From the NCBI RefSeq assembly GCF_003602235.1, contig NZ_QZVS01000091.1, positions 51,005 through 115,004 on the forward strand: 64,000 bases of DNA, given 5' to 3'. A model generated the notes under the pieces. That model was given only the letters and a program-made list of their open reading frames with translations. It searched no databases and was not told where the DNA came from. The DNA comes from Cryobacterium melibiosiphilum (GTDB lineage Bacteria > Actinomycetota > Actinomycetes > Actinomycetales > Microbacteriaceae). Below are positions 1 through 64,000 of this stretch, piece after piece; positions within the stretch are counted from its first letter, which is position 1, and each line of letters starts with the position of its first letter. A program made the position numbers and the translations under genes.

Positions 1-98
1 CGCAGCGGCGCAGTACCCGAGTAGCGGATTCCGTACGCGGCCGGGGTCGGCATCCGCTGGCAAGCAGCCGTGCCGGCCGGCCGTGCCACACGGGCCGG

Positions 99-1829
99 TC
101 AGGCGGTGATGGTGGCGAGCGGCTGGGCCACGACGACGGTGTCGCCCGCCTCGACCGCGAGCTCGGCGAGCACTCCCGCGCGGTGTGCCACCACGGTCGA
201 CTCCATCTTCATCGCCTCGAGCACGAGCACCGGGTCGCCCTCGGCGACGGTCGCACCGGCCTCGATGAGCCACTTGACCACGGTGCCGCCCATCGTCGAG
301 CGCAACTGGGCCGGGTCGACCACTTCAGCAGCGGGCGTCGCGGCCGCCCCCGCGCCACCGGCAAGGGCGGCGAGCAGGTCTGCGGGCAGGCCCAGCGACA
401 TCCGTTTGCCGTCGAGTTCGATCGTGATCGAGCGCCGGGCGACGGATGCCGCCCCGTGGCTGAATTCCGCGTCGTGCGCGAGCCGATCGCCGAAGTCGGT
501 CTCGATCCAGCCGGTGTGCACACCGAGCCGGTCGGTCGCCGTGAAATCGGGGGAGGCCACTACCGCACGGTGGAAGGGCAGCACGGTCGCGACCCCGTGC
601 ACGGTGAATTCGGCCAGCGCGCGGCGGGCGCGGCGCAGGGCCTGCGGCCGATCCGCCCCGGTGACGATCAGCTTGGCGAGCAGCGAGTCGAACTGGCCGG
701 GAATGGTGTCGCCGCTCTGCACTCCGGTGTCGACCCGCACGCCGGGCCCGGTCGGCGGCGCGAACAGCGTCACGGTGCCGGGGGAGGGCAGAAAACCGCG
801 GCCCGGGTCCTCGGCGTTGATGCGAAACTCGAACGCGTGCCCGCGCGGCTCCGGGTCGGCCGAAACCGGCAGCGGTCCGCCGGCGGCGACCTGGAACTGG
901 GCGAGCACGAGGTCGATGCCCGAAGTCTCTTCGGTGACGGGGTGCTCGACCTGGAGACGGGTGTTGACCTCGAGAAATGACACGCTGCCGTCGTCGGCCA
1001 CGAGGTACTCGACCGTGCCGGCGCCGGAATACCCGGCTTCGCGGCAGATCGCCTTCGCCGAGGTGTAGATCTGCTCGCTCTGCGCCGCGGTCAGGAACGG
1101 CGCGGGCGCCTCCTCGACGAGTTTCTGGTTGCGGCGCTGCAGGGAACAGTCGCGGGTGCCCACGACGATGACGGTGCCGTGGCCGTCGGCGAGCACCTGG
1201 GCCTCCACGTGCCGGGGCCGCACCAGGAAGCGTTCGACGAAGCACTCGCCGCGGCCGAACGCCGCCTGCGACTCGCGCACGGCAGAGTCGAAGGATTCCT
1301 CGATGGCGTCGAGCTCCCAGACCACCTTGAGGCCGCGGCCGCCGCCGCCGAAGGCCGCCTTGATGGCGATCGGCAAGCCGAACTGCTCGGCGAACGCGCG
1401 CACCTCGGCGGCCGACTCGACGGTGCTGTCGGTGCCCGGCACGAGCGGGGCCCCGACCCGGATCGCGATCTCCCGGGCCGAGATCTTATTTCCCAGCAGA
1501 CGGATGCTCGCCGGCGACGGCCCGATCCACACCAGTCCGGCGTCGATCACCGCCTGGGCGAAGTCGGCATTTTCAGAGAGAAAGCCGTAGCCCGGGTGCA
1601 CGGCGTCCGCCCCCGCGCGGCGGGCGATCGTGAGCAACTTCTCGACGTTCAGATAGGTGTCGGCGGGGCTCATTCCCTCCAAGGCATATGCTTCGGTGGC
1701 GAGTTGTACGTGCAGGGCATCGGCGTCGGAGTCGGCATAGACCGCGACGGACTCGAGGCCGGCGTCGTCGCAGGCGCGCAGGATGCGCACGGCGATTTCG
1801 CCGCGGTTGGCGATGAGGATCTTCTGCAC
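99..1829 (-). CDS. Biotin carboxylase with C-terminal biotin carrier domain
   Basis: About 576 residues. The N-terminus ([16 protein letters not shown]) is the classic start of biotin carboxylases. A glycine-rich ATP-grasp loop (FGGGGRGLK, about residue 160) follows, then the biotin carboxylase C-terminal domain. The last 75 residues form a biotinyl domain with the biotin attachment motif LEAMKMES. It should carboxylate its own biotin using ATP and bicarbonate. I chose the GTG at 1829 because it lies 4 bases after the preceding gene's stop; an upstream ATG at 1886 would lie inside that gene. It is the last gene of the pxpA-pxpBC cluster, so the carboxyltransferase partner is probably PxpBC rather than a propionyl-CoA enzyme; this pairing is inferred from position. 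Confidence 0.93.
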
Positions 1830-1833
1830 GGTG

Positions 1834-3459
1834 TCAGCCTTCTGATCTAGTAGCGGGGGATGGGTCGAAAAGTGGGCTGGCGGCATCCGCGGCCGGCACG
1901 AACCGCAGCCGCGCGCCGGCCGGCAGCTGCGCAGCCCGGTCGAGGTCGGCGTGCAGCACGACGCCGACCACCGGGTAGCCGCCGGTCACCGGGTGGTCGG
2001 CAAGGAACAGCACCGGCAGGCCGGAAGCCGGAATCTGGATCGCCCCGTACACGGTTCCCTCGCTGGGCAGCTCGGTCGGCAGGCCGGGAGCGAGTGACCG
2101 CGAGAGCGCCGGCCCGTCGAGCCGCAGTCCGATGCGGTTGGACCGGGCGCTGACGGTGTAGACCGTCTGTGTGAAGGCGGCGAGCGACTCGGCGGCGATC
2201 CAGTCGGCACGGGGTCCGGGCACGTACCGCAGCTCGGTCACGGCGGGCGGCGGTTCGGGGGACGGCTCGGCGTCTCCGACGACGCTCGTCGAGGGGGCGG
2301 GCAGTACGCGCAGCGCGCTGCCGACGGCGAGGGGCGCCGGACCGAGCCCGGACATCGTGTCGGTCGACCGACTGCCGAGCACCGGGGCGACGTCGAAACC
2401 GCCGCGCACGGCGACGTAGCAGCGCATGCCCGAGGTGGGCGTGCCGAGCGCCAGGCGGTCTCCGGCGTGCACGGCGAAAGGGGCGTCGGTCGAAACGGTG
2501 CGCAGCACGCCGTCGTTCGTCACGTCGATCGTCAGGGCAGCGCCGGTCATTGCCAAAACCTGGTCCGTTCGCACGTCGAGCACGAGCCCGCCGAGGGCGT
2601 TTTCGAGCACCGCCGCGGTCGCCGGGTTGCCGGCCAGCCGGTTTGCCCGGCGCAGCGCACCCCGGTCGAGCGCACCCGACCGGGTCACGCCGAGGTCGGC
2701 GAAGCCGGGACGTCCGAGGTCCTGCACGGTCGTCTGGGCGCCGGGCTGCACCACGATGAAAGCGGATGCCGCCCCGTCGGTCACTATCCTGGCCGCCACC
2801 GCACCGCTGGAATCCGCCGTCACGAGCTCGCGCACACTCCGAAACTGCACCCGGTTTCCCGGTCGGACCAGGGCCGGTTCGGGCCTCTCGAGGTTCCAGA
2901 GGGTCGCGTTCGTGCGCCCGATGAGCTGCCAGCCGCCCGGGCTGGCGCGCGGATACACCGCCGAGTACCGGTCGGCCAGGGCAACCGCACCGGCCGGAAC
3001 GGCGGGCCGCGGGGTGTCGCGGCGCGGCACCGCCAGCCGTCCGTCACCGACCAGGTAGGCGAAGCCGGGCGCGAACCCGCCGAAGGCCGCGGTCCAGACC
3101 TGCTCCGCATGGGCCGCGATCACGCCGTCACGGCTGAGGCCGGTCAGTCGCGCGACCTCGTCGAGGTCGGCGCCGTCGTACACCGTGTCGAGGGTGACGA
3201 GGGCGTCATCCGTCGCCGTGACCGGGCTGAGGTCCGCGGCGCTCAGGGCGGCCGCGAAGCCGCGGGCGGCCGCGGCGGAATCGGCCGTGATCAGCACGGT
3301 CTCGGCAGCAGCGACCGCGTCGACCTGGCCGGGCAGCGGATGCCGCTGCAGCCAGTCGTGCAGGCTGAGCACCTCGTCGAGGCTCCGCAGCTGCACCAGA
3401 ACGCCGCGGTCGCCGACCGGGTGCATCCGCAGCCCGGAAACCGAAGTGGGGGGCAGCAT
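1834..3459 (-). CDS. PxpB-PxpC fusion, 5-oxoprolinase / carboxyltransferase-like
   Basis: 541 residues. The first 210 or so match the KipI/PxpB (allophanate hydrolase subunit 1) family, with the FAPGFAYL segment. Residues from about 230 match KipA/PxpC (subunit 2), with [14 protein letters not shown] and the typical [10 protein letters not shown] segment. In many bacteria these are two genes; here they are one. With PxpA the family hydrolyses 5-oxoproline to glutamate using ATP. The same two domains form the carboxyltransferase part of urea carboxylase. The ATG at 3459 is 4 bases past the pxpA stop. A second in-frame ATG (MHPVGDRG) lies 11 codons in and is the more conserved-looking start; neither has a strong ribosome-binding site. 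Confidence 0.9.
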
Positions 3460-3463
3460 CCGC

Positions 3464-4246
3464 TTACACGAAGCTCTGGATCGTGACGCCGGCGCCGACG
3501 AGCGCGAACCGGATGGCGGCGGCCAGGGTGACCGCGTCGGGTGTGTCGCCGTGCAGGCAGATGCTCTCGACCGGCATGTCGATGACGGTGCCGTCGATCG
3601 CGACGACCTGCCCCTCGAGCACGAGGCGCAGCACCTGGTCGGTGACCGCCGATACGGAGTGCAGCACGGCGCCCGGCCGGGTGCGGCTGACGAGGCTGCC
3701 GTCGGCGTTATAGGCCCGGTCGGCGAAGGCCTCGGCGACCGTGCGGAGGCCCGAGGCGCGGGCGAGTCGGCCGACCTCGGAACCCGGCAGGGTCATCAAC
3801 GGCAGCGTGGGGTCGACCGTGAGGATCGCGTCGAGCACGGCCTGGGCCTGCACCGGGTGGTGGGCGATGGCGTTGTAGAGGGCACCGTGCGGCTTCACGT
3901 AGCGCACGCTCGTGCCGGCGGCCCGGGCGAGGGCCTGCACGGCACCGATCTGGTAAATCACGTCGTTGCTGAGCTCGGCGGGCTCCATGTCGATGAACCG
4001 CCGGCCGAAGCCGGCGAGGTCGCGGTAGCCCGGGTGGGCACCGACCGTGACGCCCGCCGCCGCGGCGGCGGCGCAGGTGGCGCGGATGGTGCTCGGGTCG
4101 CCGGCGTGAAACCCGCCGGCCACGTTCACGCTCGAGACTGAGCTGATGATGGCGGCGTCATCGCCGAGGGTGTACATGCCGAAGGACTCGCCGACGTCAC
4201 TGTTCAGGTCGATGGTCGTGCGGTCGATGCCCACTGGGGTCCCCAT
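3464..4246 (-). CDS. pxpA: 5-oxoprolinase subunit PxpA (LamB/YcsF family)
   Basis: 260 residues, normal for the LamB/YcsF family. The N-terminal signature [11 protein letters not shown] is the family hallmark, and [18 protein letters not shown] and VKPHGALYN carry the conserved histidines and aspartates of the TIM-barrel-like active site. PxpA opens the 5-oxoproline ring, with PxpB/PxpC supplying the ATP-dependent step; the pathway recycles pyroglutamate to glutamate in the cytoplasm. It is the first gene of a three-gene minus-strand operon, and a 15-base palindrome lies 31-45 bases upstream of its ATG. Confidence 0.93.
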
Positions 4247-4276
4247 TCGTTTCGCCCAGCCTGCCCCATTTCGACA

Positions 4277-4291
4277 GATTGTTCAACAATC
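4277..4291. promoter_or_regulatory. Palindromic operator candidate upstream of pxpA
   Basis: Perfect inverted repeat GATTGTTCAACAATC (7-base arms around one base), read on the minus strand as GATTGTTGAACAATC. It lies just upstream of the pxpA start codon. TTGTTGAACAA-type sites fit the TnGTnnnACnA pattern bound by FadR-type GntR repressors. No GntR gene is visible in the window, so the regulator is unknown. Confidence 0.5.
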
Positions 4292-4318
4292 CGGCGAAAA
4301 TTGGTCGGCATCCGGTGG

Positions 4319-5152
4319 TCAGGCCGGCGGTCGAAACTCGCTCAGCGTGAATTCGGCGCCCTGCGGGTCGCGAACCTCGGCGAACGCCGCCCACGGGGAC
4401 TCCGAGGTTTCGAGCAGGGTCGCGCCGAGCGAGACCGCGCGGGCAACGCTGGCGTCGCGATCGGCCACGCTGAACTTGACGTGCCAGGACGATCCGACAT
4501 CGGGCGCGACACCCTCGATGGCGCCGATCACGTCGGCGAAGCCGGCCGGGGAACCGGCCTGGCGCTGGTAGATCTCGGGGTCGCTGGTCGCCGCGAGGTG
4601 GTCGCCGTAACCGGGCACGCTCACCATCGTTTCGACGCTGTCGCCGAGGTTCAGGTACTCCCAGCCGAAGGCGTCGCCGTAGAACGCTCGTGCGCCGGCG
4701 ATATCGGCCGTGCGCAGGTCGCTGAAGTTCCAGGATCCGGGCACGTTCACGGACTGTGCGCCGAGTCGCCGGTATGCCTGCCAGAGCCGGAATTCGGCGC
4801 CCTGCGGGTCGAGGACGCTCGCGGTGCGGCCGCCGGGCCCGGCATCGTGCGGTTCGTCCGTCACGGTCGCGCCCGCGGCGGCCAGCGCGAGCGCGGCGGC
4901 ATCCGCTTCGGCGACAGCGATGTAGGTGTTCCAGGTGGCCGACTCCGGCGCCTCGCTCGGCCCGGACCCGATCGCGCCCACATCCTGGCCGGCCAACTGT
5001 GCGATCAGGTAGACCGACGGTGCCTGCGGCGGCATCACATTCGTGAAGGTCCAGCCGAACAGCCCGCCGTAGAAGCGGCTCGCGGCTGCGGGGTCTGGCT
5101 GTTCGGTGTCGATCCAGCAGGTCACCCCGGCCGGATAGGTTCGTGCCGTCAT
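4319..5152 (-). CDS. VOC family protein with two glyoxalase-like domains
   Basis: 277 residues made of two tandem VOC modules: residues about 8-125 (CWIDTEQPDPAAASRFYGGLFGW) and 140-277 (SWNFSDLRTADIAGARAFYG). Each ends with a DPQGAEF segment typical of glyoxalase/bleomycin-resistance-like folds. These proteins bind metal and small molecules; the substrate cannot be read from sequence. It stands alone between the pxp cluster and the phosphatase/sirtuin pair on the same strand. Confidence 0.85.
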   Translation of the reverse strand: MTARTYPAGVTCWIDTEQPDPAAASRFYGGLFGWTFTNVMPPQAPSVYLIAQLAGQDVGAIGSGPSEAPESATWNTYIAVAEADAAALALAAAGATVTDEPHDAGPGGRTASVLDPQGAEFRLWQAYRRLGAQSVNVPGSWNFSDLRTADIAGARAFYGDAFGWEYLNLGDSVETMVSVPGYGDHLAATSDPEIYQRQAGSPAGFADVIGAIEGVAPDVGSSWHVKFSVADRDASVARAVSLGATLLETSESPWAAFAEVRDPQGAEFTLSEFRPPA

Positions 5153-5190
5153 ACTCTTCTCCTTCTGGTCGTCGTCACAGCAGCGGATGC

Positions 5191-5811
5191 CTACCCTGGC
5201 GTATGTCCGGCGTCCTGCGGTGTGCGCACGGTCGCGGCGAAGTGCAGCAGCACGAGCCGCCCCTCACGCCATTCGAAGTCGTGCACCGAACCGTTGGCGA
5301 TGAGCTCATCGTGACGGGGCCGTTCTCCGTCGGTCGCGTGGCGCAGCAGGGTGCCGATCACGCCGCCGTGGCTGACCACGAGCAGGCTCTGTCCGGGATG
5401 CGCCGCCGCCAACAGGCTGAACGCCGGCAGCACCCGGTCGAGCACCGCCTGACGGGATTCGAGCCCAGGCACGACGACGCCGTTCGGGAACTTCTCCTGG
5501 CGCTCCGTGAACGAGAGCCCTTCAATGTCGCCGTGGTGGCGTTCGGTGAGGGCCGGCACCAGTTCGGGCCGGGCCAGGCCCAGCTCGCCGGCGATGATTC
5601 GCGCCGTCTCGGCCGCCCGCATCAGCGGGCTCGCCACGATCCCGTCCCAGGACCGGGTCAGCAGGCCCAGGCCGGTCGTGGCCGCCTCGGCCCGCCCGGT
5701 CGCGTTCAAGGGAATGTCGGTGCTGCCCTGGATGCGCTTGTGCAGGTTCCAGTCGGTCTGGCCGTGCCGCACGATCGAGAGCCGGGTCACCGCGGCCGTG
5801 CTCCCCGTCAT
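5191..5811 (-). CDS. Histidine phosphatase family protein
   Basis: 206 residues. VRHGQTDWN near residue 14 is the RHG catalytic motif whose histidine is phosphorylated in the phosphoglycerate mutase/acid phosphatase superfamily. SPLMRAAETA, LTERHHGDIEG and VSHGGVIGTLLR supply the remaining conserved arginine, glutamate and second histidine. Its ATG overlaps the sirtuin stop (ATGA), so the two are probably translationally coupled. The substrate is unknown; cobalamin-pathway, phosphoglycerate mutase-like and nucleotide phosphatases all share this fold. Confidence 0.88.
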   Translation of the reverse strand: MTGSTAAVTRLSIVRHGQTDWNLHKRIQGSTDIPLNATGRAEAATTGLGLLTRSWDGIVASPLMRAAETARIIAGELGLARPELVPALTERHHGDIEGLSFTERQEKFPNGVVVPGLESRQAVLDRVLPAFSLLAAAHPGQSLLVVSHGGVIGTLLRHATDGERPRHDELIANGSVHDFEWREGRLVLLHFAATVRTPQDAGHTPG

Positions 5812-6740
5812 CGCACGCGTCCCGGGGCGAGCCGGTCGGCGAGTCCGGCGAGGGTCTCCGAGGTGCCGGCCTCGAGTTTGATGACCGCACGGCCGTCACC
5901 CTTGGTGGCGCCACGGTTGATGACGATGATGGGCAGTTTTCGGCGCCGGGCCAGTTCCACCAAACGGATGCCCGAATTCACTGCGAGCGACGACCCGGCC
6001 ACCACGAGGGCTTCCGCCGCGGTGACGAGCGCCGTGGCCTCGAGGAACCGGCCGGTGGGCACGAGTTCGCCGAAGAAGACCACGTTGGGCTTGAGCATTC
6101 CGCCGCAGACCGAGCACTCGGGAACGGTGAAGGCGTCGATGTCGCTGACGTCGGCGTCTCCGTCGGGGGCGATGCGCACGGCATCCGCCTGGCCCGGCCC
6201 CGTCTCGACCCCGGCCAGAGAGGGGTTCGCGGCTTCGAGCCGTGCCGCGATGCTGTCGCGGCCGAAGGCCTGGCCGCAGTCGAGGCAGATGACGCGGTCC
6301 ATCGAGCCGTGCAGTTCGACGACGTGCCGGGAGCCGGCGCGGGTGTGCAGGCCGTCGACGTTCTGGGTGATCACGCCGGTGATCGCGGCGTTCGCTTCGA
6401 GGCGCACGAGGGAGAGGTGGCCGAGGTTGGGGCCCGCGGCGCGAAACTGACGCCAGCCGAGGTGGCTGCCCGCCCAGTACCGTTTGCGGGCGCGTTCGTC
6501 GGCGATAAAGGTTTGGAACGTCATCGGGGTGCGCTTGGGGGCGCCCTCGCCGCGGTAGTCCGGAATTCCCGAGTCGGTGCTGAGGCCGGCGCCGGTCAGC
6601 ACGGCGGCGGGCTTACCGCGCAGCAGCTCGGCGACGGCATCCAGATCGTGTTCGCTTCGAGGGTCTGCGGGGGCAGGCGCCGGCGCGGGGTCGGCGAGCA
6701 AACCGGGACTCGACACAAGTTCAGCCACGAGGTGCTCCAT
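5808..6740 (-). CDS. Sir2-family NAD-dependent protein deacylase
   Basis: 310 residues. The NAD-binding motif is GAGLSTDSGIPDYRG, the TQNVDGLH segment follows, and the catalytic histidine sits in VVELHGSMD. Two cysteine pairs (CLDCG and CSVCGG) form the structural zinc site. The C-terminal GSSLAVNSG and INRGATKGD complete the Rossmann fold. It removes acyl groups from lysines, consuming NAD. The N-terminal 30 residues are Pro/Ala rich and not conserved, so a later start is possible. It is followed by the overlapping histidine phosphatase gene. Confidence 0.92.
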   Translation of the reverse strand: MEHLVAELVSSPGLLADPAPAPAPADPRSEHDLDAVAELLRGKPAAVLTGAGLSTDSGIPDYRGEGAPKRTPMTFQTFIADERARKRYWAGSHLGWRQFRAAGPNLGHLSLVRLEANAAITGVITQNVDGLHTRAGSRHVVELHGSMDRVICLDCGQAFGRDSIAARLEAANPSLAGVETGPGQADAVRIAPDGDADVSDIDAFTVPECSVCGGMLKPNVVFFGELVPTGRFLEATALVTAAEALVVAGSSLAVNSGIRLVELARRRKLPIIVINRGATKGDGRAVIKLEAGTSETLAGLADRLAPGRVR

Positions 6741-6843
6741 CCGTTCGATTGACTCTCCACCTCGAGTCTAAACGCGTCGGTTTTCCTCTTTGTTTACTCA
6801 CCTGTCAGGCTGGGAGAAGTTCTCTTGACGAAAGGCACCAGCC

Positions 6844-7677
6844 GTGCAGATAATTCCCATCGACGATCTCTCCCTGCCCGGACTGGCCGACTACTCCCGG
6901 CTCACCGATGTCGTGCTGCGCCGCCTGTCCGAACCCGAAGACGGGCTCTACATCGCCGAGTCGACCAAGGTCATGATGCGCGCCCTGCAGGCCGGCCACC
7001 GGCCGCGCTCGGTGCTGCTGCAGGAACAGTGGCTGCCCACCGTCGAACCCTTGCTCGCCGACTGGCCCGACGTGCCCGTCTACGTGGGGGAGCCGGCCGT
7101 GCTCGAGACGCTCACCGGCTACAACCTGCACCGCGGTGCCCTCGCGTCGATGCACCGGCCCGCCCTGGCGCCGGTCGAAGACCTGATCCGGGACGCCCGC
7201 CGCCTGGTGATCCTCGAGGACATCGTCGACCACACGAACGTCGGGGCGATCTTTCGCGCCGTCGCCGGCCTCGGCGCCGACGCCGTGCTGATCAGCCCGC
7301 GCTGCGCCGACCCGCTCTACCGCCGCAGCGTGCGCGTGAGCATGGGCACCGTGCTGCAGGTGCCATGGACGCGGCTGCCCGAATGGGACGTGGCGACGCC
7401 GATGCTGCACGCGGCCGGCTTCCACCTCGCCGCCCTCGCGCTGTCCGACGACGCCGTGTCCCTCGAAGATTTCGCAGCGGATGCCCCGGAGCGCCTCGCC
7501 ATCGTCATGGGCACCGAGGGCGACGGCCTGAGCCACCGGGCCCTGGCCGACGCCGACACGGTCGTCACGATCCCGATGCTGCACGGCGTCGACTCCCTCA
7601 ACGTCGCCGCGGCGAGTGCCGTCGCGTTGTACGCGTTGCGCGTGCCGAACACCCCCCGGGTCCGTAGGATCGACTGA
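6844..7677 (+). CDS. TrmH-family RNA 2'-O-methyltransferase (SpoU/TrmH)
   Basis: 277 residues. The N-terminal region is a substrate-binding domain (YSRLTDVVLRRL, YIAESTKVMMRAL). The C-terminal SPOUT domain has DHTNVGAIFRAVAGLG, IVMGTEGDGL and IPMLHGVDSLNVAAA, the knot motifs that bind S-adenosylmethionine. It probably methylates ribose in tRNA or rRNA; the exact nucleotide is not predictable. The start is a GTG with GAAAGG about 10 bases upstream. The gene is divergent from the sirtuin and its stop overlaps the next start (TGATG). Confidence 0.9.
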   Translation: MQIIPIDDLSLPGLADYSRLTDVVLRRLSEPEDGLYIAESTKVMMRALQAGHRPRSVLLQEQWLPTVEPLLADWPDVPVYVGEPAVLETLTGYNLHRGALASMHRPALAPVEDLIRDARRLVILEDIVDHTNVGAIFRAVAGLGADAVLISPRCADPLYRRSVRVSMGTVLQVPWTRLPEWDVATPMLHAAGFHLAALALSDDAVSLEDFAADAPERLAIVMGTEGDGLSHRALADADTVVTIPMLHGVDSLNVAAASAVALYALRVPNTPRVRRID

Positions 7678-8930
7678 TGCCCTACTACACGCGCCGCGAG
7701 ACCTACCGTCGTCGCCGCATCGCGGTCGTCAGCCTCGTCACCGTCGCCCTCGTCGGCATCATCTACGTCGGCGGAACCGGCCTCGCGCCGGTTCCCGTCG
7801 CCGCCGCGACCCTCACCCAGCCGGCCGACGCCACCCAGCCGGCCGTGCAGCCCGCGCTGCCGAGCTTCGGCTCGAGCGCCGTCGGGGCGGTCGGGTTTCC
7901 GGGCGTGCTCGCCGCGAGCGGCTCGACCGGCACCGTGCCGATCGCGAGCATCACAAAGATGGTCACCTCGCTCGTCATTCTCGACGCCAAGCCGCTGAGC
8001 GGCGACGCGCCGGGCCCCGAAATCACCTTCACGGAAGTCGATATCGACTTCTATTACGAGGCCCTGGCCGAGGGCGGTTCGGTCGCGCCCGTGGTCGGCG
8101 GCATGCAGCTCAGCCAGCGCGAGGCGATGCTCGCCATGCTCCTGGCCTCCGGAAACAACTACGCGGAGTCCCTGATCGTCTGGGCCTACGGCTCCGAGCA
8201 GGCGTATCTCTCCGCCGCCGCCGACTGGCTCGCCGAGCACGGCCTCACCGGAACCGTCGTCGCCGACGCGAGCGGCATCTCCTCGAACAGCGTCAGCACC
8301 ACCGCCGACCTGATCGAACTGGCGAAGCTCGTCACCGCGAACCCGGCCCTCGCCTCGATGGTCGCGATCCCCACGATCGACCTGCCGGTGATCGGCACCG
8401 TCGAGAACACCAACACCCTGCTCGGCCCGCTCCCCGGCGTCAGCGACGTCACGGTCACCGGCATGAAGACCGGCACGACGGATGTCGCGGGTTCCTGCCT
8501 GCTCTTCTCCGCCGACATCACGGTCGGCTCCGAAACCGTCACCGTGGTCGGTGTTGTGCTGAACGGTGAGTCCGGGCTCGAGGTGCGACAGGCCGTGGCC
8601 GCGCTGATCGAGAGTATGGCTCCCGGGTTCCAGCAGGTCACCCTCGCCGAGGCGGGGGAGTCGTTCGGCCAGTACTCGACCGCGTGGGGCCAGAGCGCAC
8701 GGGTGGTCGCTGCGGAGGCGGCATCCGCTCTCGTCTGGTCGGACACGGCGATCACCGGCACCGCCGCGGCTGAATCGATGCAGCTCGGCGCCGTCGGCGA
8801 CGACATCGGCAGCCTCGACTTTCTTGTCGGCGACCAGACCGTGACGGTGCCGCTCGAACTCGAGACCGACCTGACCGATCCGGGCCTCGGCTGGCGGATG
8901 GGCCACCCCGGCGAGCTGATCGACGGCTAG
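7677..8930 (+). CDS. D-alanyl-D-alanine carboxypeptidase (PBP5-like, S11)
   Basis: 417 residues with an N-terminal membrane anchor (about 15-34) after a basic RRRR stretch. The three penicillin-binding motifs are present: SITK (S91-K94), SGN (158-160) and KTG (264-266). It should trim the terminal D-alanine of peptidoglycan stem peptides outside the membrane. The region beyond residue 300 has no catalytic motif and may position the enzyme on the wall. It overlaps the methyltransferase stop by one base. It converges on the SGNH hydrolase gene with a 13-base gap. Confidence 0.9.
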   Translation: MPYYTRRETYRRRRIAVVSLVTVALVGIIYVGGTGLAPVPVAAATLTQPADATQPAVQPALPSFGSSAVGAVGFPGVLAASGSTGTVPIASITKMVTSLVILDAKPLSGDAPGPEITFTEVDIDFYYEALAEGGSVAPVVGGMQLSQREAMLAMLLASGNNYAESLIVWAYGSEQAYLSAAADWLAEHGLTGTVVADASGISSNSVSTTADLIELAKLVTANPALASMVAIPTIDLPVIGTVENTNTLLGPLPGVSDVTVTGMKTGTTDVAGSCLLFSADITVGSETVTVVGVVLNGESGLEVRQAVAALIESMAPGFQQVTLAEAGESFGQYSTAWGQSARVVAAEAASALVWSDTAITGTAAAESMQLGAVGDDIGSLDFLVGDQTVTVPLELETDLTDPGLGWRMGHPGELIDG

Positions 8931-8943
8931 GGCCCGCCCGGGC

Positions 8944-9732
8944 CTAGGCCTCGGGCTGGCGGAACGGCCCGGCGAGCGGCCGCTTGGGCAGCACGTGATC
9001 GCCCGAGGACTGGTGCCGCACCCGGCGCAACACCCACGGCACCAGGTAGGCGCGCGCCCACGCGAGGTCCTCGGTGCGGGCCTGCCGCCAGGTCGTGCCC
9101 GGCATCGGCTCGGGTTCGCTCGGCGCGAGCGTGTTCGGCACGTTCAACGCCCCGAGCACCAGCCGAGCGACGGTGTGGTGGCCGAGCGCGTTGAGGTGCA
9201 GCCGATCGGGCGCCCACATGCGGGCGTCCTGGATCTCCGCCAGCGACCACAGGTCGGCCACGATGCAGTCGTAGCGGGTGGCGATGGCGCGCAGGTGCTC
9301 GTTATAGATCGCGACCTTGCCGCGAATGCCGCGGAACACGGGGGAGAACCCCACATCGGCGCCGGTGAACAGCACGATCGTCGCGCCGTCGACGCTCAGG
9401 CGCCGCACCGCGTCTTCGCAGCGGGCAGCGATGGCATCCGGGTCGCTGCCGGGACGGATGACGTCGTTGCCGCCGGCGGAAATGGTGATCAGGTCGGGGT
9501 GCAGCGCGAGCGCCGGGTTGATCTGTTCGGTGCTGATTTGGCGGATCAGTTTGCCGCGCACGGCGAGGTTGGCGTAGGCGAAGTCGTCGCTGCCCTGGCT
9601 GAGAACCTCGGCGACCCGGTCGGACCAGCCTCGGTGTCCACCGGGGCTGGTCGGCTCCGGGTCACCGATTCCCTCCGTGAAGGAATCGCCGAGGGCCACA
9701 TAACGCGACCAGGGATGTTGCTGCTTCGTCAT
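8944..9732 (-). CDS. SGNH/GDSL hydrolase
   Basis: 262 residues from the ATG at 9732. Block I (VALGDSFTEG) carries the nucleophile serine near residue 13, block III is SAGGNDV, and block V contains DRLHLNALGHH with the catalytic Asp/His pair. There is no signal peptide, so it acts in the cytoplasm, probably as an esterase or acyl hydrolase of unknown substrate. An upstream in-frame ATG at 9867 was rejected because the added residues are low-complexity and precede the conserved VALGDS block. Confidence 0.9.
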   Translation of the reverse strand: MTKQQHPWSRYVALGDSFTEGIGDPEPTSPGGHRGWSDRVAEVLSQGSDDFAYANLAVRGKLIRQISTEQINPALALHPDLITISAGGNDVIRPGSDPDAIAARCEDAVRRLSVDGATIVLFTGADVGFSPVFRGIRGKVAIYNEHLRAIATRYDCIVADLWSLAEIQDARMWAPDRLHLNALGHHTVARLVLGALNVPNTLAPSEPEPMPGTTWRQARTEDLAWARAYLVPWVLRRVRHQSSGDHVLPKRPLAGPFRQPEA

Positions 9733-9818
9733 GCTTCCATTCTGAGGGTTCGAGTGCGGGGTTCGAGTGCAAGGGTCGTGTCTGGGGGTCGTGCCCGGCG
9801 TGCGGGACGAGGCGCAAG

Positions 9819-11654
9819 TTGGTAGATTTGGGGGAAGTGAATACTCCATCAGTTTTCGGCCCGGCACAGGGAACGAGTGCAGCCGAACACCTGTCGCCTT
9901 CCTTCCCCGAACGGGCCGCCTGGGGAACCGCCAGCAAGCTGCGGGCCTGGCAGGCCGAAGCCCTCGACGCCTATTTCGTGCACGAACCCCGCGATTTCCT
10001 CGCCGCCGCTACCCCCGGCGCCGGCAAGACCACCTTCGCGCTGCGGCTCGCCGCCGAACTGCGTTCGCGTCGCACGATCGATCGCATCACCGTCGTCGCG
10101 CCGACCGAGCACCTCAAGAACCAGTGGGCGGATGCCGCGGCGCGCGCGGGCATCCGTCTCGATCCGATGTTCAAGAACGCCGACCGCACCTACGGCAGCC
10201 ACTACCACGGGGTCGTCGTGACCTACGCGCAGGTCGCCGCCCGGGCCGCGCTGCACAAGCAGCTCACCGAGTCGAGCCGCACCCTGGTGATCCTCGACGA
10301 GATCCACCACGGCGGCGATGCGCTCAGCTGGGGTGACGCCATCCGTGAGGCCTTCGGCCACGCCACCCGCCGGCTGTCGCTGACCGGCACGCCGTTCCGC
10401 TCCGACACCTCGCCGATCCCGTTCGTGAGCTACCTGCCCGACAAGCAGGGCATCCGCATGTCGCAGAGCGACTACGCCTACGGCTACGGCCGCGCCCTCG
10501 CCGATGGCGTCGTGCGGCCCGTCATGTTCATGGTCTACGCCGGGCACATGAAGTGGCGCACCCGGGCCGGCGACGAGATGGAGGCCAAGCTCGGCGAGGG
10601 CAACACCAAGGACATCACCAGCCAGGCCTGGCGCACCGCTCTCGAACCGACCGGCGAGTGGATTCCGGCGGTGCTGCGCGCCGCCAACCTGCGCCTGACC
10701 GCCGTGCGGCAGGGCATCCCGGATGCCGGCGGTCTCGTCATCGCGACCGACCAGTCCTCCGCGCGCGCCTACGCGGCCATCCTCGAGGAGATCTGCGGCG
10801 AATCGGTGACCGTCGTGCTCAGCGACGAGAAGGAGGCCAGCGACCGCATCGACGAGTTCTCCAAGAACACCCGGCGCTGGATGGTCGCCGTGCGGATGGT
10901 GTCCGAGGGCGTCGACGTGCCGCGCCTCGCGGTCGGCGTCTACGCCACGAGTGCCGCCACGCCGCTCTACTTCGCGCAGGCCATCGGCCGGTTCGTGCGG
11001 GCCCGGCGGCGGGGCGAGACGGCCTCGATCTTTCTGCCGAACGTGCCGACCCTGCTCAGCCTGGCCAACGCCCTCGAGCTGGAGCGCGACCACGCCCTCG
11101 ACCGCAGCAACCGTGAAGACGGCGACGACGGCATGTACAACCCCGAAGACGCCATGGTCGCCGCGGCCAACAAGCAGGAGAAGGCGTCGGATGAACTCGG
11201 CCTCGACGACAGCACCTGGCAGGCCCTAGACTCGCAGGCGACCTTCGACATGGTCATGTTCGACGGTGACGAGTTCGGTGAACTCGCCGAACCCGGCACC
11301 GACGAAGAGTTCGACTTCATCGGCATCCCCGGGCTGCTGGAACCGGAGCAGGTCTCCGAGCTGCTGCGGCACCACCAGTCCAAGCAGGCCAAACGGTCGA
11401 CCGAGAAACGCAAAGACCCGGTCAGCGGTGAGATCGCCCCGATCGAGCCGGCTCCGCTCTACCGCACACTCAAGGAGCAGCGCACGCTGCTGTCGAGCCT
11501 CGTCGGCATGTGGTCGAAACTCGCCAACGAACCGCACGGCATGATCCACGCCGAACTGCGCCGGCTGTGTGGCGGCCCGGCGGTCGCCCAGGCGAGCGTC
11601 ACGCAACTGCAGATGCGTATCAACCTGCTGCGCAGCCGGCTGGGCCGCAGCTAG
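9819..11654 (+). CDS. DEAD/DEAH-box superfamily 2 helicase
   Basis: 611 residues. SF2 motifs are clear: Q-like WQAEALDAYF, Walker A (TPGAGKTTFA), VAPTEHLK, the DEIHH box in VILDEIHHGG, SLTGTPFRSD (motif III) and QAIGRFVRARRRGE (motif VI). The C-terminal 180 residues are acidic and unlike other helicase families. The start is uncertain: a TTG at 9819, or a GTG at 9837 directly behind GGGGGAAG. It is probably a nucleic-acid translocase; the role is unknown. A near-perfect 16-base duplication spans its stop codon, so TAG occurs twice within 17 bases. Confidence 0.88.
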   Translation: MVDLGEVNTPSVFGPAQGTSAAEHLSPSFPERAAWGTASKLRAWQAEALDAYFVHEPRDFLAAATPGAGKTTFALRLAAELRSRRTIDRITVVAPTEHLKNQWADAAARAGIRLDPMFKNADRTYGSHYHGVVVTYAQVAARAALHKQLTESSRTLVILDEIHHGGDALSWGDAIREAFGHATRRLSLTGTPFRSDTSPIPFVSYLPDKQGIRMSQSDYAYGYGRALADGVVRPVMFMVYAGHMKWRTRAGDEMEAKLGEGNTKDITSQAWRTALEPTGEWIPAVLRAANLRLTAVRQGIPDAGGLVIATDQSSARAYAAILEEICGESVTVVLSDEKEASDRIDEFSKNTRRWMVAVRMVSEGVDVPRLAVGVYATSAATPLYFAQAIGRFVRARRRGETASIFLPNVPTLLSLANALELERDHALDRSNREDGDDGMYNPEDAMVAAANKQEKASDELGLDDSTWQALDSQATFDMVMFDGDEFGELAEPGTDEEFDFIGIPGLLEPEQVSELLRHHQSKQAKRSTEKRKDPVSGEIAPIEPAPLYRTLKEQRTLLSSLVGMWSKLANEPHGMIHAELRRLCGGPAVAQASVTQLQMRINLLRSRLGRS

Positions 11655-11666
11655 TCTGGGCCGCAG

Positions 11667-12935
11667 CTAGGAGCCCGCGGTCGCGAACTCCGCGGTCGCC
11701 GCCGGTTGCGACTCGAGCACCCGGTCGAGGGCGCCCAGAATGTCGAACATCAGGTCGTCGACGTGCTCGAGCCCGATCGACAGCCGCACGATGCCGGCAC
11801 CGGGGCGCTTGCCGGCTTCGACCGGCCGGTGGGTGAGCGACGCCGGATGCTGCACGAGAGAATCGACTCCGCCGAGCGAGACCGCGTGCTCGATCAGCCG
11901 GCAGCCTTCGGTGAAGCGCACCGCGCCGTCGAATCCGCCGACCACGTCGAGCGCGAGCAGTGCCCCGCCGCCAGCGATTTGCCGCCCGATCAGGCCCTGC
12001 GGGTCTTGGCCGGGAAGTCCCGGGTAGAGCACTCGCACGAGGGCCGGGTGTCCCACCAGACGCTCGGCGATGTCGGCGGCGGATGCCTGCTGCGCCCGCA
12101 CCCGTAGCGGCAGCGTGCGCAGGCCGCGGTGCAGCAGGTACGCGTTCAGCGGATGTAGCAGCCCACCGGTGAGGGCCCGCACCTGCCGCAGCCGCACCAT
12201 CCACTCGTCGGAGCCCGAGACCGTGCCGCCCATCGCGTCGCCGTGCCCGCCGAGGTATTTGGTGGCGCTGTGCAGCACGAGGCTGGCTCCCGATTCGAGC
12301 GGGCGCTGCAGCACCGGCGTGGCGAAGGTGTTGTCGACGAGCACGGGCACCGGGCCGGCGGCGCGCACCACGGCGCCGATGTCGGTGAGCTCGAGCGTGG
12401 GGTTCGCGGGCGTCTCGAGAATCACCAGTCCGGTGTCGGGGCGGATCGCGGCGGCGACACCTGCGGCATCCGTCCAGGTGACGGTCGTGCCGAGCAGGCC
12501 GGTCGCGAGCACGTGGTCGGTGCCGCCGTAGATCGGGCGCAGGGCCACGATGTGCGGGCGCCCCGCGGTGACCGTGGCGATCAGCACCGCGGTCAGGGCG
12601 GCCATGCCGGTGGCGAAAGCGACGGTGCCCTCGCTGCCCTCGAGCGCCGATAGGGCCGTCTCGAACCGGGCGACGCCGGGCTGCCACAGCCGTTGGTAGA
12701 CCGCGGAGTCTCCCGGACCCGGCGTTCCGCCGGTGGCGAGGTTCTCGTAGCTGTCACCGCCGGACTGAACACTCGCCAGCGGATTGGTGCTGGAGAGGTC
12801 GATGACGGGAACGTGCGAGCCGGATGCGGTGACTCCCGCCATTCCGGCGTGCACGGCGAGCGTGTCGAGGTGGGTGGACGGCTGATGTGACGACGGCTGA
12901 TGTGACGACGGCTGAGGTGACGACGGTGGCAACAT
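11667..12935 (-). CDS. PLP-dependent trans-sulfuration enzyme (Cys/Met metabolism family)
   Basis: 422 residues from the ATG at 12935. Fold-type I PLP enzyme related to cystathionine gamma-synthase, gamma-lyase and methionine gamma-lyase. SATKYLGGHGDAMGG contains the PLP lysine. VYQRLWQPGVARFE, FATGMAALTAV, ETPANPTLEL and VDNTFATPV are the other family blocks. It makes or breaks a cystathionine- or methionine-type C-S bond; the direction cannot be decided here. The first 20 residues are Ser/Pro/His/Gln repeats encoded by a 15-base tandem repeat. It is divergent from an Lrp-type regulator gene that probably controls it. Confidence 0.88.
   Translation of the reverse strand: MLPPSSPQPSSHQPSSHQPSTHLDTLAVHAGMAGVTASGSHVPVIDLSSTNPLASVQSGGDSYENLATGGTPGPGDSAVYQRLWQPGVARFETALSALEGSEGTVAFATGMAALTAVLIATVTAGRPHIVALRPIYGGTDHVLATGLLGTTVTWTDAAGVAAAIRPDTGLVILETPANPTLELTDIGAVVRAAGPVPVLVDNTFATPVLQRPLESGASLVLHSATKYLGGHGDAMGGTVSGSDEWMVRLRQVRALTGGLLHPLNAYLLHRGLRTLPLRVRAQQASAADIAERLVGHPALVRVLYPGLPGQDPQGLIGRQIAGGGALLALDVVGGFDGAVRFTEGCRLIEHAVSLGGVDSLVQHPASLTHRPVEAGKRPGAGIVRLSIGLEHVDDLMFDILGALDRVLESQPAATAEFATAGS
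12881..12925. repeat. Three 15-base tandem repeats in the 5' end of the PLP gene
   Basis: The unit GCTGATGTGACGACG occurs at 12881 and 12896, and with one change at 12911. Because the unit is a multiple of three it encodes a repeating PSSHQ-like peptide at the N-terminus of the trans-sulfuration enzyme without shifting the frame. It looks like a slippage-generated extension ahead of the conserved fold. Confidence 0.85.
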
Positions 12936-12955
12936 ACCGATAGGGAAACAGATTC

Positions 12956-12969
12956 TGTGTCGAAACACA
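12956..12969. promoter_or_regulatory. Candidate Lrp/AsnC operator in divergent intergenic region
   Basis: TGTGTCGAAACACA has 5-base inverted arms (TGTGT / ACACA) around CGAA. It lies in the 106-base region between the divergent trans-sulfuration and Lrp genes. Lrp-family proteins bind imperfect dyads of this kind and usually control their own gene plus the divergent one. Confidence 0.4.
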
Positions 12970-13041
12970 ACTGGTCCTGCAGACCCTGCTGTGAATTGAT
13001 CACGCATCGCATAAGCTACTGATGAACGAGGGAGCCTGCTC

Positions 13042-13521
13042 ATGGATTCGAAGAAACCAGAACTTGACCGGGTCGACCGGGCGTTGCTGCGCGCGTTGTC
13101 GGTGAATGCGCGTGCCTCGGGTGCCGCACTGGCCTCGGAGATCGGCGTCGCGGAATCAACCGTGTCGCTGCGCCTGCGCCGCCTCCAGCAGACCGGCCAC
13201 ATTCGCGGCTACCGCGCCAACATCGACCTCGCCGCACTCGGCGCGTCGCTGCAGGCGCTCATCTCGGTACGCCTCGCCAAGCACGCCCGCGTGCAGATCG
13301 ACGACTTCCGCAACGCCGCCCCACACTGGCCCGGAGTCATCGGCCTGTTCCACACCGCCGGCGCCGACGATTACCTGCTGCACGTGGCGGCAGCGGATGC
13401 CTCCCACCTGCGCGACTTCGTGCTCGAGCACCTCGCGGAGCACCCCGCGGTCGCCCACACCGAGACCAACCTGATCTTCGAGTACGTCGACGGCGACGGC
13501 TGGCAAGACCTCGTGAAATAG
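13042..13521 (+). CDS. Lrp/AsnC family transcriptional regulator
   Basis: 159 residues, normal length. The N-terminal winged HTH covers residues about 8-60 (LDRVDRALLRALSVNARAS, ASEIGVAESTVSLRLRRL). The C-terminal RAM domain binds an amino-acid effector (FHTAGADDYLLHVAAAD). The ATG at 13042 follows GAGGGAG. It is divergent from the trans-sulfuration gene, so it probably senses a sulfur amino acid or related metabolite and regulates that enzyme; this is inferred from position. Confidence 0.92.
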   Translation: MDSKKPELDRVDRALLRALSVNARASGAALASEIGVAESTVSLRLRRLQQTGHIRGYRANIDLAALGASLQALISVRLAKHARVQIDDFRNAAPHWPGVIGLFHTAGADDYLLHVAAADASHLRDFVLEHLAEHPAVAHTETNLIFEYVDGDGWQDLVK

Positions 13522-13572
13522 GCCTAGTTTCGGGGTCGGCCCGGTTCTACGATGCCCGTGAACGGGGATCGG

Positions 13573-14166
13573 ATGAACAAGAACCGGCTCGAGGCGTTCA
13601 GCGACGGCGTGCTCGCGATCATCATCACCATCATGGTGCTCGAGCTGCACGTGCCCGAGGAACCCACCTGGACCGGACTGCTCGCCGTCGTGCCGACCAT
13701 CCTCAGCTACCTGCTGAGCTTCCTCTACGTCGGCATATATTGGAGCAACCACCATCACGTCGTGCAGCTCGCCGACACGGTGACCGGCGGCATCCTCTGG
13801 GCCAACCTGCACCTCTTGTTCTGGCTGTCGCTGTTTCCGTTCACGACCCGCTGGTCGGATGAATCCGGTTTCGCGCAGGTGCCGGTGATGGTCTACGGGC
13901 TCAACCTGCTGCTCGCGGCGATCGCGTTCTACATTCTGATGCGGGCACTCGTGCGGCATCAGGGCGCCGATGGGGCGCTCGCGCAAGCCCTCGGCCGGGA
14001 TTGGAAGGGTCGGGGGTCACCGATAATCTATGTCGTCGGCATTGTGCTGGCGGTGTTCAACCCGTTGCTCGGCGTCGCGGTGTACGCGGTCGTGGCGCTG
14101 ATCTGGCTGGTGCCTGACCGCCGGGTGGAACGCTACGTCGCCCGCCTCGACCACGACACCAAATGA
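13573..14166 (+). CDS. TMEM175-family potassium channel-like membrane protein (DUF1211)
   Basis: About 197 residues. The signature RLEAFSDGVLAIIITIMVLE in the first helix, with its FSDG motif, defines the bacterial TMEM175 family. SNHHHV follows in the second or third helix. Five to six transmembrane segments are visible up to residue about 185. Bacterial members form tetrameric K+-selective channels lacking the usual selectivity filter. I prefer the ATG at 13573, preceded by GGGGATCGG, over the in-frame ATG at 13552. Confidence 0.85.
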   Translation: MNKNRLEAFSDGVLAIIITIMVLELHVPEEPTWTGLLAVVPTILSYLLSFLYVGIYWSNHHHVVQLADTVTGGILWANLHLLFWLSLFPFTTRWSDESGFAQVPVMVYGLNLLLAAIAFYILMRALVRHQGADGALAQALGRDWKGRGSPIIYVVGIVLAVFNPLLGVAVYAVVALIWLVPDRRVERYVARLDHDTK

Positions 14167-14180
14167 AGCGCGGATGCTGC

Positions 14181-14237
14181 GCCGCTGCGCGGTCGTTCCG
14201 CCGCTGCGCGGTCGTTACGCCGCTGCGCGGTAGCTGC
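14181..14237. repeat. Three 19-base tandem repeats downstream of the TMEM175 gene
   Basis: The unit GCCGCTGCGCGGTCGTTCC is repeated at 14181, 14200 and, less exactly, 14219. GCCGC-type sequences inside the unit give short hairpin potential. It sits in the 227-base intergenic stretch before the cold shock gene terminator. No coding potential was seen. Confidence 0.85.
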
Positions 14238-14280
14238 GCCGGCCGGGCCCCGCGAGAAGGTCTCGGCGCACGCGAGCGAC

Positions 14281-14331
14281 CCACCCAGCAGTTCTACCCA
14301 CCCAGCAGTTCTACCCACCCAGCGGTTCGGC
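14281..14331. repeat. Three 17-base tandem repeats between TMEM175 and csp genes
   Basis: The unit CCACCCAGCAGTTCTAC occurs at 14281 and 14298, with a degenerate third copy at 14315. It is unrelated in sequence to the 19-base array 45 bases upstream, so two independent arrays occupy one short intergenic region. Confidence 0.85.
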
Positions 14332-14353
14332 CCACCATGCAGGTTAACGAAAG

Positions 14354-14379
14354 AACGCCCCCACCGAAGTGGGGGCGTT
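14354..14379 (-). terminator. Rho-independent terminator of the cold shock gene
   Basis: Perfect 11-base stem AACGCCCCCAC / GTGGGGGCGTT around CGAA. On the minus strand the loop reads UUCG closed by C-G, an exceptionally stable tetraloop, and is followed by CTTTCGTT. It lies 15 bases past the csp stop codon. Confidence 0.9.
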
Positions 14380-14393
14380 CCTGCAGCTCTTAT

Positions 14394-14597
14394 TTAGAGG
14401 GCGCGGATGTTCTCGGCCTGGGGACCCTTGGGGCCCTGGGTTACCTCGAACTCGACCTTCTGGTTCTCATCGAGCGACTTGTAGCCGTTCGACGCGATCG
14501 CGGAGTAGTGCGCGAAAACATCGGCGCTTCCGTCGTCGGGCGCGATGAAGCCGAAGCCCTTTTCAGCGTTGAACCATTTCACGGTACCTGTTGCCAT
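14394..14597 (-). CDS. Cold shock protein (CspA family)
   Basis: 67 residues. The protein begins [20 protein letters not shown], contains both RNP motifs (GFGFI and DVFAHYS) and ends with [18 protein letters not shown], the standard cold shock domain. It binds single-stranded RNA and DNA and acts as an RNA chaperone. I reject an upstream in-frame ATG at 14777. The true ATG has GGAGGAG 7 bases upstream, within a small inverted repeat that could mask it. The 265 bases upstream carry no gene, consistent with a long 5' leader. A strong terminator follows. Confidence 0.95.
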
Positions 14598-14604
14598 TTG
14601 TAAA

Positions 14605-14618
14605 ACTCCTCCAGGAGT
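14605..14618 (-). promoter_or_regulatory. Ribosome-binding site of csp inside a small hairpin
   Basis: On the minus strand, ACTCCTGGAGGAGT forms a self-complementary 14-mer (5-base stem ACTCC / GGAGT with a TGGA loop). The Shine-Dalgarno GGAGGAG is the 3' arm. The hairpin could sequester the site or open with temperature; cold shock genes often carry structured leaders. Confidence 0.55.
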
Positions 14619-14862
14619 GTTAGACCGGCCCCGACTGTCGGGACCGTTCGTCGCGGTATTCGTCGTCCGCTTCCGAAAGGAATGTGGCGCATCAACTGTG
14701 ATTCTTTGGGAACCACACTCAATGCGTTTAAGACGTGCAAGCACTACAACTTCTGGATTAACCCTATCCCACAACACTGGATTCTTCGTGATTCTGCGCC
14801 AAATCGGTCGATCATCGGCGTGTTTGCGCTCTGTACGGGGGTCGTGAGGGCAAATCGTTACC

Positions 14863-15723
14863 TCAGGGACGCCCCGAATCCACGGTCACGAAATCAATGA
14901 GCTGCTCCACTCGGCCGAGCAGCGCCGGTTCGAGGTCGGCGTACGATCGCACCTGGCCAAGGATGCGCTGCCAGGCCCGGGCGATATCGGCCTGCTCCTC
15001 GTGCGGCCAGCCGAGGGCGTCACAGATTCCGTGCTTCCACTCCACCGAGCGCGGGATTTCCGGCCACTCCCGCAGCCCGATCCGGGCCGGCTTCACCGAC
15101 TGCCAGACGTCCACGAACGGATGCCCCACCACCAGCACGCTCTGCCCGCACGGTCCGCGCGCCACGGCATCGGCGATGCGGCTCTCCTTGGACCCCCGCA
15201 CCAGGTGGTCGACGAGCACGCCCACCCGGCGGCCGGGCTCGGGAGCGAACTGAACGAGCAACTCCGCCAGGTTGTCGACGCCCTCGATGTACTCCACGAC
15301 GACGCCCTCGATGCGCAGGTCGGCGCCCCATACCTTCTCCACGAGTTCGGCGTCATGGCGACCCTCCACGAAGATGCGGCTGGCCCGCGCGACGCGGGCG
15401 GGCGCATCCGCTACCGCCATCGATCCCGAAGCAGTGCGGGCGCGGGATTTCGGCGCGGCGGTCGGCCGCACCAGCACGACCGGATCGCCGTCGATCAGAA
15501 ACCCGCTGCCGAGGGGGAACAGGCGTAGCTTGCCGTGAAAGTCCTCGAGCGTCACGATGTTCTTCTCGAGGCGGATGATCGCGCCGCAGAACCCGGTAGC
15601 GGCCTCCTCCACGACGAGGTCGCGCACCGCCTCCCGGGTCGGAACGACCGTGCGGCCCACGTCGCGCCATCCCGTTGCGAGCACATCCTGGCTATAGCGG
15701 TCGGGTCCGTGGCTGTCAGTCAT
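14863..15723 (-). CDS. DUF3097 family protein
   Basis: 286 residues, matching the actinobacterial DUF3097 family from end to end ([21 protein letters not shown] start; [65 protein letters not shown]). The FVEGRHDAE and LVDHL segments resemble a Toprim-type acidic metal site, suggesting a nucleic-acid function, but no member's role is known to me. It is divergent from the SRAP gene. Confidence 0.85.
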
Positions 15724-15833
15724 GTCTTCGACGTTAGTTCACCACCAACACAAGCTCACGGGCGACACAAGGGGCGACACCAGGGGTATCAAGGTTCCCC
15801 GTGCCCCGCCGGCCGTCGGGTTACCCTTGAAAC

Positions 15834-16571
15834 ATGTGTGGTCGTTACATCATTACCGATACGTCGCCGGACCTTGCGGCCATGTTCGACGTCGAGCACG
15901 AGGGGGAGAACCTCCCCGAGCCGTCGTTCAACATCAAACCCACCGAGCAGATTCCGATCGTGCTCGAGTCCGCCAAGACGGGTGCGGTGGTGCGGCGTCT
16001 CGAGTCGGCCCGCTGGTCGCTCGTGCCGGGCTTCGCGACCGAGGTCAAGTCGCCGTACCCCACCTTCAACGCCCGGTCCGAGACCGCCGCCGAGAAGCCG
16101 ACGTTCAAGACATCCGTCGCCTCGCGCCGCGCCCTGATCCCGGCGACGGGGTACTACGAGTGGCACACCGTGGGCACCGTCAAGACGCCCTACTTCGTGC
16201 ACTCCGATGACGGAATGCCGCTCGCCTTCGCCGGTCTCTACGCCTGGTGGAAGAACCCGGCCCTGGCCGCCGACGATCCGGCCCGCTGGCTGCTCTCCGC
16301 GACGATCCTGACGACGGATGCCCAGGGCCCGCTCCAGCAGATCCACGAACGGATCCCGGTCACCCTGCCCGAAGAATGGTGGGACCAGTGGCTCGACCCG
16401 CACACCGTGGGCGATCACGACCTCGTGACGGCCGCCGTAGAGGCGAGCCGTGAGGTTGCCGCCGAGCTTCAGTTCTACGAGGTCGCACCGGTCGTGGGTA
16501 ACGGTCCCGAGCTCATCGAGCCCGTCGGTCACGGGGCCGAGGCAGCGGCGACGGGCGACTACCAGAACTAG
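15834..16571 (+). CDS. SOS response-associated peptidase (SRAP, YedK/HMCES family)
   Basis: 245 residues. The MCGRY start exposes catalytic Cys2 after methionine removal. FNIKPTEQIPIVLE, WSLVPGF, FNARSETAAEKPTFK, RALIPATGYYEWH and the later TTDAQGPLQQIHERIPV, including the active-site histidine, are the family blocks. SRAP proteins crosslink covalently to abasic sites in single-stranded DNA and so shield them during replication. No LexA box was identified upstream. It lies between DUF3097 (divergent) and a tiny membrane-protein gene. Confidence 0.92.
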   Translation: MCGRYIITDTSPDLAAMFDVEHEGENLPEPSFNIKPTEQIPIVLESAKTGAVVRRLESARWSLVPGFATEVKSPYPTFNARSETAAEKPTFKTSVASRRALIPATGYYEWHTVGTVKTPYFVHSDDGMPLAFAGLYAWWKNPALAADDPARWLLSATILTTDAQGPLQQIHERIPVTLPEEWWDQWLDPHTVGDHDLVTAAVEASREVAAELQFYEVAPVVGNGPELIEPVGHGAEAAATGDYQN

Positions 16572-16627
16572 TACGCTCGGAGCAGTGCTGTGCGGTTCGC
16601 TGCGGCACAGCCTCGAAAGGACCTCCC

Positions 16628-16792
16628 ATGCATGTCGTCAGCTTTTTCTTCGCCATGGTCGTCTTCGTTCTCGGCATGTGGCTCTTCGGCCTGGCCTTCG
16701 AGGTCACCAGCCTGCACCTGCCCATTTTCTTCTCCGGAATCGTCTGCGTCGGCCTGGCCCTCGCCATCCCGGTTCACATCCTGCGCAAGTAG
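16628..16792 (+). CDS. Small two-helix membrane protein, 54 residues
   Basis: The ATG at 16628 is preceded by AAAGGACC. The peptide starts MHVVSFFFAMVVFVLGMWLF and ends IPVHILRK. It has two hydrophobic segments (about residues 3-22 and 31-50) separated by a short polar loop, and a basic C-terminus. I do not recognise a family. Good ribosome-binding site spacing, third-position GC preference and the two-helix pattern support a real gene. It lies 56 bases downstream of the SRAP gene and converges on DUF1345. Confidence 0.7.
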   Translation: MHVVSFFFAMVVFVLGMWLFGLAFEVTSLHLPIFFSGIVCVGLALAIPVHILRK

Positions 16793-16814
16793 GTCGTCGA
16801 GCCCGACCGGTCGT

Positions 16815-17468
16815 CTAGAACGACAGCCCGGCGACGAGGTTCACCACGGTCGCCAGGATCCCCGATCCGAACGGAAACGACAGCAGCGCGTGCCGCAGCG
16901 CCGTCATGCGCATCGCGTGGTTCGTCAGGTTGGTGTCTGAGACCTGATAGGTCATCCCGAGGGTGAACGACAGGTACGCGAAATCGGTGTACCGGGGGCG
17001 ATCCTCCTGATTGAAGTCGACCCCGCCGATCGGGGCGCTGTAGTACAGCGAGGCATAGCGCAGGGTGAAGAGGGTGTGGATCAGCGTCCACGACAGCGCC
17101 ACGCTCAGAACCGCGAGCCCGGCGACCAGGGCTCGCTCGGAGCCTGCCGTGACGGTGTCGGCCGTGAGCAGAAACACGATCGTGCCGAGGCTGGCAATGC
17201 TCGCCAGCAGGATCAGCACCTCGGTCACCCTCCGGGCCGGGTCTTCACGGGTCGCATGGGTTGCGGTTGCGGCGGCATCGAGGTGCCCGACGACCAGCCA
17301 CACCCACACGACATAGGTCAGGCAGGCGGCCGCCCAGCCGACGATGATCGGGTAGTTCCACCCGCCGATCAGCCCCGAGACCGTCGCTGCCAGCAGGCCG
17401 ACCACGAGCATCACGATCAGACGGATGCTGGAGCGGTGCACCCGAGGCAGCTGCGCGGAAGTCTTCAC
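16815..17468 (-). CDS. DUF1345 family membrane protein
   Basis: About 217 residues from a GTG at 17468; an in-frame ATG at 17570 would add 34 unconserved residues. Five or so hydrophobic helices are visible. The family block DFAYLSFTLGMTYQVSDTNL lies near residue 140, followed by RHALLSF and a final NLVAGLSF. DUF1345 proteins are integral membrane proteins of unknown function. It converges on the 54-residue membrane protein gene. Confidence 0.8.
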   Translation of the reverse strand: MKTSAQLPRVHRSSIRLIVMLVVGLLAATVSGLIGGWNYPIIVGWAAACLTYVVWVWLVVGHLDAAATATHATREDPARRVTEVLILLASIASLGTIVFLLTADTVTAGSERALVAGLAVLSVALSWTLIHTLFTLRYASLYYSAPIGGVDFNQEDRPRYTDFAYLSFTLGMTYQVSDTNLTNHAMRMTALRHALLSFPFGSGILATVVNLVAGLSF

Positions 17469-17675
17469 AGGCTGATCGTGACACAGTTCCGGGCCGGTGT
17501 CCCCGCTCGAGGCCGTGTGAAACGCTCGGAGCCGCCGTGCAGCCGCCACCCGGCCCACGGTCGGCGGCATATCAGACTGTGACGGTATGTTGAATGCTCG
17601 AGAACACCGCAGTGCCCCTTACCACCGCAGTCCCGACCTCTGCCCCCATCTGCTTGCCGAAAGGTTCCACCGAGG

Positions 17676-18629
17676 ATGCACGACAGTCCCGCCGCGTCCA
17701 CCCCCTACGAAGTGCTCGGAGTGAGCCCGTCCGCCAGTGAAGACGAGCTACGACGGGCGTACCGCCAGATGCTGCGCCGCACGCACCCCGACGTCGGCGG
17801 CAGTGCTGCGCAGTTCCATGCCGTGCAGGTGGCCTGGGAACGCATCGGCAACCCGAAGGATCGTGCGGCCTACGACCGCGGCCGCTTCGACGGAACGGAT
17901 GCCTCAGCCAGCGGACACTCCTATTCGGCGTCGGCCGGGGCATCCGCTGCCCGCAGCCCGAGCAGTGCGAGTAACGCGTCGAGCATGAAAGCCCGGATGC
18001 ACGGCCACCCGGGTGGACAGGCCCGCCAGCGCTACCTGTCGTTGCTGCGCGAATGGGCCGGCCGCGGCACGACCGTCGACGACCCCTACGCTCCCGACCT
18101 GGTGCGCCGGGCACCACGCGAGATTCGGCACTACCTGGCCAAGGCCCTCGCCGAAGAGGCCACCGCGCAGCTGGTTTCCGGGCTCGGCATCGGTTTCACC
18201 GCCTGGCACGACGTGGACCCCGGCCGCGGCAGCGACAAGCTCGACCACGTGGTGCTCGGTCCGGCGGGCCTGTTCGGCATCCTCTCCGAAGACTGGGGCG
18301 GCGCCGTCGAGCTGAGACGCGGCGAACTGGTGGGGGAGTCCCTCGGCGAGACGACCCCGATGGACAACCTGCAGGCCAGCGCGAAGTCCCTGACCCGCAC
18401 CCTCAAGGTGCGGTTCACCGCGCTGATCGTGGTGCTGCCCGATGACGCCCTGCCGGAACCGCTCGTCGTGCCGGCGCGGGGCCGGCGCCCGACGACGCTC
18501 GCCGTGCCGCGCTCCCGCCTGATCGGGCTGCTGCGTAATGGCCTGCCCGGCATGGACCGGGGCAGCTTCGACAAGGTCTTCGACCTGCGCAGCCGCCTGC
18601 AGGAGGGTATCCGCTTCGTCGAGGGCTAG
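17676..18629 (+). CDS. J-domain protein with C-terminal NERD-like domain
   Basis: 317 residues. Residues about 9-70 form a J domain (PYEVLGVSPSASEDELRRAY; HPD in RTHPDVGG), which should stimulate DnaK ATPase. A Ser/Ala-rich linker follows to about 110. From about 150 the protein resembles a nuclease-related (NERD) domain: SDKLDHVVLGPAGLFGILSE corresponds to the usual DHVVVGPGGVFVIDTK. The usual lysine of that motif is missing, so nuclease activity is doubtful. It has none of the DnaJ zinc fingers, so it is a specialised co-chaperone rather than the housekeeping DnaJ (present at 28 kb). Confidence 0.8.
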   Translation: MHDSPAASTPYEVLGVSPSASEDELRRAYRQMLRRTHPDVGGSAAQFHAVQVAWERIGNPKDRAAYDRGRFDGTDASASGHSYSASAGASAARSPSSASNASSMKARMHGHPGGQARQRYLSLLREWAGRGTTVDDPYAPDLVRRAPREIRHYLAKALAEEATAQLVSGLGIGFTAWHDVDPGRGSDKLDHVVLGPAGLFGILSEDWGGAVELRRGELVGESLGETTPMDNLQASAKSLTRTLKVRFTALIVVLPDDALPEPLVVPARGRRPTTLAVPRSRLIGLLRNGLPGMDRGSFDKVFDLRSRLQEGIRFVEG

Positions 18630-18645
18630 CTCCTGACCCGCCGGG

Positions 18646-19521
18646 TCAGCGCAGGCCCAGCCGGTCGACCCAGTAGTCGAGAAAGCTCGCCCCGGCCTCG
18701 TCGTGGATCTGCTCACCCATGACGATCACCGGGTAGGGCTTATCGAGAATGCCATCGTCGGGGCGCACGTCGACGTGGCTCACGTCGTAGCCGGCCTCGT
18801 GCAGGTGGTCGGCCATGCGGTAGTCGCTGCGGGAATCGCCCACCGAGCGCCAAAGCGAGGGCAACCGGCCCGTTTCGGCGAAGAAGGCCAGGGCGCGCTC
18901 GGCGGCGTGGTTCTTGTCGAGGGTGACCGATTCGATGTCGGTGGAGATGATCGTCGGGTCGATGCGAAAGGGAACCAGCCCCGCGGCATCCGGTCGCTCA
19001 CGATCCTTCAGGCGCACGCCCACCCCGTGTGCGGCCAGAATCTCGAAGGCCTTCTCGTCGAAGGAACGCTGGGCGTCGAGGTAGGTCGCGGTGTCCACGT
19101 CGGTGCGCTGCTCGACCGAGATCATCGCCTGCTTGGTCTCGTCGAAGAACATCGTGTCGGCGAAGCGGTCGGCGACCAGCTGGCGCACGGCGGTGACCAC
19201 GGCCGGTGGCAGCGAGACGGATGCGTCCACCTCGACCTCGCCCATGCCCGCCGCGGTGATCGGGAACCAGACGGCGCCCTTCTCGCACACCCCGTAGATG
19301 CGGAACTTCTCCGGCAGCCCGGCGACGACGAGTGGGGCGACGACCTGCTCGCGAATGAACGCCGCGCTGCGCCCGGTGATGAAGGCGATCGGAACGTTGG
19401 CGGCGGCGAGCAGCAGCAGGTCCGTGATGATGCTCGGCGTGGCGATCGTGCGGGTGACGGGGCTCGCAATGGGCCCGTCCACATCAAGGAGCAGTCCCAG
19501 CGGGGAGTGAGTGTCAGGCAT
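18646..19521 (-). CDS. HAD-superfamily hydrolase (Cof/IIB-like)
   Basis: 291 residues. Motif I LLLDVDGPIASP holds the nucleophile aspartate near residue 13. FITGRSAAF supplies motif II, LDKNHAAERAL motif III and SVGDSRSDYRMAD motif IV. A cap domain lies between about 90 and 180. It is probably a phosphatase acting on a sugar phosphate or similar; the substrate is unknown. It converges on the J-domain gene. Confidence 0.87.
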   Translation of the reverse strand: MPDTHSPLGLLLDVDGPIASPVTRTIATPSIITDLLLLAAANVPIAFITGRSAAFIREQVVAPLVVAGLPEKFRIYGVCEKGAVWFPITAAGMGEVEVDASVSLPPAVVTAVRQLVADRFADTMFFDETKQAMISVEQRTDVDTATYLDAQRSFDEKAFEILAAHGVGVRLKDRERPDAAGLVPFRIDPTIISTDIESVTLDKNHAAERALAFFAETGRLPSLWRSVGDSRSDYRMADHLHEAGYDVSHVDVRPDDGILDKPYPVIVMGEQIHDEAGASFLDYWVDRLGLR

Positions 19522-19560
19522 CCCTCATTGTTCCATGACAGGGATTGTTCCCGGAGCCGT

Positions 19561-20139
19561 TCAGTCGTCCGTGACGAGCAGCTGGCCGCCGGATGACGCG
19601 TCGACCACGGTCGAGCGATTGCCGTGCAGCGTGACCTCACCGGTCGTGCTGCGCAGTTCCACGGGCCCTCGGGTGCCGCGGGCGTCGATCGCGCCGTTCG
19701 TGGTCGACAGGGTCAGCCGACCGGTCAGGCCACTGGCCCGGATCGGGCCGTTGTCGGTGGCGGCGGCCAGCGTGATGTCCTCCGGAACGGTGACCGTCAG
19801 GGTCAGGTCGCACCGGTTGAACCACTGGTTCACGCACCGGTCCACCGAGACGGTCGTCGTGCCCGCCACGGTTTCGGCGGTGACGACCGGGCGCTGGCCG
19901 AAGTAGGACCCGTGGGCGGAGACGTGCACCTGCCCGTCGGTGCTCGGGCCGAGGGTCACGGCCACGTTGCGCGCGTCGACGACGACGCCCAGGCCGGGCA
20001 GGAGGCGCTCAGAGGCGTCGAGGGAGGTGCCGCGAAAGGACGCCGCCACGAAGATGATGCTGCCCAGGATGATCGGCAGCAGAATGCTCAGGGTGACGAT
20101 CAATATGGCCTTGTGGGCGCGAGAGCGAGGTTGGTTCAT
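19561..20139 (-). CDS. Membrane-anchored DUF4097-like beta-repeat protein
   Basis: 192 residues. An N-terminal helix (about 11-33) anchors it in the membrane. The rest is a beta-solenoid of short repeats (DNGPIRASGLTGRLTLSTTN, GAIDARGTRGPVELRSTTGE), typical of the DUF4097/adhesin-like family. Two cysteines (RCVNQWFNRCD) probably form an extracellular disulfide. Function unknown. It is divergent from the small zinc-site protein at 20.2 kb. Confidence 0.75.
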   Translation of the reverse strand: MNQPRSRAHKAILIVTLSILLPIILGSIIFVAASFRGTSLDASERLLPGLGVVVDARNVAVTLGPSTDGQVHVSAHGSYFGQRPVVTAETVAGTTTVSVDRCVNQWFNRCDLTLTVTVPEDITLAAATDNGPIRASGLTGRLTLSTTNGAIDARGTRGPVELRSTTGEVTLHGNRSTVVDASSGGQLLVTDD

Positions 20140-20243
20140 AGATGCTTTCCAGGCGCCCCGCCTGGAAACACTGTACCCCGGCCGCGTGCACGCGGACCAG
20201 AGCGAACGCCTATCCTCGCCCGCGATGAATTATCCTGAGGGAG

Positions 20244-20609
20244 ATGATAACGCGACACGAAGTGGCCCTGCGCCTGGACATACCCCTCGAGATGGCCAAG
20301 CGCCACGACATTCCGTCGCGCATGGGGGAGGCCCAGTTCGCCAAGCTCGAGAGCGATCCGCCGGCCTGGCTGCTGCAGTCCCGCGCGAACCGCACCGGCA
20401 AGAAGCCGGTCTGGATTCAGCTCGAGTGCTCCATCTGCGGCGATACCGAGGCGGCACGCCCCAAGAAGTGGTGGCCGGAGTTCACCTATGTGAGCTGTTC
20501 GCACCACGGCGCCGACGAACTGCCCGAGGCGGAGTCGGGTCTCGGCCGCACCGAGTATGACGGTGTCGGCACCCACTTCATCGGCATCGTCGACGCCCCG
20601 CCGCAATAA
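20244..20609 (+). CDS. Small putative zinc-binding protein, unknown family
   Basis: 121 residues starting at an ATG preceded by GAGGGAG (CCTGAGGGAGATG). I do not recognise the family. CSICGD near residue 61 and CSHHG near residue 85 could give a Cys3His zinc site. The C-terminus (GVGTHFIGIVDAPPQ) is hydrophobic. The gene sits 29 bases ahead of the amidohydrolase and may be cotranscribed with it. Confidence 0.7.
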   Translation: MITRHEVALRLDIPLEMAKRHDIPSRMGEAQFAKLESDPPAWLLQSRANRTGKKPVWIQLECSICGDTEAARPKKWWPEFTYVSCSHHGADELPEAESGLGRTEYDGVGTHFIGIVDAPPQ

Positions 20610-20638
20610 CGCGCCGCTAGCCTGCCTAGGGTTGGAGC

Positions 20639-21880
20639 ATGACACTCGCACCGACATCCGCCCTGAAACCCGCACTGACCGCCATCATCAACGCCCGCGT
20701 CGTGCCCGTTCTCGGCGCTACGATCCCGAACGGCACCGTGCTCATTGAAGACGGTCGCATCGGCGCCATCGGCGCCGATCTCGCCGTTCCGGCCGGCGCG
20801 CACGTCATCGATGCGGCCGGCAAGTGGGTGCTGCCGGGCTTCATCGAAGCGCACGGGCACGTGGGCATCCATGAAGAGGCCAACGGATGGGCCGGCAACG
20901 ACACCAACGAAATGACCGGCCCGAACATGGCCGCGGTACGCGCGATCGACGCCGTCAACATCGACGATGAGGGCTTTCGTGACGCCCTGTCCGGTGGCGT
21001 CACCACCGTCGTGGTCAAGCCGGGGTCGGGCAACCCGATCGGTGGCCAGTCCGTCGCGATCAAGAGCTGGGGCGGCCGCACCATCGACGAGCAGGTCATC
21101 AGTGAGTCCGTCAGTATCAAGAGCGCCCTCGGCGAGAACCCGAAGCGGGTCTACGGCGACAAGAAGCAGACGCCGAGCACGCGTCTCGGGGTGAGCCTGA
21201 TCATCCGTCAGGCCTTCGTCGAGGCCCAGAACTACGTGCGGGCCCGCGACGCCGCCGAGGTGAAGGGTGAGCCCTTCACGCGGGACCTCGGCAAGGAAGC
21301 ACTCGGCCGGGTGCTGTCCGGCGAACTGGCGTGGGACCAGCACGTGCACCGTCACGACGACATCGCCACCGCCATCCGCCTCGCCGAAGAGTTCGGCTAT
21401 CGCCTCGTGATCAACCACGGCACCGAGGGCCACAAGATCGCCGACGTGCTCGCCGAGAAGAACATCCCGGTCATCTTCGGGCCGATGCTCACCGCCCGCA
21501 CCAAGGTGGAACTGCGCGACCGCGCCATCGGCAACCTCGCCGTGCTGGCCGCCGCGGGCGTGCGGGTCGCCATCACGACCGATCACCCCGTCGTGCCGGT
21601 GAACTTTCTCGTGCACCAGGCATCCTTCGCCGTGAAGGAAGGCCTGCCGGTACAGACCGCCCTCGAGGCCCTGACCGTGAACCCGGCCGCCATTCTCGGG
21701 CTCGACTCCCGGGTCGGGTCGCTCACCGTGGGCCTCGACGCCGACGTCGTGATCTGGTCGGGCGACCCCCTCGACCTCGCCTCCCGCGCCGAGCTCGTGC
21801 TCATCGACGGTGTCGAGGTGTACCGCTACGCCGACGGCTTCGGCCGGGTCGTCGAGCGCGCCACCCGCCTCAGCGCCTGA
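20639..21880 (+). CDS. Amidohydrolase (imidazolonepropionase-like)
   Basis: 413 residues. Typical amidohydrolase start (NARVVPVLGATIPNGTVLIE), metal-binding HGHVGIHEE at about residue 79, ALSGGVTTVVV, then WDQHVHRHDD and NHGTEGHK with two further metal histidines, and ITTDHPVVPVNF with the catalytic aspartate. The last 60 residues (NPAAILGLDSRVGSLTVGLD) form the composite beta domain. Substrate unknown; related enzymes hydrolyse cyclic amides and dipeptides. It ends 110 bases before lepA. Confidence 0.88.
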   Translation: MTLAPTSALKPALTAIINARVVPVLGATIPNGTVLIEDGRIGAIGADLAVPAGAHVIDAAGKWVLPGFIEAHGHVGIHEEANGWAGNDTNEMTGPNMAAVRAIDAVNIDDEGFRDALSGGVTTVVVKPGSGNPIGGQSVAIKSWGGRTIDEQVISESVSIKSALGENPKRVYGDKKQTPSTRLGVSLIIRQAFVEAQNYVRARDAAEVKGEPFTRDLGKEALGRVLSGELAWDQHVHRHDDIATAIRLAEEFGYRLVINHGTEGHKIADVLAEKNIPVIFGPMLTARTKVELRDRAIGNLAVLAAAGVRVAITTDHPVVPVNFLVHQASFAVKEGLPVQTALEALTVNPAAILGLDSRVGSLTVGLDADVVIWSGDPLDLASRAELVLIDGVEVYRYADGFGRVVERATRLSA

Positions 21881-21990
21881 CCCCGGCCACTGGCACCATC
21901 TGCGCCCACTCGTGAGCGAGATACCCGCGGCGTGCGGCGAACACCCGGGCGACGGCCAACGCGCACGAAGCATGGAAGAATGGACAAACT

Positions 21991-23844
<1,854 letters not shown>

Positions 23845-23848
23845 CCTC

Positions 23849-24496
23849 ATGCGTCGCTCCACCTTCACCGAATCGGCCGTGACCTACGGCGCGATCGGGG
23901 GCACCCTCGCCCCCGACCTGATGACGTACCCGCCCAAGGGCTACCGTCCGATCGAGGTCGAAGTGCGCCTCGGCAGCGGCGACGAACGCTTTCAGGCCGC
24001 GACCAAGCTGCTCATGACGTGGGGCGTGCAGCGGGGGAGCGGCATGACCGTCACCGACCTCGGCACCGGCACCGGTGTGCAGTACACCGGGGTCGAGTTC
24101 GGCGCCGACGGGGCACCGAAGACGGATGCCCTCAAGACCGTCGCCGAGGACACCTTCGCCGACGACGGCACCCCCTACATCGTCAACGGCATGACCGCCG
24201 AGCTCAGCTTCCCGGTGGGGCCCCTCACCGTGAAGGCGCCCATACGGGTCGTGTATGTGATCGATGAGCCCACCCGCGTGGGCTTCGCCTACGGCACCAT
24301 GGCGGGGCATCCGGAGAGCGGCGAAGAATCCTTCATCGTCGACAAGCGTGACGACGATTCGGTCTGGCTGTCGATCCGTGCCTTCTCGCGCCCGAGCACC
24401 TGGAAATACCGGCTGGTGTGGCCGTTCCTGCGCCTGCAGCAGAACCGCTTCACGAAGCGGTACCTCAAGGCCCTGCACCCCGTCGGGGCGCTCTAA
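23849..24496 (+). CDS. DUF1990 family protein
   Basis: 215 residues. Matches the DUF1990 family (SAVTYGAIGGTLAPD, YPPKGYRPIEVEVRLGSGD, VYVIDEPTRVGFAYGTMAGH, GEESFIVDKRDDDSVWLSIR, FSRPSTWKYRLVWPFLRLQQ). The family often forms a single SRPBCC-like domain of unknown function and is commonly found between lepA and hemW in this group. It starts 4 bases after the lepA stop. Confidence 0.85.
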   Translation: MRRSTFTESAVTYGAIGGTLAPDLMTYPPKGYRPIEVEVRLGSGDERFQAATKLLMTWGVQRGSGMTVTDLGTGTGVQYTGVEFGADGAPKTDALKTVAEDTFADDGTPYIVNGMTAELSFPVGPLTVKAPIRVVYVIDEPTRVGFAYGTMAGHPESGEESFIVDKRDDDSVWLSIRAFSRPSTWKYRLVWPFLRLQQNRFTKRYLKALHPVGAL

Positions 24497-24500
24497 AGCC

Positions 24501-25727
24501 GTGGCCGGTCCGCATCCCCTCGGCGACCCCGCCCCGCTCGACGGGCTGTTGCCGGCATCCGCCGCCGTCGACGCCGGAGACCGCGAGTTCAGCGTCTACC
24601 TGCACGTGCCCTTCTGCCGGGTGCGGTGCGGCTACTGCGACTTCAACACCTACACCGCGACCGAACTGCGCGGTGTGAAGCAGAGCGACTACGCGAGCCA
24701 GGCCGTGCTCGAGGTCGAGTCCGCCGGGCGCGTGCTCATCGAGTCCGGCGTTCCCGCCCGCCCGGTCTCGACCGTATTCTTCGGCGGCGGCACACCAACC
24801 CTGCTGCCGGTCGGGGACCTCACCCGCATGCTGCACGCCGTTCGTGACCAGTGGGGTTTCGTGCCCGGCGCCGAGATCACGACCGAGGCGAACCCGGACT
24901 CCGTCGACGCCGCCTACCTGCAGGGCCTTGCCGACGCCGGCTTCACCCGGGTGTCGTTCGGCATGCAGTCCGCCGTGCCGCGCGTGCTCGCGACCCTCGA
25001 GCGCACCCACGATCCCGAGCGGGTTCCGCTCGTCGTGCAGTGGGCCCGCGATGCCGGCCTCGACGTCAGCCTCGACCTGATCTACGGCACCCCGGGGGAG
25101 ACCGTCGCCGACTGGCGCACCAGCCTCGAGTACGCCATCAATCAGGCCCCCGACCACATCAGCACCTATTCGCTCATCGTCGAAGAGGGCACCAAACTCG
25201 CCCGCCAGATTCGCCGCGGCGACGTGGCCGCGATCGACGACGACACCCAGGCCGAGTTCTACGAACTCGCCGACGAACTACTCGGCGCCGCCGGGTTCCA
25301 CTGGTACGAGGTCAGCAACTGGGCGACGGATGTCTCCCACGAGTCCCGGCACAACCTCGCCTACTGGCGCAGTCACGACTGGTGGGGAGTGGGCCCGGGC
25401 GCGCACAGCCACGTCGGCGGTGTGCGCTGGTGGAACGCCAAGCACCCCGCGGCCTACGCCGAACGGGTGCTCGCCGGGCATTCCCCGGCGGTCGGCCGGG
25501 AAACCCTCGACGCCGAAACCCGCGAGGTGGAACGGGTGCTGCTGCTCAGCCGCATCCGCACCGGCATCCCGATCGCGTCGCTTACGGAGCACGGCCGGCA
25601 CGAGATCGCCGGCCTGATCGCCGACGAACTCGTGAACGCGCGGGCCGCCATCCACGGCGACCTGGAGCTGACCCTGCGCGGCCGGCTGCTCGCCGACGCG
25701 GTCGTGCGCCGCATCCTGCCGGACTAG
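24501..25727 (+). CDS. hemW: Radical SAM heme chaperone HemW
   Basis: 408 residues from the GTG at 24501, 4 bases after the previous stop. The radical SAM cluster motif CRVRCGYC (C39, C43, C46) follows SVYLHVPF. VFFGGGTPTLL, FGMQSAVPRVL and LIYGTPGETVADW are HemW/HemN-like segments. It lacks the extra N-terminal cysteine of true coproporphyrinogen dehydrogenase HemN. HemW transfers heme to target proteins and does not itself oxidise coproporphyrinogen. A longer frame opens upstream inside DUF1990 but has no family similarity. Confidence 0.93.
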   Translation: MAGPHPLGDPAPLDGLLPASAAVDAGDREFSVYLHVPFCRVRCGYCDFNTYTATELRGVKQSDYASQAVLEVESAGRVLIESGVPARPVSTVFFGGGTPTLLPVGDLTRMLHAVRDQWGFVPGAEITTEANPDSVDAAYLQGLADAGFTRVSFGMQSAVPRVLATLERTHDPERVPLVVQWARDAGLDVSLDLIYGTPGETVADWRTSLEYAINQAPDHISTYSLIVEEGTKLARQIRRGDVAAIDDDTQAEFYELADELLGAAGFHWYEVSNWATDVSHESRHNLAYWRSHDWWGVGPGAHSHVGGVRWWNAKHPAAYAERVLAGHSPAVGRETLDAETREVERVLLLSRIRTGIPIASLTEHGRHEIAGLIADELVNARAAIHGDLELTLRGRLLADAVVRRILPD

Positions 25728-25787
25728 CGGCGGGTCCCACCTGTCGGGGTGCGGAGTGGCCGGGCTTGGACTAGCTCAGGGCCTGGA

Positions 25788-26198
25788 CTAGCTCAGGAAC
25801 TTGATGGTGAGCGGGTAGCTGTAGAACTGGCCGCGGTTGGCGGCGAGGGCGGCAATGATGCTGAAGATGATGTTGAGGATCCAGACGGCGAACAACACGA
25901 TGAACCCGATGAAGATGGCGGTCAGGGCCGAGCCCACGACGGTGGCGATCAGCACGGTGATCTGAAAGTTCAGGGCCGTCATCGTGTGCGAGCGGATGAA
26001 CGGGCCGCGGTCCTTGAGGACGAGGTAGCCGATCAGGGATGGCAGGAAGAGCCCGAAGACGCCGCCGACGTGGATGAGGGTCGCCCACATCTTTTCGTCG
26101 GACGGGTTCATCGGTGTCACCGGAGCTGCGCCGTACATCGGCGGCTGCGGGGGCATCGGCGGGGTCGGCGGGCCAGTGGGCGGGGGAGTCGTAGACAT
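25788..26198 (-). CDS. DUF4870 family membrane protein (copy 1)
   Basis: 136 residues. A Pro/Met-rich N-terminus (PPPTGPPTPPMPPQPPM) precedes the DUF4870 core with WATLIHVGGVFGLFLPSLIG, LKDRGPFIRSHTMTALNFQI, a long hydrophobic pair of helices and a terminal FYSYPLTIKFLS. Function unknown. A paralogue lies 62 bases upstream in the same orientation. A 17-base direct duplication covers its stop codon. Confidence 0.85.
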   Translation of the reverse strand: MSTTPPPTGPPTPPMPPQPPMYGAAPVTPMNPSDEKMWATLIHVGGVFGLFLPSLIGYLVLKDRGPFIRSHTMTALNFQITVLIATVVGSALTAIFIGFIVLFAVWILNIIFSIIAALAANRGQFYSYPLTIKFLS

Positions 26199-26260
26199 GC
26201 ACCCAGAATAGCCGCCGCGCGTGCGCGGCGGCCGTCGCGGAGCATCCGCTTATCGGATGC

Positions 26261-26722
26261 CTATTTGATCAGGCGCAGCGCGAACGGGTAGCGATAGTTG
26301 CGGCCCTCTTTCGCGGCCAGGAAGCCCATCACCGAAAAGATGGCGCTGAGAATCCAGATGACCGTGAACAGCCAACTCAGCAGGCCGAATGTGACGACGG
26401 TGAGCACGGTCGCGGCGACGTAGCCGATCAGAACCGTGATCTGAAAGTTCAGCGCCTCTTTGCCCTCGGCGTCGGTGAACCGGCCGCGGTCCTTGAAGAC
26501 GATCCAGATGATGAGGGCCGGCACGAAACCGAGCAGGCCGCCCAGGTGGGCGTAGGACCCCCACTCGATGTCCTTCGCGGGGGTCAGCCCGGCGGCGGCC
26601 GGTGCGGACGGATATTGCGGCTGGTACGGCGGCTGCGGCGGCCGACCAGACAGATTCGGGTCATTCGGGTTCTGTGCGTTCGGGTTCTGTGCGTTCGGGT
26701 TTTGGGCGTTCGAGTCGCTCAT
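26261..26722 (-). CDS. DUF4870 family membrane protein (copy 2)
   Basis: 153 residues from the ATG at 26722, preceded by GGAAGGACC. The N-terminus has NAQNP three times, followed by a Pro/Tyr/Gln-rich linker to about residue 45. The DUF4870 core has WGSYAHLGGLLGF, FKDRGRFTDAEGKEALNFQI, two long helices and ends NYRYPFALRLIK. It is clearly a paralogue of the downstream gene. The promoter region abuts the CIRCE element of hrcA, but on the other strand. Confidence 0.85.
   Translation of the reverse strand: MSDSNAQNPNAQNPNAQNPNDPNLSGRPPQPPYQPQYPSAPAAAGLTPAKDIEWGSYAHLGGLLGFVPALIIWIVFKDRGRFTDAEGKEALNFQITVLIGYVAATVLTVVTFGLLSWLFTVIWILSAIFSVMGFLAAKEGRNYRYPFALRLIK
26666..26710. repeat. Three 15-base tandem repeats coding the NAQNP motif
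   Basis: The unit CGGGTTCTGTGCGTT occurs at 26666 and 26681, with a changed third copy at 26696, inside the 5' end of the second DUF4870 gene. It is in frame and encodes repeated Asn-Ala-Gln-Asn-Pro. Confidence 0.85.
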
Positions 26723-26837
26723 CAGGGTCCTTCCAGCGAATGGTGGACAAGCGTGTAGCGGGCTGAGGCCTGCAGACCTAACGGTACGCGCCGTGTTGGC
26801 GGGCGGCAATGGGTACATCCAGCCAGCCGCGATATGA

Positions 26838-26864
26838 TTGGCACTCATTCATCGCGAGTGCCAG
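26838..26864 (+). promoter_or_regulatory. CIRCE element controlling hrcA-dnaJ
   Basis: TTGGCACTC, then exactly 9 bases, then GAGTGCCAG, matching the CIRCE consensus TTAGCACTC-N9-GAGTGCTAA at 14 of 18 arm positions. It lies 67 bases upstream of the hrcA GTG. HrcA binding here represses the operon until heat shock removes it, so the operon is autoregulated. Confidence 0.93.
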
Positions 26865-26931
26865 CGCGCCCGAACTCCTGCGCACCCGCATCATCCGCAT
26901 CACCCGTAGCCAGCCTGAGGAGGCGATTGTC

Positions 26932-28002
26932 GTGGTATCCGATCGTGGCCTCGACGTTCTCCGTGTCATCGTGCAGGACTACGTCGCCTCCCGCGAACCC
27001 GTCGGGTCGAAGTCCATCGTCGATCGGCACGCCTTCGGGGTCTCCGCCGCGACGATCCGCAACGACATGGCACTGCTCGAAGAAGAAGAGCTCATCGCGG
27101 CCCCGCACACGTCCTCAGGTCGTATCCCGACCGACAAGGGCTACCGCGTCTTCGTCGACCACCTCGCCGACCTGCGCCCGCTGACGCCGGCCCAGCGCCA
27201 AGCCATCGAGACCTTCCTCGGGCACTCCGGCGACCTCGACGACGTGCTGGCCCGCAGCGTGCGCCTGCTCTCCCAGCTGACCCACCAGGTCGCCCTCGTG
27301 CAGTACCCGTCGCTGTCGCGGGCGAAGGTGCGCCACATCGAGTTCGTGCTGCTCGGAACCAGCGACGGCAGCGCCGAATCCACCGGGCCGGTGCAGACCC
27401 GCATCCTCTCGGTGCTGATCACCGATTCCGGCGGTGTCGAGCAGCGCGTGGTCGACCTCCCCGGTCGCATCGACGAAATCACGCTCGGCGAGCTGCGCGC
27501 CCGGTTCAACACCGCCGCGGTCGGCCTGAGCATGGGCGAAGCCGCCACTGCCCTGGCCGCCTTCGTCTGGATCGGCAGCCCCGAGCTGACGGATGCCGTG
27601 CACCTGATCACCGCGACGCTCGGCGAGCAGGTGGGCGCGAACCGGCAGGACAAACTGGTCATGGCCGGGGCCGCCAACCTGGTGCGCACCGAGGAAGACT
27701 TTCAGGGCAGCGTCTACCCGGTGCTCGAAGCCATCGAGGAGCAGGTGGTGCTGCTGCGCCTGTTCGGCGAAATGGCCACCGACCAGCGGGTGTCCGGCAG
27801 CCGCGGCGTGTCGGTGAGCATCGGGCGCGAGAATGCCCCGTTCGGCCTCGCCGAGACATCCGTTCTCTCCAGCGGCTACACCTCGCACGGCAACCTCGCC
27901 CGCCTCGGCGTGCTCGGCCCCACGCGCATGGACTATTCCAACAACATGGCCGCGGTTCGCGCCGTGGCCCGCTATCTTTCCCGCCTTCTGGGCGAGAACT
28001 AA
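26932..28002 (+). CDS. hrcA: Heat-inducible transcription repressor HrcA
   Basis: 356 residues from the GTG at 26932, with GAGGAGG 8 bases upstream. The N-terminal winged HTH reads LDVLRVIVQDYVASREPVGS and GVSAATIRNDMALLEEEELI. A GAF-like dimerisation region follows, and the C-terminal SSGYTSHGNLARLGVLGPTR and MDYSNNMAAVRAVARYLSRL are HrcA signatures. An in-frame ATG at 26809 would place the CIRCE site inside the gene and was rejected. It precedes dnaJ by 42 bases. Confidence 0.96.
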   Translation: MVSDRGLDVLRVIVQDYVASREPVGSKSIVDRHAFGVSAATIRNDMALLEEEELIAAPHTSSGRIPTDKGYRVFVDHLADLRPLTPAQRQAIETFLGHSGDLDDVLARSVRLLSQLTHQVALVQYPSLSRAKVRHIEFVLLGTSDGSAESTGPVQTRILSVLITDSGGVEQRVVDLPGRIDEITLGELRARFNTAAVGLSMGEAATALAAFVWIGSPELTDAVHLITATLGEQVGANRQDKLVMAGAANLVRTEEDFQGSVYPVLEAIEEQVVLLRLFGEMATDQRVSGSRGVSVSIGRENAPFGLAETSVLSSGYTSHGNLARLGVLGPTRMDYSNNMAAVRAVARYLSRLLGEN

Positions 28003-28044
28003 TCGACCGACACGACATCACCATCTATTCAAGGAGAGCCACCT

Positions 28045-29154
28045 TTGGCTGACCACTACGAAGTCCTCGGCGTGAGCCGGGAAGCCACCACCGACGAGAT
28101 CAAGAAGGCGTACCGCCGCCTCGCGCGTCAGCTGCACCCCGACGTGAACCCCGGGGCGGATGCCTCGGAGAAATTCAAGCTCGTCACGCACGCCTACGAT
28201 GTGCTCAGCGACGCCAAGCAGCGCCAGAAGTACGACCTGGGCCCGCAGGCTGGTTTTGACGGCGGCGGCGCCGGCAACTTCGGCAACTTCGGCGACATTT
28301 TCGAGACCTTCTTCGGTGGTGGCGGCGGCAGCACCCGCGGACCCCGGTCGCGACGGGAGCGCGGCCAGGACGCCCTCATTCGCGTCGAACTCGACCTCGA
28401 CGAGATCATCTTCGGCACGCACCGCGACCTCGAGGTCGACACCGCGATCATGTGCGAGACCTGCTCGGGCACCTGCTGCCGCCCGGGAACCTCGCCGATC
28501 ACCTGCGACATCTGCCACGGCACCGGCAGCATCCAGCGCGCCGTGCGTTCGCTGCTCGGCAACGTCATGACGTCGAGCCCCTGCGGCTCCTGCCGCGGCT
28601 ACGGCACCATCATCGCCACGCCCTGCATGACCTGCCAGGGCCAGGGCCGCGTGCGCGCCCGCCGCACCGTTCCGGTCGACATCCCGGCCGGCGTCGACAC
28701 CGGCCTGCGCCTGCAGATGCCCGGCAGCGGCGAGGTCGGCCCGGCCGGCGGCCCGAACGGCGACCTGTACCTCGAAATGAAGGTGCGCCACCACGACGTG
28801 TTCAGCCGCGACGGCGACGATCTGCTCTGCACCCTCGAGGTGCCGATGACGTCCGCCATTCTGGGCACCAGCGTCACGGTCGCCGCCCTCGACGGCGACA
28901 TCGAGGTCGAGATCAAGGCCGGCGTGCAGAGCTCCGAGGTGCTCACCATCAAGGAACGCGGCGTGACCCGGCTGCGCGGTGCCGGCCGCGGCGACCTGCG
29001 CGTTGGCGTGCAGGTTGTCACCCCGACCCGCCTCGACCATAAGGAACGTGACCTGATCGAACAGTTCGCTTCCCGGCATGCGGCTCCGGCGCCGTCGCTC
29101 AGCCAGTTTCAGCAGGGCCTGTTCGCGAAGATCCGCGACCGGTTCCGCGGCTAG
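28045..29154 (+). CDS. dnaJ: Chaperone DnaJ
   Basis: 369 residues. J domain with HPD at 31-33, Gly/Phe-rich stretch 72-95, zinc region with four CxxC pairs (137/140, 154/157, 180/183, 194/197) and the beta-barrel substrate domains to the end. It delivers unfolded proteins to DnaK. The start is TTG at 28045 with AAGGAGAG upstream. In the first zinc motif the usual CxxCxGxG reads CETCSGTC, with Cys replacing the final Gly. It is the hrcA-linked actinobacterial DnaJ2 type, CIRCE-controlled. Confidence 0.95.
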   Translation: MADHYEVLGVSREATTDEIKKAYRRLARQLHPDVNPGADASEKFKLVTHAYDVLSDAKQRQKYDLGPQAGFDGGGAGNFGNFGDIFETFFGGGGGSTRGPRSRRERGQDALIRVELDLDEIIFGTHRDLEVDTAIMCETCSGTCCRPGTSPITCDICHGTGSIQRAVRSLLGNVMTSSPCGSCRGYGTIIATPCMTCQGQGRVRARRTVPVDIPAGVDTGLRLQMPGSGEVGPAGGPNGDLYLEMKVRHHDVFSRDGDDLLCTLEVPMTSAILGTSVTVAALDGDIEVEIKAGVQSSEVLTIKERGVTRLRGAGRGDLRVGVQVVTPTRLDHKERDLIEQFASRHAAPAPSLSQFQQGLFAKIRDRFRG

Positions 29155-29178
29155 CCGCGTCGTCTACCGGGGACTTCA

Positions 29179-29964
29179 ATGGCACACTTCTATCTCGACG
29201 CCGGCCTCACGCCGGAGGGCTGCCCGCCCGGCGCTCTGGTGACGCTCAGCGGACCGGACGCCCGGCACGCCGTCACGGTCAGCCGGGTGCACGCGGGGGA
29301 GCTGCTGCTGCTCGGTAACGGCTCCGGCCTGGTCCTCAGCGGAACCGTCGAGAGCGCCCAGGGGGCACAGGCCCCCGGGGGTGCGGTGTTGACGCTGCGC
29401 GTCGACACGGCGACCGTGACGCCGGCGGCGAGTCCGCGCATCCGCCTGGTGCAGGCCCTGGCCAAGGGCGACCGCGACGAAATGGCGGTGCAGGCCGCGA
29501 CCGAGCTCGGCATCGACGGTATCGTGCCGTGGCTCGCCGGGCGCTCGGTGTCCCGCTGGGAAGGTGCCAAGGTTGCCAAGGGCCGCGAACGCTGGACCAC
29601 CATCGTGCGCGAAGCGAGCAAGCAGTCGATTCGCCCCTGGCTGCCGACCGTGGCCGAATTGACCAGCACGAAGCAGCTCGCCGTGCTTGCCGGGCAGACG
29701 CGGATGCTGCTGCTCGAGCCGACCGCGACCCTGCGGCTGACCGAGGTGGCGGCATCCGCTGCCGCCGAGAATGCTGACGGCACCGTCGACAGCCGCGACA
29801 TCGTGCTTGTCGTCGGGCCCGAGGGGGGCCTGTCACCGGCGGAGATCAGCACCCTCGAAGCCGCCGGCGCGACAGCGGTGCGGCTCGGGGACACCGTGCT
29901 GCGCACCTCGACCGCCGGTCCGGCAGCCCTCGCGGTGCTCAATGCCGCGCTGCACCGGTGGTAG
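29179..29964 (+). CDS. rsmE: 16S rRNA (uracil-1498-N3) methyltransferase RsmE
   Basis: 261 residues. N-terminal PUA-like region (ARHAVTVSRVHAGELLLLGN), then the SPOUT domain with QALAKGDRDEMAVQAATELG, WTTIVREASKQS, VVGPEGGLSPAEI and RLGDTVLRTSTAGPAALAVL. It methylates U1498 of 16S rRNA using S-adenosylmethionine. It lies 24 bases after dnaJ, the usual position in actinobacteria. Confidence 0.95.
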   Translation: MAHFYLDAGLTPEGCPPGALVTLSGPDARHAVTVSRVHAGELLLLGNGSGLVLSGTVESAQGAQAPGGAVLTLRVDTATVTPAASPRIRLVQALAKGDRDEMAVQAATELGIDGIVPWLAGRSVSRWEGAKVAKGRERWTTIVREASKQSIRPWLPTVAELTSTKQLAVLAGQTRMLLLEPTATLRLTEVAASAAAENADGTVDSRDIVLVVGPEGGLSPAEISTLEAAGATAVRLGDTVLRTSTAGPAALAVLNAALHRW

Positions 29965-30035
29965 CGCGACCGGTAGCCGGGCGCGCGGCGCGGCGGGTAG
30001 CGCGTCACGCCGCATCGCTCGCTTAAGATAGAGGT

Positions 30036-30413
30036 ATGTCTTCTTCCGGTGCCGAACCGTCCATCTTCAGCCGCATCATCGACCGGCAGATCCCGGCCAC
30101 CATCGTCGCCGAGACTGACCGGCTCATTGCGTTCGAGGACATCGCGCCCAAAGCGCCGGTACATGTCGTGATCACCACCAAGGATCCGCAGTACCGCAAC
30201 GTCGTCGAACTGGCCGCCGGCGACCCCGCCCTGCTCGCCGACCTCGTCGGCCTCGCCCGCCAGATCGCCGCCGAGCGCACCAACGGGCAGTTCCGCCTCG
30301 TCTTCAACACCGGGGAAGCCGCGGGCCAAACCGTCTTCCACGTGCACGCCCACGTGCTCGGATCACCGACAGCGAGCGAAACGCTCGGGGAGGACTCGCT
30401 TGGTGCCCTCTAA
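30036..30413 (+). CDS. HIT-family (histidine triad) nucleotide-binding protein
   Basis: 125 residues. The histidine triad is VFHVHAHVLG, with the nucleotide-binding FEDIAPKAPVHVVITTK upstream. Proteins of this HINT type hydrolyse AMP-lysine or similar phosphoramidates. TAAGAT at about 30024, only 12 bases before the ATG, could be a -10 box for a short or leaderless transcript. The 3' end overlaps the phoH start by about 14 bases, so the two genes are coupled. Confidence 0.93.
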   Translation: MSSSGAEPSIFSRIIDRQIPATIVAETDRLIAFEDIAPKAPVHVVITTKDPQYRNVVELAAGDPALLADLVGLARQIAAERTNGQFRLVFNTGEAAGQTVFHVHAHVLGSPTASETLGEDSLGAL

Positions 30414-31515
30414 CCCGGCAACTCCCGGGTCGGCAGCGAACGACCCGACCGATCGAGCCGAGCCCGACGACCAGCTGCGCATCCTGATCGACGGTTCCAT
30501 GGTCAGCCTGCTCGGGCCCTCAGACCGGTTCCTGCGCACGATCGAGAAGCAATACCCGTCGGTCAGCGTGCACGTGCGCGGCAACGAGATCACCCTCACC
30601 GGCAAGACCGTTGAGCGCGACGCCGTGCACCGTCTCATTGAGGAGCTGCAGCACACCGTCAGCGACGGCCACACCGTCGACGAAGAAGTCATCACCACGT
30701 CCGCGCGCATGCTGCACGCCGACAGCACGGTGAGTCCCTCCGACCTGCTGGGGCCGGCGATCCTCACGGTGCGGGGCAAGAGCATCCGCCCGAAAACCCT
30801 GGGCCAGAAAGAGTATTCCGACGCGATCGACGCGAACACCGTCGTGTTCGGGATCGGCCCGGCCGGCACCGGCAAGACCTATATCGCGATGGCCAAGGCG
30901 GTGCGCGCGCTGCAGAGCAAAGAGGTCGATCGCATCATCCTGACCCGCCCGGCCGTCGAGGCCGGCGAACGCCTCGGGTTTCTGCCGGGCAGCCTCACCG
31001 ACAAGATCGATCCCTACCTGCGCCCCCTCTACGACGCCCTCGGCGAGATGCTCGAACCCGAACTGCTGCCCAAGCTGCTCGCCGCCGGCACCATCGAGGT
31101 CGCCCCGCTCGCCTACATGCGCGGCCGCACCCTCAACTCGTCATTCGTGGTGCTCGACGAGGCGCAGAACACCACGCCGGAGCAGATGAAGATGTTCCTG
31201 ACCCGGCTCGGCTTCGGGTCCAAAATGGTCGTCACCGGCGATATCACCCAGATCGACCTGCCGGTCGGCACGAGCGGCCTCAAGCTCGTCGGCCGCGTGC
31301 TCGACGCGGTCGGCGACATCCACTTTTCCCACCTCTCGAGCGACGACGTCGTTCGCCATTCCCTCGTCGGCCGCATCGTCGACGCCTATACCGAGTACGA
31401 CGCCAAGAAACAGGCCCTGCACCAGGAAGGGCTCGAGGCGCGTGAATTCGCGAACCGGGCCGCCCCACGCGCACCGAGTTCACGCGTTCGCCTTCCGAAA
31501 CGGAGTTCCAGTTGA
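30400..31515 (+). CDS. phoH: PhoH-family ATPase
   Basis: 371 residues. An N-terminal KH-like region (IEKQYPSVSVHVRGNEITLT) precedes the P-loop GPAGTGKT (153-160), and Walker B is in SFVVLDEAQN. VTGDITQIDLP is the sensor segment. PhoH proteins are RNA-helicase-like ATPases often paired with YbeY. The start is TTG at 30400 or the adjacent GTG at 30403, with GGGGAGG upstream inside the HIT gene. The stop overlaps the ybeY start. Confidence 0.93.
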   Translation: MVPSNPATPGSAANDPTDRAEPDDQLRILIDGSMVSLLGPSDRFLRTIEKQYPSVSVHVRGNEITLTGKTVERDAVHRLIEELQHTVSDGHTVDEEVITTSARMLHADSTVSPSDLLGPAILTVRGKSIRPKTLGQKEYSDAIDANTVVFGIGPAGTGKTYIAMAKAVRALQSKEVDRIILTRPAVEAGERLGFLPGSLTDKIDPYLRPLYDALGEMLEPELLPKLLAAGTIEVAPLAYMRGRTLNSSFVVLDEAQNTTPEQMKMFLTRLGFGSKMVVTGDITQIDLPVGTSGLKLVGRVLDAVGDIHFSHLSSDDVVRHSLVGRIVDAYTEYDAKKQALHQEGLEAREFANRAAPRAPSSRVRLPKRSSS

Positions 31516-31979
31516 GCATCGAAATCAACAATGAGTCGGCCATCCCTGTCGACGAGGCCGCCATCCAACGGCTGGCGGCGTTCGCGCTCGACACCATGCA
31601 CGTGCACGCCGACGCCGAACTGGCCATCGTGCTCGTCGACGAGGGCGCCATGGAGCAGCTGCACGTGCAGTGGATGGACGAACCCGGCCCCACCGACGTG
31701 CTCAGCTTTCCGATGGACGAACTGCGTCCCGGCACCGAGGAGCAGGAGACGCCTCCCGGGCTTCTCGGCGATATCGTGCTCTGCCCGCAGGTCGCCCAGG
31801 CCCAGGCGGAGACCGCCGGCCACAGCACCCTCGATGAGCTGTTGCTGCTCACCACCCACGGAATCCTGCACCTGCTCGGCTTCGACCACGCCGAACCGGC
31901 CGAAGAAAAAGAGATGTTCGGCATCCAGCGCGACATCCTTGTCGGCTTCAGCATGCAGGATCGACGCCGCGCCCAATGA
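31512..31979 (+). CDS. ybeY: Endoribonuclease YbeY
   Basis: 155 residues. The metal motif HGILHLLGFDH (H116, H120, H126) defines YbeY/UPF0054, with TDVLSFPMDE and LLGDIVLCPQ upstream. It takes part in 16S rRNA 3'-end maturation and ribosome quality control. The TTG start at 31512 overlaps the phoH stop (TTGA), and the stop overlaps the next start (ATGA), so phoH, ybeY and the CNNM gene are translated as a coupled unit. Confidence 0.95.
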   Translation: MSIEINNESAIPVDEAAIQRLAAFALDTMHVHADAELAIVLVDEGAMEQLHVQWMDEPGPTDVLSFPMDELRPGTEEQETPPGLLGDIVLCPQVAQAQAETAGHSTLDELLLLTTHGILHLLGFDHAEPAEEKEMFGIQRDILVGFSMQDRRRAQ

Positions 31980-33301
31980 TCGTCGGGTGGTTCCTCACCG
32001 CGGCCATCCTGTTGGTGGGTTTCGCGGGTCTCATGGCGGCCGTCGACGCGTCGATCACCGCGCAGTCCCGCGCTGATATTGCCGAGCTGGCCGAGAACTC
32101 GCGCGCCAGTCGGTCCCTGCTGGCCATCGCCAACGACACCGGCGCTCACCTGAACGCGATCAACTTCATGCGCATCATCGCGGAGACCACCGCGGCGGTG
32201 CTCGTGACCCTGGTCTTCGCGACCACGATCGACGCGCTCTGGCTCGCGCTGCTGCTCTCAGCCCTGATCATGACGGCGGTATCGTTCGTGCTCGTCGGCG
32301 CGAGCCCCCGCAGTGTCGGCCGCGCAAATCCGGTCAACCTGCTGAAGCTCAACGCTCCGCTCGTTCACTTCGTACGCGTGCTGCTCGGCCCGGTCGCCAA
32401 CGCCCTGGTCGCCCTCGGCAACCGCGTCACGCCCGGCCGCACCCGGCTCGCCACCTTCACCTCTGAGGACCAGCTGCTCAGCATGGTCGACGAGGCGACC
32501 GAACTCGACGTGATCGAAGAAGACGACCGCGAACTCATCCACTCGATCTTCGAGTTCAACGAAACCTTCGTGCGTGAGGTCATGGTGCCGCGCACCGACA
32601 TGGTGACCATCGAAGCGGATGCCCTCCTCGGCGCCGCCATGGGCCTCTTCCTCAGCAAGGGCTACTCCCGGGTGCCCGTGCAGGGCGACGAGGTCGATGA
32701 CGTGACCGGCATCCTCTACCTGCGCGACGTGGCCCGCCTCGTCTATGAGCGGCCGGCGAACGCCGAAACCCTGACCGTGGCCGACCTTGCCCGCCCGGCG
32801 GTCTTCGTTCCCGAATCGAAAAAGGCCGACGAGACCCTGCGCCAGATGCAGCTCGAGTCCAACCACCTCGCCATGGTCGTCGACGAGTACGGCGGAATCG
32901 CCGGGCTGGTCACCCTGGAAGACTTGATCGAGGAGCTCGTCGGCGACATCAGCGACGAGTACGACCGGGAGATCGTCGAGGTCGAAGACCTCGGCGACGG
33001 CCATTTTCGGGTCAGCGCCCGACTTCCGGTCGATGAGCTCGGCGAGCTCTTCGAGCTGGAGCTCGACGACGACGACGTGGATTCGGTCGGCGGGCTGCTG
33101 GCCAAGGTGCTCGGACGGCTGCCCGTCGCCGGGTCGGAGGCCGCTATCAGTGGCCTCGTCCTGGTCGCCGAACGCACCGAGGGCCGCCGCAAAAGAATCA
33201 GCACCGTTCTGGTGCACCGAGACGACGCGCTGATTGACGCGCAGACCGCATTCCTCGGAGTGACGGATGACGAAGGAGTAACACCAGATGAGCGCAACTG
33301 A
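31976..33301 (+). CDS. CNNM/CorC-type transporter (DUF21, CBS pair, CorC/HlyC)
   Basis: 441 residues. The N-terminal DUF21 membrane part has about three to four helices (1-150). The two CBS domains lie near 195-315 (VREVMVPRTDMVTIEADALL; MVVDEYGGIAGLVTLEDLIE). The C-terminal CorC/HlyC domain runs to about 425. The family is linked to Mg2+/Na+ transport and was once called hemolysin. It overlaps ybeY and era at its ends. It is conserved in this order in actinobacteria. Confidence 0.92.
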   Translation: MIVGWFLTAAILLVGFAGLMAAVDASITAQSRADIAELAENSRASRSLLAIANDTGAHLNAINFMRIIAETTAAVLVTLVFATTIDALWLALLLSALIMTAVSFVLVGASPRSVGRANPVNLLKLNAPLVHFVRVLLGPVANALVALGNRVTPGRTRLATFTSEDQLLSMVDEATELDVIEEDDRELIHSIFEFNETFVREVMVPRTDMVTIEADALLGAAMGLFLSKGYSRVPVQGDEVDDVTGILYLRDVARLVYERPANAETLTVADLARPAVFVPESKKADETLRQMQLESNHLAMVVDEYGGIAGLVTLEDLIEELVGDISDEYDREIVEVEDLGDGHFRVSARLPVDELGELFELELDDDDVDSVGGLLAKVLGRLPVAGSEAAISGLVLVAERTEGRRKRISTVLVHRDDALIDAQTAFLGVTDDEGVTPDERN

Positions 33302-34190
33302 CCAGTACCGAGCCGGCTTTGTGTCGTTCGTGGGCCGCCCGAACGTGGGCAAGTCCACCCTGACCAACGCTCTCGTGGGGGAAAAGGTTGCGATCACGTC
33401 GTCGAAGCCTCAGACCACCCGCCGGGCGATTCGCGGCATCGTGCACCAGAAGAACGGCCAGCTGATCCTGGTGGACACCCCCGGCATCCACAAACCGCGC
33501 ACCCTGCTGGGTGAGCGGTTGAACAGCCTCGTCACGGCGACCCTCGCCGGCGTCGACGTGATCGGCCTGTGCATCCCCGCCAACGAGCCCATCGGCCCGG
33601 GCGACAAGTTCATCAACGAGCAGCTGGATGCCTTCCCTCGCGCCAAGAAGGTCGCCATCGTCACGAAGATCGACGCGTCGTCGAAGACGAACGTGGCCAA
33701 CCAACTGCTCGCGGTATCGCAGTTGCGCGACTGGGAAGCGATCGTTCCGATCTCGGCGACCAGTCGCATCCAGCTCGACACGCTCGCGACCGAGCTGATG
33801 CGCCTGGTTCCCACCTCGAACGCTCCGCTCTACCCCGCCGACACGATCACCGACGAGACGCTCGAGTCACGCATTTCGGAGTACATCCGTGAGGCCGCGC
33901 TCGAGGGCGTCACCGACGAACTGCCGCACTCGATCGCGGTCACGATCGACGACATCATCGAGCGTGACGACCAGGAACTGGTCGAGGTCTACGCGAACCT
34001 GTTCGTGGAGCGCGACAGCCAGAAGGGCATCATCATCGGCAAGTCGGGCAGCCGCCTGAAAGACGTCGGCAGCCGTGCGCGCAAGCAGATCGAGCCGCTC
34101 GTTGGCAAGCGGGTGTTTCTCTCGCTGCGGGTCAAGGTCGCCAAGGAATGGCAGCGCGACCCGAAGCAGCTCGGCCGCCTCGGCTTCTAG
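33288..34190 (+). CDS. era: GTPase Era
   Basis: 300 residues. GTPase motifs GRPNVGKSTL (16-25), the QTTRRAIRGI switch, DTPGIHKPR and VTKIDASSK. The C-terminal KH domain has GIIIGKSGSRLKDVGSRARK. Era binds the 3' end of 16S rRNA during 30S maturation, functionally close to YbeY and RsmE upstream. It overlaps the CNNM stop by 14 bases. A repeat-filled gene-free region follows. Confidence 0.96.
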   Translation: MSATDQYRAGFVSFVGRPNVGKSTLTNALVGEKVAITSSKPQTTRRAIRGIVHQKNGQLILVDTPGIHKPRTLLGERLNSLVTATLAGVDVIGLCIPANEPIGPGDKFINEQLDAFPRAKKVAIVTKIDASSKTNVANQLLAVSQLRDWEAIVPISATSRIQLDTLATELMRLVPTSNAPLYPADTITDETLESRISEYIREAALEGVTDELPHSIAVTIDDIIERDDQELVEVYANLFVERDSQKGIIIGKSGSRLKDVGSRARKQIEPLVGKRVFLSLRVKVAKEWQRDPKQLGRLGF

Positions 34191-34603
34191 CCCGCCCCAG
34201 GGCCGACCTGCAGCCTGAGGGCTGGCCTACGAGGTTTCGACCAGCGCGCTCTGCGCGCAGGCCCAACCAGCGGGGCGAGGTTCCGCTGGTTGAGCAGGGC
34301 GCGCATGCTGTTGGCGCGCCCGTGTCGAAACCACGGCGAGCCGACGTACGGTCTGGGGGTCGGCTCGCCCGGTTTCGACCAGCGCGCTTCGCGCGCAGGC
34401 CCAACCAGCGGAATTCCCCATCCGCTGGTTGAGTAGCGGGCACGCCTTTCGCCCGCGTATCGAAACCACCGCGAGCCGACGTACGGTCTGGGGGTCGGCT
34501 CGCCCGGTTTCGACCAGCGCGCTTCGCGCGCAGGCCGCCGGATTGAGCCTGCCGAAATCTCAACCAACGGGATTGGCCGCCGTGGCTTCTCACCCCTGGC
34601 CGC
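34191..34603. repeat. Gene-free region with about 2.5 tandem units of 135-138 bases, nested palindromes
   Basis: The unit starts GGTTTCGACCAGCGCGCT at 34233, 34371 and 34506 (spacing 138 and 135). Within a unit there are outer arms (GGTTTCGA / TCGAAACC), inner arms (AACCAGCGG / CCGCTGGTT) and a third stem GCGAGCCGAC / GTCGGCTCGC linking to the next unit. The third copy breaks off near 34540. No gene is seen. The position between era and a convergent gene allows bidirectional termination, but the tandem organisation suggests a mobile or amplified REP-like element. Confidence 0.85.
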
Positions 34604-35557
34604 TCACTGGTTGGGGATGGGGTCGTCTTTCGTGTTGCAGCCGATGCCGTCGGGGTCGTCGAGGCAGTTCTTGGCGACGAGCGCGGTGCGCACCACCCAG
34701 GCCGTCGCGGTCGTCGGTGTTCCGGGAATGGTGATGGTGCCGTCAACGGGCTGCCAATCGGATCCGGAGTAGCGGTATTCGGCGGTGTAGGTGACGCTCG
34801 GAGTGATCGTGTATTGGCCGGGTTCGTAGGTGTGGCTCGTTGCGGTCTCGCTGAATTCTGGCACGTTGAGGTCTTGCCAGGTGGCTCCGCCCGTGGCGGA
34901 GCTGCCGGTGGTGCCGTCGCCGTAGTCCCAGCCGTAGCCGGCCGGGGTGAAGCGCACGTCGGCGGGCTGGCCGAGCAATTCCCCGGTTTGTTCGTGAGCG
35001 GATGCTCGCGCCACGAAGTTCGTCGCGAGCCCCTTCACCATCCAGCCGTTGGGTTGCATCTGCTGGGTGGGGGAGTCCGGGGTGAAACTGGCCAGATCGC
35101 TGATGCGCACGGCGGGGATCCCCGGGGTGACCAGATCGACCGGCGCAGGCGGGTTGCACGGATCGTCCGGTTCGCCGGGAAAGCAGACGCGGTAGAACCG
35201 GTCCGGCCAGTCCTCGACGAGGCCGGGGCCCGCGATGTGACCGGCATAGATCCGTGTGCCGCGGCCCGGGGCTCGGGGGGCAGTGACCCGGCCTGTGCCG
35301 TAGACGGCATTCGCCCGTCTTGCATAGGCGACGTCTGCCGCCGCCGCTTCTTCCTCGGTCGTGCTGAGGTTGAGGACAGTACCGTCCAAGGTTGTGCTGA
35401 TCCCGTCACATAGCTTCAATGCCTTCTTCAGCCGAGTACATGGGACGTCGCCGGACGTACTCAAGCTCCAAGTGATGGAAGGTGACGAGAAGAAGGACAG
35501 CACAATCGCAATCACTGTCAGCCCACGCAGGATCAACACACGCCCCCACCTCTCCAA
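34604..35557 (-). CDS. Secreted PKD-like protein of unknown function
   Basis: 317 residues. A hydrophobic N-terminus (about 7-30) suggests secretion. Cysteine pairs (CTRLKKALKLC, CFPGEPDDPC, CLDDPDGIGC) suggest disulfides. Residues about 195-290 hold a PKD-type module (YGWDYGDGTTG, ATSHTYEPGQYTITPSVTY). I know of no assigned function. It overlaps the upstream lipoprotein gene by 25 bases. The pair is probably cotranscribed and both proteins face outside. Confidence 0.75.
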   Translation of the reverse strand: MERWGRVLILRGLTVIAIVLSFFSSPSITWSLSTSGDVPCTRLKKALKLCDGISTTLDGTVLNLSTTEEEAAAADVAYARRANAVYGTGRVTAPRAPGRGTRIYAGHIAGPGLVEDWPDRFYRVCFPGEPDDPCNPPAPVDLVTPGIPAVRISDLASFTPDSPTQQMQPNGWMVKGLATNFVARASAHEQTGELLGQPADVRFTPAGYGWDYGDGTTGSSATGGATWQDLNVPEFSETATSHTYEPGQYTITPSVTYTAEYRYSGSDWQPVDGTITIPGTPTTATAWVVRTALVAKNCLDDPDGIGCNTKDDPIPNQ

Positions 35558-36102
35558 GGTACTCGAGCCGATACAACCAGGATGCTGGATTTCATCTGAA
35601 AGCGAACCTCGAACGGAGTCAGCGGCAGCCGGTCTGACGCCACAAGCGAGGTGCCTTCCGCGTCAATGACATCGAGACCGCTGACGTCTTCGCAGATGTA
35701 GACAGCCACCTCGACTTCCGTCGGGTTGAGGTAATCGGCGTACTGAAGCTTGGTCACTCTGAAGACAGTCGCGCCGGTAGTGCGTACCTGAAGCTCCTGA
35801 AACTCGGCCAGTTCGGCCAGTTCGGTCGCGAGATATTCCGCGGTTACGAAGGGCGCGATACGTTCAGGGTTGGTGCCGCCCTCCGCGGTGACTAGGTCGG
35901 CGGTCGACAGGTAGGCGGCGTAGGCCTCCGTGGCGGCGGCGAGTGCCTCGTCGTTGTTGGCGAAGACGGGAGCGGCGGCCGCGGTCGGTGAGGGCGCGGG
36001 CGGCGGGGGAGTGGAATCGGGGGTGGCGGCGCATCCGCTCAGGCCGACAACGATTGCGAAAGCAACGAGTTTCGGCAGAATTGTGCGGGAATGTGGGCGC
36101 AT
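35533..36102 (-). CDS. Putative lipoprotein paired with the PKD-like protein
   Basis: 189 residues from the ATG at 36102. The lipobox LSGC puts the lipidated cysteine at residue 24, after a hydrophobic stretch. A Pro/Ala-rich linker (PPPPAPSPTAAAAP) follows. The folded part from about 50 (EALAAATEAYAAYLSTADLV) resembles actinobacterial secreted proteins of unknown function with a cystatin/NTF2-like look. The gene end overlaps the PKD-like gene by 25 bases. An ATG at 36174 would place a hydrophilic leader before the signal peptide and was rejected. Confidence 0.75.
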   Translation of the reverse strand: MRPHSRTILPKLVAFAIVVGLSGCAATPDSTPPPPAPSPTAAAAPVFANNDEALAAATEAYAAYLSTADLVTAEGGTNPERIAPFVTAEYLATELAELAEFQELQVRTTGATVFRVTKLQYADYLNPTEVEVAVYICEDVSGLDVIDAEGTSLVASDRLPLTPFEVRFQMKSSILVVSARVPWRGGGVC

Positions 36103-36178
36103 GCGGTCACCGTAGGGCACGGGACTCGCCCGTGGGAGTTCTCCACAGGGCCAATCCGGCATCGCACGGCTCAAATCT

Positions 36179-36238
36179 CGCGAGTGAGCAGTTTTTGCAC
36201 TTCCCGCGGAGTTTTGGTGCAGAAACTGCTCACTCGCG
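36179..36238. repeat. Palindromic intergenic element, copy 1
   Basis: Two 22-base arms match with one mismatch around a 16-base centre. The left arm starts CGCGAGTGAGCAGTTTTTGC at 36179; the right arm ends ACTGCTCACTCGCG at 36238. The same element, larger and nearly perfect, occurs at 47961-48024, so it is a dispersed family rather than a local terminator. Confidence 0.85.
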
Positions 36239-36306
36239 GACCCCTCGCGGGCTTAGCGCGGCGCGGTGGCGCGGGTCGCGGAGCTTCGCGGGTGGGCAAA
36301 CGGTGC

Positions 36307-36312
36307 TAGCTT
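36307..36312 (+). promoter_or_regulatory. Candidate -10 box of the leuA leader transcript
   Basis: TAGCTT fits the actinobacterial TAnnnT -10 pattern and ends 6 bases before the leader-peptide GTG at 36319. This would place the transcript start at or next to the GTG, giving a leaderless leader peptide. No clear -35 box is present. Confidence 0.45.
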
Positions 36313-36330
36313 GGAGGGGTGCTGAACGGT

Positions 36331-38212
<1,882 letters not shown>

Positions 38213-38228
38213 CGACCACGCGACCACG

Positions 38229-38276
38229 ACGACGAACCGCCCCGAACCCTCTGAAAGGTTCGGGGCGGTTCGTCGT
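38229..38276. terminator. Strong hairpin terminator between leuA and the convergent gene
   Basis: Perfect 20-base stem, ACGACGAACCGCCCCGAACC (38229-38248) and its complement (38257-38276), with an 8-base loop CTCTGAAA. It lies 16 bases past the leuA stop and 12 bases before the end of the convergent gene, so it can serve both strands. There is no long U tract, as is common in actinobacteria. Confidence 0.85.
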
Positions 38277-38288
38277 GGTGCAGACCGA

Positions 38289-38966
38289 TCAGAACCGGGC
38301 CGGCACCGGAGCGACCCGGGCATCCGTCGGTGCGCGCAAGATCGCGTCGCAGTCGGCGATGGCCTGGGTGAGCAGGGCGTTCAGGCGCTCATCGGGGTTG
38401 TTGATGCAGGCCTCGGCGATGCCCTGCACTGACACCCGCAGAATCGAATCCGCCGTGTGGTTGGTGAACTTCGTGCGTGACCAGGACCGCACCGAGAAGA
38501 TGAAGTCGTTGGCCCAGCGTTCGGCGTCGGGGGCCTGGGCGAACGCATCCCGGGCCTGAGCGGATGCCTGCCGGCTGGCACTCTCGTCGAGGGCGGCGAG
38601 TCGCCGCTCGCAGGCGAGGATGCCGACCGAGAGCGCCCGCTGTCGTTCAGCGCTGGCGACCGGAAGAGCCGCGGTCGCGGCGCGCAACGCCACGACCGGC
38701 GCGACCCGACGATCGTCGCCTTTCAGGCCGATCACCGACGGGATCAGGGGAGAGAGCTGGGAACGGGCGGTGTCCGACGTGCAGTCGTTCACCATTCTCG
38801 CGAGGGACGCGAGAACCGGATGCGTGCAGGCGGGATGATCGCTCCACGACTCGCCCGCGAGGTACGAGGCGAATTCCATGAAGCAGCCGCCGCTGCGTGG
38901 GGTGCGATGCTTGCCGCGCGAGAGCACGGGCATCAGGTCGGGCGAAGTGCCCTCGACCGGGGTCAT
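38289..38966 (-). CDS. Conserved protein of unknown function, 225 residues
   Basis: The ATG at 38966 has TAGGAGG at ideal spacing; an ATG at 39119 is rejected because no such site precedes it and the added residues look random. The protein begins MTPVEGTSPDLMPVLSRGKH and has FMEFASYLAGESWSDHP, HPVLASLARMVND, VALRAATAALPVASAERQR and RSWSRTKFTNHTADSILRVS. It is mostly alpha-helical, without signal peptide or membrane helix. I have a sense of actinobacterial conservation but no named family. Confidence 0.7.
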   Translation of the reverse strand: MTPVEGTSPDLMPVLSRGKHRTPRSGGCFMEFASYLAGESWSDHPACTHPVLASLARMVNDCTSDTARSQLSPLIPSVIGLKGDDRRVAPVVALRAATAALPVASAERQRALSVGILACERRLAALDESASRQASAQARDAFAQAPDAERWANDFIFSVRSWSRTKFTNHTADSILRVSVQGIAEACINNPDERLNALLTQAIADCDAILRAPTDARVAPVPARF

Positions 38967-39117
38967 GAGATACCTCCTACTGACGGGAATTGTTTCACCC
39001 AGTTTCCCCCCAGTTCGGGGATAAAACCAGAGCCAGTTCTGGCCTGTCTTGACCGCATTCCCGACTCTGGGAGGCCGGTGACTATCGGCCGAGAGTCGGA
39101 GGCGGTAGAACTGTGCC

Positions 39118-39483
39118 ATGACCGATCATCGCGCCCTCGCCCAGTGGATCGCCGGATACCGCCGAGCCTGGGAATCCAACGCCCCGGCCGACATTGTGGC
39201 CCTCTTCACCGAAGACGCGGAATACCGCACCGAACCGTACTCGGAACCGTGGACGGGACACGCCGAGATCCTGGCCGAGTGGCTCTCGGCCGCCGACGAG
39301 CCTGGGGAGACCAGCTTCGAGTGGACCACCCTGGTGCGTGATGAGCATGTCGCGGTCGTCGAAGCGACAACCGTCTACGCGCGTGGTCCGCGCTACCGCA
39401 ACCTGTGGGTGATTCGCCTCGCGCCCGACGGCCGGGCGAGCGCCTTTACCGAATGGTGGATGGAAGAACCCGCCGACGGCTGA
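39118..39483 (+). CDS. SnoaL-like/NTF2-fold protein
   Basis: 121 residues. [21 protein letters not shown] and [20 protein letters not shown] are characteristic of SnoaL-like polyketide cyclase/ketosteroid-isomerase folds, and TEWWMEEP closes the barrel. Small single-domain proteins of this type bind or isomerise small molecules; the substrate is unknown. It lies 38 bases before recO on the same strand. Confidence 0.82.
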
Positions 39484-39520
39484 GGCGGTTCGCGCACAGG
39501 TGCAGGGGGGATACTGGACT

Positions 39521-40261
39521 GTGCCCGTTTACCGTGATGAAGCTGTCGTGCTGCGCACCCACAAGCTGGGCGAAGCCGACCGAATCGTCACCCTGCTGAC
39601 CCGCCAGCACGGCAAGGTACGCGCCGTCGCCAAGGGCGTGCGGCGCACGGGCTCCAAGTTCGGGGCGCGGCTCGAGCCGTTCATGGTCGCCGACGTGCAA
39701 CTCTACGAGGGCCGCAGCCTCGACATCATCACCCAGGCCGAATCGCTCGGGTCCTACGGCGCGTTGATCACCGCCGACTACGACAGTTACACGGCCGCCA
39801 GCGTAATGGTCGAAACCGCCGACAAACTCACCGAGACCGAGGGTTCCCTGCAGCAGTACATCCTGCTGGTCGGCGCCCTGCGTTCCCTGTCGCGGCGGGA
39901 ACACGGTCCCTCGCTCACCCTCGACTCCTACCTACTGCGCGCCGTCTCGATGGCCGGCTGGGCGCCGAGCTTCGAGGACTGCGCCCGCTGCGGCGCCGTC
40001 GGCGCGCTGACGGAACTGGGCTACCACAGCGCGGTCGTCGTGCAGCTCGGCGGCGTGGTCTGCGACAACTGCGCGCCCCCCGGATCCCCGCGGCTGGACC
40101 GCGGCACCATCGCGTTGCTGAGTTCGCTGCTCACCGGCGACTGGCCGCACGCGGAATCCACCGAGCCCCGCACCCGGTCACAGGCCGGCGGCATCGTCGC
40201 CGCCCACACCCAGTACCACCTGGGCCGCGGCCTGCGTTCGCTCGAACACGTCACCCGATGA
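39521..40261 (+). CDS. recO: DNA repair protein RecO
   Basis: 246 residues from the GTG at 39521. N-terminal OB fold ([40 protein letters not shown]), helical C-terminal domain, and a zinc site from CARCG and CDNC. RecO loads RecA with RecR during recombinational repair. An ATG at 39500 adds 7 unconserved residues; GGGGGA lies about 10 bases before the chosen GTG. The stop overlaps the uppS start (ATGA). Confidence 0.93.
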
Positions 40262-41112
40262 AAGCGAAGTCCCCCCTGAACCCGTCAGCGCTGAACCCGT
40301 TCGCGTCGAAAACCCCCAAGCCGTTCACCCACAAGGACGCCGTCGCGTTCAAGCCGCTCGACTGGACCGGTCTGTACCCGCCCGCGCTGCCCGCGAAGGT
40401 CGTTCCGAACCACGTCGCCGTGGTCATGGATGGCAACGGGCGCTGGGCGAACGGCCGAGGCCTGACCCGGGTCGAGGGCCACAAGGCGGGGGAGGCCGCG
40501 CTGCTCGACGTCGTCGCCGGTGCGATCCAGCTCGGAGTGAAGCACCTCAGCGTCTATGCCTTCAGCACCGAGAACTGGAAGCGTTCCCCCGATGAGGTGC
40601 GCTTTCTGATGGGCTTCAACCGCGACGTGCTGCACCGCCGGCGGGACCAGCTCAACGAGTGGGGGGTGCGTGTGCGGTGGGCCGGCCGGAAGCCCCGGCT
40701 GTGGGCATCCGTCATCACCGAGCTGCAGTACGCCGAACAGCTCACGGCCGGCAACGACGTGCTCACGCTCACCATGTGCGTGAATTACGGCGGTCGCACC
40801 GAGCTGGCGGATGCCGTGCGCGCCCTGGCCGAGGACGTCGCGGCCGGCCGGCTCAAGCCCTCCGGCGTCACCGAGAAGGCCATTGCCCGGCACCTGTACA
40901 TTCCGGAGATGCCCGACGTGGACCTCTTCGTGCGCAGCTCGGGGGAGCAGCGCACCAGCAATTTTCTGCTCTGGCAGAGCGCCTACGCCGAAATGGTCTT
41001 TCTCGACACCCTCTGGCCGGACTTCACCCGGGTCGACCTGTGGCGCGCCGTGGAACTCTACGCCGCCCGCAACCGCCGCTACGGCGGGGCGATCGACACG
41101 CCCACCAGCTGA
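40258..41112 (+). CDS. uppS: Isoprenyl (undecaprenyl) diphosphate synthase
   Basis: 284 residues. Family signature [12 protein letters not shown] with catalytic Asp near residue 58, [28 protein letters not shown] and [20 protein letters not shown]. It makes the long-chain cis-prenyl carrier used for peptidoglycan and wall polymers. The first 45 residues are an unusually long Pro/Lys-rich extension. recO-uppS is a conserved actinobacterial pair and the start overlaps recO. Confidence 0.94.
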
Positions 41113-41149
41113 GCGGGAATAGTGTGGCGGCACAGACGTTGCCTCACGT

Positions 41150-41815
41150 GTGAGTAACTCCGAGAAAGCCACCCTGCCCGCTCCCATCAAGGTCGACATC
41201 TGGTCGGACGTGCAGTGCCCGTGGTGCTACATCGGCAAGCGCAAGTTCGAGGCCGGCGCGGCCGCCTTCGACGGAAACGTCGAGGTCGAATACCACAGCT
41301 TCGAACTCTCCCCGGATACCCCGGTCGACTTCGACGGCAGCCCGGTCGACTACCTCAGCCAGGCCAAGGGCCTGCCCGTCGCGCAGGTGCACGAGATGCT
41401 CGCCAACGTGACCGGCATCGCCGAGAGCGTCGGACTGCACTACGACTACGACGCGATCCACCAGACCAACACGGTCATTGCGCACGAACTGCTGCACTAC
41501 GCCAAGGCCCACGGCCGCCAGCTCGACATGAAGGAACGCCTGCTCAAGGCGTATTTCGTCGACGGACTGCACGTCGGCCGCATCGAAGACCTCGCCGACA
41601 TCGCCGCCGAGATCGGTCTCGACCGGGCCGACGTGGTGCGGGCCCTCACCGCCCACGACCACCTCGCTGCCGTGAAAGCGGATGTCGCCCAGGCCACCGC
41701 CTACGGCATCCAGGGGGTTCCGTTCTTCGTCATCGACGGCAAATACGGCATCTCGGGCGCCCAGGCTCCCGAGGCCTTCACGCAGGCGCTGACCCAGGCC
41801 CGCGACGAGCGCTGA
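41150..41815 (+). CDS. DsbA-family oxidoreductase (FrnE-like)
   Basis: 221 residues. Thioredoxin-fold active site CPWC (C23-C26) in DVQCPWCYIGKRKFE. The helical insert runs to about 165, and QGVPFFVIDGKYGISGAQ contains the cis-proline. No signal peptide, so it is cytoplasmic like FrnE. These enzymes catalyse disulfide exchange or isomerisation. Start is GTG at 41150. It stands alone between uppS and dusB. Confidence 0.9.
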   Translation: MSNSEKATLPAPIKVDIWSDVQCPWCYIGKRKFEAGAAAFDGNVEVEYHSFELSPDTPVDFDGSPVDYLSQAKGLPVAQVHEMLANVTGIAESVGLHYDYDAIHQTNTVIAHELLHYAKAHGRQLDMKERLLKAYFVDGLHVGRIEDLADIAAEIGLDRADVVRALTAHDHLAAVKADVAQATAYGIQGVPFFVIDGKYGISGAQAPEAFTQALTQARDER

Positions 41816-41917
41816 CCCGCCGCGCGCCGACCGATAATCCCCTAACAGGTGGGATTAGGTGCTGAGCCCGTGGAATGCGCGGGCAAGCGCCGCCCGATCT
41901 GGGAGACTTGAACGATC

Positions 41918-43069
41918 ATGACTTTCCCTTCCCCGACCGAACCGCTGCGCATCGGGCCGCTCGAGCTCGATATCCCCGTAGTGCTCGCGCCGATGGCCGG
42001 CATCACGAACACCGCTTTCCGTCGGCTGTGCCGCGAATTCGGCGCCGGCCTCTACGTGAGCGAGATGATCACCTCCCGGGCACTCGTCGAACGCACCCGC
42101 GAGTCGATGCGCCTGATCAACCACCATGAGAGCGAAACGGTGCGGTCGATCCAGCTCTACGGCGTCGACCCTTACACGGTTTCCGAGGCCGTCACGATGC
42201 TCGTCGCCGAGGACCGCGCCGACCACATCGACCTCAACTTCGGCTGCCCGGTGCCCAAGGTCACCCGCAAGGGCGGCGGGGCGGCCCTGCCGTGGAAGCG
42301 CGGACTGTTCCGTGACATCGTCGAGGCCGCGGTCACCGCATCCGGTGACGTGCCGCTGACCATCAAGATGCGCAAGGGCATCGACGCCGACCACCTCACC
42401 TACCTCGAGGCTGCCAAGGCCGCCCAGGGCGCCGGCGTCTCCGCGATCGCCCTGCACGCCCGCACCGCCGCTGACTACTACTCCGGCCAGGCCGACTGGT
42501 CGGCCATCACCACCCTGAAAAACACCATCACCGACATCCCGATCCTCGGCAACGGCGACATCTGGTCGGCCGGCGACGCGCTGCGCATGATGGATGAAAC
42601 CGGATGCGACGGGGTCGTCGTCGGGCGCGGCTGCCTGGGCCGCCCGTGGCTGTTCGGCGACCTCGCCGCGGCCTTCAAGGGCGAGTCGCTCACGATCGAG
42701 CCCTCGCTGGGCCAGGTCGCCGCGGCCTTCTACCGCCACGCGGAACTGCTCACCGAGTTCTTCGAGAGCGAAGCCCGGGCCTGCCGCGATATTCGCAAGC
42801 ACGTCGCCTGGTATTTCAAGGGCTACCCGGTCGGCGGCGACACCCGCGCGAGCCTCGCCATGGTCGAATCCCTCGCCCAGCTGGGCGACCTGCTCGGCAC
42901 CCTCGACGGCGACCTGCCCTACCCGGGCGCCGGTGCCGAAGGGCCGCGCGGCCGGGCGGGCTCGCCGAAGAAGACGTCCCTGCCGCAGTACTGGCTCGAG
43001 TCGCGCGAACTGGTCGGCCGGGACCGCGTCAACTTGACCGAGGGCGAAGGGGATACCAGCGGTGGCTAA
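41918..43069 (+). CDS. dusB: tRNA-dihydrouridine synthase DusB
   Basis: 383 residues. FMN-binding TIM barrel: LAPMAGITNTAFRRLCREFG, QLYGVDPYTVSEAV, LNFGCPVPKVTRKGGGAAL with catalytic cysteine, and LHARTAADYYSGQADW. The C-terminal helical RNA-binding domain has RKHVAWYFKGYPVGG. It reduces uridine to dihydrouridine in tRNA. It is the first of three overlapping genes with dgt and dnaG. Confidence 0.94.
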   Translation: MTFPSPTEPLRIGPLELDIPVVLAPMAGITNTAFRRLCREFGAGLYVSEMITSRALVERTRESMRLINHHESETVRSIQLYGVDPYTVSEAVTMLVAEDRADHIDLNFGCPVPKVTRKGGGAALPWKRGLFRDIVEAAVTASGDVPLTIKMRKGIDADHLTYLEAAKAAQGAGVSAIALHARTAADYYSGQADWSAITTLKNTITDIPILGNGDIWSAGDALRMMDETGCDGVVVGRGCLGRPWLFGDLAAAFKGESLTIEPSLGQVAAAFYRHAELLTEFFESEARACRDIRKHVAWYFKGYPVGGDTRASLAMVESLAQLGDLLGTLDGDLPYPGAGAEGPRGRAGSPKKTSLPQYWLESRELVGRDRVNLTEGEGDTSGG

Positions 43070-44312
43070 CGGCAACGGGTACAACGAACACGACGAGGCA
43101 CGCTGGTTTCCCGAGGAACACAGCTCCCGTCGCAGCGATTTTGCGCGCGATCGCGCCCGCCTGCTGCACTCGAGCGCCCTGCGCCGCCTCGCGGCGAAGA
43201 CGCAGGTGCTCAGCCCCACGGCCGGCCTCGATTTCGCCCGCAATCGCCTCACGCACTCCCTCGAGGTGGCGCAGGTCGGGCGTGAGATCGCGCACCGGCT
43301 CGGCGTCGACCCCGACATCGTCGACACCGCCTGCCTCGCGCACGACATCGGGCATCCGCCGTTCGGACACAACGGCGAGAAGGCCCTGAACACCTGGTCC
43401 GCCGACATCGGCGGCTTCGAGGGCAACGCGCAGACCCTGCGCCTGCTGACCCGCCTCGAGCCGAAGGTCTTCGGGGCGGATGGCCGCTCCTACGGCCTCA
43501 ACCTCACCCGCGCGAGCCTCGACGCCAGCTGCAAATACCCGTGGCCGGTCAACTCCTCGGTCGCCGACCCCAGCGGCCGCGCCAAGTACGGCTTCTACGA
43601 AGACGACCTGCCCGCCTTCGACTGGCTGCGCGACCAGGCTCCGCCCCGCCAGCTCTGCATCGAAGCGCAGGTCATGGACCTCTCCGACGACATCGCCTAC
43701 TCCGTGCACGACTTCGAAGACGCGATCGTCAACGGATACGTCGACGTCGCCCTGCTCAGCAGCCGCGCCAAGCACGACGAACTGCTCGCGACGATGTCGG
43801 AGTGGGTCGGCGACGACATGTCCGAGAACGACCTGCAGAAAGCGTTCAACCGGCTCGACGCACTGGATGTCTGGCTCGACGGCTGGACCGCCGGCCGCCG
43901 CGACCAGGGCCGCCTGAAGAACCTCACCAGCCAGCTGATCGGCCGGTTCAGCGGCGCCGCGGTGCGGGCGACCCGACAGGAGTTCCCGGCGGAGAACTTC
44001 ATCCGTTTTGGAGCGCACGTTGTCGTGCCACGCGAGATCCAGGCCGAGATCGCCGTGCTCAAGGGCATCGTCGCCGCGTTCGTGATGACGCGCAACACCC
44101 GCAAGCCGATCTACGTGCAGCAACGCCAGGTGCTCACCCTGCTCGCCGACCGGCTGCTTGAGACCGGCGACCAGCACCTCGACCCCGGATCCCAGGAGGA
44201 CTGGGCCGCGGCCACCGACGATGCCGCCCGCAAGCGGGTCGTCGTCGACCAGGTCGCGAGCCTCACCGACCAGTCGGCACTGGCCTGGTACGAACACCTC
44301 GTGCAGGCCTGA
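43062..44312 (+). CDS. dgt: Deoxyguanosinetriphosphate triphosphohydrolase-like protein
   Basis: 416 residues. HD-domain metal site: H65 in NRLTHSLEVAQ, H94-D95 in CLAHDIGHPPFGHNGE and the later MDLSDDIAYSVHD. It hydrolyses dNTPs to deoxynucleoside and triphosphate, adjusting the nucleotide pool. GTG start within the dusB end (8-base overlap); its stop overlaps the dnaG ATG by one base. The dusB-dgt-dnaG order is standard in actinobacteria. Confidence 0.94.
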   Translation: MANGNGYNEHDEARWFPEEHSSRRSDFARDRARLLHSSALRRLAAKTQVLSPTAGLDFARNRLTHSLEVAQVGREIAHRLGVDPDIVDTACLAHDIGHPPFGHNGEKALNTWSADIGGFEGNAQTLRLLTRLEPKVFGADGRSYGLNLTRASLDASCKYPWPVNSSVADPSGRAKYGFYEDDLPAFDWLRDQAPPRQLCIEAQVMDLSDDIAYSVHDFEDAIVNGYVDVALLSSRAKHDELLATMSEWVGDDMSENDLQKAFNRLDALDVWLDGWTAGRRDQGRLKNLTSQLIGRFSGAAVRATRQEFPAENFIRFGAHVVVPREIQAEIAVLKGIVAAFVMTRNTRKPIYVQQRQVLTLLADRLLETGDQHLDPGSQEDWAAATDDAARKRVVVDQVASLTDQSALAWYEHLVQA

Positions 44313-46234
44313 TGGCCGGGCTCATTCGCCAGAGCGATATCGAAGAGGTCAAGGCCCGCACCAACCTCGCCGATATCATCGGCGACTACGTCACCCTCAA
44401 GTCCGCCGGCATCGGATCGCTCAAGGGCCTGTGCCCCTTCCACGACGAACGCACGCCGAGTTTCCACGTGCGCCCGCAGGTCGGTTTCTACCACTGCTTC
44501 GGCTGCGGCGAGAGCGGCGACGTGTACTCCTTCTTGCAGAAGATGGACCACGTCACCTTCAGCGAGGCCGTCGAGCGCCTCGCCGCCCGCGTCGGACTCG
44601 AACTGCACTACGAGGGCGGCACCGGCGCCGCGCCCGAACACGGCAACCGCGCGCGGCTGCTCGCCGCCAACCAGGCCGCCGCGGACTTCTTCGTCGAGCA
44701 GCTCGGCAGCCCCGGCGCCGAGGTCGGCCGCGCATTTCTCGGCAGCCGCGGGTTCGACGAGGCCGCCGCGACCATGTTCGGCATCGGCTTCGCGCCGAAA
44801 AGCTGGGACGAACTGACCAAGCACCTGCGCAATCGTGGCTTCACGACCGAAGAGCTCACACTCTCCGGTCTGGTCTCCAGCGGCGACCGCGGCATCTACG
44901 ACCGGTTCCGCGGCCGGCTGGTCTGGCCGATCCGCGACATCACCGGGCAGACCATCGGCTTCGGCGCCCGCAAACTGCTCGACGACGACCCCGGGCCCAA
45001 ATACCTGAACACCCCGGAGACCCCCGTCTACCACAAGTCCCAGGTGCTCTACGGGCTCGACCTCGCCAAGCGGGACATCTCCCGCAACCAGCAGGTCGTC
45101 ATCGTCGAGGGCTACACCGACGTCATGGCCTGCCACCTCGCCGGCGTGACGACCGCCGTCGCCACCTGTGGCACCTCGTTCGGGGTCGACCATATCAAGG
45201 TGCTGCGCCGGGTGCTCAGCGACGACAGCGGAGCGGGCGAGGTCATCTTCACCTTCGACCCCGATGCCGCCGGCCAGAAAGCCGCCATGCGCGCCTTCGC
45301 CGAAGAGCAGCGCTTCTCCGCGCAGACCTACGTGGCCGTGCCGCCCGAAGGCCTCGACCCCTGCGACCTGCGCCTGCACCGGGGCGACGATGCCGTGCGC
45401 CGGCTCGTCGACTCCAAGAAGCCGATGTTCGAGTTCATGATCCGCCAGCTGCTCAGCCAGTACAACCTTGAGACCGTCGAGGGCCGCGCGGCCGCGCTGC
45501 GCTCGGCCGCCCCGCTGGTCAGCGACATCCGCGACGAAACCCTGCGCCCCGGCTACACCCGCGAGCTGGCCCGCATGCTCGGCATCGACATGGTCGAGGT
45601 GTCCCGAGCCGTCGCCGGCGCGAAGGCCAAGGCCCAGGCCGGCAACGCGCGCGCCGACGGCTACCGCGACGGCAGTTCCGGGGGCGCGGCCGGCGACTAT
45701 GGGCGGCACTCCCCGGGGCCGGGGGACGCGGCATCCGTCGCCACCATGGCCGTCGAACGCCCGTTCGCGCTCGTCGAACTGCCGGGCGACCCCGTCACCC
45801 GACTCGAGCGCGACGGCCTCATGGCGATGCTTCAGCTGCCGGTCATCGTCGGCGTCGACATCGTCGGCCGGGCCGCGCAGACCAGCTTCACCCACACCGG
45901 CCTGGCCGTGGTGCGCGACGCGATCGCCGCAAACCTCGACCACGCCGACCAGGCTGACTGGCTCGAGCGTGTGCTGAACGACGTGCCGCCGCAGCTGGCG
46001 AACCTCGTGCACGAACTCGCCATGGCGAACCTGCCCGAACGCAGCGAGAAAGAAGTGCACCGCTACGTGAAGGACATCACCATCGCCTTGATCGACCGCG
46101 ACCTGTTGCGGCAGAAGGCCGAGCTGCTCGGCCGGCTGCAACGCGCCGATCCCGAGCAACGCGAGGTCTACGCGGTGCTGCAGCGCGAACTGGTGCGGGT
46201 CGAGGCCGAGCGCCGCGGGCTGCGCGACGAATGA
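44312..46234 (+). CDS. dnaG: DNA primase
   Basis: 640 residues. Zinc finger CPFH...CFGC (C41, H44, C62, C65), RNA polymerase core with Toprim motif VVIVEGYTDVMACH (about 265-278) and FTFDPDAAG, and a C-terminal DnaB-binding helical region from about 500. A Gly/Ser/Asp-rich linker (about 445-475) separates the parts. It primes Okazaki fragments. It is the last gene of the dusB-dgt-dnaG unit; 40 bases separate it from the ABC binding protein gene. Confidence 0.96.
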   Translation: MAGLIRQSDIEEVKARTNLADIIGDYVTLKSAGIGSLKGLCPFHDERTPSFHVRPQVGFYHCFGCGESGDVYSFLQKMDHVTFSEAVERLAARVGLELHYEGGTGAAPEHGNRARLLAANQAAADFFVEQLGSPGAEVGRAFLGSRGFDEAAATMFGIGFAPKSWDELTKHLRNRGFTTEELTLSGLVSSGDRGIYDRFRGRLVWPIRDITGQTIGFGARKLLDDDPGPKYLNTPETPVYHKSQVLYGLDLAKRDISRNQQVVIVEGYTDVMACHLAGVTTAVATCGTSFGVDHIKVLRRVLSDDSGAGEVIFTFDPDAAGQKAAMRAFAEEQRFSAQTYVAVPPEGLDPCDLRLHRGDDAVRRLVDSKKPMFEFMIRQLLSQYNLETVEGRAAALRSAAPLVSDIRDETLRPGYTRELARMLGIDMVEVSRAVAGAKAKAQAGNARADGYRDGSSGGAAGDYGRHSPGPGDAASVATMAVERPFALVELPGDPVTRLERDGLMAMLQLPVIVGVDIVGRAAQTSFTHTGLAVVRDAIAANLDHADQADWLERVLNDVPPQLANLVHELAMANLPERSEKEVHRYVKDITIALIDRDLLRQKAELLGRLQRADPEQREVYAVLQRELVRVEAERRGLRDE

Positions 46235-46274
46235 GCATCCGACCGGCCCGGTCCCTACCTCGGGAGGGTTCTCT

Positions 46275-47909
46275 ATGACACCGCCGCACACCACGCCTCG
46301 CCGACCCGCGCTGCGCATCGTGATGGTGACCGGCCTCGTCGCCACCCTCGCGCTCACCGGGTGTTCGCCGCAGCTGCCCGTGATCGACGCCGACGAACCG
46401 ATCACGGTGGGCACGACCGGCACCGTGACGGCCCTCGACCCCGCGGCCGCCGGCGACGCCGGATCGTTTGCGGTACAGTCGCAGGTCTTTCCGTACCTGC
46501 TCGCCAGCCCCTACGGCACCGCCGACCTCGAGCCCGACATCGCCCAGTCCGCGGGCTTCACCTCGGCGACCGAGTACACCGTGGTGCTGAAACCCGACCT
46601 GGACTGGGCCAACGGCAACGCCCTCACCGCCTCCGACGTCGTCTTCAGCTTTGACCGCCAGCGCACCATCAACGCGGGGGCCGGCGCGGGCGCGCCGCTG
46701 GCCAACCTCACGAGCACCGTGGCCGTCGACGAGACGACCGTCGTCTTCACCCTCGACACCGAAAACGACGCCCTCTTCCCCCGGGTGCTCGCCGGGGCGG
46801 CCGGCGCCATCGTCGACGAGCAGACCTTCGCGGCGGATGCCCTCACCAACGACGACGACATCGTCGACGCGGAAGCCTTCGCCGGCCCTTATACACTCAC
46901 GCGCTTCGACCGCGACAACATGCTCGAGTACCGGGCGTTCGACGGCTACCAGGGACTCATCGGTCAGGCCCGCACCGAGAACATCACCGTCAAGTACTAC
47001 GCCGATGCGGCCAACCTGAAACTCGACGTGCAGGAGGGGAACATCGACGTGGCCCTCGGCGCGCTCTCCGCCTCCGACATCGACGACCTGCGCGGCAACG
47101 ACGCCGTCACCCTCGTCGAGGCGCCGGGCGGGGACATCCGCTTTCTCGCTTTCGACCCGAACAGCCAGCCGTTTGGCGCCGCCACGCCCGAAGCGGATGC
47201 CGCGAAGGCCCTCGCGGTGCGGGTGGCCGTTGCCGAGCTGATCGACCGGGATCAGCTCGCCGCCCAGGTCTACACGGGCAGCAAGCTGCCGCTGTATTCG
47301 GCCGTGCCGACCGGGCTGGTCGGAGCGACCGACACCCTGACCGGGTTCTACGGCGACGGGGATGGCGGCCCTGACCCCGAACAGGCCGCCGAAACCCTCA
47401 CCGCCGCGGGCATCACCCTGCCGGTCGCGTTCACGTTGCACTTCAGTTCCGAGCTGTACGGGCCGGAATCCGCGGCCGAATACGCCCTGCTCGAAGCCCA
47501 GCTCGAGGCCACCGGCGCGTTCGCGGTAACCCTGCAGGACACCGGCGCGGCCCAGTACGCCGTCGAGCGCCAGGCGGATGCCTACCCCGTCTACCAGTCC
47601 GGCCGCGAGCCCGCCTACGCCGACGCCGACAGCTACCTGCGGCCGGTGTTCGCCGACGACGCCGTCGTCGCTGCCGGGATCGACCCGGCGCTGCTCGACC
47701 TGATAGCCACGCAGGCGACCACGGTCGACGCGGGGGAGCGCACCGCCCTGATCGAACAGATCCAGGACGACCTCGCCGCGGCACTGCCGACGCTGCCGCT
47801 GCTGCAGGGCACCCAGGTCGCCGTGACCGGCCCGGACATCACCGGACTCGACGACACCCTCGACCCGTCCCAGACCTTCCGCTACGCCGCCCTCACCCGG
47901 GCACCCTAG
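46275..47909 (+). CDS. ABC peptide-type substrate-binding lipoprotein (SBP_bac_5)
   Basis: 544 residues. Signal peptide with lipobox LALTGC (Cys30). Family 5 binding-protein features: TVVLKPDLDWANGNALTASD and VVFSFDRQRTINAG near residue 110, FAGPYTLTRFDRDN, and the lobe-closing VAVAELIDRDQLAAQVYTG. It should bind di- or oligopeptides or similar solutes outside the membrane. GGAGGG precedes the ATG. No permease gene follows, only one ATPase gene after a repeat region, so the transporter looks incomplete. Confidence 0.92.
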   Translation: MTPPHTTPRRPALRIVMVTGLVATLALTGCSPQLPVIDADEPITVGTTGTVTALDPAAAGDAGSFAVQSQVFPYLLASPYGTADLEPDIAQSAGFTSATEYTVVLKPDLDWANGNALTASDVVFSFDRQRTINAGAGAGAPLANLTSTVAVDETTVVFTLDTENDALFPRVLAGAAGAIVDEQTFAADALTNDDDIVDAEAFAGPYTLTRFDRDNMLEYRAFDGYQGLIGQARTENITVKYYADAANLKLDVQEGNIDVALGALSASDIDDLRGNDAVTLVEAPGGDIRFLAFDPNSQPFGAATPEADAAKALAVRVAVAELIDRDQLAAQVYTGSKLPLYSAVPTGLVGATDTLTGFYGDGDGGPDPEQAAETLTAAGITLPVAFTLHFSSELYGPESAAEYALLEAQLEATGAFAVTLQDTGAAQYAVERQADAYPVYQSGREPAYADADSYLRPVFADDAVVAAGIDPALLDLIATQATTVDAGERTALIEQIQDDLAAALPTLPLLQGTQVAVTGPDITGLDDTLDPSQTFRYAALTRAP

Positions 47910-47910
47910 C

Positions 47911-47970
47911 CCCGCCCGATCCCGCGAGATCCCGCCCGATCCCGCGAGATCCCGCCCGATCCCGCGAGTG
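47911..47970. repeat. Three 20-base tandem repeats after the binding-protein gene
   Basis: The unit CCCGCCCGATCCCGCGAGAT is exact at 47911 and 47931; the third at 47951 diverges at its last two bases because it runs into the palindrome. CCCGCGAG of the unit equals the outer end of the palindrome, so the tandem array may have grown from the hairpin edge. Confidence 0.9.
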
Positions 47971-48024
47971 AGCAGTTTTTGCACTTCCCGGGCTCGGGAA
48001 GTGCAAAAATTGCTCACTCGCGGG
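47961..48024. repeat. Palindromic intergenic element, copy 2 (30-base arms)
   Basis: Arms of 30 bases at 47961-47990 and 47995-48024 are complementary except at one position, around the loop GGCT. The core GAGTGAGCAGTTTTTGCAC is shared with the copy at 36179. As RNA it would be a very strong hairpin separating the binding-protein gene from the ATPase gene; as DNA it could extrude a cruciform. Confidence 0.92.
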
Positions 48025-48066
48025 AGGGGGCGGTGCCGGTCGAGCGGATACCGCGGCTACAGTCGG

Positions 48067-48138
48067 ATGATGAGCTCCGTTGCACGGCCGCCCGTCCGCC
48101 CCTTCGACGTGTCCCGGAACGGTGCGGTGGTGGCGTGA
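48067..48138 (+). CDS. Possible 23-residue ORF overlapping the ATPase start
   Basis: Starts ATG ATG and ends in TGA overlapping the ATPase GTG (GTGA). The peptide begins MMSSVARPPVRPFDVSRNGA and ends VVA. It may be a coupling peptide or the remnant edge of a lost upstream transporter gene. There is no ribosome-binding site of note. Low confidence. Confidence 0.25.
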   Translation: MMSSVARPPVRPFDVSRNGAVVA

Positions 48139-48980
48139 CGCACGGCGGGGCATCCGCGGTGCCCATCGTGGCCAGCGATCTCACGATCGAATATCCGCCG
48201 CACGGTGCCAGTCCCGCCTGTGTCGCCGTGCACGGGCTGAACCTGCGCCTCGCGCCGGGGGAGGTGCTCGGCCTGCTTGGGGAGAGCGGATCGGGCAAGA
48301 GCACCATCGCTCGGGTGCTCTCCGGTGACGGCTTCGTCACCGACCCCGGGGCCGGCGTGCGCCCCGAAATCACCGGCGGCGACGCGACCGTGCTCGGGCA
48401 TCCCCTGCGCCGCATCAAGCGGCGCGCCCTGGCGCGGCTGACCTATGAGGTCGGCCTGCTCGCGCAGGACGCCGCAGACCTGCTGCCGCCGACCCTGACC
48501 GTGGCGGAGATCGTCGCGGTACCGATCCTGGAGCGTGACGACCGGTACAACCGCAAAGCGCTCGGCGTGAAAGTCGCCACCATGGTCGACGCCGTACGGC
48601 TGCCGCTCGCGATGCTGAGCAAATTCCCCTACGAACTGTCGGCCGGCCAACGCCAGCGCGTGGCCCTCGCCCGGGCCCTCGTTTTCGAACCGGCGCTACT
48701 GATCGCCGACGAACCCACCGCGGGCGTCGATGTGCTCGTGCGCGACGCCGTGATCGACGTCATCGCCGAGCTGCAGCGGGAACGCCTGTTCTCGGCCCTC
48801 GTGATCAGCAGCGACCTCGCCGTGCTGCGCCGGGTCGCCGACCGCATCGGGGTTATGCACCAGGGAGTGCTCGTGGGCCTCGGCACGATCGACGAGGTCT
48901 TCGCCGACCCGTGGCATCCGTACGTGGCGCAGCTCGCAGCCGCCCTGACGCCCGCGGACGACACCGATGACGATGAGTGA
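48135..48980 (+). CDS. ABC transporter ATP-binding protein (DppF/OppF-like)
   Basis: 281 residues from the GTG at 48135. Walker A GESGSGKST (49-57), Q-loop region VGLLAQDAADLLPPTL, signature ELSAGQRQRVALARAL, Walker B LLIADEPTAGVD and the H-loop region LVISSDLAVLRRVADRIGVM, where the usual switch histidine is replaced by serine/aspartate (ISSDLAV versus ITHDL). The C-terminal WHPYVAQLAAAL tail is that of peptide-importer ATPases. Only one ATPase and no permease are present, unusual for this family. Confidence 0.88.
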   Translation: MTHGGASAVPIVASDLTIEYPPHGASPACVAVHGLNLRLAPGEVLGLLGESGSGKSTIARVLSGDGFVTDPGAGVRPEITGGDATVLGHPLRRIKRRALARLTYEVGLLAQDAADLLPPTLTVAEIVAVPILERDDRYNRKALGVKVATMVDAVRLPLAMLSKFPYELSAGQRQRVALARALVFEPALLIADEPTAGVDVLVRDAVIDVIAELQRERLFSALVISSDLAVLRRVADRIGVMHQGVLVGLGTIDEVFADPWHPYVAQLAAALTPADDTDDDE

Positions 48981-49983
48981 GCCGCAGCCCGTCAGCGCCC
49001 AGCACCACGCAGTGCTCGGCACCCCGGCCACGGTGTTGCCTGCGGTGGAACGGCCCGTGGTCGGCCCGATCTCGATCCTGCCTGAGCCGACCCCGGCGTT
49101 CGCCCGCGCGGTGACGGATGCCGGCGGCACGCTGGCCCCGCTGTCCGCGGCCACCCGCGGCCTCGTCTGGCTCTCCTACCAACGTGCCGGCGAGCTCGGC
49201 CGGGTACTCGCCGACAATCCGCAGGTCGGCTGGGTGCAGCTCCCCTGGGCGGGTGTGGACGCCTTCGCCGGCGTGCTCGCCGCCCACGCCCGCCCCGGCC
49301 TCGTGGTCACGAGCGCCAAGGGCGCCTATGCGCAGCCGGTCGCCGAGCACGCCCTCGCCCTGACCCTCGCCCTGATGCGGGTGCTGCCGAAGCGCGCACG
49401 CGCCACGGAATGGGACCCGGTGCCCGACGGGCGCTCCCTCTACGGCGCCAAGGTCGTGATCATCGGGGCCGGCGGCATCGCCCGCGAACTCATCCGCCTG
49501 CTGGCGCCGTTCGAGACGCAGATCACCGTCGTGCGGCGCAGCTTCGAGCCGGTGCCGGGGGCGGCCCACACCGTGCCGAGCGACCAGCTCGCGGCCGTGC
49601 TGCCGGGCACCGACGTGCTCGTGGTCGCGGCAGCCCTCACGACGGGCACCCGGCACCTGATCGGCGCGCCCGAACTCGCGCTGCTGCCGGCCCACGCCCG
49701 GCTCGTGAACATCGCCCGCGGCGGGCTCGTCGACACGGGCGCCCTGGTCACGGCCCTGGCCGCGGGAGCGATCGCCGGGGCCGCGCTCGACGTGACCGAT
49801 CCCGAACCGCTGCCGGCGGGGCATCCGCTCTGGAACGAAGCTCGATGCCTGATCACACCGCATATGGCCGACACGCCCGAGATGACAGCACCGCTGTTAG
49901 CCGAGCGAATCCGGCTCAATGTACGCGCTTACCTGACGACGGGCCGATTTGTAGGGGTCGTTGACCCCCATTTCGGCTACTGA
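48967..49983 (+). CDS. D-isomer-specific 2-hydroxyacid dehydrogenase family protein
   Basis: 338 residues. NAD-binding motif VVIIGAGGIARELI, the catalytic Arg segment LVNIARGGLVDTGAL and the catalytic Glu/His in ALDVTDPEPLPAGHPLW ... ITPHMADTPEM. Substrate-binding segment QLPWAGVDAF. It reduces a 2-keto acid to the D-hydroxy acid or the reverse; substrate unknown. The start overlaps the ATPase gene by 14 bases. It ends about 35 bases before the tRNA-Asn promoter. Confidence 0.9.
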   Translation: MTMSEPQPVSAQHHAVLGTPATVLPAVERPVVGPISILPEPTPAFARAVTDAGGTLAPLSAATRGLVWLSYQRAGELGRVLADNPQVGWVQLPWAGVDAFAGVLAAHARPGLVVTSAKGAYAQPVAEHALALTLALMRVLPKRARATEWDPVPDGRSLYGAKVVIIGAGGIARELIRLLAPFETQITVVRRSFEPVPGAAHTVPSDQLAAVLPGTDVLVVAAALTTGTRHLIGAPELALLPAHARLVNIARGGLVDTGALVTALAAGAIAGAALDVTDPEPLPAGHPLWNEARCLITPHMADTPEMTAPLLAERIRLNVRAYLTTGRFVGVVDPHFGY

Positions 49984-50018
49984 CCCCCGGCCCGACGCAC
50001 CCAATCTCGGCCGCGAAT

Positions 50019-50046
50019 TTGCGCACGGCCCAGATCTTGGTAAAGT
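50019..50046 (+). promoter_or_regulatory. Promoter candidate for tRNA-Asn
   Basis: TTGCGC at 50019, 16 bases, then TAAAGT at 50041. Reasonable sigma-70-type boxes located about 80 bases ahead of the tRNA, with no other gene between. Confidence 0.5.
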
Positions 50047-50127
50047 AGCAACGCTGTTCAACACAAAAACCTGTTCGCAGGAATGATGATTGTTTAGTCC
50101 GTACCAGGAAGTCTCTGGTGCACGTAT

Positions 50128-50200
50128 TCCTCGATAGCTCAATTGGCAGAGCAGCGCACTGTTAATGCGCAGGTTCTTGGTTCGAGTCCAAGTCGGGGAG
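50128..50200 (+). tRNA. tRNA-Asn (anticodon GTT)
   Basis: 73 bases, cloverleaf complete. The acceptor arm pairs TCCTCGA with TCGGGGA, the D arm is GCTCAATTGGCAGAGC, the anticodon loop is ACTGTTAAT, and the T arm is TTGGTTCGAGTCCAA. Anticodon GTT (50161-50163). The 3' CCA is not encoded. A terminator follows within 5 bases. Confidence 0.97.
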
Positions 50201-50202
50201 CG

Positions 50203-50240
50203 AAAGGTCACTCAGGGCTCCACCCCGGGTGGCCTTTTTT
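50203..50240 (+). terminator. Terminator after tRNA-Asn
   Basis: AAAGGTCAC pairs with GTGGCCTTT (one G-U pair) around a loop, followed by six T residues (50235-50240). A canonical intrinsic terminator immediately behind the tRNA. Confidence 0.88.
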
Positions 50241-50289
50241 AGTCCCATTTTCTGGCCCAGCTGTAGAGCCGTGACGAAAGGCCCCGTTC

Positions 50290-51162
50290 GTGACCCCCGC
50301 ACTCCTCACGAACATCGCCCTCACGGCCGCCGTGGTCTTTCTCGCGCTCTGGATCATCACCCTCGTGCGCTCACGCCGACGGGTCTTCACCCGCAACGCC
50401 GACGAGCGGATGCGCATCGACCTCGAGCTCTCGCTCGCCGAGCAGCAGGGGCGGCTGGGCATCATCCGCGAACTGCAGGATGTCGCCGTGCTCTCGATCG
50501 CCCGGCTGATCACCCGCGCCGAGGGCGCCCGCTACATGGCCGAAAGCGACCCGTCGACCGCCGTGCGCGCCGCCGCGAACATCGTCGACGAGGGCCGCGT
50601 CGCCCTGGCCGACATGCGCCGCGTGCTCACCATCGCCCGCGAGGGGGAGGCCGTCGCCGCCGCCCAGCCCGGGCCGCAGTCCGCCCGCGACCTGTTCCGT
50701 GTTATGCGCGACGCCGGCCTCGTCGTGAACTTCACCGAGTCGGGGGAGCGCTTCGAGTTGAAGCCCGGCGCCGAACTGGCGATCTACCGCATCCTGCAGA
50801 GCTCCCTCGCGAACGCGCTCAAGCACGGTGGCCTCGGCACCGAGGCGCGCGTGTCGTTCGCCTGGACCCAGGACGGCCTGCAGATGCTGATCGACGACGA
50901 CGGCATCCGCGCCGCCGCCCGCCGCGACAGCTCGAGCGACGACGAGGTCGCCGCGCGCACCGCGTACACGATCGACGACGACCTCAAGGCCCTCAGCGAG
51001 AGCATCGCCGGTGCCGGCATCACCCAGATGCGCGAGCGCGCCCAGCTCTTCGGCGGCGTCTTCAACGCCGGCACGGTTCCCGGCCTCGGCTTCTCGGTCT
51101 CCGCCGTGTTTCCGTCGCTGCGCTTTCACAACGGCGTGCACGGCGTCGACCTGTCGCGTTAG
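50290..51162 (+). CDS. Sensor histidine kinase-like protein lacking the phospho-acceptor His
   Basis: 290 residues. One N-terminal transmembrane helix (about 5-27), then a dimerisation region where the usual RELHDVVAHSL reads RELQDVAVLSIARL: glutamine at position 63 replaces the phospho-accepting histidine. The HATPase part has an N-box SSLANALKHGG and a G-box GITQMRERAQLFGGVF with GLGFSVSAVFP. It may be a kinase-fold regulator that binds ATP without autophosphorylation. No response-regulator gene is adjacent. GTG start; azlC begins immediately after its stop. Confidence 0.85.
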   Translation: MTPALLTNIALTAAVVFLALWIITLVRSRRRVFTRNADERMRIDLELSLAEQQGRLGIIRELQDVAVLSIARLITRAEGARYMAESDPSTAVRAAANIVDEGRVALADMRRVLTIAREGEAVAAAQPGPQSARDLFRVMRDAGLVVNFTESGERFELKPGAELAIYRILQSSLANALKHGGLGTEARVSFAWTQDGLQMLIDDDGIRAAARRDSSSDDEVAARTAYTIDDDLKALSESIAGAGITQMRERAQLFGGVFNAGTVPGLGFSVSAVFPSLRFHNGVHGVDLSR

Positions 51163-51945
51163 ATGAGCCCCGACACCGCACCCGAGCCGTTCGAACCGCT
51201 CGCGGTGACGGATGCCCGCAATCACCGCCTCGCGGTGCGCGCCGGCCTCGCGGTCGGCCTGGCCACGGCAACCTACGGCGTGTCCTTCGGCGCCCTCTCG
51301 GTCGCCGCCGGCCTGACGATCTGGCAGACCAGCTTCATCAGCCTCGTGATGTTCTCCGGCGGTTCCCAGTTCGCCCTGATCGGGGTGCTCGCCGCCGGCG
51401 GCCTCGCCTCCGGCCCGGCCGCGATCGCCAGCGCGACCCTGCTCGGTGTGCGCAACAGCCTGTACGGCATGCGCACCGCCCCGGTCGTGGCCGGCGGCCG
51501 CTGGAACGACACCTGGTACAAGAAGCTCGCGGCGGGCTGGCTGACCATCGACGAGTCCACGGCCGTCGCCCTCGCCCAGCCGACCGCGACGAGTCGCCGC
51601 ACCGGGTTCTGGGTCACCGGCCTCGCCGTGTTCATCGGCTGGAACCTCACGACCCTCGCCGGCGCCCTGATCGGTGACGCGCTCGGCGACACCCGCGCCT
51701 ACGGCCTCGACGCGGCCGCGGCCGCCGCCTTCGTCGGGCTGCTGTGGCCTCGACTCAAGCGCCTTCAGGCCGTTGCGGTGGCCGTGGCCGCCGCCGTGGT
51801 CGCGGCGCTCCTCACGCCGGTGCTGATGCCCGGTGTGCCGGTGCTCGTCGCTGCCCTCGTCGCGGTCGTGGTCGGGTTCTTCAACTGGTTCGGCCCCCGA
51901 CAGGCCGGCACCGGCCCCATTTCCGGCGAGCGGATGCCCTCGTGA
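51163..51945 (+). CDS. azlC: AzlC family branched-chain amino-acid exporter subunit
   Basis: 260 residues. Family blocks GVSFGALSVAAGLTIWQTSF, SLVMFSGGSQFALIGVLAAGG and LGVRNSLYGMRTAP. About seven to eight membrane helices. With AzlD it exports branched-chain amino acids or analogues such as azaleucine. The start directly abuts the kinase-like gene's stop, which suggests cotranscription. Its end overlaps azlD (GTGA). Confidence 0.93.
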   Translation: MSPDTAPEPFEPLAVTDARNHRLAVRAGLAVGLATATYGVSFGALSVAAGLTIWQTSFISLVMFSGGSQFALIGVLAAGGLASGPAAIASATLLGVRNSLYGMRTAPVVAGGRWNDTWYKKLAAGWLTIDESTAVALAQPTATSRRTGFWVTGLAVFIGWNLTTLAGALIGDALGDTRAYGLDAAAAAAFVGLLWPRLKRLQAVAVAVAAAVVAALLTPVLMPGVPVLVAALVAVVVGFFNWFGPRQAGTGPISGERMPS

Positions 51946-52247
51946 CCCTCTGGCAGATCATCATCGCGGCATCCATTGCCGTGCTCGCCCTCAAGCTGCT
52001 GGGCTATCTCGTGCCGCCCGCGCTGCTGCACAAGCCCCGCCCGGCCCGCATCGCCGACCTACTCACCGTGGCGCTCCTCGCGGCGCTCATCGCCGTGCAG
52101 ACGCTCGGCAGCGGCCAGGCGATCGTGCTTGACGCCCGGGTGCCCGCTGTCATCGTGGCGGCCGGGCTGTTCGCCCTGAAGGCGCCGTTCATCGTCGTCG
52201 TGATCGCCGCGGCGGGCGTCGCCGCGGCGATCCGCGCTTTCAGCTAA
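51942..52247 (+). CDS. azlD: AzlD family branched-chain amino-acid exporter subunit
   Basis: 101 residues, all membrane-embedded (three to four helices), normal for AzlD. VTLWQIIIAASIAVLALKLL, the polar RPARIADLLTVALLAA and a final VVVIAAAGVAAAIRAFS match the family. GTG start overlapping the azlC stop; converges on def. Confidence 0.92.
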   Translation: MTLWQIIIAASIAVLALKLLGYLVPPALLHKPRPARIADLLTVALLAALIAVQTLGSGQAIVLDARVPAVIVAAGLFALKAPFIVVVIAAAGVAAAIRAFS

Positions 52248-52257
52248 GGGGGCGGGC

Positions 52258-52830
52258 TCAGCCCTCGAGGTCGTCGACGCCGGGCAGCCAGCTCAGCCCG
52301 GGCACGCCCCAGCTGCGCTTGCGGGTGATCTTCGCCGCGATCTTGGCGTGCGCGTGCTCGAGGCGGTCCACGTAGAGGGTGCCGTCGAGGTGGTCGTACT
52401 CGTGCTGAAAAATTCGGGCCAGCCAGCCGTCGGCTCGAATCTCGAACGGCTTCTGGTCGAGGTCCACGGCCCGCAAAATGGCCGACTGCGCCCGGCGCAG
52501 CGGAAAGCGTTCCCCGGGAAACGACAGGCAGCCCTCGTCTTCGTTGGGGTCGTCCTCGTCGGCCTCGCCCGCGGGCACCGGGGTGATCCACAGCTCGGGG
52601 TTGATCGCCACGCCGCGCCAGAGCACGTCCTGGTCGTCTTCGAAGCTGTAGGTGAACAGGCGCAGTCCCACACCCACCTGCGGCGCGGCCAGTCCCACCC
52701 CCGGCGCCTCATCCATCGTTTCGAACATATCCGTCACCAGAGTGCGCAGCGTGTCGTCGAATTCGACGACGGATGCTGCGGGGGAGTGGAGAACGGGATC
52801 CCCGGAAATTACTATCGATCGCACGGCCAT
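52258..52830 (-). CDS. def: Peptide deformylase
   Basis: 190 residues from the ATG at 52830. All three PDF motifs: GVGLAAPQ, EGCLSFPG (cysteine metal ligand) and HEYDHLDG (two histidine ligands and the catalytic glutamate). It removes the N-formyl group from nascent proteins. An in-frame ATG at 52950 would overlap the divergent transporter gene and was rejected. Its ATG directly abuts the -35 box of the divergent transporter promoter. Confidence 0.95.
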   Translation of the reverse strand: MAVRSIVISGDPVLHSPAASVVEFDDTLRTLVTDMFETMDEAPGVGLAAPQVGVGLRLFTYSFEDDQDVLWRGVAINPELWITPVPAGEADEDDPNEDEGCLSFPGERFPLRRAQSAILRAVDLDQKPFEIRADGWLARIFQHEYDHLDGTLYVDRLEHAHAKIAAKITRKRSWGVPGLSWLPGVDDLEG

Positions 52831-52860
52831 TTGACAAGAATATCGCCATGGTTGTGGATA
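52831..52860 (+). promoter_or_regulatory. Promoter for the NIPA-like transporter gene
   Basis: TTGACA at 52831, 18 bases, then TGGATA at 52855. A transcript start about 7 bases after the -10 would fall near 52867-52871, at the GTG, giving a leaderless or nearly leaderless mRNA. Confidence 0.65.
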
Positions 52861-52870
52861 GGGTCGACAG

Positions 52871-53809
52871 GTGATGACCGACCTGACTGATCTGGCAGCG
52901 GAAATCACCATCGACCCCCGGCAGGCGATCGGTATTCCGCTGGCCCTCATCGGCGCGGTCTTCCTCTCGCTCGGCGCGCAGTTTCAGCACCGCGGTGTCA
53001 CCAAGGTCGAGGCGAGCACCGCCGAGGTCACCGGCGGGCTGAACCCGCGGCAGCTGATGTTGCTGCTCGCGCGGCCGTCCTGGGTGTTCGGTTCGCTCAT
53101 GCTGGGCCTGGCCATCGTCTTCCAGCTGTCAAGCCTCGCCTACGCCCCGATCATCGTGGTGCAGCCGCTCGGCGCGGTCGCACTGGTTCTGACGGCGGTG
53201 CTGAATGCCCGCCTGAGCCAGGTGAAGCTGAACCGGGCATCCGTCATCGCGATCGTGATGTGCGTGGGTGGCGTGGGCCTGTTCGTCACGGTGGCCGCGT
53301 TCACGGCCGTCGATAAACCGGTGACCGACCAGAACCTGATCACGATCCTGATCGTGCTCGCGGGCGTGCTGACCCTGTTCGGCTTCGCCTTCGGGTACCT
53401 GCGCCACCGGTTCCAGGCGATCTTCTACATCCTCGGCGCCGGCGTCGTCTACGGATTCGTCGCGACCCTCGCCAAGGTCATCATCAACCGCATCCAGAAC
53501 GGCAACTTCGAGTGGCTCACGCTGACCTGCGTGCTGGGGTTGCTGCTGGCCGCCGGACTCGGGGCCTATTTCGTGCAGAACGCGTACGCATCCGGCCCGC
53601 CCGACCTGGTCATCGCCGGCCTCACCGTCATCGATCCGCTCGTCGCGGTCGGCATCGGCATCATCGTTCTGGGCGAGGCGTCGCAGGCGCCGCCGTGGGC
53701 CGGGGTCGCATTCGTCGTCGCCGGGTCGCTCGCCATCTGGGGGGTCTTTCGCCTCGCGCGCTACCACCCCCAGCTCGACACCCAACTCGGCAGCCAGCTG
53801 GACCGATGA
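52871..53809 (+). CDS. NIPA/DMT-like membrane transporter
   Basis: 312 residues with about nine helices. Blocks GIPLALIGAVFLSLGAQFQH, QLSSLAYAPIIVVQPLGAVA, ILGAGVVYGFVATLAKVIIN and GLTVIDPLVAVGIGIIVLGE match NIPA-related magnesium/DMT transporters. Substrate inferred weakly. Start is GTG at 52871 or the next codon, ATG at 52874. The 3' end is followed by a 150-base gap before the glycosyltransferase. Confidence 0.82.
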   Translation: MMTDLTDLAAEITIDPRQAIGIPLALIGAVFLSLGAQFQHRGVTKVEASTAEVTGGLNPRQLMLLLARPSWVFGSLMLGLAIVFQLSSLAYAPIIVVQPLGAVALVLTAVLNARLSQVKLNRASVIAIVMCVGGVGLFVTVAAFTAVDKPVTDQNLITILIVLAGVLTLFGFAFGYLRHRFQAIFYILGAGVVYGFVATLAKVIINRIQNGNFEWLTLTCVLGLLLAAGLGAYFVQNAYASGPPDLVIAGLTVIDPLVAVGIGIIVLGEASQAPPWAGVAFVVAGSLAIWGVFRLARYHPQLDTQLGSQLDR

Positions 53810-53961
53810 CGTGCCGGGAATGAGAACCGACCGCGCGCCGGGGCGCAGAGACGGCGTGTCGGTTTAGTATGGAGCGTCAGTACATCTCGAAGGCGACGAC
53901 GACGCCCAGATTTTCTCGCCGGATGATGATCCCCGGCACACCAACGTAGGGACCACGACAC

Positions 53962-55221
53962 GTGCCAGACTCGACCGATTTGCAGAGCGAATCGTCGCCC
54001 GAAGCCCAGGCTCGCAGAGCCAAGCCGATCCGCGTGCTCATCGCCGCCGACACCTTCGCACCCGATGTGAACGGTGCCGCCCGGTTCGCTGAGCGCCTCG
54101 CCGCCGGGCTCGTCGCCCGCGGCCACGAGGTGCAGATCATGGCACCGGCCGCCTCGCGCAAGCACGGCAGCTGGATGGAAATGCACGAGGGCCAGCCGAT
54201 GATGGTGCACCGCCTGCACAGCTGGCGCTGGTACCCGCATGACTGGCTGCGTTTCGCCCTGCCGTGGATCGTGCGCCGCGAAAGCCGCCTCATCCTCGAC
54301 TCGTTCAAGCCCGACGTCGTGCATTTCCAGTCCCACATCAACGTCGGGCGCGGCGTGTCGATCGAAGCCGAAGAACGCGGCATCCGCATGATCGGCACGA
54401 ACCACTTCATGCCCGAGAACATGGTCAAGTTCTCGCTGATTCCACTCGGCTTCCAAGACCGAGTGATCAAGGCCGCATGGCGGGCCGCCCGACGCACCTT
54501 CGGCCGGGCCGCCGCCGTTACCACGCCCACCCTGCGCGCCGCCCAGTTTTTGAAGAAGTACACCGGCCTCACCGAGGTGCACGCCGTGTCCTGCGGCATC
54601 GACGCCGACAACTACTCGCCCAACTTCGAGCCGCGCACCGAGAACCGCATCCTCTTCGTCGGCCGGGTCACCGGTGAGAAGCAGATCGACGTGCTGCTGC
54701 AGGCGGCGGCCCTGCTCGCCCCGTCGCTGAAGGCTCAGATCGAGATCGTCGGCGGGGGAGACCAGAAGCGCAACCTCGAGCACCTGGCCGACACCCTCGG
54801 CATCCGCTCTCGCGTCACCTTCACCGGCTACGTGACGGATGCCGAGCTGCGCGCGGCTTACTCCCGCGCCACCGTGTTCGCGATGCCCTCGATCGCCGAA
54901 TTGCAGAGCATCGCCACGATGGAGGCGATGGCCTCGGGCCTGCCCGTCGTCGCCGCGAACGCGATGGCGTTGCCGCACCTCGTGCACGATGAGCAAAACG
55001 GATACCTGTTCGCCCCCGGCAACGCCCAGGACCTCGCCGACAAGCTCACGACCGTGCTGACAGCGGATGCCGCGAACCTCGAGGCCCTGAAGCGCGAGTC
55101 ACTCAAGCTGATCGCCACGCACGACATCAAGCGCACGCTCAACACATTCGAATGCCTGTATCGTGGTGAGCCGGTGGCCCTGCTGGTCGCCGACGATGCC
55201 GCGACACACGCAACGGACTAG
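53962..55221 (+). CDS. GT4 family glycosyltransferase
   Basis: 419 residues, GTG start. Two Rossmann halves: the N-terminal acceptor domain starts VLIAADTFAPDVNGAARFAE and contains VVHFQSHINVGRG and GTNHFMPENMV. The donor domain has ILFVGRVTGEKQIDVLLQAA, VGGGDQKRNLEHLADTLG and the E-x7-E segment AELQSIATMEAMASGLP. GDP-mannose-type donors are common for relatives, so a role in wall or lipid glycosylation is plausible. It ends 17 bases before tRNA-Met. Confidence 0.9.
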   Translation: MPDSTDLQSESSPEAQARRAKPIRVLIAADTFAPDVNGAARFAERLAAGLVARGHEVQIMAPAASRKHGSWMEMHEGQPMMVHRLHSWRWYPHDWLRFALPWIVRRESRLILDSFKPDVVHFQSHINVGRGVSIEAEERGIRMIGTNHFMPENMVKFSLIPLGFQDRVIKAAWRAARRTFGRAAAVTTPTLRAAQFLKKYTGLTEVHAVSCGIDADNYSPNFEPRTENRILFVGRVTGEKQIDVLLQAAALLAPSLKAQIEIVGGGDQKRNLEHLADTLGIRSRVTFTGYVTDAELRAAYSRATVFAMPSIAELQSIATMEAMASGLPVVAANAMALPHLVHDEQNGYLFAPGNAQDLADKLTTVLTADAANLEALKRESLKLIATHDIKRTLNTFECLYRGEPVALLVADDAATHATD

Positions 55222-55238
55222 CTGTTCGTGTGTGGCAT

Positions 55239-55312
55239 GGGGCGGTAGCTCAGCTGGTTAGAGCAGCGGACTCATAATCCGTCGGTCCCGGGTTCAAGTC
55301 CCGGTCGCCCTA
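55239..55312 (+). tRNA. tRNA with anticodon CAT (elongator Met; Ile2 not excluded)
   Basis: 74 bases. Acceptor GGGGCGG with TCGCCCT (two G-U pairs), D arm GCTCAGCTGGTTAGAGC, anticodon loop CTCATAA (CAT at 55273-55275), T arm CCGGGTTCAAGTCCCGG. The D arm and anticodon stem look like elongator tRNA-Met, but CAT could be lysidine-modified tRNA-Ile2. No encoded CCA. Accessory DNA begins directly behind it. Confidence 0.93.
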
Positions 55313-55319
55313 CTAAAAC

Positions 55320-55470
55320 GCAACCCCCGCTGGTCGAGGCGCGAGGAACGAGCGATCGAGACTTGGCGAGATGTTCTACGAAAATCTCCATCCGCTGGTC
55401 GAGCGCGTGTTTCGACGGGCTCAACAACCGGCGAGCAGTCGAGACCCGGCGACCCGATCTCGCCAAGCCG
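55320..55470. repeat. Degenerate palindromic repeat region next to tRNA-Met
   Basis: CCGCTGGTCGAG occurs at 55327 and again at 55392. CTTGGCGAGAT (55362-55372) is exactly complementary to ATCTCGCCAAG (55457-55467). It resembles the repeat type found behind era, but more decayed. No gene is seen between the tRNA and 55557. Confidence 0.7.
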
Positions 55471-55557
55471 CCGCCTGCCAAGTTCGCCGTGGCCCGCCTG
55501 CTCGGTCTGGGACGATCTCGAGCACGTACGGGTATGAACAGTGAATGATTCTCAGAG

Positions 55558-55875
55558 TTGGGTCTCGAGTCCATCCTTAAGACAAGCGAGCTCGCCGAGT
55601 ACCTCGGCGTGCAGACGCAGGCTATCTACGACCTGCGCACCGATGGACGCGGCCCCGCCGGCTTTCGAGTCGGCCGAGAGATCCGCTTCCGAGTCTCTGA
55701 TGTACTCCGGTGGCTGGACGGACTCCATGAGCCCGACCGTCGCTTCGCGACCACGGAGCCAAGACCTGATGGCGGGGCGACCCCGGCTGCCGATCAGTAC
55801 CTGGTAGATGCCGTCCGCCAAGGCGGTGGTCTGACCCGGCCTGATTGCTTCCAGCGCCGCGGTCAGCCCAGCTGA
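55558..55875 (+). CDS. Excisionase-type HTH protein
   Basis: Up to 105 residues, TTG start. Residues 6-60 form a winged HTH of the excisionase/MerR-like helix-turn-helix-17 type (LKTSELAEYLGVQTQAIYDL, FRVGREIRFRVSDVLRWLDG). The normal protein would end soon after LHEPDR; the remaining residues read antisense into the truncated lyase gene and are probably not native. Adjacent to a tRNA, such a gene is typical of integrative elements, where it directs excision. No integrase is seen. Confidence 0.65.
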   Translation: MGLESILKTSELAEYLGVQTQAIYDLRTDGRGPAGFRVGREIRFRVSDVLRWLDGLHEPDRRFATTEPRPDGGATPAADQYLVDAVRQGGGLTRPDCFQRRGQPS

Positions 55876-56103
55876 GTTGGTGACCGTAATGGTCGATCCG
55901 TTCGATTCGGAAGTCACCGTGCCGACCGTAGCCGCTGCCTCATCGGGCGTGGGCGGGTCGGGCAACGCTCGGGCGCTGCTGGTTCCGCCGGCGGCGCTGG
56001 GTTCCACAGCGGATGCTGCGCCCAACGGTACGAACGCGCTCGCAAGTGTGACGCCTGCGATGACGATGCTCGAAGAGAGGAATGGTGCTCGACGAGGTGA
56101 CAT
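55795..56103 (-). pseudogene. Truncated 5' part of a secreted polysaccharide lyase (PL6-like)
   Basis: About 100 residues from the ATG at 56103, with AAGGAGCGG upstream. The signal peptide begins MSPRRAPFLSSSIVIAGVTL and ends ASA. The mature start ITVTNSAGLTAALEAIRPGQ and ALADGIY match the beginning of chondroitinase-B/alginate lyase-type beta-helix enzymes, normally several hundred residues long. At about 55800 the frame runs into antisense of the excisionase-like gene, so the beta-helix and catalytic region are gone. Confidence 0.65.
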
Positions 56104-56259
56104 GTGCCGCTCCTTGAGATTCTCGGCATCCGCTCCGAGCTCGCCTTGCGGATGCTTGGTTGGTTTCTCTGAAGGAGCGCCATGCCTCACTGTCGCCAAG
56201 GCGCTTCACGCGCCTACAGCGACGGCTGATCGAGGCGAATCGGGCGGTAGCATTCGGTT

Positions 56260-56802
56260 ATGCCCGTTCGCCGCGACCTTGCCGAACTTCTTGCAGAGCA
56301 CGTGGACTGGCTGCGGTCATCGGCTGCACGGTTTGATGCGGGCACCACGTTAGAGTCAAAGCGCATCGCCACGTCGATTCGCTCTCTCGTGCACACCACG
56401 GACTCGTCGACGTCGTTGCTCACGCAGATGAAGCTGCGGGATTCGATGGTCTGGCGCTCCGCCGTTGACATGGTCCCCTCCAACGGCGAGACTCACGCGG
56501 ACGCCCTCTGGGTCTCAGTCCCGAGCGTGTCGGGCTTCCAGCCCATCAAGGGAATGCCTGAACACCTGACAAACCTCAGCCGGCACTACTTTGTTTGGCA
56601 CGCGGCCAACGTGGGTGGCGGAGCCCACGTCGATCCCCGGCTTCCCGATCATTACGAGAGCCTGAGCCGCAAGGGCGGGCTGAAGCCCCTCCGAATCAAC
56701 AGCGCGGGCAACTCGTACCCTGACTGGTCTGATCCGACCCCGAGTGCCCTGAGAACCATGTGCACCGAGATCGTGATTTCCTTTGAGGAAGCGAATTGGT
56801 AA
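56260..56802 (+). CDS. Hypothetical protein, 180 residues
   Basis: ATG start. I do not recognise a family. The first 60 residues look helical (DLAELLAEHVDWLRSSAARF). The rest is mixed, with RHYFVWHAANVGGGAHVDPR and HYESLSRKGG. No signal peptide or membrane helix. Lower third-position GC bias than the core genes fits horizontally acquired DNA. It is followed by another unrecognised gene 41 bases later on the same strand. Confidence 0.6.
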   Translation: MPVRRDLAELLAEHVDWLRSSAARFDAGTTLESKRIATSIRSLVHTTDSSTSLLTQMKLRDSMVWRSAVDMVPSNGETHADALWVSVPSVSGFQPIKGMPEHLTNLSRHYFVWHAANVGGGAHVDPRLPDHYESLSRKGGLKPLRINSAGNSYPDWSDPTPSALRTMCTEIVISFEEANW

Positions 56803-56843
56803 TTCTCGCTGCGCGTGAACCGGGGCGAGGCTCGTGCCGGTAG

Positions 56844-57404
56844 GTGACTGCGAGAGCCTTCGCGCTGGCGGCTTCAGCAGATGGCATCGTGTTGGCTCGC
56901 GCCCGAGTCCCGTGGTTGAACCAGCGCGGTCACCTTGGGCTCCCAGATTCAGCATCACAGGTGCGCGAGGTTCTCGACACGATCTTTTGCGCGCTGGGTG
57001 GGCGCCACGGGGAACAGAGCGCGAAACGACTCACTTCGCTTCCTGGCGATTTCGTGCATGTCGGGAGCGGTACGTTCATCGAAGTCGACGAATCTCAGCA
57101 TTTCACGAGTTTTCGGCTGCTCACCCTCGACCGTTACCCGGTGGACGCGCACCTGGGCTTTGATATCGACGCCTATCGCTCGCTTTGCCATGCGTGGGAG
57201 GAACGCTCAGACAAGTACAGGAAGAGTAAGGCTGCGATCGGTTTCGGCGCCGGAGGGAGACAACGTCAGCGCGCCTACCATGACGCTCTCCGCGATTTGG
57301 TGGCGCCCGCAATGGGGCACCCGCCAGTCATTCGAGCCGCTGCGCCGGACCGAGACGGGGTCGCCGCGTACAAGCGGGTACGGGACAGGCTGCACAAGAT
57401 GTAG
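56844..57404 (+). CDS. Hypothetical protein, 186 residues
   Basis: GTG start at 56844. No family recognised. GSGTFIEVDESQHFTSFRLL near residue 75 has spaced Glu/Asp residues and could be part of a PD-(D/E)xK-like nuclease core; this is weak. GFGAGGRQRQRAYHDALRDL near residue 145 is strongly basic. The pair with the 180-residue gene may form a small accessory module of the island. Confidence 0.6.
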   Translation: MTARAFALAASADGIVLARARVPWLNQRGHLGLPDSASQVREVLDTIFCALGGRHGEQSAKRLTSLPGDFVHVGSGTFIEVDESQHFTSFRLLTLDRYPVDAHLGFDIDAYRSLCHAWEERSDKYRKSKAAIGFGAGGRQRQRAYHDALRDLVAPAMGHPPVIRAAAPDRDGVAAYKRVRDRLHKM

Positions 57405-57520
57405 CGGGTCCACACCAGCCGCCGACCCGGGAGCGGCTGGAGCATGGCCAAAGCTCGCCGGGCCCGCGCTTAGCGCTTCGGTCTCGGCGGATCAGGGCTT
57501 CGAGGCCGGGGCGGATCCGC

Positions 57521-57829
57521 CTATCGAGCTGGTGTCAGCGTGATCTTCTGGCCGAGGGCAGCCGCCAGGCGGTTGAGCGTGTCTGCGGTCGGGTTGCCGA
57601 TGCCGCGTTCGATTCGGCTGATTTCTGCCTGCTGAATCCCGGTGACCTTGGACAGGGATGGTTGGGTCAGGTCACGTGCCTTGCGAGCGGCGGCGAGCAG
57701 CGCTCCCAGCTCAACGCGACTCGCGAGCTCGGCGTCAAAGGACGTGCGGGCCGCCTCGTAAACGGTTCGTGCGTCCTCCGACCAGTCCGCTTTGGCCTGG
57801 GTGGCTAGGTCTGCAAAGTTCTTCGACAC
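57521..57829 (-). CDS. XRE-family antitoxin (HigA-like)
   Basis: 102 residues from a GTG at 57829, with GGAGG upstream. The C-terminal HTH spans about 48-95 (LGALLAAARKARDLTQPSLS, IQQAEISRIERGIGNPTADT). The N-terminal half is helical and typical of HigA-type antitoxins encoded downstream of RelE/HigB toxins. It follows the toxin frame on the same strand by 42 bases. Intact, whereas the toxin is frameshifted. Confidence 0.85.
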   Translation of the reverse strand: MSKNFADLATQAKADWSEDARTVYEAARTSFDAELASRVELGALLAAARKARDLTQPSLSKVTGIQQAEISRIERGIGNPTADTLNRLAAALGQKITLTPAR

Positions 57830-57871
57830 GGGTGCCTCCGGCCTCAATTATGTGCGTTAACACATAGCCCG

Positions 57872-58301
57872 TCAAGTCTTTCTATCGCGCTCGCGATGCG
57901 TACGTTTCCATTGTTCGTGGATCTTGCGGGCCCTCGTGATCTCGCGCTGCTGGCGCTTTTCGGAGGGATCATTCTTCTTGTCGTACCCGCTGTAGAGCAG
58001 CACGATCTTGTCGCCGTAGAAGGTGCAGAAGACGCGAATGAGCACGTTCCGGTCTACGTCGACCAGCTCGGCCGGCAACTCGACGTTCGCCTGAGAGAGG
58101 ATTGCCTGCAGGGATTTGCGGACGCGAAACTCGTAGCCCACCGGACAACGGCTTGCCCCACCCGCCCCGACAGATGTCGATGCCGTGCACGGCAAGGACC
58201 CGTTCGATCGCCGCCGCCAGGACGGCCTGTTCATACTCACCGAGGGACGAGAAGAACCGGGCGAACGCGTCGCCTTCATACTCGATCGCCCACGTTGGCA
58301 T
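57872..58301 (-). pseudogene. RelE/HigB-type toxin, frameshifted
   Basis: The first frame, from the ATG at 58301, gives MPTWAIEYEGDAFARFFSSL to WGKPLSGG. The second frame continues with YEFRVRKSLQAILSQ, VLIRVFCTFYGDKIVLLYSG and ends at 57872. The two halves join at about 58130-58140, where a loss of two bases (or gain of one) would explain the break between KPLSGG and YEFRVR. Together they match a HigB/RelE-like mRNA interferase of about 140 residues. Programmed frameshifting is possible but less likely. Confidence 0.75.
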
Positions 58302-58379
58302 TGATGAGGCCTCCTGCTCGCGATGGGCCCAGCGTAGTGGGCGCTTGTCGGCGCCGAACGATAGAACGGTTGCTGCCGA

Positions 58380-58952
58380 TCAAGCAGAGTCGTTACGGGC
58401 GTAGAACAAGGACTCGGCATCTCGGCGTCGGGCGACGTCGTCGATGACGAACTGCACGAAGTCCTCGTCGCGGTTGCCGATGGCCAGATCTTCGACGGCA
58501 TCGGCAGGCGCTTCCCCCGGCCACGACGTCTGCCGCGTCGCCCGGTCGCGCTCGAGGCGGGTGCCTGAGGTCGCGACCCAGTCGTGGAGGCGTTGGCGGG
58601 CATCCGCGAAGTCTCGGTGCCAGCCGAACGGTGCCGAGCCGTGTTGGTCGGGGTCGTAGGCGCAGAGCCAGTGCAGGTGCAGCGCTGACAGCTCCCAGAC
58701 CAGCTCGGGGTGGCGGTGCCAGAACGGCGGCACGACGGATTCCGGCAGCCCGTACGTGCGCCGCAGCCAGTTCACCCAGCGGTTGAGTTCGATCCACTCG
58801 GCCTCGGCGTCATCGGCGCTGAGCAGGTTCCAATTGATCGGATGCGGCGGCTCGTTTGCGAGCGGACTGTCGAGCTCGTCCATAGAGCTCGCGCGGAACT
58901 GGTTCTCGTGGTCGCCGTGGGCCCATTCGACCAGGGATTCTGACATCGCCAC
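58380..58952 (-). CDS. Accessory-element protein of unknown function
   Basis: 190 residues, GTG at 58952 or ATG at 58946. Trp-rich, acidic protein with WVNWLRRTYGLPESVVPPFW, HRHPELVWELSALHLHWLCA and GWHRDFADARQRLHDWV. I recall similar proteins next to SSB-like genes in actinobacterial conjugative elements, some reminiscent of DUF4913; not certain. It starts 2 bases after the SSB-like stop, so the two are cotranscribed. Confidence 0.65.
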   Translation of the reverse strand: MAMSESLVEWAHGDHENQFRASSMDELDSPLANEPPHPINWNLLSADDAEAEWIELNRWVNWLRRTYGLPESVVPPFWHRHPELVWELSALHLHWLCAYDPDQHGSAPFGWHRDFADARQRLHDWVATSGTRLERDRATRQTSWPGEAPADAVEDLAIGNRDEDFVQFVIDDVARRRDAESLFYARNDSA

Positions 58953-58954
58953 GC

Positions 58955-59395
58955 TCAGTTCGCTGCGGCGCCGGCGGTGGACGACGCTAGCTCGTGCGAG
59001 ATGACCTCTTGAAAGGCGGGCGCATCCGCGGCTGCACGGTGGGCGCGATCGACTTCGTAGTTCGTTCGGGCGACGTCGTGGCCGATTTTCTTGGCTACGA
59101 ACTCCTCGCGCTGCATGACGGTGCCCTCGTGCTCGACCTGAAAGGAACGAACGTAGCGTTCGGCGACGAAGCTGTCGCCCTTAGCGAACCGGGTGAGCGC
59201 CCGATCGGCGGTGGCGCGGTAAGCGACGAGGTCGTGGAAGGTCGGCGCGAGCACCGTGAACCGGCCGTCGTCTTCGCGGCGGAAGTGCGGCTGCCCGATG
59301 CGCGCATAAAAGCGGGTCTCGCCGTGCTCGGTGATGGACTGCTGCGGCTCCGATGCAATGAAGCCGGACAGGGACTGCTGGGTGTGAAGTGTCAT
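58955..59395 (-). CDS. SSB-like OB-fold protein of actinobacterial conjugative elements
   Basis: 146 residues, AGGAGG before the ATG. The OB-fold start LSGFIASEPQQSITEHGETR, then FYARIGQPHFRREDDGRFTV, a FHDLVAYRATADRALTRF segment, GDSFVAERYVRSFQVEHEGT and EEFVAKKIGHD resemble mobile-element single-stranded DNA-binding proteins rather than chromosomal Ssb. It lacks the acidic tail DDDIPF. It is the first gene of the minus-strand run toward the HigBA pair. Confidence 0.75.
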   Translation of the reverse strand: MTLHTQQSLSGFIASEPQQSITEHGETRFYARIGQPHFRREDDGRFTVLAPTFHDLVAYRATADRALTRFAKGDSFVAERYVRSFQVEHEGTVMQREEFVAKKIGHDVARTNYEVDRAHRAAADAPAFQEVISHELASSTAGAAAN

Positions 59396-59485
59396 GGGAC
59401 TGGGCCTCCTGAGATATGTGTATGGTCGGACCGTTGTGAACCGTGCCTACTTGGAGGTGCGCTGTGCGTTCCGTGCGGGAACACG

Positions 59486-59529
59486 TGGAAATTCATTCCA
59501 AAAATGAAAATAACTGGAAACTTCATCCA
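59486..59529 (+). promoter_or_regulatory. Two operator candidates upstream of the RpiR gene
   Basis: TGGAAATTCATTCCA (59486-59500; inverted TGGAA / TTCCA) and TGGAAACTTCATCCA (59515-59529) are 29 bases apart in the same orientation. They lie 55-100 bases before the regulator start. RpiR-family proteins typically bind AT-rich dyads and control their own operon, so these are good candidates for the island regulator's sites. Confidence 0.5.
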
Positions 59530-59582
59530 CCGTTCGAGTGGCCGTCACGGATCGTTCACACGGGATTCCTAGCGTGATCATC

Positions 59583-60461
59583 ATGAAGAAACAGTTTGAG
59601 AGCGTCTCGCGGCTGTGGCGTGCTGATGAGCAGCCCATCCTCGAGCAGATCCGTCTGGACTCGGCATCGTTCTCGCCGTCGGAGGCGCAGATCGCGCGAG
59701 CGGTACGCGCCGACCCGCGAGCGGTAATGATGTATTCGGTGACCGAGCTTGCACAACTCTCGAACACCTCGGTCGGCTCGGTGGTGCGCTTCTGTCAGCG
59801 TTTTGGGCTGCACGGATTTCAGGAGTTCAAGCTCCTGCTTTCCCGGGAGACAGCCGTGCCCCAGAGCCAGGACGTGGAACTCAGCGATGATCCGTTGACT
59901 GCGACCGTGCTCAGAACTCTGCGAGAGAGTAGCGCAGCGCTTGAGGCCACAGCGGCCCACCTCGACCCGGCTGCGATCGCTGCGATCGTCGACGCGCTGA
60001 TGAATGCCCGCCGCGTGCGTTTCGCCGCCGTCGGCACGTCGGCCCCTCTCGCTCTCGACGCGGCTTACCGGTTCACGACACTCGGACTTGATGCCGCATT
60101 TACCCCTGATTTCATCGCCCAGGAGGTGATTGCACGCGGTCTCGATAACCGCGATGTCTGCTTCGTCATCAGCCACACCGGATCGACGACGTCGACGCTG
60201 GACGTCGCCCGCGCGGCTGCTCAGTCACAGGCTGTCGTCGTCGGCATCACCAGCTTTCTGAGTTCGCCGTTGACCGAGATTGCCGACGCTCTCCTCGTTG
60301 CGGGGAGCTCCGAGACACGCTACCGAGTCGAGGCGATGACCAGCCGAATCGTTCACCTATCGCTGATCGACGCCATCTACAGCGTGCTCGCCATGCGGCT
60401 TGACGGAGCGGCCGAGGCGCGCGCGGCATCCGAAGCACTCGTCAACTCTCACCGCATCTAA
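59583..60461 (+). CDS. MurR/RpiR family transcriptional regulator
   Basis: 292 residues from the ATG at 59583 (GTG at 59574 possible). The N-terminal HTH (FSPSEAQIARAVRADPRAVM, MYSVTELAQLSNTSVGSVVR) is followed by a SIS sugar-phosphate-binding domain from about 110 (ARRVRFAAVGTSAPLALDAA, VCFVISHTGSTTSTLDVARA). It probably senses a phosphorylated sugar and regulates the downstream phosphoesterase-ABC operon, whose first gene begins 25 bases after its stop. Confidence 0.93.
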   Translation: MKKQFESVSRLWRADEQPILEQIRLDSASFSPSEAQIARAVRADPRAVMMYSVTELAQLSNTSVGSVVRFCQRFGLHGFQEFKLLLSRETAVPQSQDVELSDDPLTATVLRTLRESSAALEATAAHLDPAAIAAIVDALMNARRVRFAAVGTSAPLALDAAYRFTTLGLDAAFTPDFIAQEVIARGLDNRDVCFVISHTGSTTSTLDVARAAAQSQAVVVGITSFLSSPLTEIADALLVAGSSETRYRVEAMTSRIVHLSLIDAIYSVLAMRLDGAAEARAASEALVNSHRI

Positions 60462-60485
60462 CAGCTGAGAACCAGAGAGGAACAC

Positions 60486-62603
60486 ATGCACGGCACTGTA
60501 CTCAATGAGGCCGGCTTACCCCTGCCAGGAATCGTCGTCAGCGACGGCCTGCAGGTCACGCGCACCGATGACGACGGGAATTTTCAAATTGACGAACCTC
60601 GAGGTTTCGTCTTCGTCACCCGGCCGGCTGGCTGGCGAACCGACCGATGGTACGTCGACGCAACGGAGGCCGACCCGGTTTTCACCCTCACTGCGGATCG
60701 CATTCAAATGCCCTTCCGTTTCGCTCACCTGACTGACACCCACCTCGGCTCGGGGGCTGGCTATCCGCAGCCGGTTGAAATCGGCACCGGTGAACGTCTT
60801 TCGCAGGTATTCCGTGACATTGCCTCGGCACATCCGAAACTTGCGGCCTTTGTCGTCACGGGAGACCTGACCGACCGTGGACTACCCGAACAATTTGCCG
60901 ACTTTGTCGCCGCGACAACGGCAACCGAACTGACGGTTCACTCGATTCCCGGCAACCACGACCATCTCGTGCCCGAGCCGACCGACCTGATCAGCCGCAA
61001 CGGCTACGCCATCCATTCCGGTGAACCTCGCCACTATGAAAGCTTTCTTGGGCCCCGCTGGTACTCGTTCGATCTGCCCGGATTACATGTCGTCGCCATG
61101 GACTGGTTCACCCACGAGCTCGGCCTGGACCACGAGACACAGAACGTCTGGCTGCGCGCAGACCTTGATGCCATTGACCCCGGGATGCCGTGGATCATGC
61201 TCTGTCATGACCAGCCGTGGCGTTCGATTCTTGACGGGTTGCCCCGAGCCCCGATTGCGACCTTCTCCGGCCATCGACACACGTCCCGAGTCGTGTCGAC
61301 CGGCGCCACGCTGCACGTGAACACCCCGCCGGCCATGTTCGGCGGCGTGGACAATTCACCGGCGACATATCGCATTGTTGAGTGGGACGGCGAACGAATC
61401 ACCATCGACTCCCAACGGACTTATCCGCCACGATCCGACGTGCGTTCCCTCCGGGCGAATACCGTACAGTCGCGGTGGTCGAGAACAACACCTGCTATTG
61501 GGCAGCGAACGCCGTTCATCATTACCGGCGGGCGGGTTGTCGTGCCGGTTGCGGTGGACGATGAGGCCCGTGGCTCCCTGGCAGCCTACGACGCCGGCTC
61601 GGGAGAACCACTGTGGCAGGCCGGCCTCGATTCTCCGCTGCGTAGCGCGCCCGTTACGGCCGGCACCACGGCGATCATCAGCTCTGCGGTATCGGGGACC
61701 ACCTGGGCGCACGATCCGGCCACGGGCGAGACGCTGTGGCGGCGACCGACGTCGGACCCGTTGCGGCGGTTCGGATTCTACGCCCCGACGCTTGTTGACG
61801 GGCTTGTACTCATCGGCGACCAAGCCGCCCTCCGTGCTCTCGATCAGCGCACCGGTGAGACCGTGTGGGAACGGTCAGACATTGCGCCGTATCAAATCTT
61901 CGTTACCCTCAGCGCGCCGGTTGTCGACCGGTCTGGAATGGCCGGCAGCACACCAACGGTCTTCTGGGCAGGATTTCCCGAGCCGCGCACTCCGATTCGA
62001 CTCGACCCGAAGACAGGCGAAACGGTCCTGAGCCCTGGCATTGAGTCAGCCGACGATCTGTTCCGGGTCTTGGCGAGCGGTGCAGGCTTGCCGATCCGCA
62101 CTCCCGTTGTCGATCCTGCGTCTGGCGACTTGATAGCCACCGGTGTGACGAGCGTTTTCCGGCGCTCGGCCACCGACTCCGAGATGCGCTGGTCGTACCC
62201 GACCTCGGTACCGTGGAACCCCGTCAGCGTCGATCTGTCTAGCCACGGCGCCCTGGTTGTCGATGTCGGGGGCGCGGTGGCGCTGCTCGACCTCGAAACC
62301 GGCGACCAACTGTGGCGTACTGAGGTCGGCGCCGTCTCCGACGAGTGCTTCCTGACCTACCGACGCAGCCCGCATCCGCTCTTCGCTGCCGCGACCATCG
62401 TGGGTGACCGAGTGTTGATTCCGGCCCTCGACGGTGACATTGTCACTCTGGACGCACTCTCGGGTGCCGTACTTGGTCGATTCGCCACCGAAATCCCCGT
62501 CCTCGCTCCGTTGGTGGTGCATGACGATACGGCCGTGGCACTGCATCGGGATGGGCGGCTGGTCGCCTATCCGCTTGCCGCATTCGGGGGATCGCTGTCG
62601 TGA
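60486..62603 (+). CDS. Calcineurin-like phosphoesterase fused to a PQQ-type beta-propeller
   Basis: 705 residues. The N-terminal 75 residues form a beta-sandwich like carboxypeptidase-regulatory/calcineurin-N domains (TVLNEAGLPLPGIVVSDGLQ). The metallophosphoesterase core is complete: FAHLTDTHLG, VVTGDLTDRG, SIPGNHDH, LCHDQPW and FSGHRHTS. From about 340 the protein is a PQQ-like propeller (LAAYDAGSGEPLW, WAHDPATGETLWRR, LRALDQRTGETVWE, VTLDALSGAVLG). No signal peptide is visible, although most such propellers are secreted. It is cotranscribed with sugar permeases (GTGA overlap), suggesting a phosphorylated carbohydrate or teichoic-type substrate. Confidence 0.88.
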   Translation: MHGTVLNEAGLPLPGIVVSDGLQVTRTDDDGNFQIDEPRGFVFVTRPAGWRTDRWYVDATEADPVFTLTADRIQMPFRFAHLTDTHLGSGAGYPQPVEIGTGERLSQVFRDIASAHPKLAAFVVTGDLTDRGLPEQFADFVAATTATELTVHSIPGNHDHLVPEPTDLISRNGYAIHSGEPRHYESFLGPRWYSFDLPGLHVVAMDWFTHELGLDHETQNVWLRADLDAIDPGMPWIMLCHDQPWRSILDGLPRAPIATFSGHRHTSRVVSTGATLHVNTPPAMFGGVDNSPATYRIVEWDGERITIDSQRTYPPRSDVRSLRANTVQSRWSRTTPAIGQRTPFIITGGRVVVPVAVDDEARGSLAAYDAGSGEPLWQAGLDSPLRSAPVTAGTTAIISSAVSGTTWAHDPATGETLWRRPTSDPLRRFGFYAPTLVDGLVLIGDQAALRALDQRTGETVWERSDIAPYQIFVTLSAPVVDRSGMAGSTPTVFWAGFPEPRTPIRLDPKTGETVLSPGIESADDLFRVLASGAGLPIRTPVVDPASGDLIATGVTSVFRRSATDSEMRWSYPTSVPWNPVSVDLSSHGALVVDVGGAVALLDLETGDQLWRTEVGAVSDECFLTYRRSPHPLFAAATIVGDRVLIPALDGDIVTLDALSGAVLGRFATEIPVLAPLVVHDDTAVALHRDGRLVAYPLAAFGGSLS

Positions 62604-63469
62604 AGGGGATGCGAATCGGCGGCTGGGCGCTCGCTCTGCCTGCGATGATCCTCATCGGTGTCTTTCTCTTGCTGCCGGGCCTGCTCGCGCTCGTGGGAAG
62701 CCTGTTTCGGATCGATCTCGGTGACCAGACAGTGTGGCGCTGGGCTGGACTGGAGAACTACAGCGGGCTCTTCTCTGACCCCGCGGTCATGCAGGCCATC
62801 GGCAATACCGTGCTGTACGCAGCGATGACGATCATTCCAAGTCTCGTGTTGGGCTTGGGCTTAGCGCTGCTGGTGTCTAATTTTCGGCGGGCCAGGCCAG
62901 TACTACAGGTACTCCTGTTCTTGCCCTTCGCCACGAATATGGTGGCGATGGCAGTGGTCTTTCGCTGGATCTTCGCCAATCACGGCGGCTTCGTGAACGA
63001 AACACTCGCGCTCGTCGGCTTCGCCCCGATCAACTTCCTCGGTGATTCCCAGTACGCGTTGATCACCGTGGCACTCATCGGCATCTGGCGGCTCACCTCG
63101 TTTGTCATGATCTTTTACCTGGCGGGCCTGACGAGCATCCCTACGGCCTTGTACGAGGCCGCCGCCGCCGATGGGCTCGGCCCCTGGGTGACGTTTCGGC
63201 GTGTGACACTTCCGCTTCTTCGACCGACGACAGTGTTTGCGACCGTCATGGCCGTGCTCCAGTCAGTCCAGGTCTTTGACACCATCGACGTACTCACCGG
63301 CGGCGGCCCACTCGGGGCGACAGAAACCATCCTGACTATGACCTGGCGGCTTGGCTTCGTCTACTTTGACCTCGGTCAAGCGGCAGCCCTGTCGACGCTG
63401 CTGCTGGTCGTCCTCGTGCTCATCGGCGTCCTGCGCCGCAGGGCCTTCCTCGAAGACAAGGAGCACTAA
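62600..63469 (+). CDS. ABC sugar transporter permease (MalF/UgpA type)
   Basis: 289 residues with six helices. Cytoplasmic EAA motif YEAAAADGLGPWVTFRRVTL, where the ATPase docks, and FLPFATNMVAMAVVFRWIF. The GTG overlaps the phosphoesterase stop. Binding-protein and ATPase genes are not in the window; they may lie beyond 64000. Confidence 0.93.
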   Translation: MKGMRIGGWALALPAMILIGVFLLLPGLLALVGSLFRIDLGDQTVWRWAGLENYSGLFSDPAVMQAIGNTVLYAAMTIIPSLVLGLGLALLVSNFRRARPVLQVLLFLPFATNMVAMAVVFRWIFANHGGFVNETLALVGFAPINFLGDSQYALITVALIGIWRLTSFVMIFYLAGLTSIPTALYEAAAADGLGPWVTFRRVTLPLLRPTTVFATVMAVLQSVQVFDTIDVLTGGGPLGATETILTMTWRLGFVYFDLGQAAALSTLLLVVLVLIGVLRRRAFLEDKEH

Positions 63470-64000
63470 TGGGCGCCACACGCCGCTCAGGCCGACTGGT
63501 CGGCCGGAGCTTTCAGATTCTGGCTGTCGGAGTATTCGCTTTCATCTCGGTATTTCCGGTCATCTGGATGCTGCGGATGGCCGTGTCTCCGGCCGACGAG
63601 GCCGTGCTCGATGGATTGCAGCTGTTGCCCGGATCCTTCGACCTCGGCAACTTCACCCGCGCGTGGGAGGAGGCAAACCTCGGACAAGCCATGTTGGTTG
63701 GGACGCTTGTCACGCTGGGAATCCTGGCCGCGCAGCTCGTGACGGTGATACCTGCGGCCTACGCGTTCGCCAAGTTGCGCTTCCGCGGCCGGGATGCTGC
63801 CTTCGCGGTCGTGCTCGCCTGCCTCCTGATTCCCACGCAGGCGATAGCGCTTCCGCTCTACCTCGGTATCGGCTCGGTCGGGCTCGCGAACACGTTCGCT
63901 GCGCTCGTCCTGCCCTTCACAACCAGCGCCATCGGAATCTTTATGGTGCGCCAGCACATGGTGACGATACCCGACGCGCTCCTTGAAGCCGCGAAGGCCG
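63469..64000 (+). CDS. ABC sugar transporter permease (MalG/UgpE type), partial
   Basis: ATG overlaps the previous stop (TAATG). About 177 residues are visible before the window ends: MGATRRSGRLVGRSFQILAV, a helix with FPVIWMLRMAVSP, the periplasmic LPGSFDLGNFTRAWEEANLG and the start of the EAA loop (TIPDALLEAAKA). It is the inner-membrane partner of the permease before it. Confidence 0.93.
   Translation, partial: MGATRRSGRLVGRSFQILAVGVFAFISVFPVIWMLRMAVSPADEAVLDGLQLLPGSFDLGNFTRAWEEANLGQAMLVGTLVTLGILAAQLVTVIPAAYAFAKLRFRGRDAAFAVVLACLLIPTQAIALPLYLGIGSVGLANTFAALVLPFTTSAIGIFMVRQHMVTIPDALLEAAKA

Follow-up and report, generated by a model that had tools for sequence, protein, structure and literature searches.

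The polar word GGGGGAG of Cryobacterium is a known actinobacterial architecture imparting sequence and a probable guide for FtsK

What would hold a seven-base word to one strand of a chromosome? The question is raised by a stretch of 64,000 nucleotides from Cryobacterium melibiosiphilum (hereafter the window), in which a sequence-only reading had counted at least 22 copies of GGGGGAG on the plus strand and none of CTCCCCC. Such a word could be a trace of base composition or gene direction, a stop signal for a recombination nuclease, or a signpost for the machinery that segregates chromosomes. To address this question, we followed the word from the window to dif, across the genus and into other actinomycete families.

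Strand polarity in the window

Our recount of the window gave 22:0 (plus to minus strand), with all 22 coordinates of the sequence-only reading exact. The copy number is ordinary: a mean of 15.8 is expected, both strands together, and 22 were reached in 9 of 100 shuffles. The strand polarity has a two-sided binomial P of 4.8e-7, and GGGGGAG is in fact the most strand-skewed 7-mer of the window, with the lowest P of 7,630 7-mers (about 0.004 once corrected). The six remaining arrangements of the same letters, six G and one A, show weak skew (2:1, 6:2, 3:2, 3:1, 7:3 and 1:2). A preceding C, which had also been noticed, is indeed found at 16 of the 22 copies, and the 8-mer CGGGGGAG stands at 16:0. 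A small excess of C on the plus strand (skew -0.033) means that base composition here runs counter to the polarity. The strand polarity in the window is thereby confirmed as real.

The final copy lies at 54754..54760. The claim that copies cease past 54.8 kb is right inside the window, where none follows position 54,760, and fails as a statement about the DNA that comes later: counted on past its end, the next copy stands at what would be position 67,601, with four others beyond it on the same contig, all on the plus strand and in low-GC DNA. The later DNA is therefore not free of GGGGGAG, and the whole contig of 146,818 bases carries it at 38:0.

Gene direction and base composition

When genes are predicted with a simple codon-usage gene caller, 15 copies fall inside genes called on the plus strand (7086..7092, 8654..8660, 15902..15908, 18332..18338, 20324..20330, 24033..24039, 25094..25100, 29295..29301, 40488..40494, 40941..40947, 47732..47738, 48257..48263, 50643..50649, 50742..50748 and the final copy), four inside genes called on the minus strand (549..555, 780..786, 9340..9346 and 35069..35075) and three within no called gene (26182..26188, 36005..36011 and 52780..52786). 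Seven copies had been placed in minus-strand genes; the three that this caller puts in no gene are among them, and it does not bear out their placement. The argument drawn from those seven, that codon usage does not explain the polarity, holds with four.

Could mutational strand bias, GC skew or codon usage still produce the polarity as a by-product? It is kept in genes of either direction and outside called genes: counts are 115:0 where predicted genes run against the motif, 247:3 in co-oriented genes and 126:5 outside called genes, and the 115:0 rules out an explanation by gene strand. GC skew does no better. Leading-strand GC skew is -0.033 in the window (motif 22:0), 0.000 in the single-contig relative G006 (75:6) and -0.024 in 120 named records around dif (478:4), and in all three the six permutations of the word are far weaker in polarity. 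An explanation by GC skew is ruled out for these three sets. The exceptions are two genomes sampled from outside the class, G080 and G089, where GGGGGAG is no more skewed than other G-rich words and follows GC skew. Within the genus, the polarity is independent of GC skew and the by-product reading is already contradicted; we give it next to no chance of being right.

Orientation from the origin to dif

The window is placed relative to dif by its segment 40258..49983 on the plus strand, which lies about 83 to 394 kb from dif in relatives. In each of the 11 same-genus genomes assembled in one to three contigs, the plus strand of the window runs from dnaA toward dif, and the motif reads away from dnaA in these relatives as it does in G006. 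The latter, sampled in 20 evenly spaced stretches of 20 kb, has 75 leading-strand and 6 lagging-strand copies at a leading-strand GC skew of zero. Among its words with at least 20 copies, oriented counts put GGGGGAG first in skew for 7-mers and CGGGGGAG (45:1) first for 8-mers. We used oriented counts in place of an unsupervised concordance ranking of 7-mers, which set gene-direction words above GGGGGAG; by oriented counts the ranks of GGGGGAG were 3 of 5,295 (G006), 9 of 4,334 (G101), 78 of 4,910 (G218), 65 of 5,734 (G080) and 15 of 2,752 (G089).

At dif the motif changes strand. Over 60 kb around dif in the window's own genome, it counts 13:0 on the left and 0:11 on the right; 39 bases separate the end of the last plus-strand copy from the dif core, and the first minus-strand copy comes 367 bases past that core. 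Within 10 kb of dif in 36 same-genus genomes, convergent copies outnumber the others 391:2, whereas the reversed word gives 57:37. Grouped by the similarity of their flanks, 390 of the motif sites make 133 groups. Near dif in the genus, the preceding base is C at 67% of sites and T at 18%. The motif is also denser in a zone within some kilobases of dif, with 0.56 copies per kb within 10 kb as against about 0.20 per kb genome-wide. Orientation away from the origin, the flip at dif and the higher density close to it, here within 10 kb, had all been proposed as checks, together with independence from gene direction, and each came out as predicted.

Polarity is looser away from the terminus. In the own genome, the contig that carries dnaA (C57) stands at 7:7 in sampled stretches, while other contigs give 1:9 (C97), 6:1 (C96), 5:0 (C95) and 1:7 (C94); among the first 100 copies listed, several small contigs are of mixed polarity.

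A known motif, widely spread

The sequence-only reading had offered "AIMS-type motif" as one label, and it is the right one, already in print for actinobacteria. Corynebacterium genome papers (PMC3164646, PMC2830990) list (T/C)GGGGGAG among the "actinobacterial architecture imparting sequences", and they use G(A/T/C)GGGGGA and (T/C)GGGGGAG from Hendrickson and Lawrence 2006; in C. aurimucosum the octamers show a leading-strand bias of 856:61 (PMC2830990). As far as these published descriptions go, the core, the preceding base, the leading-strand bias and the marking of dif are the same as here and nothing essential differs; the published AIMS are from Corynebacterium and our copies from another genus. 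What we found matches an AIMS on every count: a strand-biased word of the leading strand (22:0 in the window, 11 of 11 relatives, 75:6 in G006), a rise near the terminus in both abundance (0.56 against about 0.20 per kb) and bias (391:2 against 75:6 in G006), and identity with (T/C)GGGGGAG as published. GGGGGAG, more fully [C/T]-[G>A]GGGGA[G>C,T], is thus the actinobacterial architecture imparting sequence, and as a polar motif it is already known and not new. Beyond the published AIMS, we contribute the change of strand at dif in 36 same-genus genomes and 120 named records, the tolerance at each position and the case of a linear chromosome.

The motif had been ascribed to "this lineage", which is too narrow. 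In the 120 named records, chosen by an exact dif core and so not representing lineages with another dif, GGGGGAG around dif stands at 478:4 as against 77:54 for the reversed word. It occurs near dif in 113 of them, from many actinomycete families, and is purely convergent in 109 of the 113. A less expected case is a linear-type chromosome without a detected dif, which still has the motif polar, running from dnaA to both ends (74:12); convergence on dif is therefore not its sole arrangement.

Chi or chromosome segregation

The Chi site of E. coli, GCTGGTGG, is biased toward the leading strand, as GGGGGAG is. A Chi-type hot spot would halt nucleases of the RecBCD or AddAB kind where forks have broken, and its orientation would accordingly follow replication; this reading likewise predicts the orientation retained on the linear-type, apparently dif-less chromosome. 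However, RecC (PF04257) and AddB (TIGR02773), partners on which a Chi site would depend, are each without a match in 57 of 57 same-genus genomes. In 14 control genomes, PF04257 matched one (E. coli) and TIGR02773 matched six, over its cut-off in one. E. coli Chi itself counts 76:116 around dif in the 120 records, unlike GGGGGAG. According to PMC5993296, near-absolute bias and higher density at dif distinguish AIMS from Chi, and both the 391:2 and the denser zone at dif fit that mark of AIMS. The recombination option that had been left alongside segregation is accordingly disfavoured; we set the Chi identity aside as very unlikely.

KOPS (FtsK orienting polar sequences, GGGNAGGG) of E. coli and Vibrio make a closer comparison. 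Like GGGGGAG, they are G-rich, lie on the leading strand, point to dif, switch strand there and are enriched near it, and as for them, the host of GGGGGAG has dif, XerD-like genes and FtsK-gamma. The dif core was found in 57 of 57 same-genus genomes, an XerD model matched above cut-off in 52 of the 57, and FtsK-gamma was present in 35 of 35 genomes tested, three of them same-genus; the own genome has dif, FtsK-gamma and an XerD match over cut-off. The sequences differ: GGGGGAG needs G at the fourth position and does not need the final GG. It is not the E. coli KOPS, which takes any fourth base, and GGG[ACT]AGGG, its form with any fourth base but G, is unpolarised in the 120 records (65:61) and in G006 (24:23), with the genus dif flanks (54:19) as a weak exception. 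A KOPS-type reading therefore comes without sequence homology to a tested KOPS. The SRS of B. subtilis, GAGAAGGG, and the KOPS of L. lactis, GAAGAAG, are polar guide motifs of the same kind, read by an FtsK-family pump; they count 27:16 and 115:125, respectively, around dif in the 120 records.

FtsK as the probable reader

Orientation from oriC to dif with a switch at dif is what marks the KOPS class, and GGGGGAG has it. We conclude that this actinobacterial AIMS very probably works as a KOPS-type guide, with FtsK as the inferred reader and orientation of FtsK as its likeliest function. Each chromosome carries hundreds of copies, most of them on its leading strand; they point from oriC to dif in the 5' to 3' sense and change strand at dif. 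The winged-helix gamma domain of FtsK would load on them in one orientation at the closing septum; the pump so directed would move toward dif, clearing the terminus region, and would bring two dif sites together for XerCD. FtsK is a subject of current research in Corynebacterium and mycobacteria, yet in the literature searched we found no FtsK test of GGGGGAG and no KOPS test for actinomycetes.

The word might instead mark polarity for another oriented process, such as SMC loading or release, the replisome or a termination protein, with FtsK uninvolved. Its function is, after all, deduced from position alone, and changes in FtsK-gamma do not follow it cleanly. The strand switch coincides with dif, where FtsK is known to end its travel, and the motif is densest within a few kilobases of dif; both make such a process very unlikely as the explanation.

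The gamma domain resembles the solved FtsK-gamma domains 2j5o, 2ve8 and 2ve9, and its recognition segment reads GFAKAGR in the class as against GYNRAAR in the solved domain. Co-variation of this segment with the motif looked promising initially, and we do not claim it: genomes of low enrichment share the same gamma, with GGGGGAG over the reversed word at 1.27 in G301, 1.20 in G037 and 1.11 to 1.28 in the g25 genus. G080 has the actinomycete-like GFARAGR at an enrichment of 0.88 and lacks specific polarity; G218 has GYSRAGR and yet carries GGGGGAG at about 65:9. Judged from these proteins, the putative recognition segment and the motif do not vary neatly together.

Implications

With 99% of copies convergent around dif, GGGGGAG can serve as an aid in finding dif in draft genomes and in spotting inversions. 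It also offers DNA on which binding by FtsK could readily be tested. A broader proposal, whose chances we see as evenly balanced, is that GGGGGAG is one FtsK guide code common to most actinomycetes, read by a gamma domain with the recognition segment GFAKAGRLMD (GYNRAARMIE in the solved domain) and selected even on linear chromosomes that lack dif, where it would point from oriC to both telomeres. The polarity on the linear-type chromosome without a detected dif offers a natural experiment on the purpose of FtsK. If the proposal is true, clearance of chromosome arms by FtsK would be separate from dimer resolution, the guide motif would serve the pumping of these arms from the closing septum, and dif would be one possible end point.

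Polarity of GGGGGAG in the window and at dif

Counted on both strands, GGGGGAG has 22 copies on the window's + strand and none on its - strand, and all 22 coordinates named by the sequence-only reading proved exact. The copy number is close to chance (15.8 expected; at least 22 in 9 of 100 shuffles), so the finding is polarity rather than abundance: the binomial P of 4.8e-7 is the lowest of the 7,630 7-mers compared, and the six other arrangements of six G and one A are at most weakly skewed on a + strand that is itself slightly C-rich (skew -0.033). The entire contig to which the window belongs, C92 (146,818 bases), carries 38 copies on + and 0 on -. It also contains a 12.8-kb stretch free of the motif, from 54761 to 64000 of the window and on to the equivalent of 67600 (stretch L024). 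This gap starts near a tRNA-Met (55239-55313) and is lower in GC; the motif reappears at the equivalent of 67,601, where GC is equally low. The gap may be an island at the tRNA, and ten frames scanned within it gave zero matches to integrase families.

Because the assembly is a draft of 97 contigs, the window was placed through its relatives. All 57 same-genus genomes searched (this one included) have a dif core with up to two mismatches and a DnaA-domain match, the best one in G029 being weak (7.4e-12). The segment 40258-49983 was compared with 11 of them assembled in one to three contigs, including G065, which is 83% complete, and G015, taken as circular. In 11 of 11, the ortholog lies about 83 to 394 kb from dif, and its window-plus strand leads from the dnaA side to dif. 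The window's + strand therefore reads from oriC to dif, and the window belongs to the portion of its replichore near the terminus.

The flip of polarity expected at dif is indeed present. In 60 kb of contig C85, where dif lies at 33687-33706, the +:- counts are 13:0 to its left and 0:11 to its right; the final + copy stops 39 bases short of the core and the first - copy begins 367 bases past it. Across the dif flanks of 36 genomes of the genus (this one and 35 of the 56 others, selected mostly for contig room, with one side shortened in three), 391 copies converge on dif and 2 diverge in 694 kb, compared with 57:37 for the reversed word. These sites are not independent: at 60% identity over 60 flanking bases, 390 of them fall into 133 groups, 75 of which are single. 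The anticipated rise in density was also borne out, with 0.56 copies per kb in the 36 flanks, and about 1 in the kilobase nearest dif, versus about 0.20 genome-wide (937 copies in 4.71 Mb in this genome).

Polarity along chromosomes and across genera

G006, a single-contig relative, was sampled in 20 stretches of 20 kb at even spacing, together 0.4 of its 4.07 Mb. The leading:lagging counts are 75:6 for GGGGGAG and 20:13 for the reversed word, at a leading-strand GC skew of 0.000. Among words with at least 20 sampled copies, GGGGGAG has the strongest skew of any 7-mer and CGGGGGAG (45:1) that of any 8-mer. All 6 lagging copies lie within 2.88-3.71 Mb (L015, L016, L017, L019), part of one replichore, and may mark acquired or inverted DNA. 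In the window's own genome, the sampled stretches of contig C57 (dnaA at 108 kb) total 7:7 (+:-). Two between 20 and 70 kb hold 2:6 and two between 90 and 126 kb hold 5:1, which puts the switch of strand only roughly at dnaA. Stretches away from dif give 1:9 (C97), 6:1 (C96), 5:0 (C95) and 1:7 (C94). Among the first 100 copies listed, the small contigs C30, C31 and C34 are mixed, and C39 has 7 minus, then 4 plus.

As the sequence-only reading had argued, gene direction does not account for this bias. Genes were called by simple codon usage in the 36 dif flanks, the G006 stretches and the window. Copies in co-oriented genes are 247:3 (leading:lagging), those outside called genes 126:5, and those in genes read against the motif 115:0.

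The motif and its polarity were already known. Corynebacterium genome papers describe (T/C)GGGGGAG-type architecture imparting sequences, or AIMS (PMC2830990, PMC3219685, PMC3164646); one credits AIMS to Hendrickson and Lawrence 2006, gives leading:lagging counts of 856:61 for C. aurimucosum, and locates dif with their help (PMC2830990).

A scan of named genomes for the exact dif core returned at least 120 stretches, and in the 120 counted GGGGGAG is convergent 478 times and divergent 4 times (reversed word 77:54). Purely convergent records number 109, four have one divergent copy each, and seven lack the motif (L048, L073, L111, L120, L134, L136, L141). By title, the 120 records include Corynebacterium, Mycobacterium, Nocardia, Rhodococcus, Micromonospora, Amycolatopsis, Frankia, Microbacterium, Arthrobacter, Nonomuraea, Geodermatophilus, Kribbella and Actinomyces, as well as two Acidimicrobiia-type records (L128 and L156, 5:0 each). 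Among them, Cryobacterium frigoriphilum gives the best match to the 60 kb surrounding dif in the window's genome (85% over 2.4 kb), followed by a Cryobacterium metagenome bin, C. gelidum and Mycetocola, which probably places that genome in Microbacteriaceae, in Cryobacterium or close to it. The core also occurs in records labelled Bacillus and Proteobacteria, L086 (SPQJ01000009.1) and L120 (SXOX01000251.1); given its actinobacterial core and GGGGGAG at 8:0 around dif, L086 is probably a mislabelled actinomycete. Density in the 120 is 0.38 copies per kb in the 500 bases nearest dif and 0.78 and 0.76 in the next kilobase.

The ends of the word tolerate change: the bias persists with A for the first G (49:4 in the genus, 183:8 in the 120 records), C for the last G (84:5 and 104:20) or T for the last G (44:6 and 60:17). 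Substitutions within GGGGA mostly or wholly abolish it, the strongest remaining being GGGAGAG (54:19) and GGGGAAG (75:30). At the sites near dif in the genus, the preceding base is C in 67%, T in 18% and rarely G (4%).

Two side observations concern dif itself. On C85, a long ABC-ATPase frame of 868 aa (L027:13792-16398, - strand), probably UvrA-like from its Pfam hits, ends 86 bases from the core. This stretch is matched over at least 300 bases by 17 of the 120 named records, many of which extend only a short way past dif in that direction, and dif may adjoin the same ABC-ATPase gene across orders. Second dif-like cores with altered centres occur in G000 (C31:13589) and on contig C2 of G072, G016, G003 and G015; one, GATAATAATGATTATGTCAA, is present in several genomes. 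Some lie on possibly plasmid second contigs, and these cores may be dif sites of plasmids or belong to mobile elements that use dif.

FtsK-gamma is present in 35 of 35 genomes chosen for a wider comparison, 3 of them from the window's genus; of 246 genomes sampled evenly across the phylum, only 25 yielded the dif core with one mismatch allowed. Outside the class, in family f45, all copies among the first 100 listed in G109 and the first 50 in G189 lie on a single strand, which reads away from dnaA. In G038, of the same order, 17 copies of GCGGGGGAGC (5 plus, 12 minus) form two blocks reading away from dnaA. Polarity in G218 is less specific (GGGGGAG 65:9, GGGGAGG 63:12, GGGAGGG 59:16, orientation being taken from the skew itself); when dnaA (2.288 Mb) sets the orientation instead, a single stretch with 1 plus and 4 minus copies changes sides and the count becomes 62:12. 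G080 (46:11 in a single 260-kb block, oriented by its own majority) and G089 (81:24) show no motif-specific polarity, since their remaining G-rich words are skewed in a similar way and GC skew is concordant.

Possible readers of the motif

Polarity does not need dif. In genus g25, of the window's class, a search allowing one mismatch finds the core in none of 7 genomes of 7.1 to 9.9 Mb. One of these, G101, most likely a Streptomyces, is a single contig of 9,170,506 bases with a terminal inverted repeat, 100% identical over at least 4.2 kb; such repeats are a feature of linear chromosomes. Its dnaA is mid-chromosome (4,502,161). Over 20 stretches at even spacing, copies of GGGGGAG reading away from dnaA outnumber those reading to it by 74:12, the six permutations giving 16:19, 47:43, 62:47, 42:43, 63:49 and 10:11. 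This fits FtsK clearing the chromosome arms and would also be compatible with a Chi site or another replication-linked reader. A Chi role is disfavoured because RecC and AddB went undetected in 57 of 57 same-genus genomes.

The partners for an FtsK role are encoded in the window's genome: FtsK with a gamma domain (C46:10027-10200), XerD on C74 and dif on C85. The XerD model matches 57 of 57 genomes of the genus, 52 above the cut-off, which alone is informative since 14 of 14 control genomes also match at a looser level. The gamma recognition segment reads GFAKAGRLMD in the genus, and identically in G101, versus GYNRAARMIE in the P. aeruginosa domains whose structures are solved (2j5o, 2ve8). 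This difference may explain a different guide word; we count it as no evidence, because gamma sequence and motif do not covary cleanly. Among the mostly open-access texts searched (including PMC11898615 and PMC13277299), we found neither an FtsK test of GGGGGAG nor a named actinobacterial KOPS.

According to PMC5357621, FtsK-gamma binds KOPS, FtsK-orienting polar sequences that lie on the leading strand, rise to dif and converge there in zones of about 10 kb. GGGGGAG resembles them in strand placement, in its higher density near dif and in convergence on dif, and we infer that FtsK is the protein that would read it.
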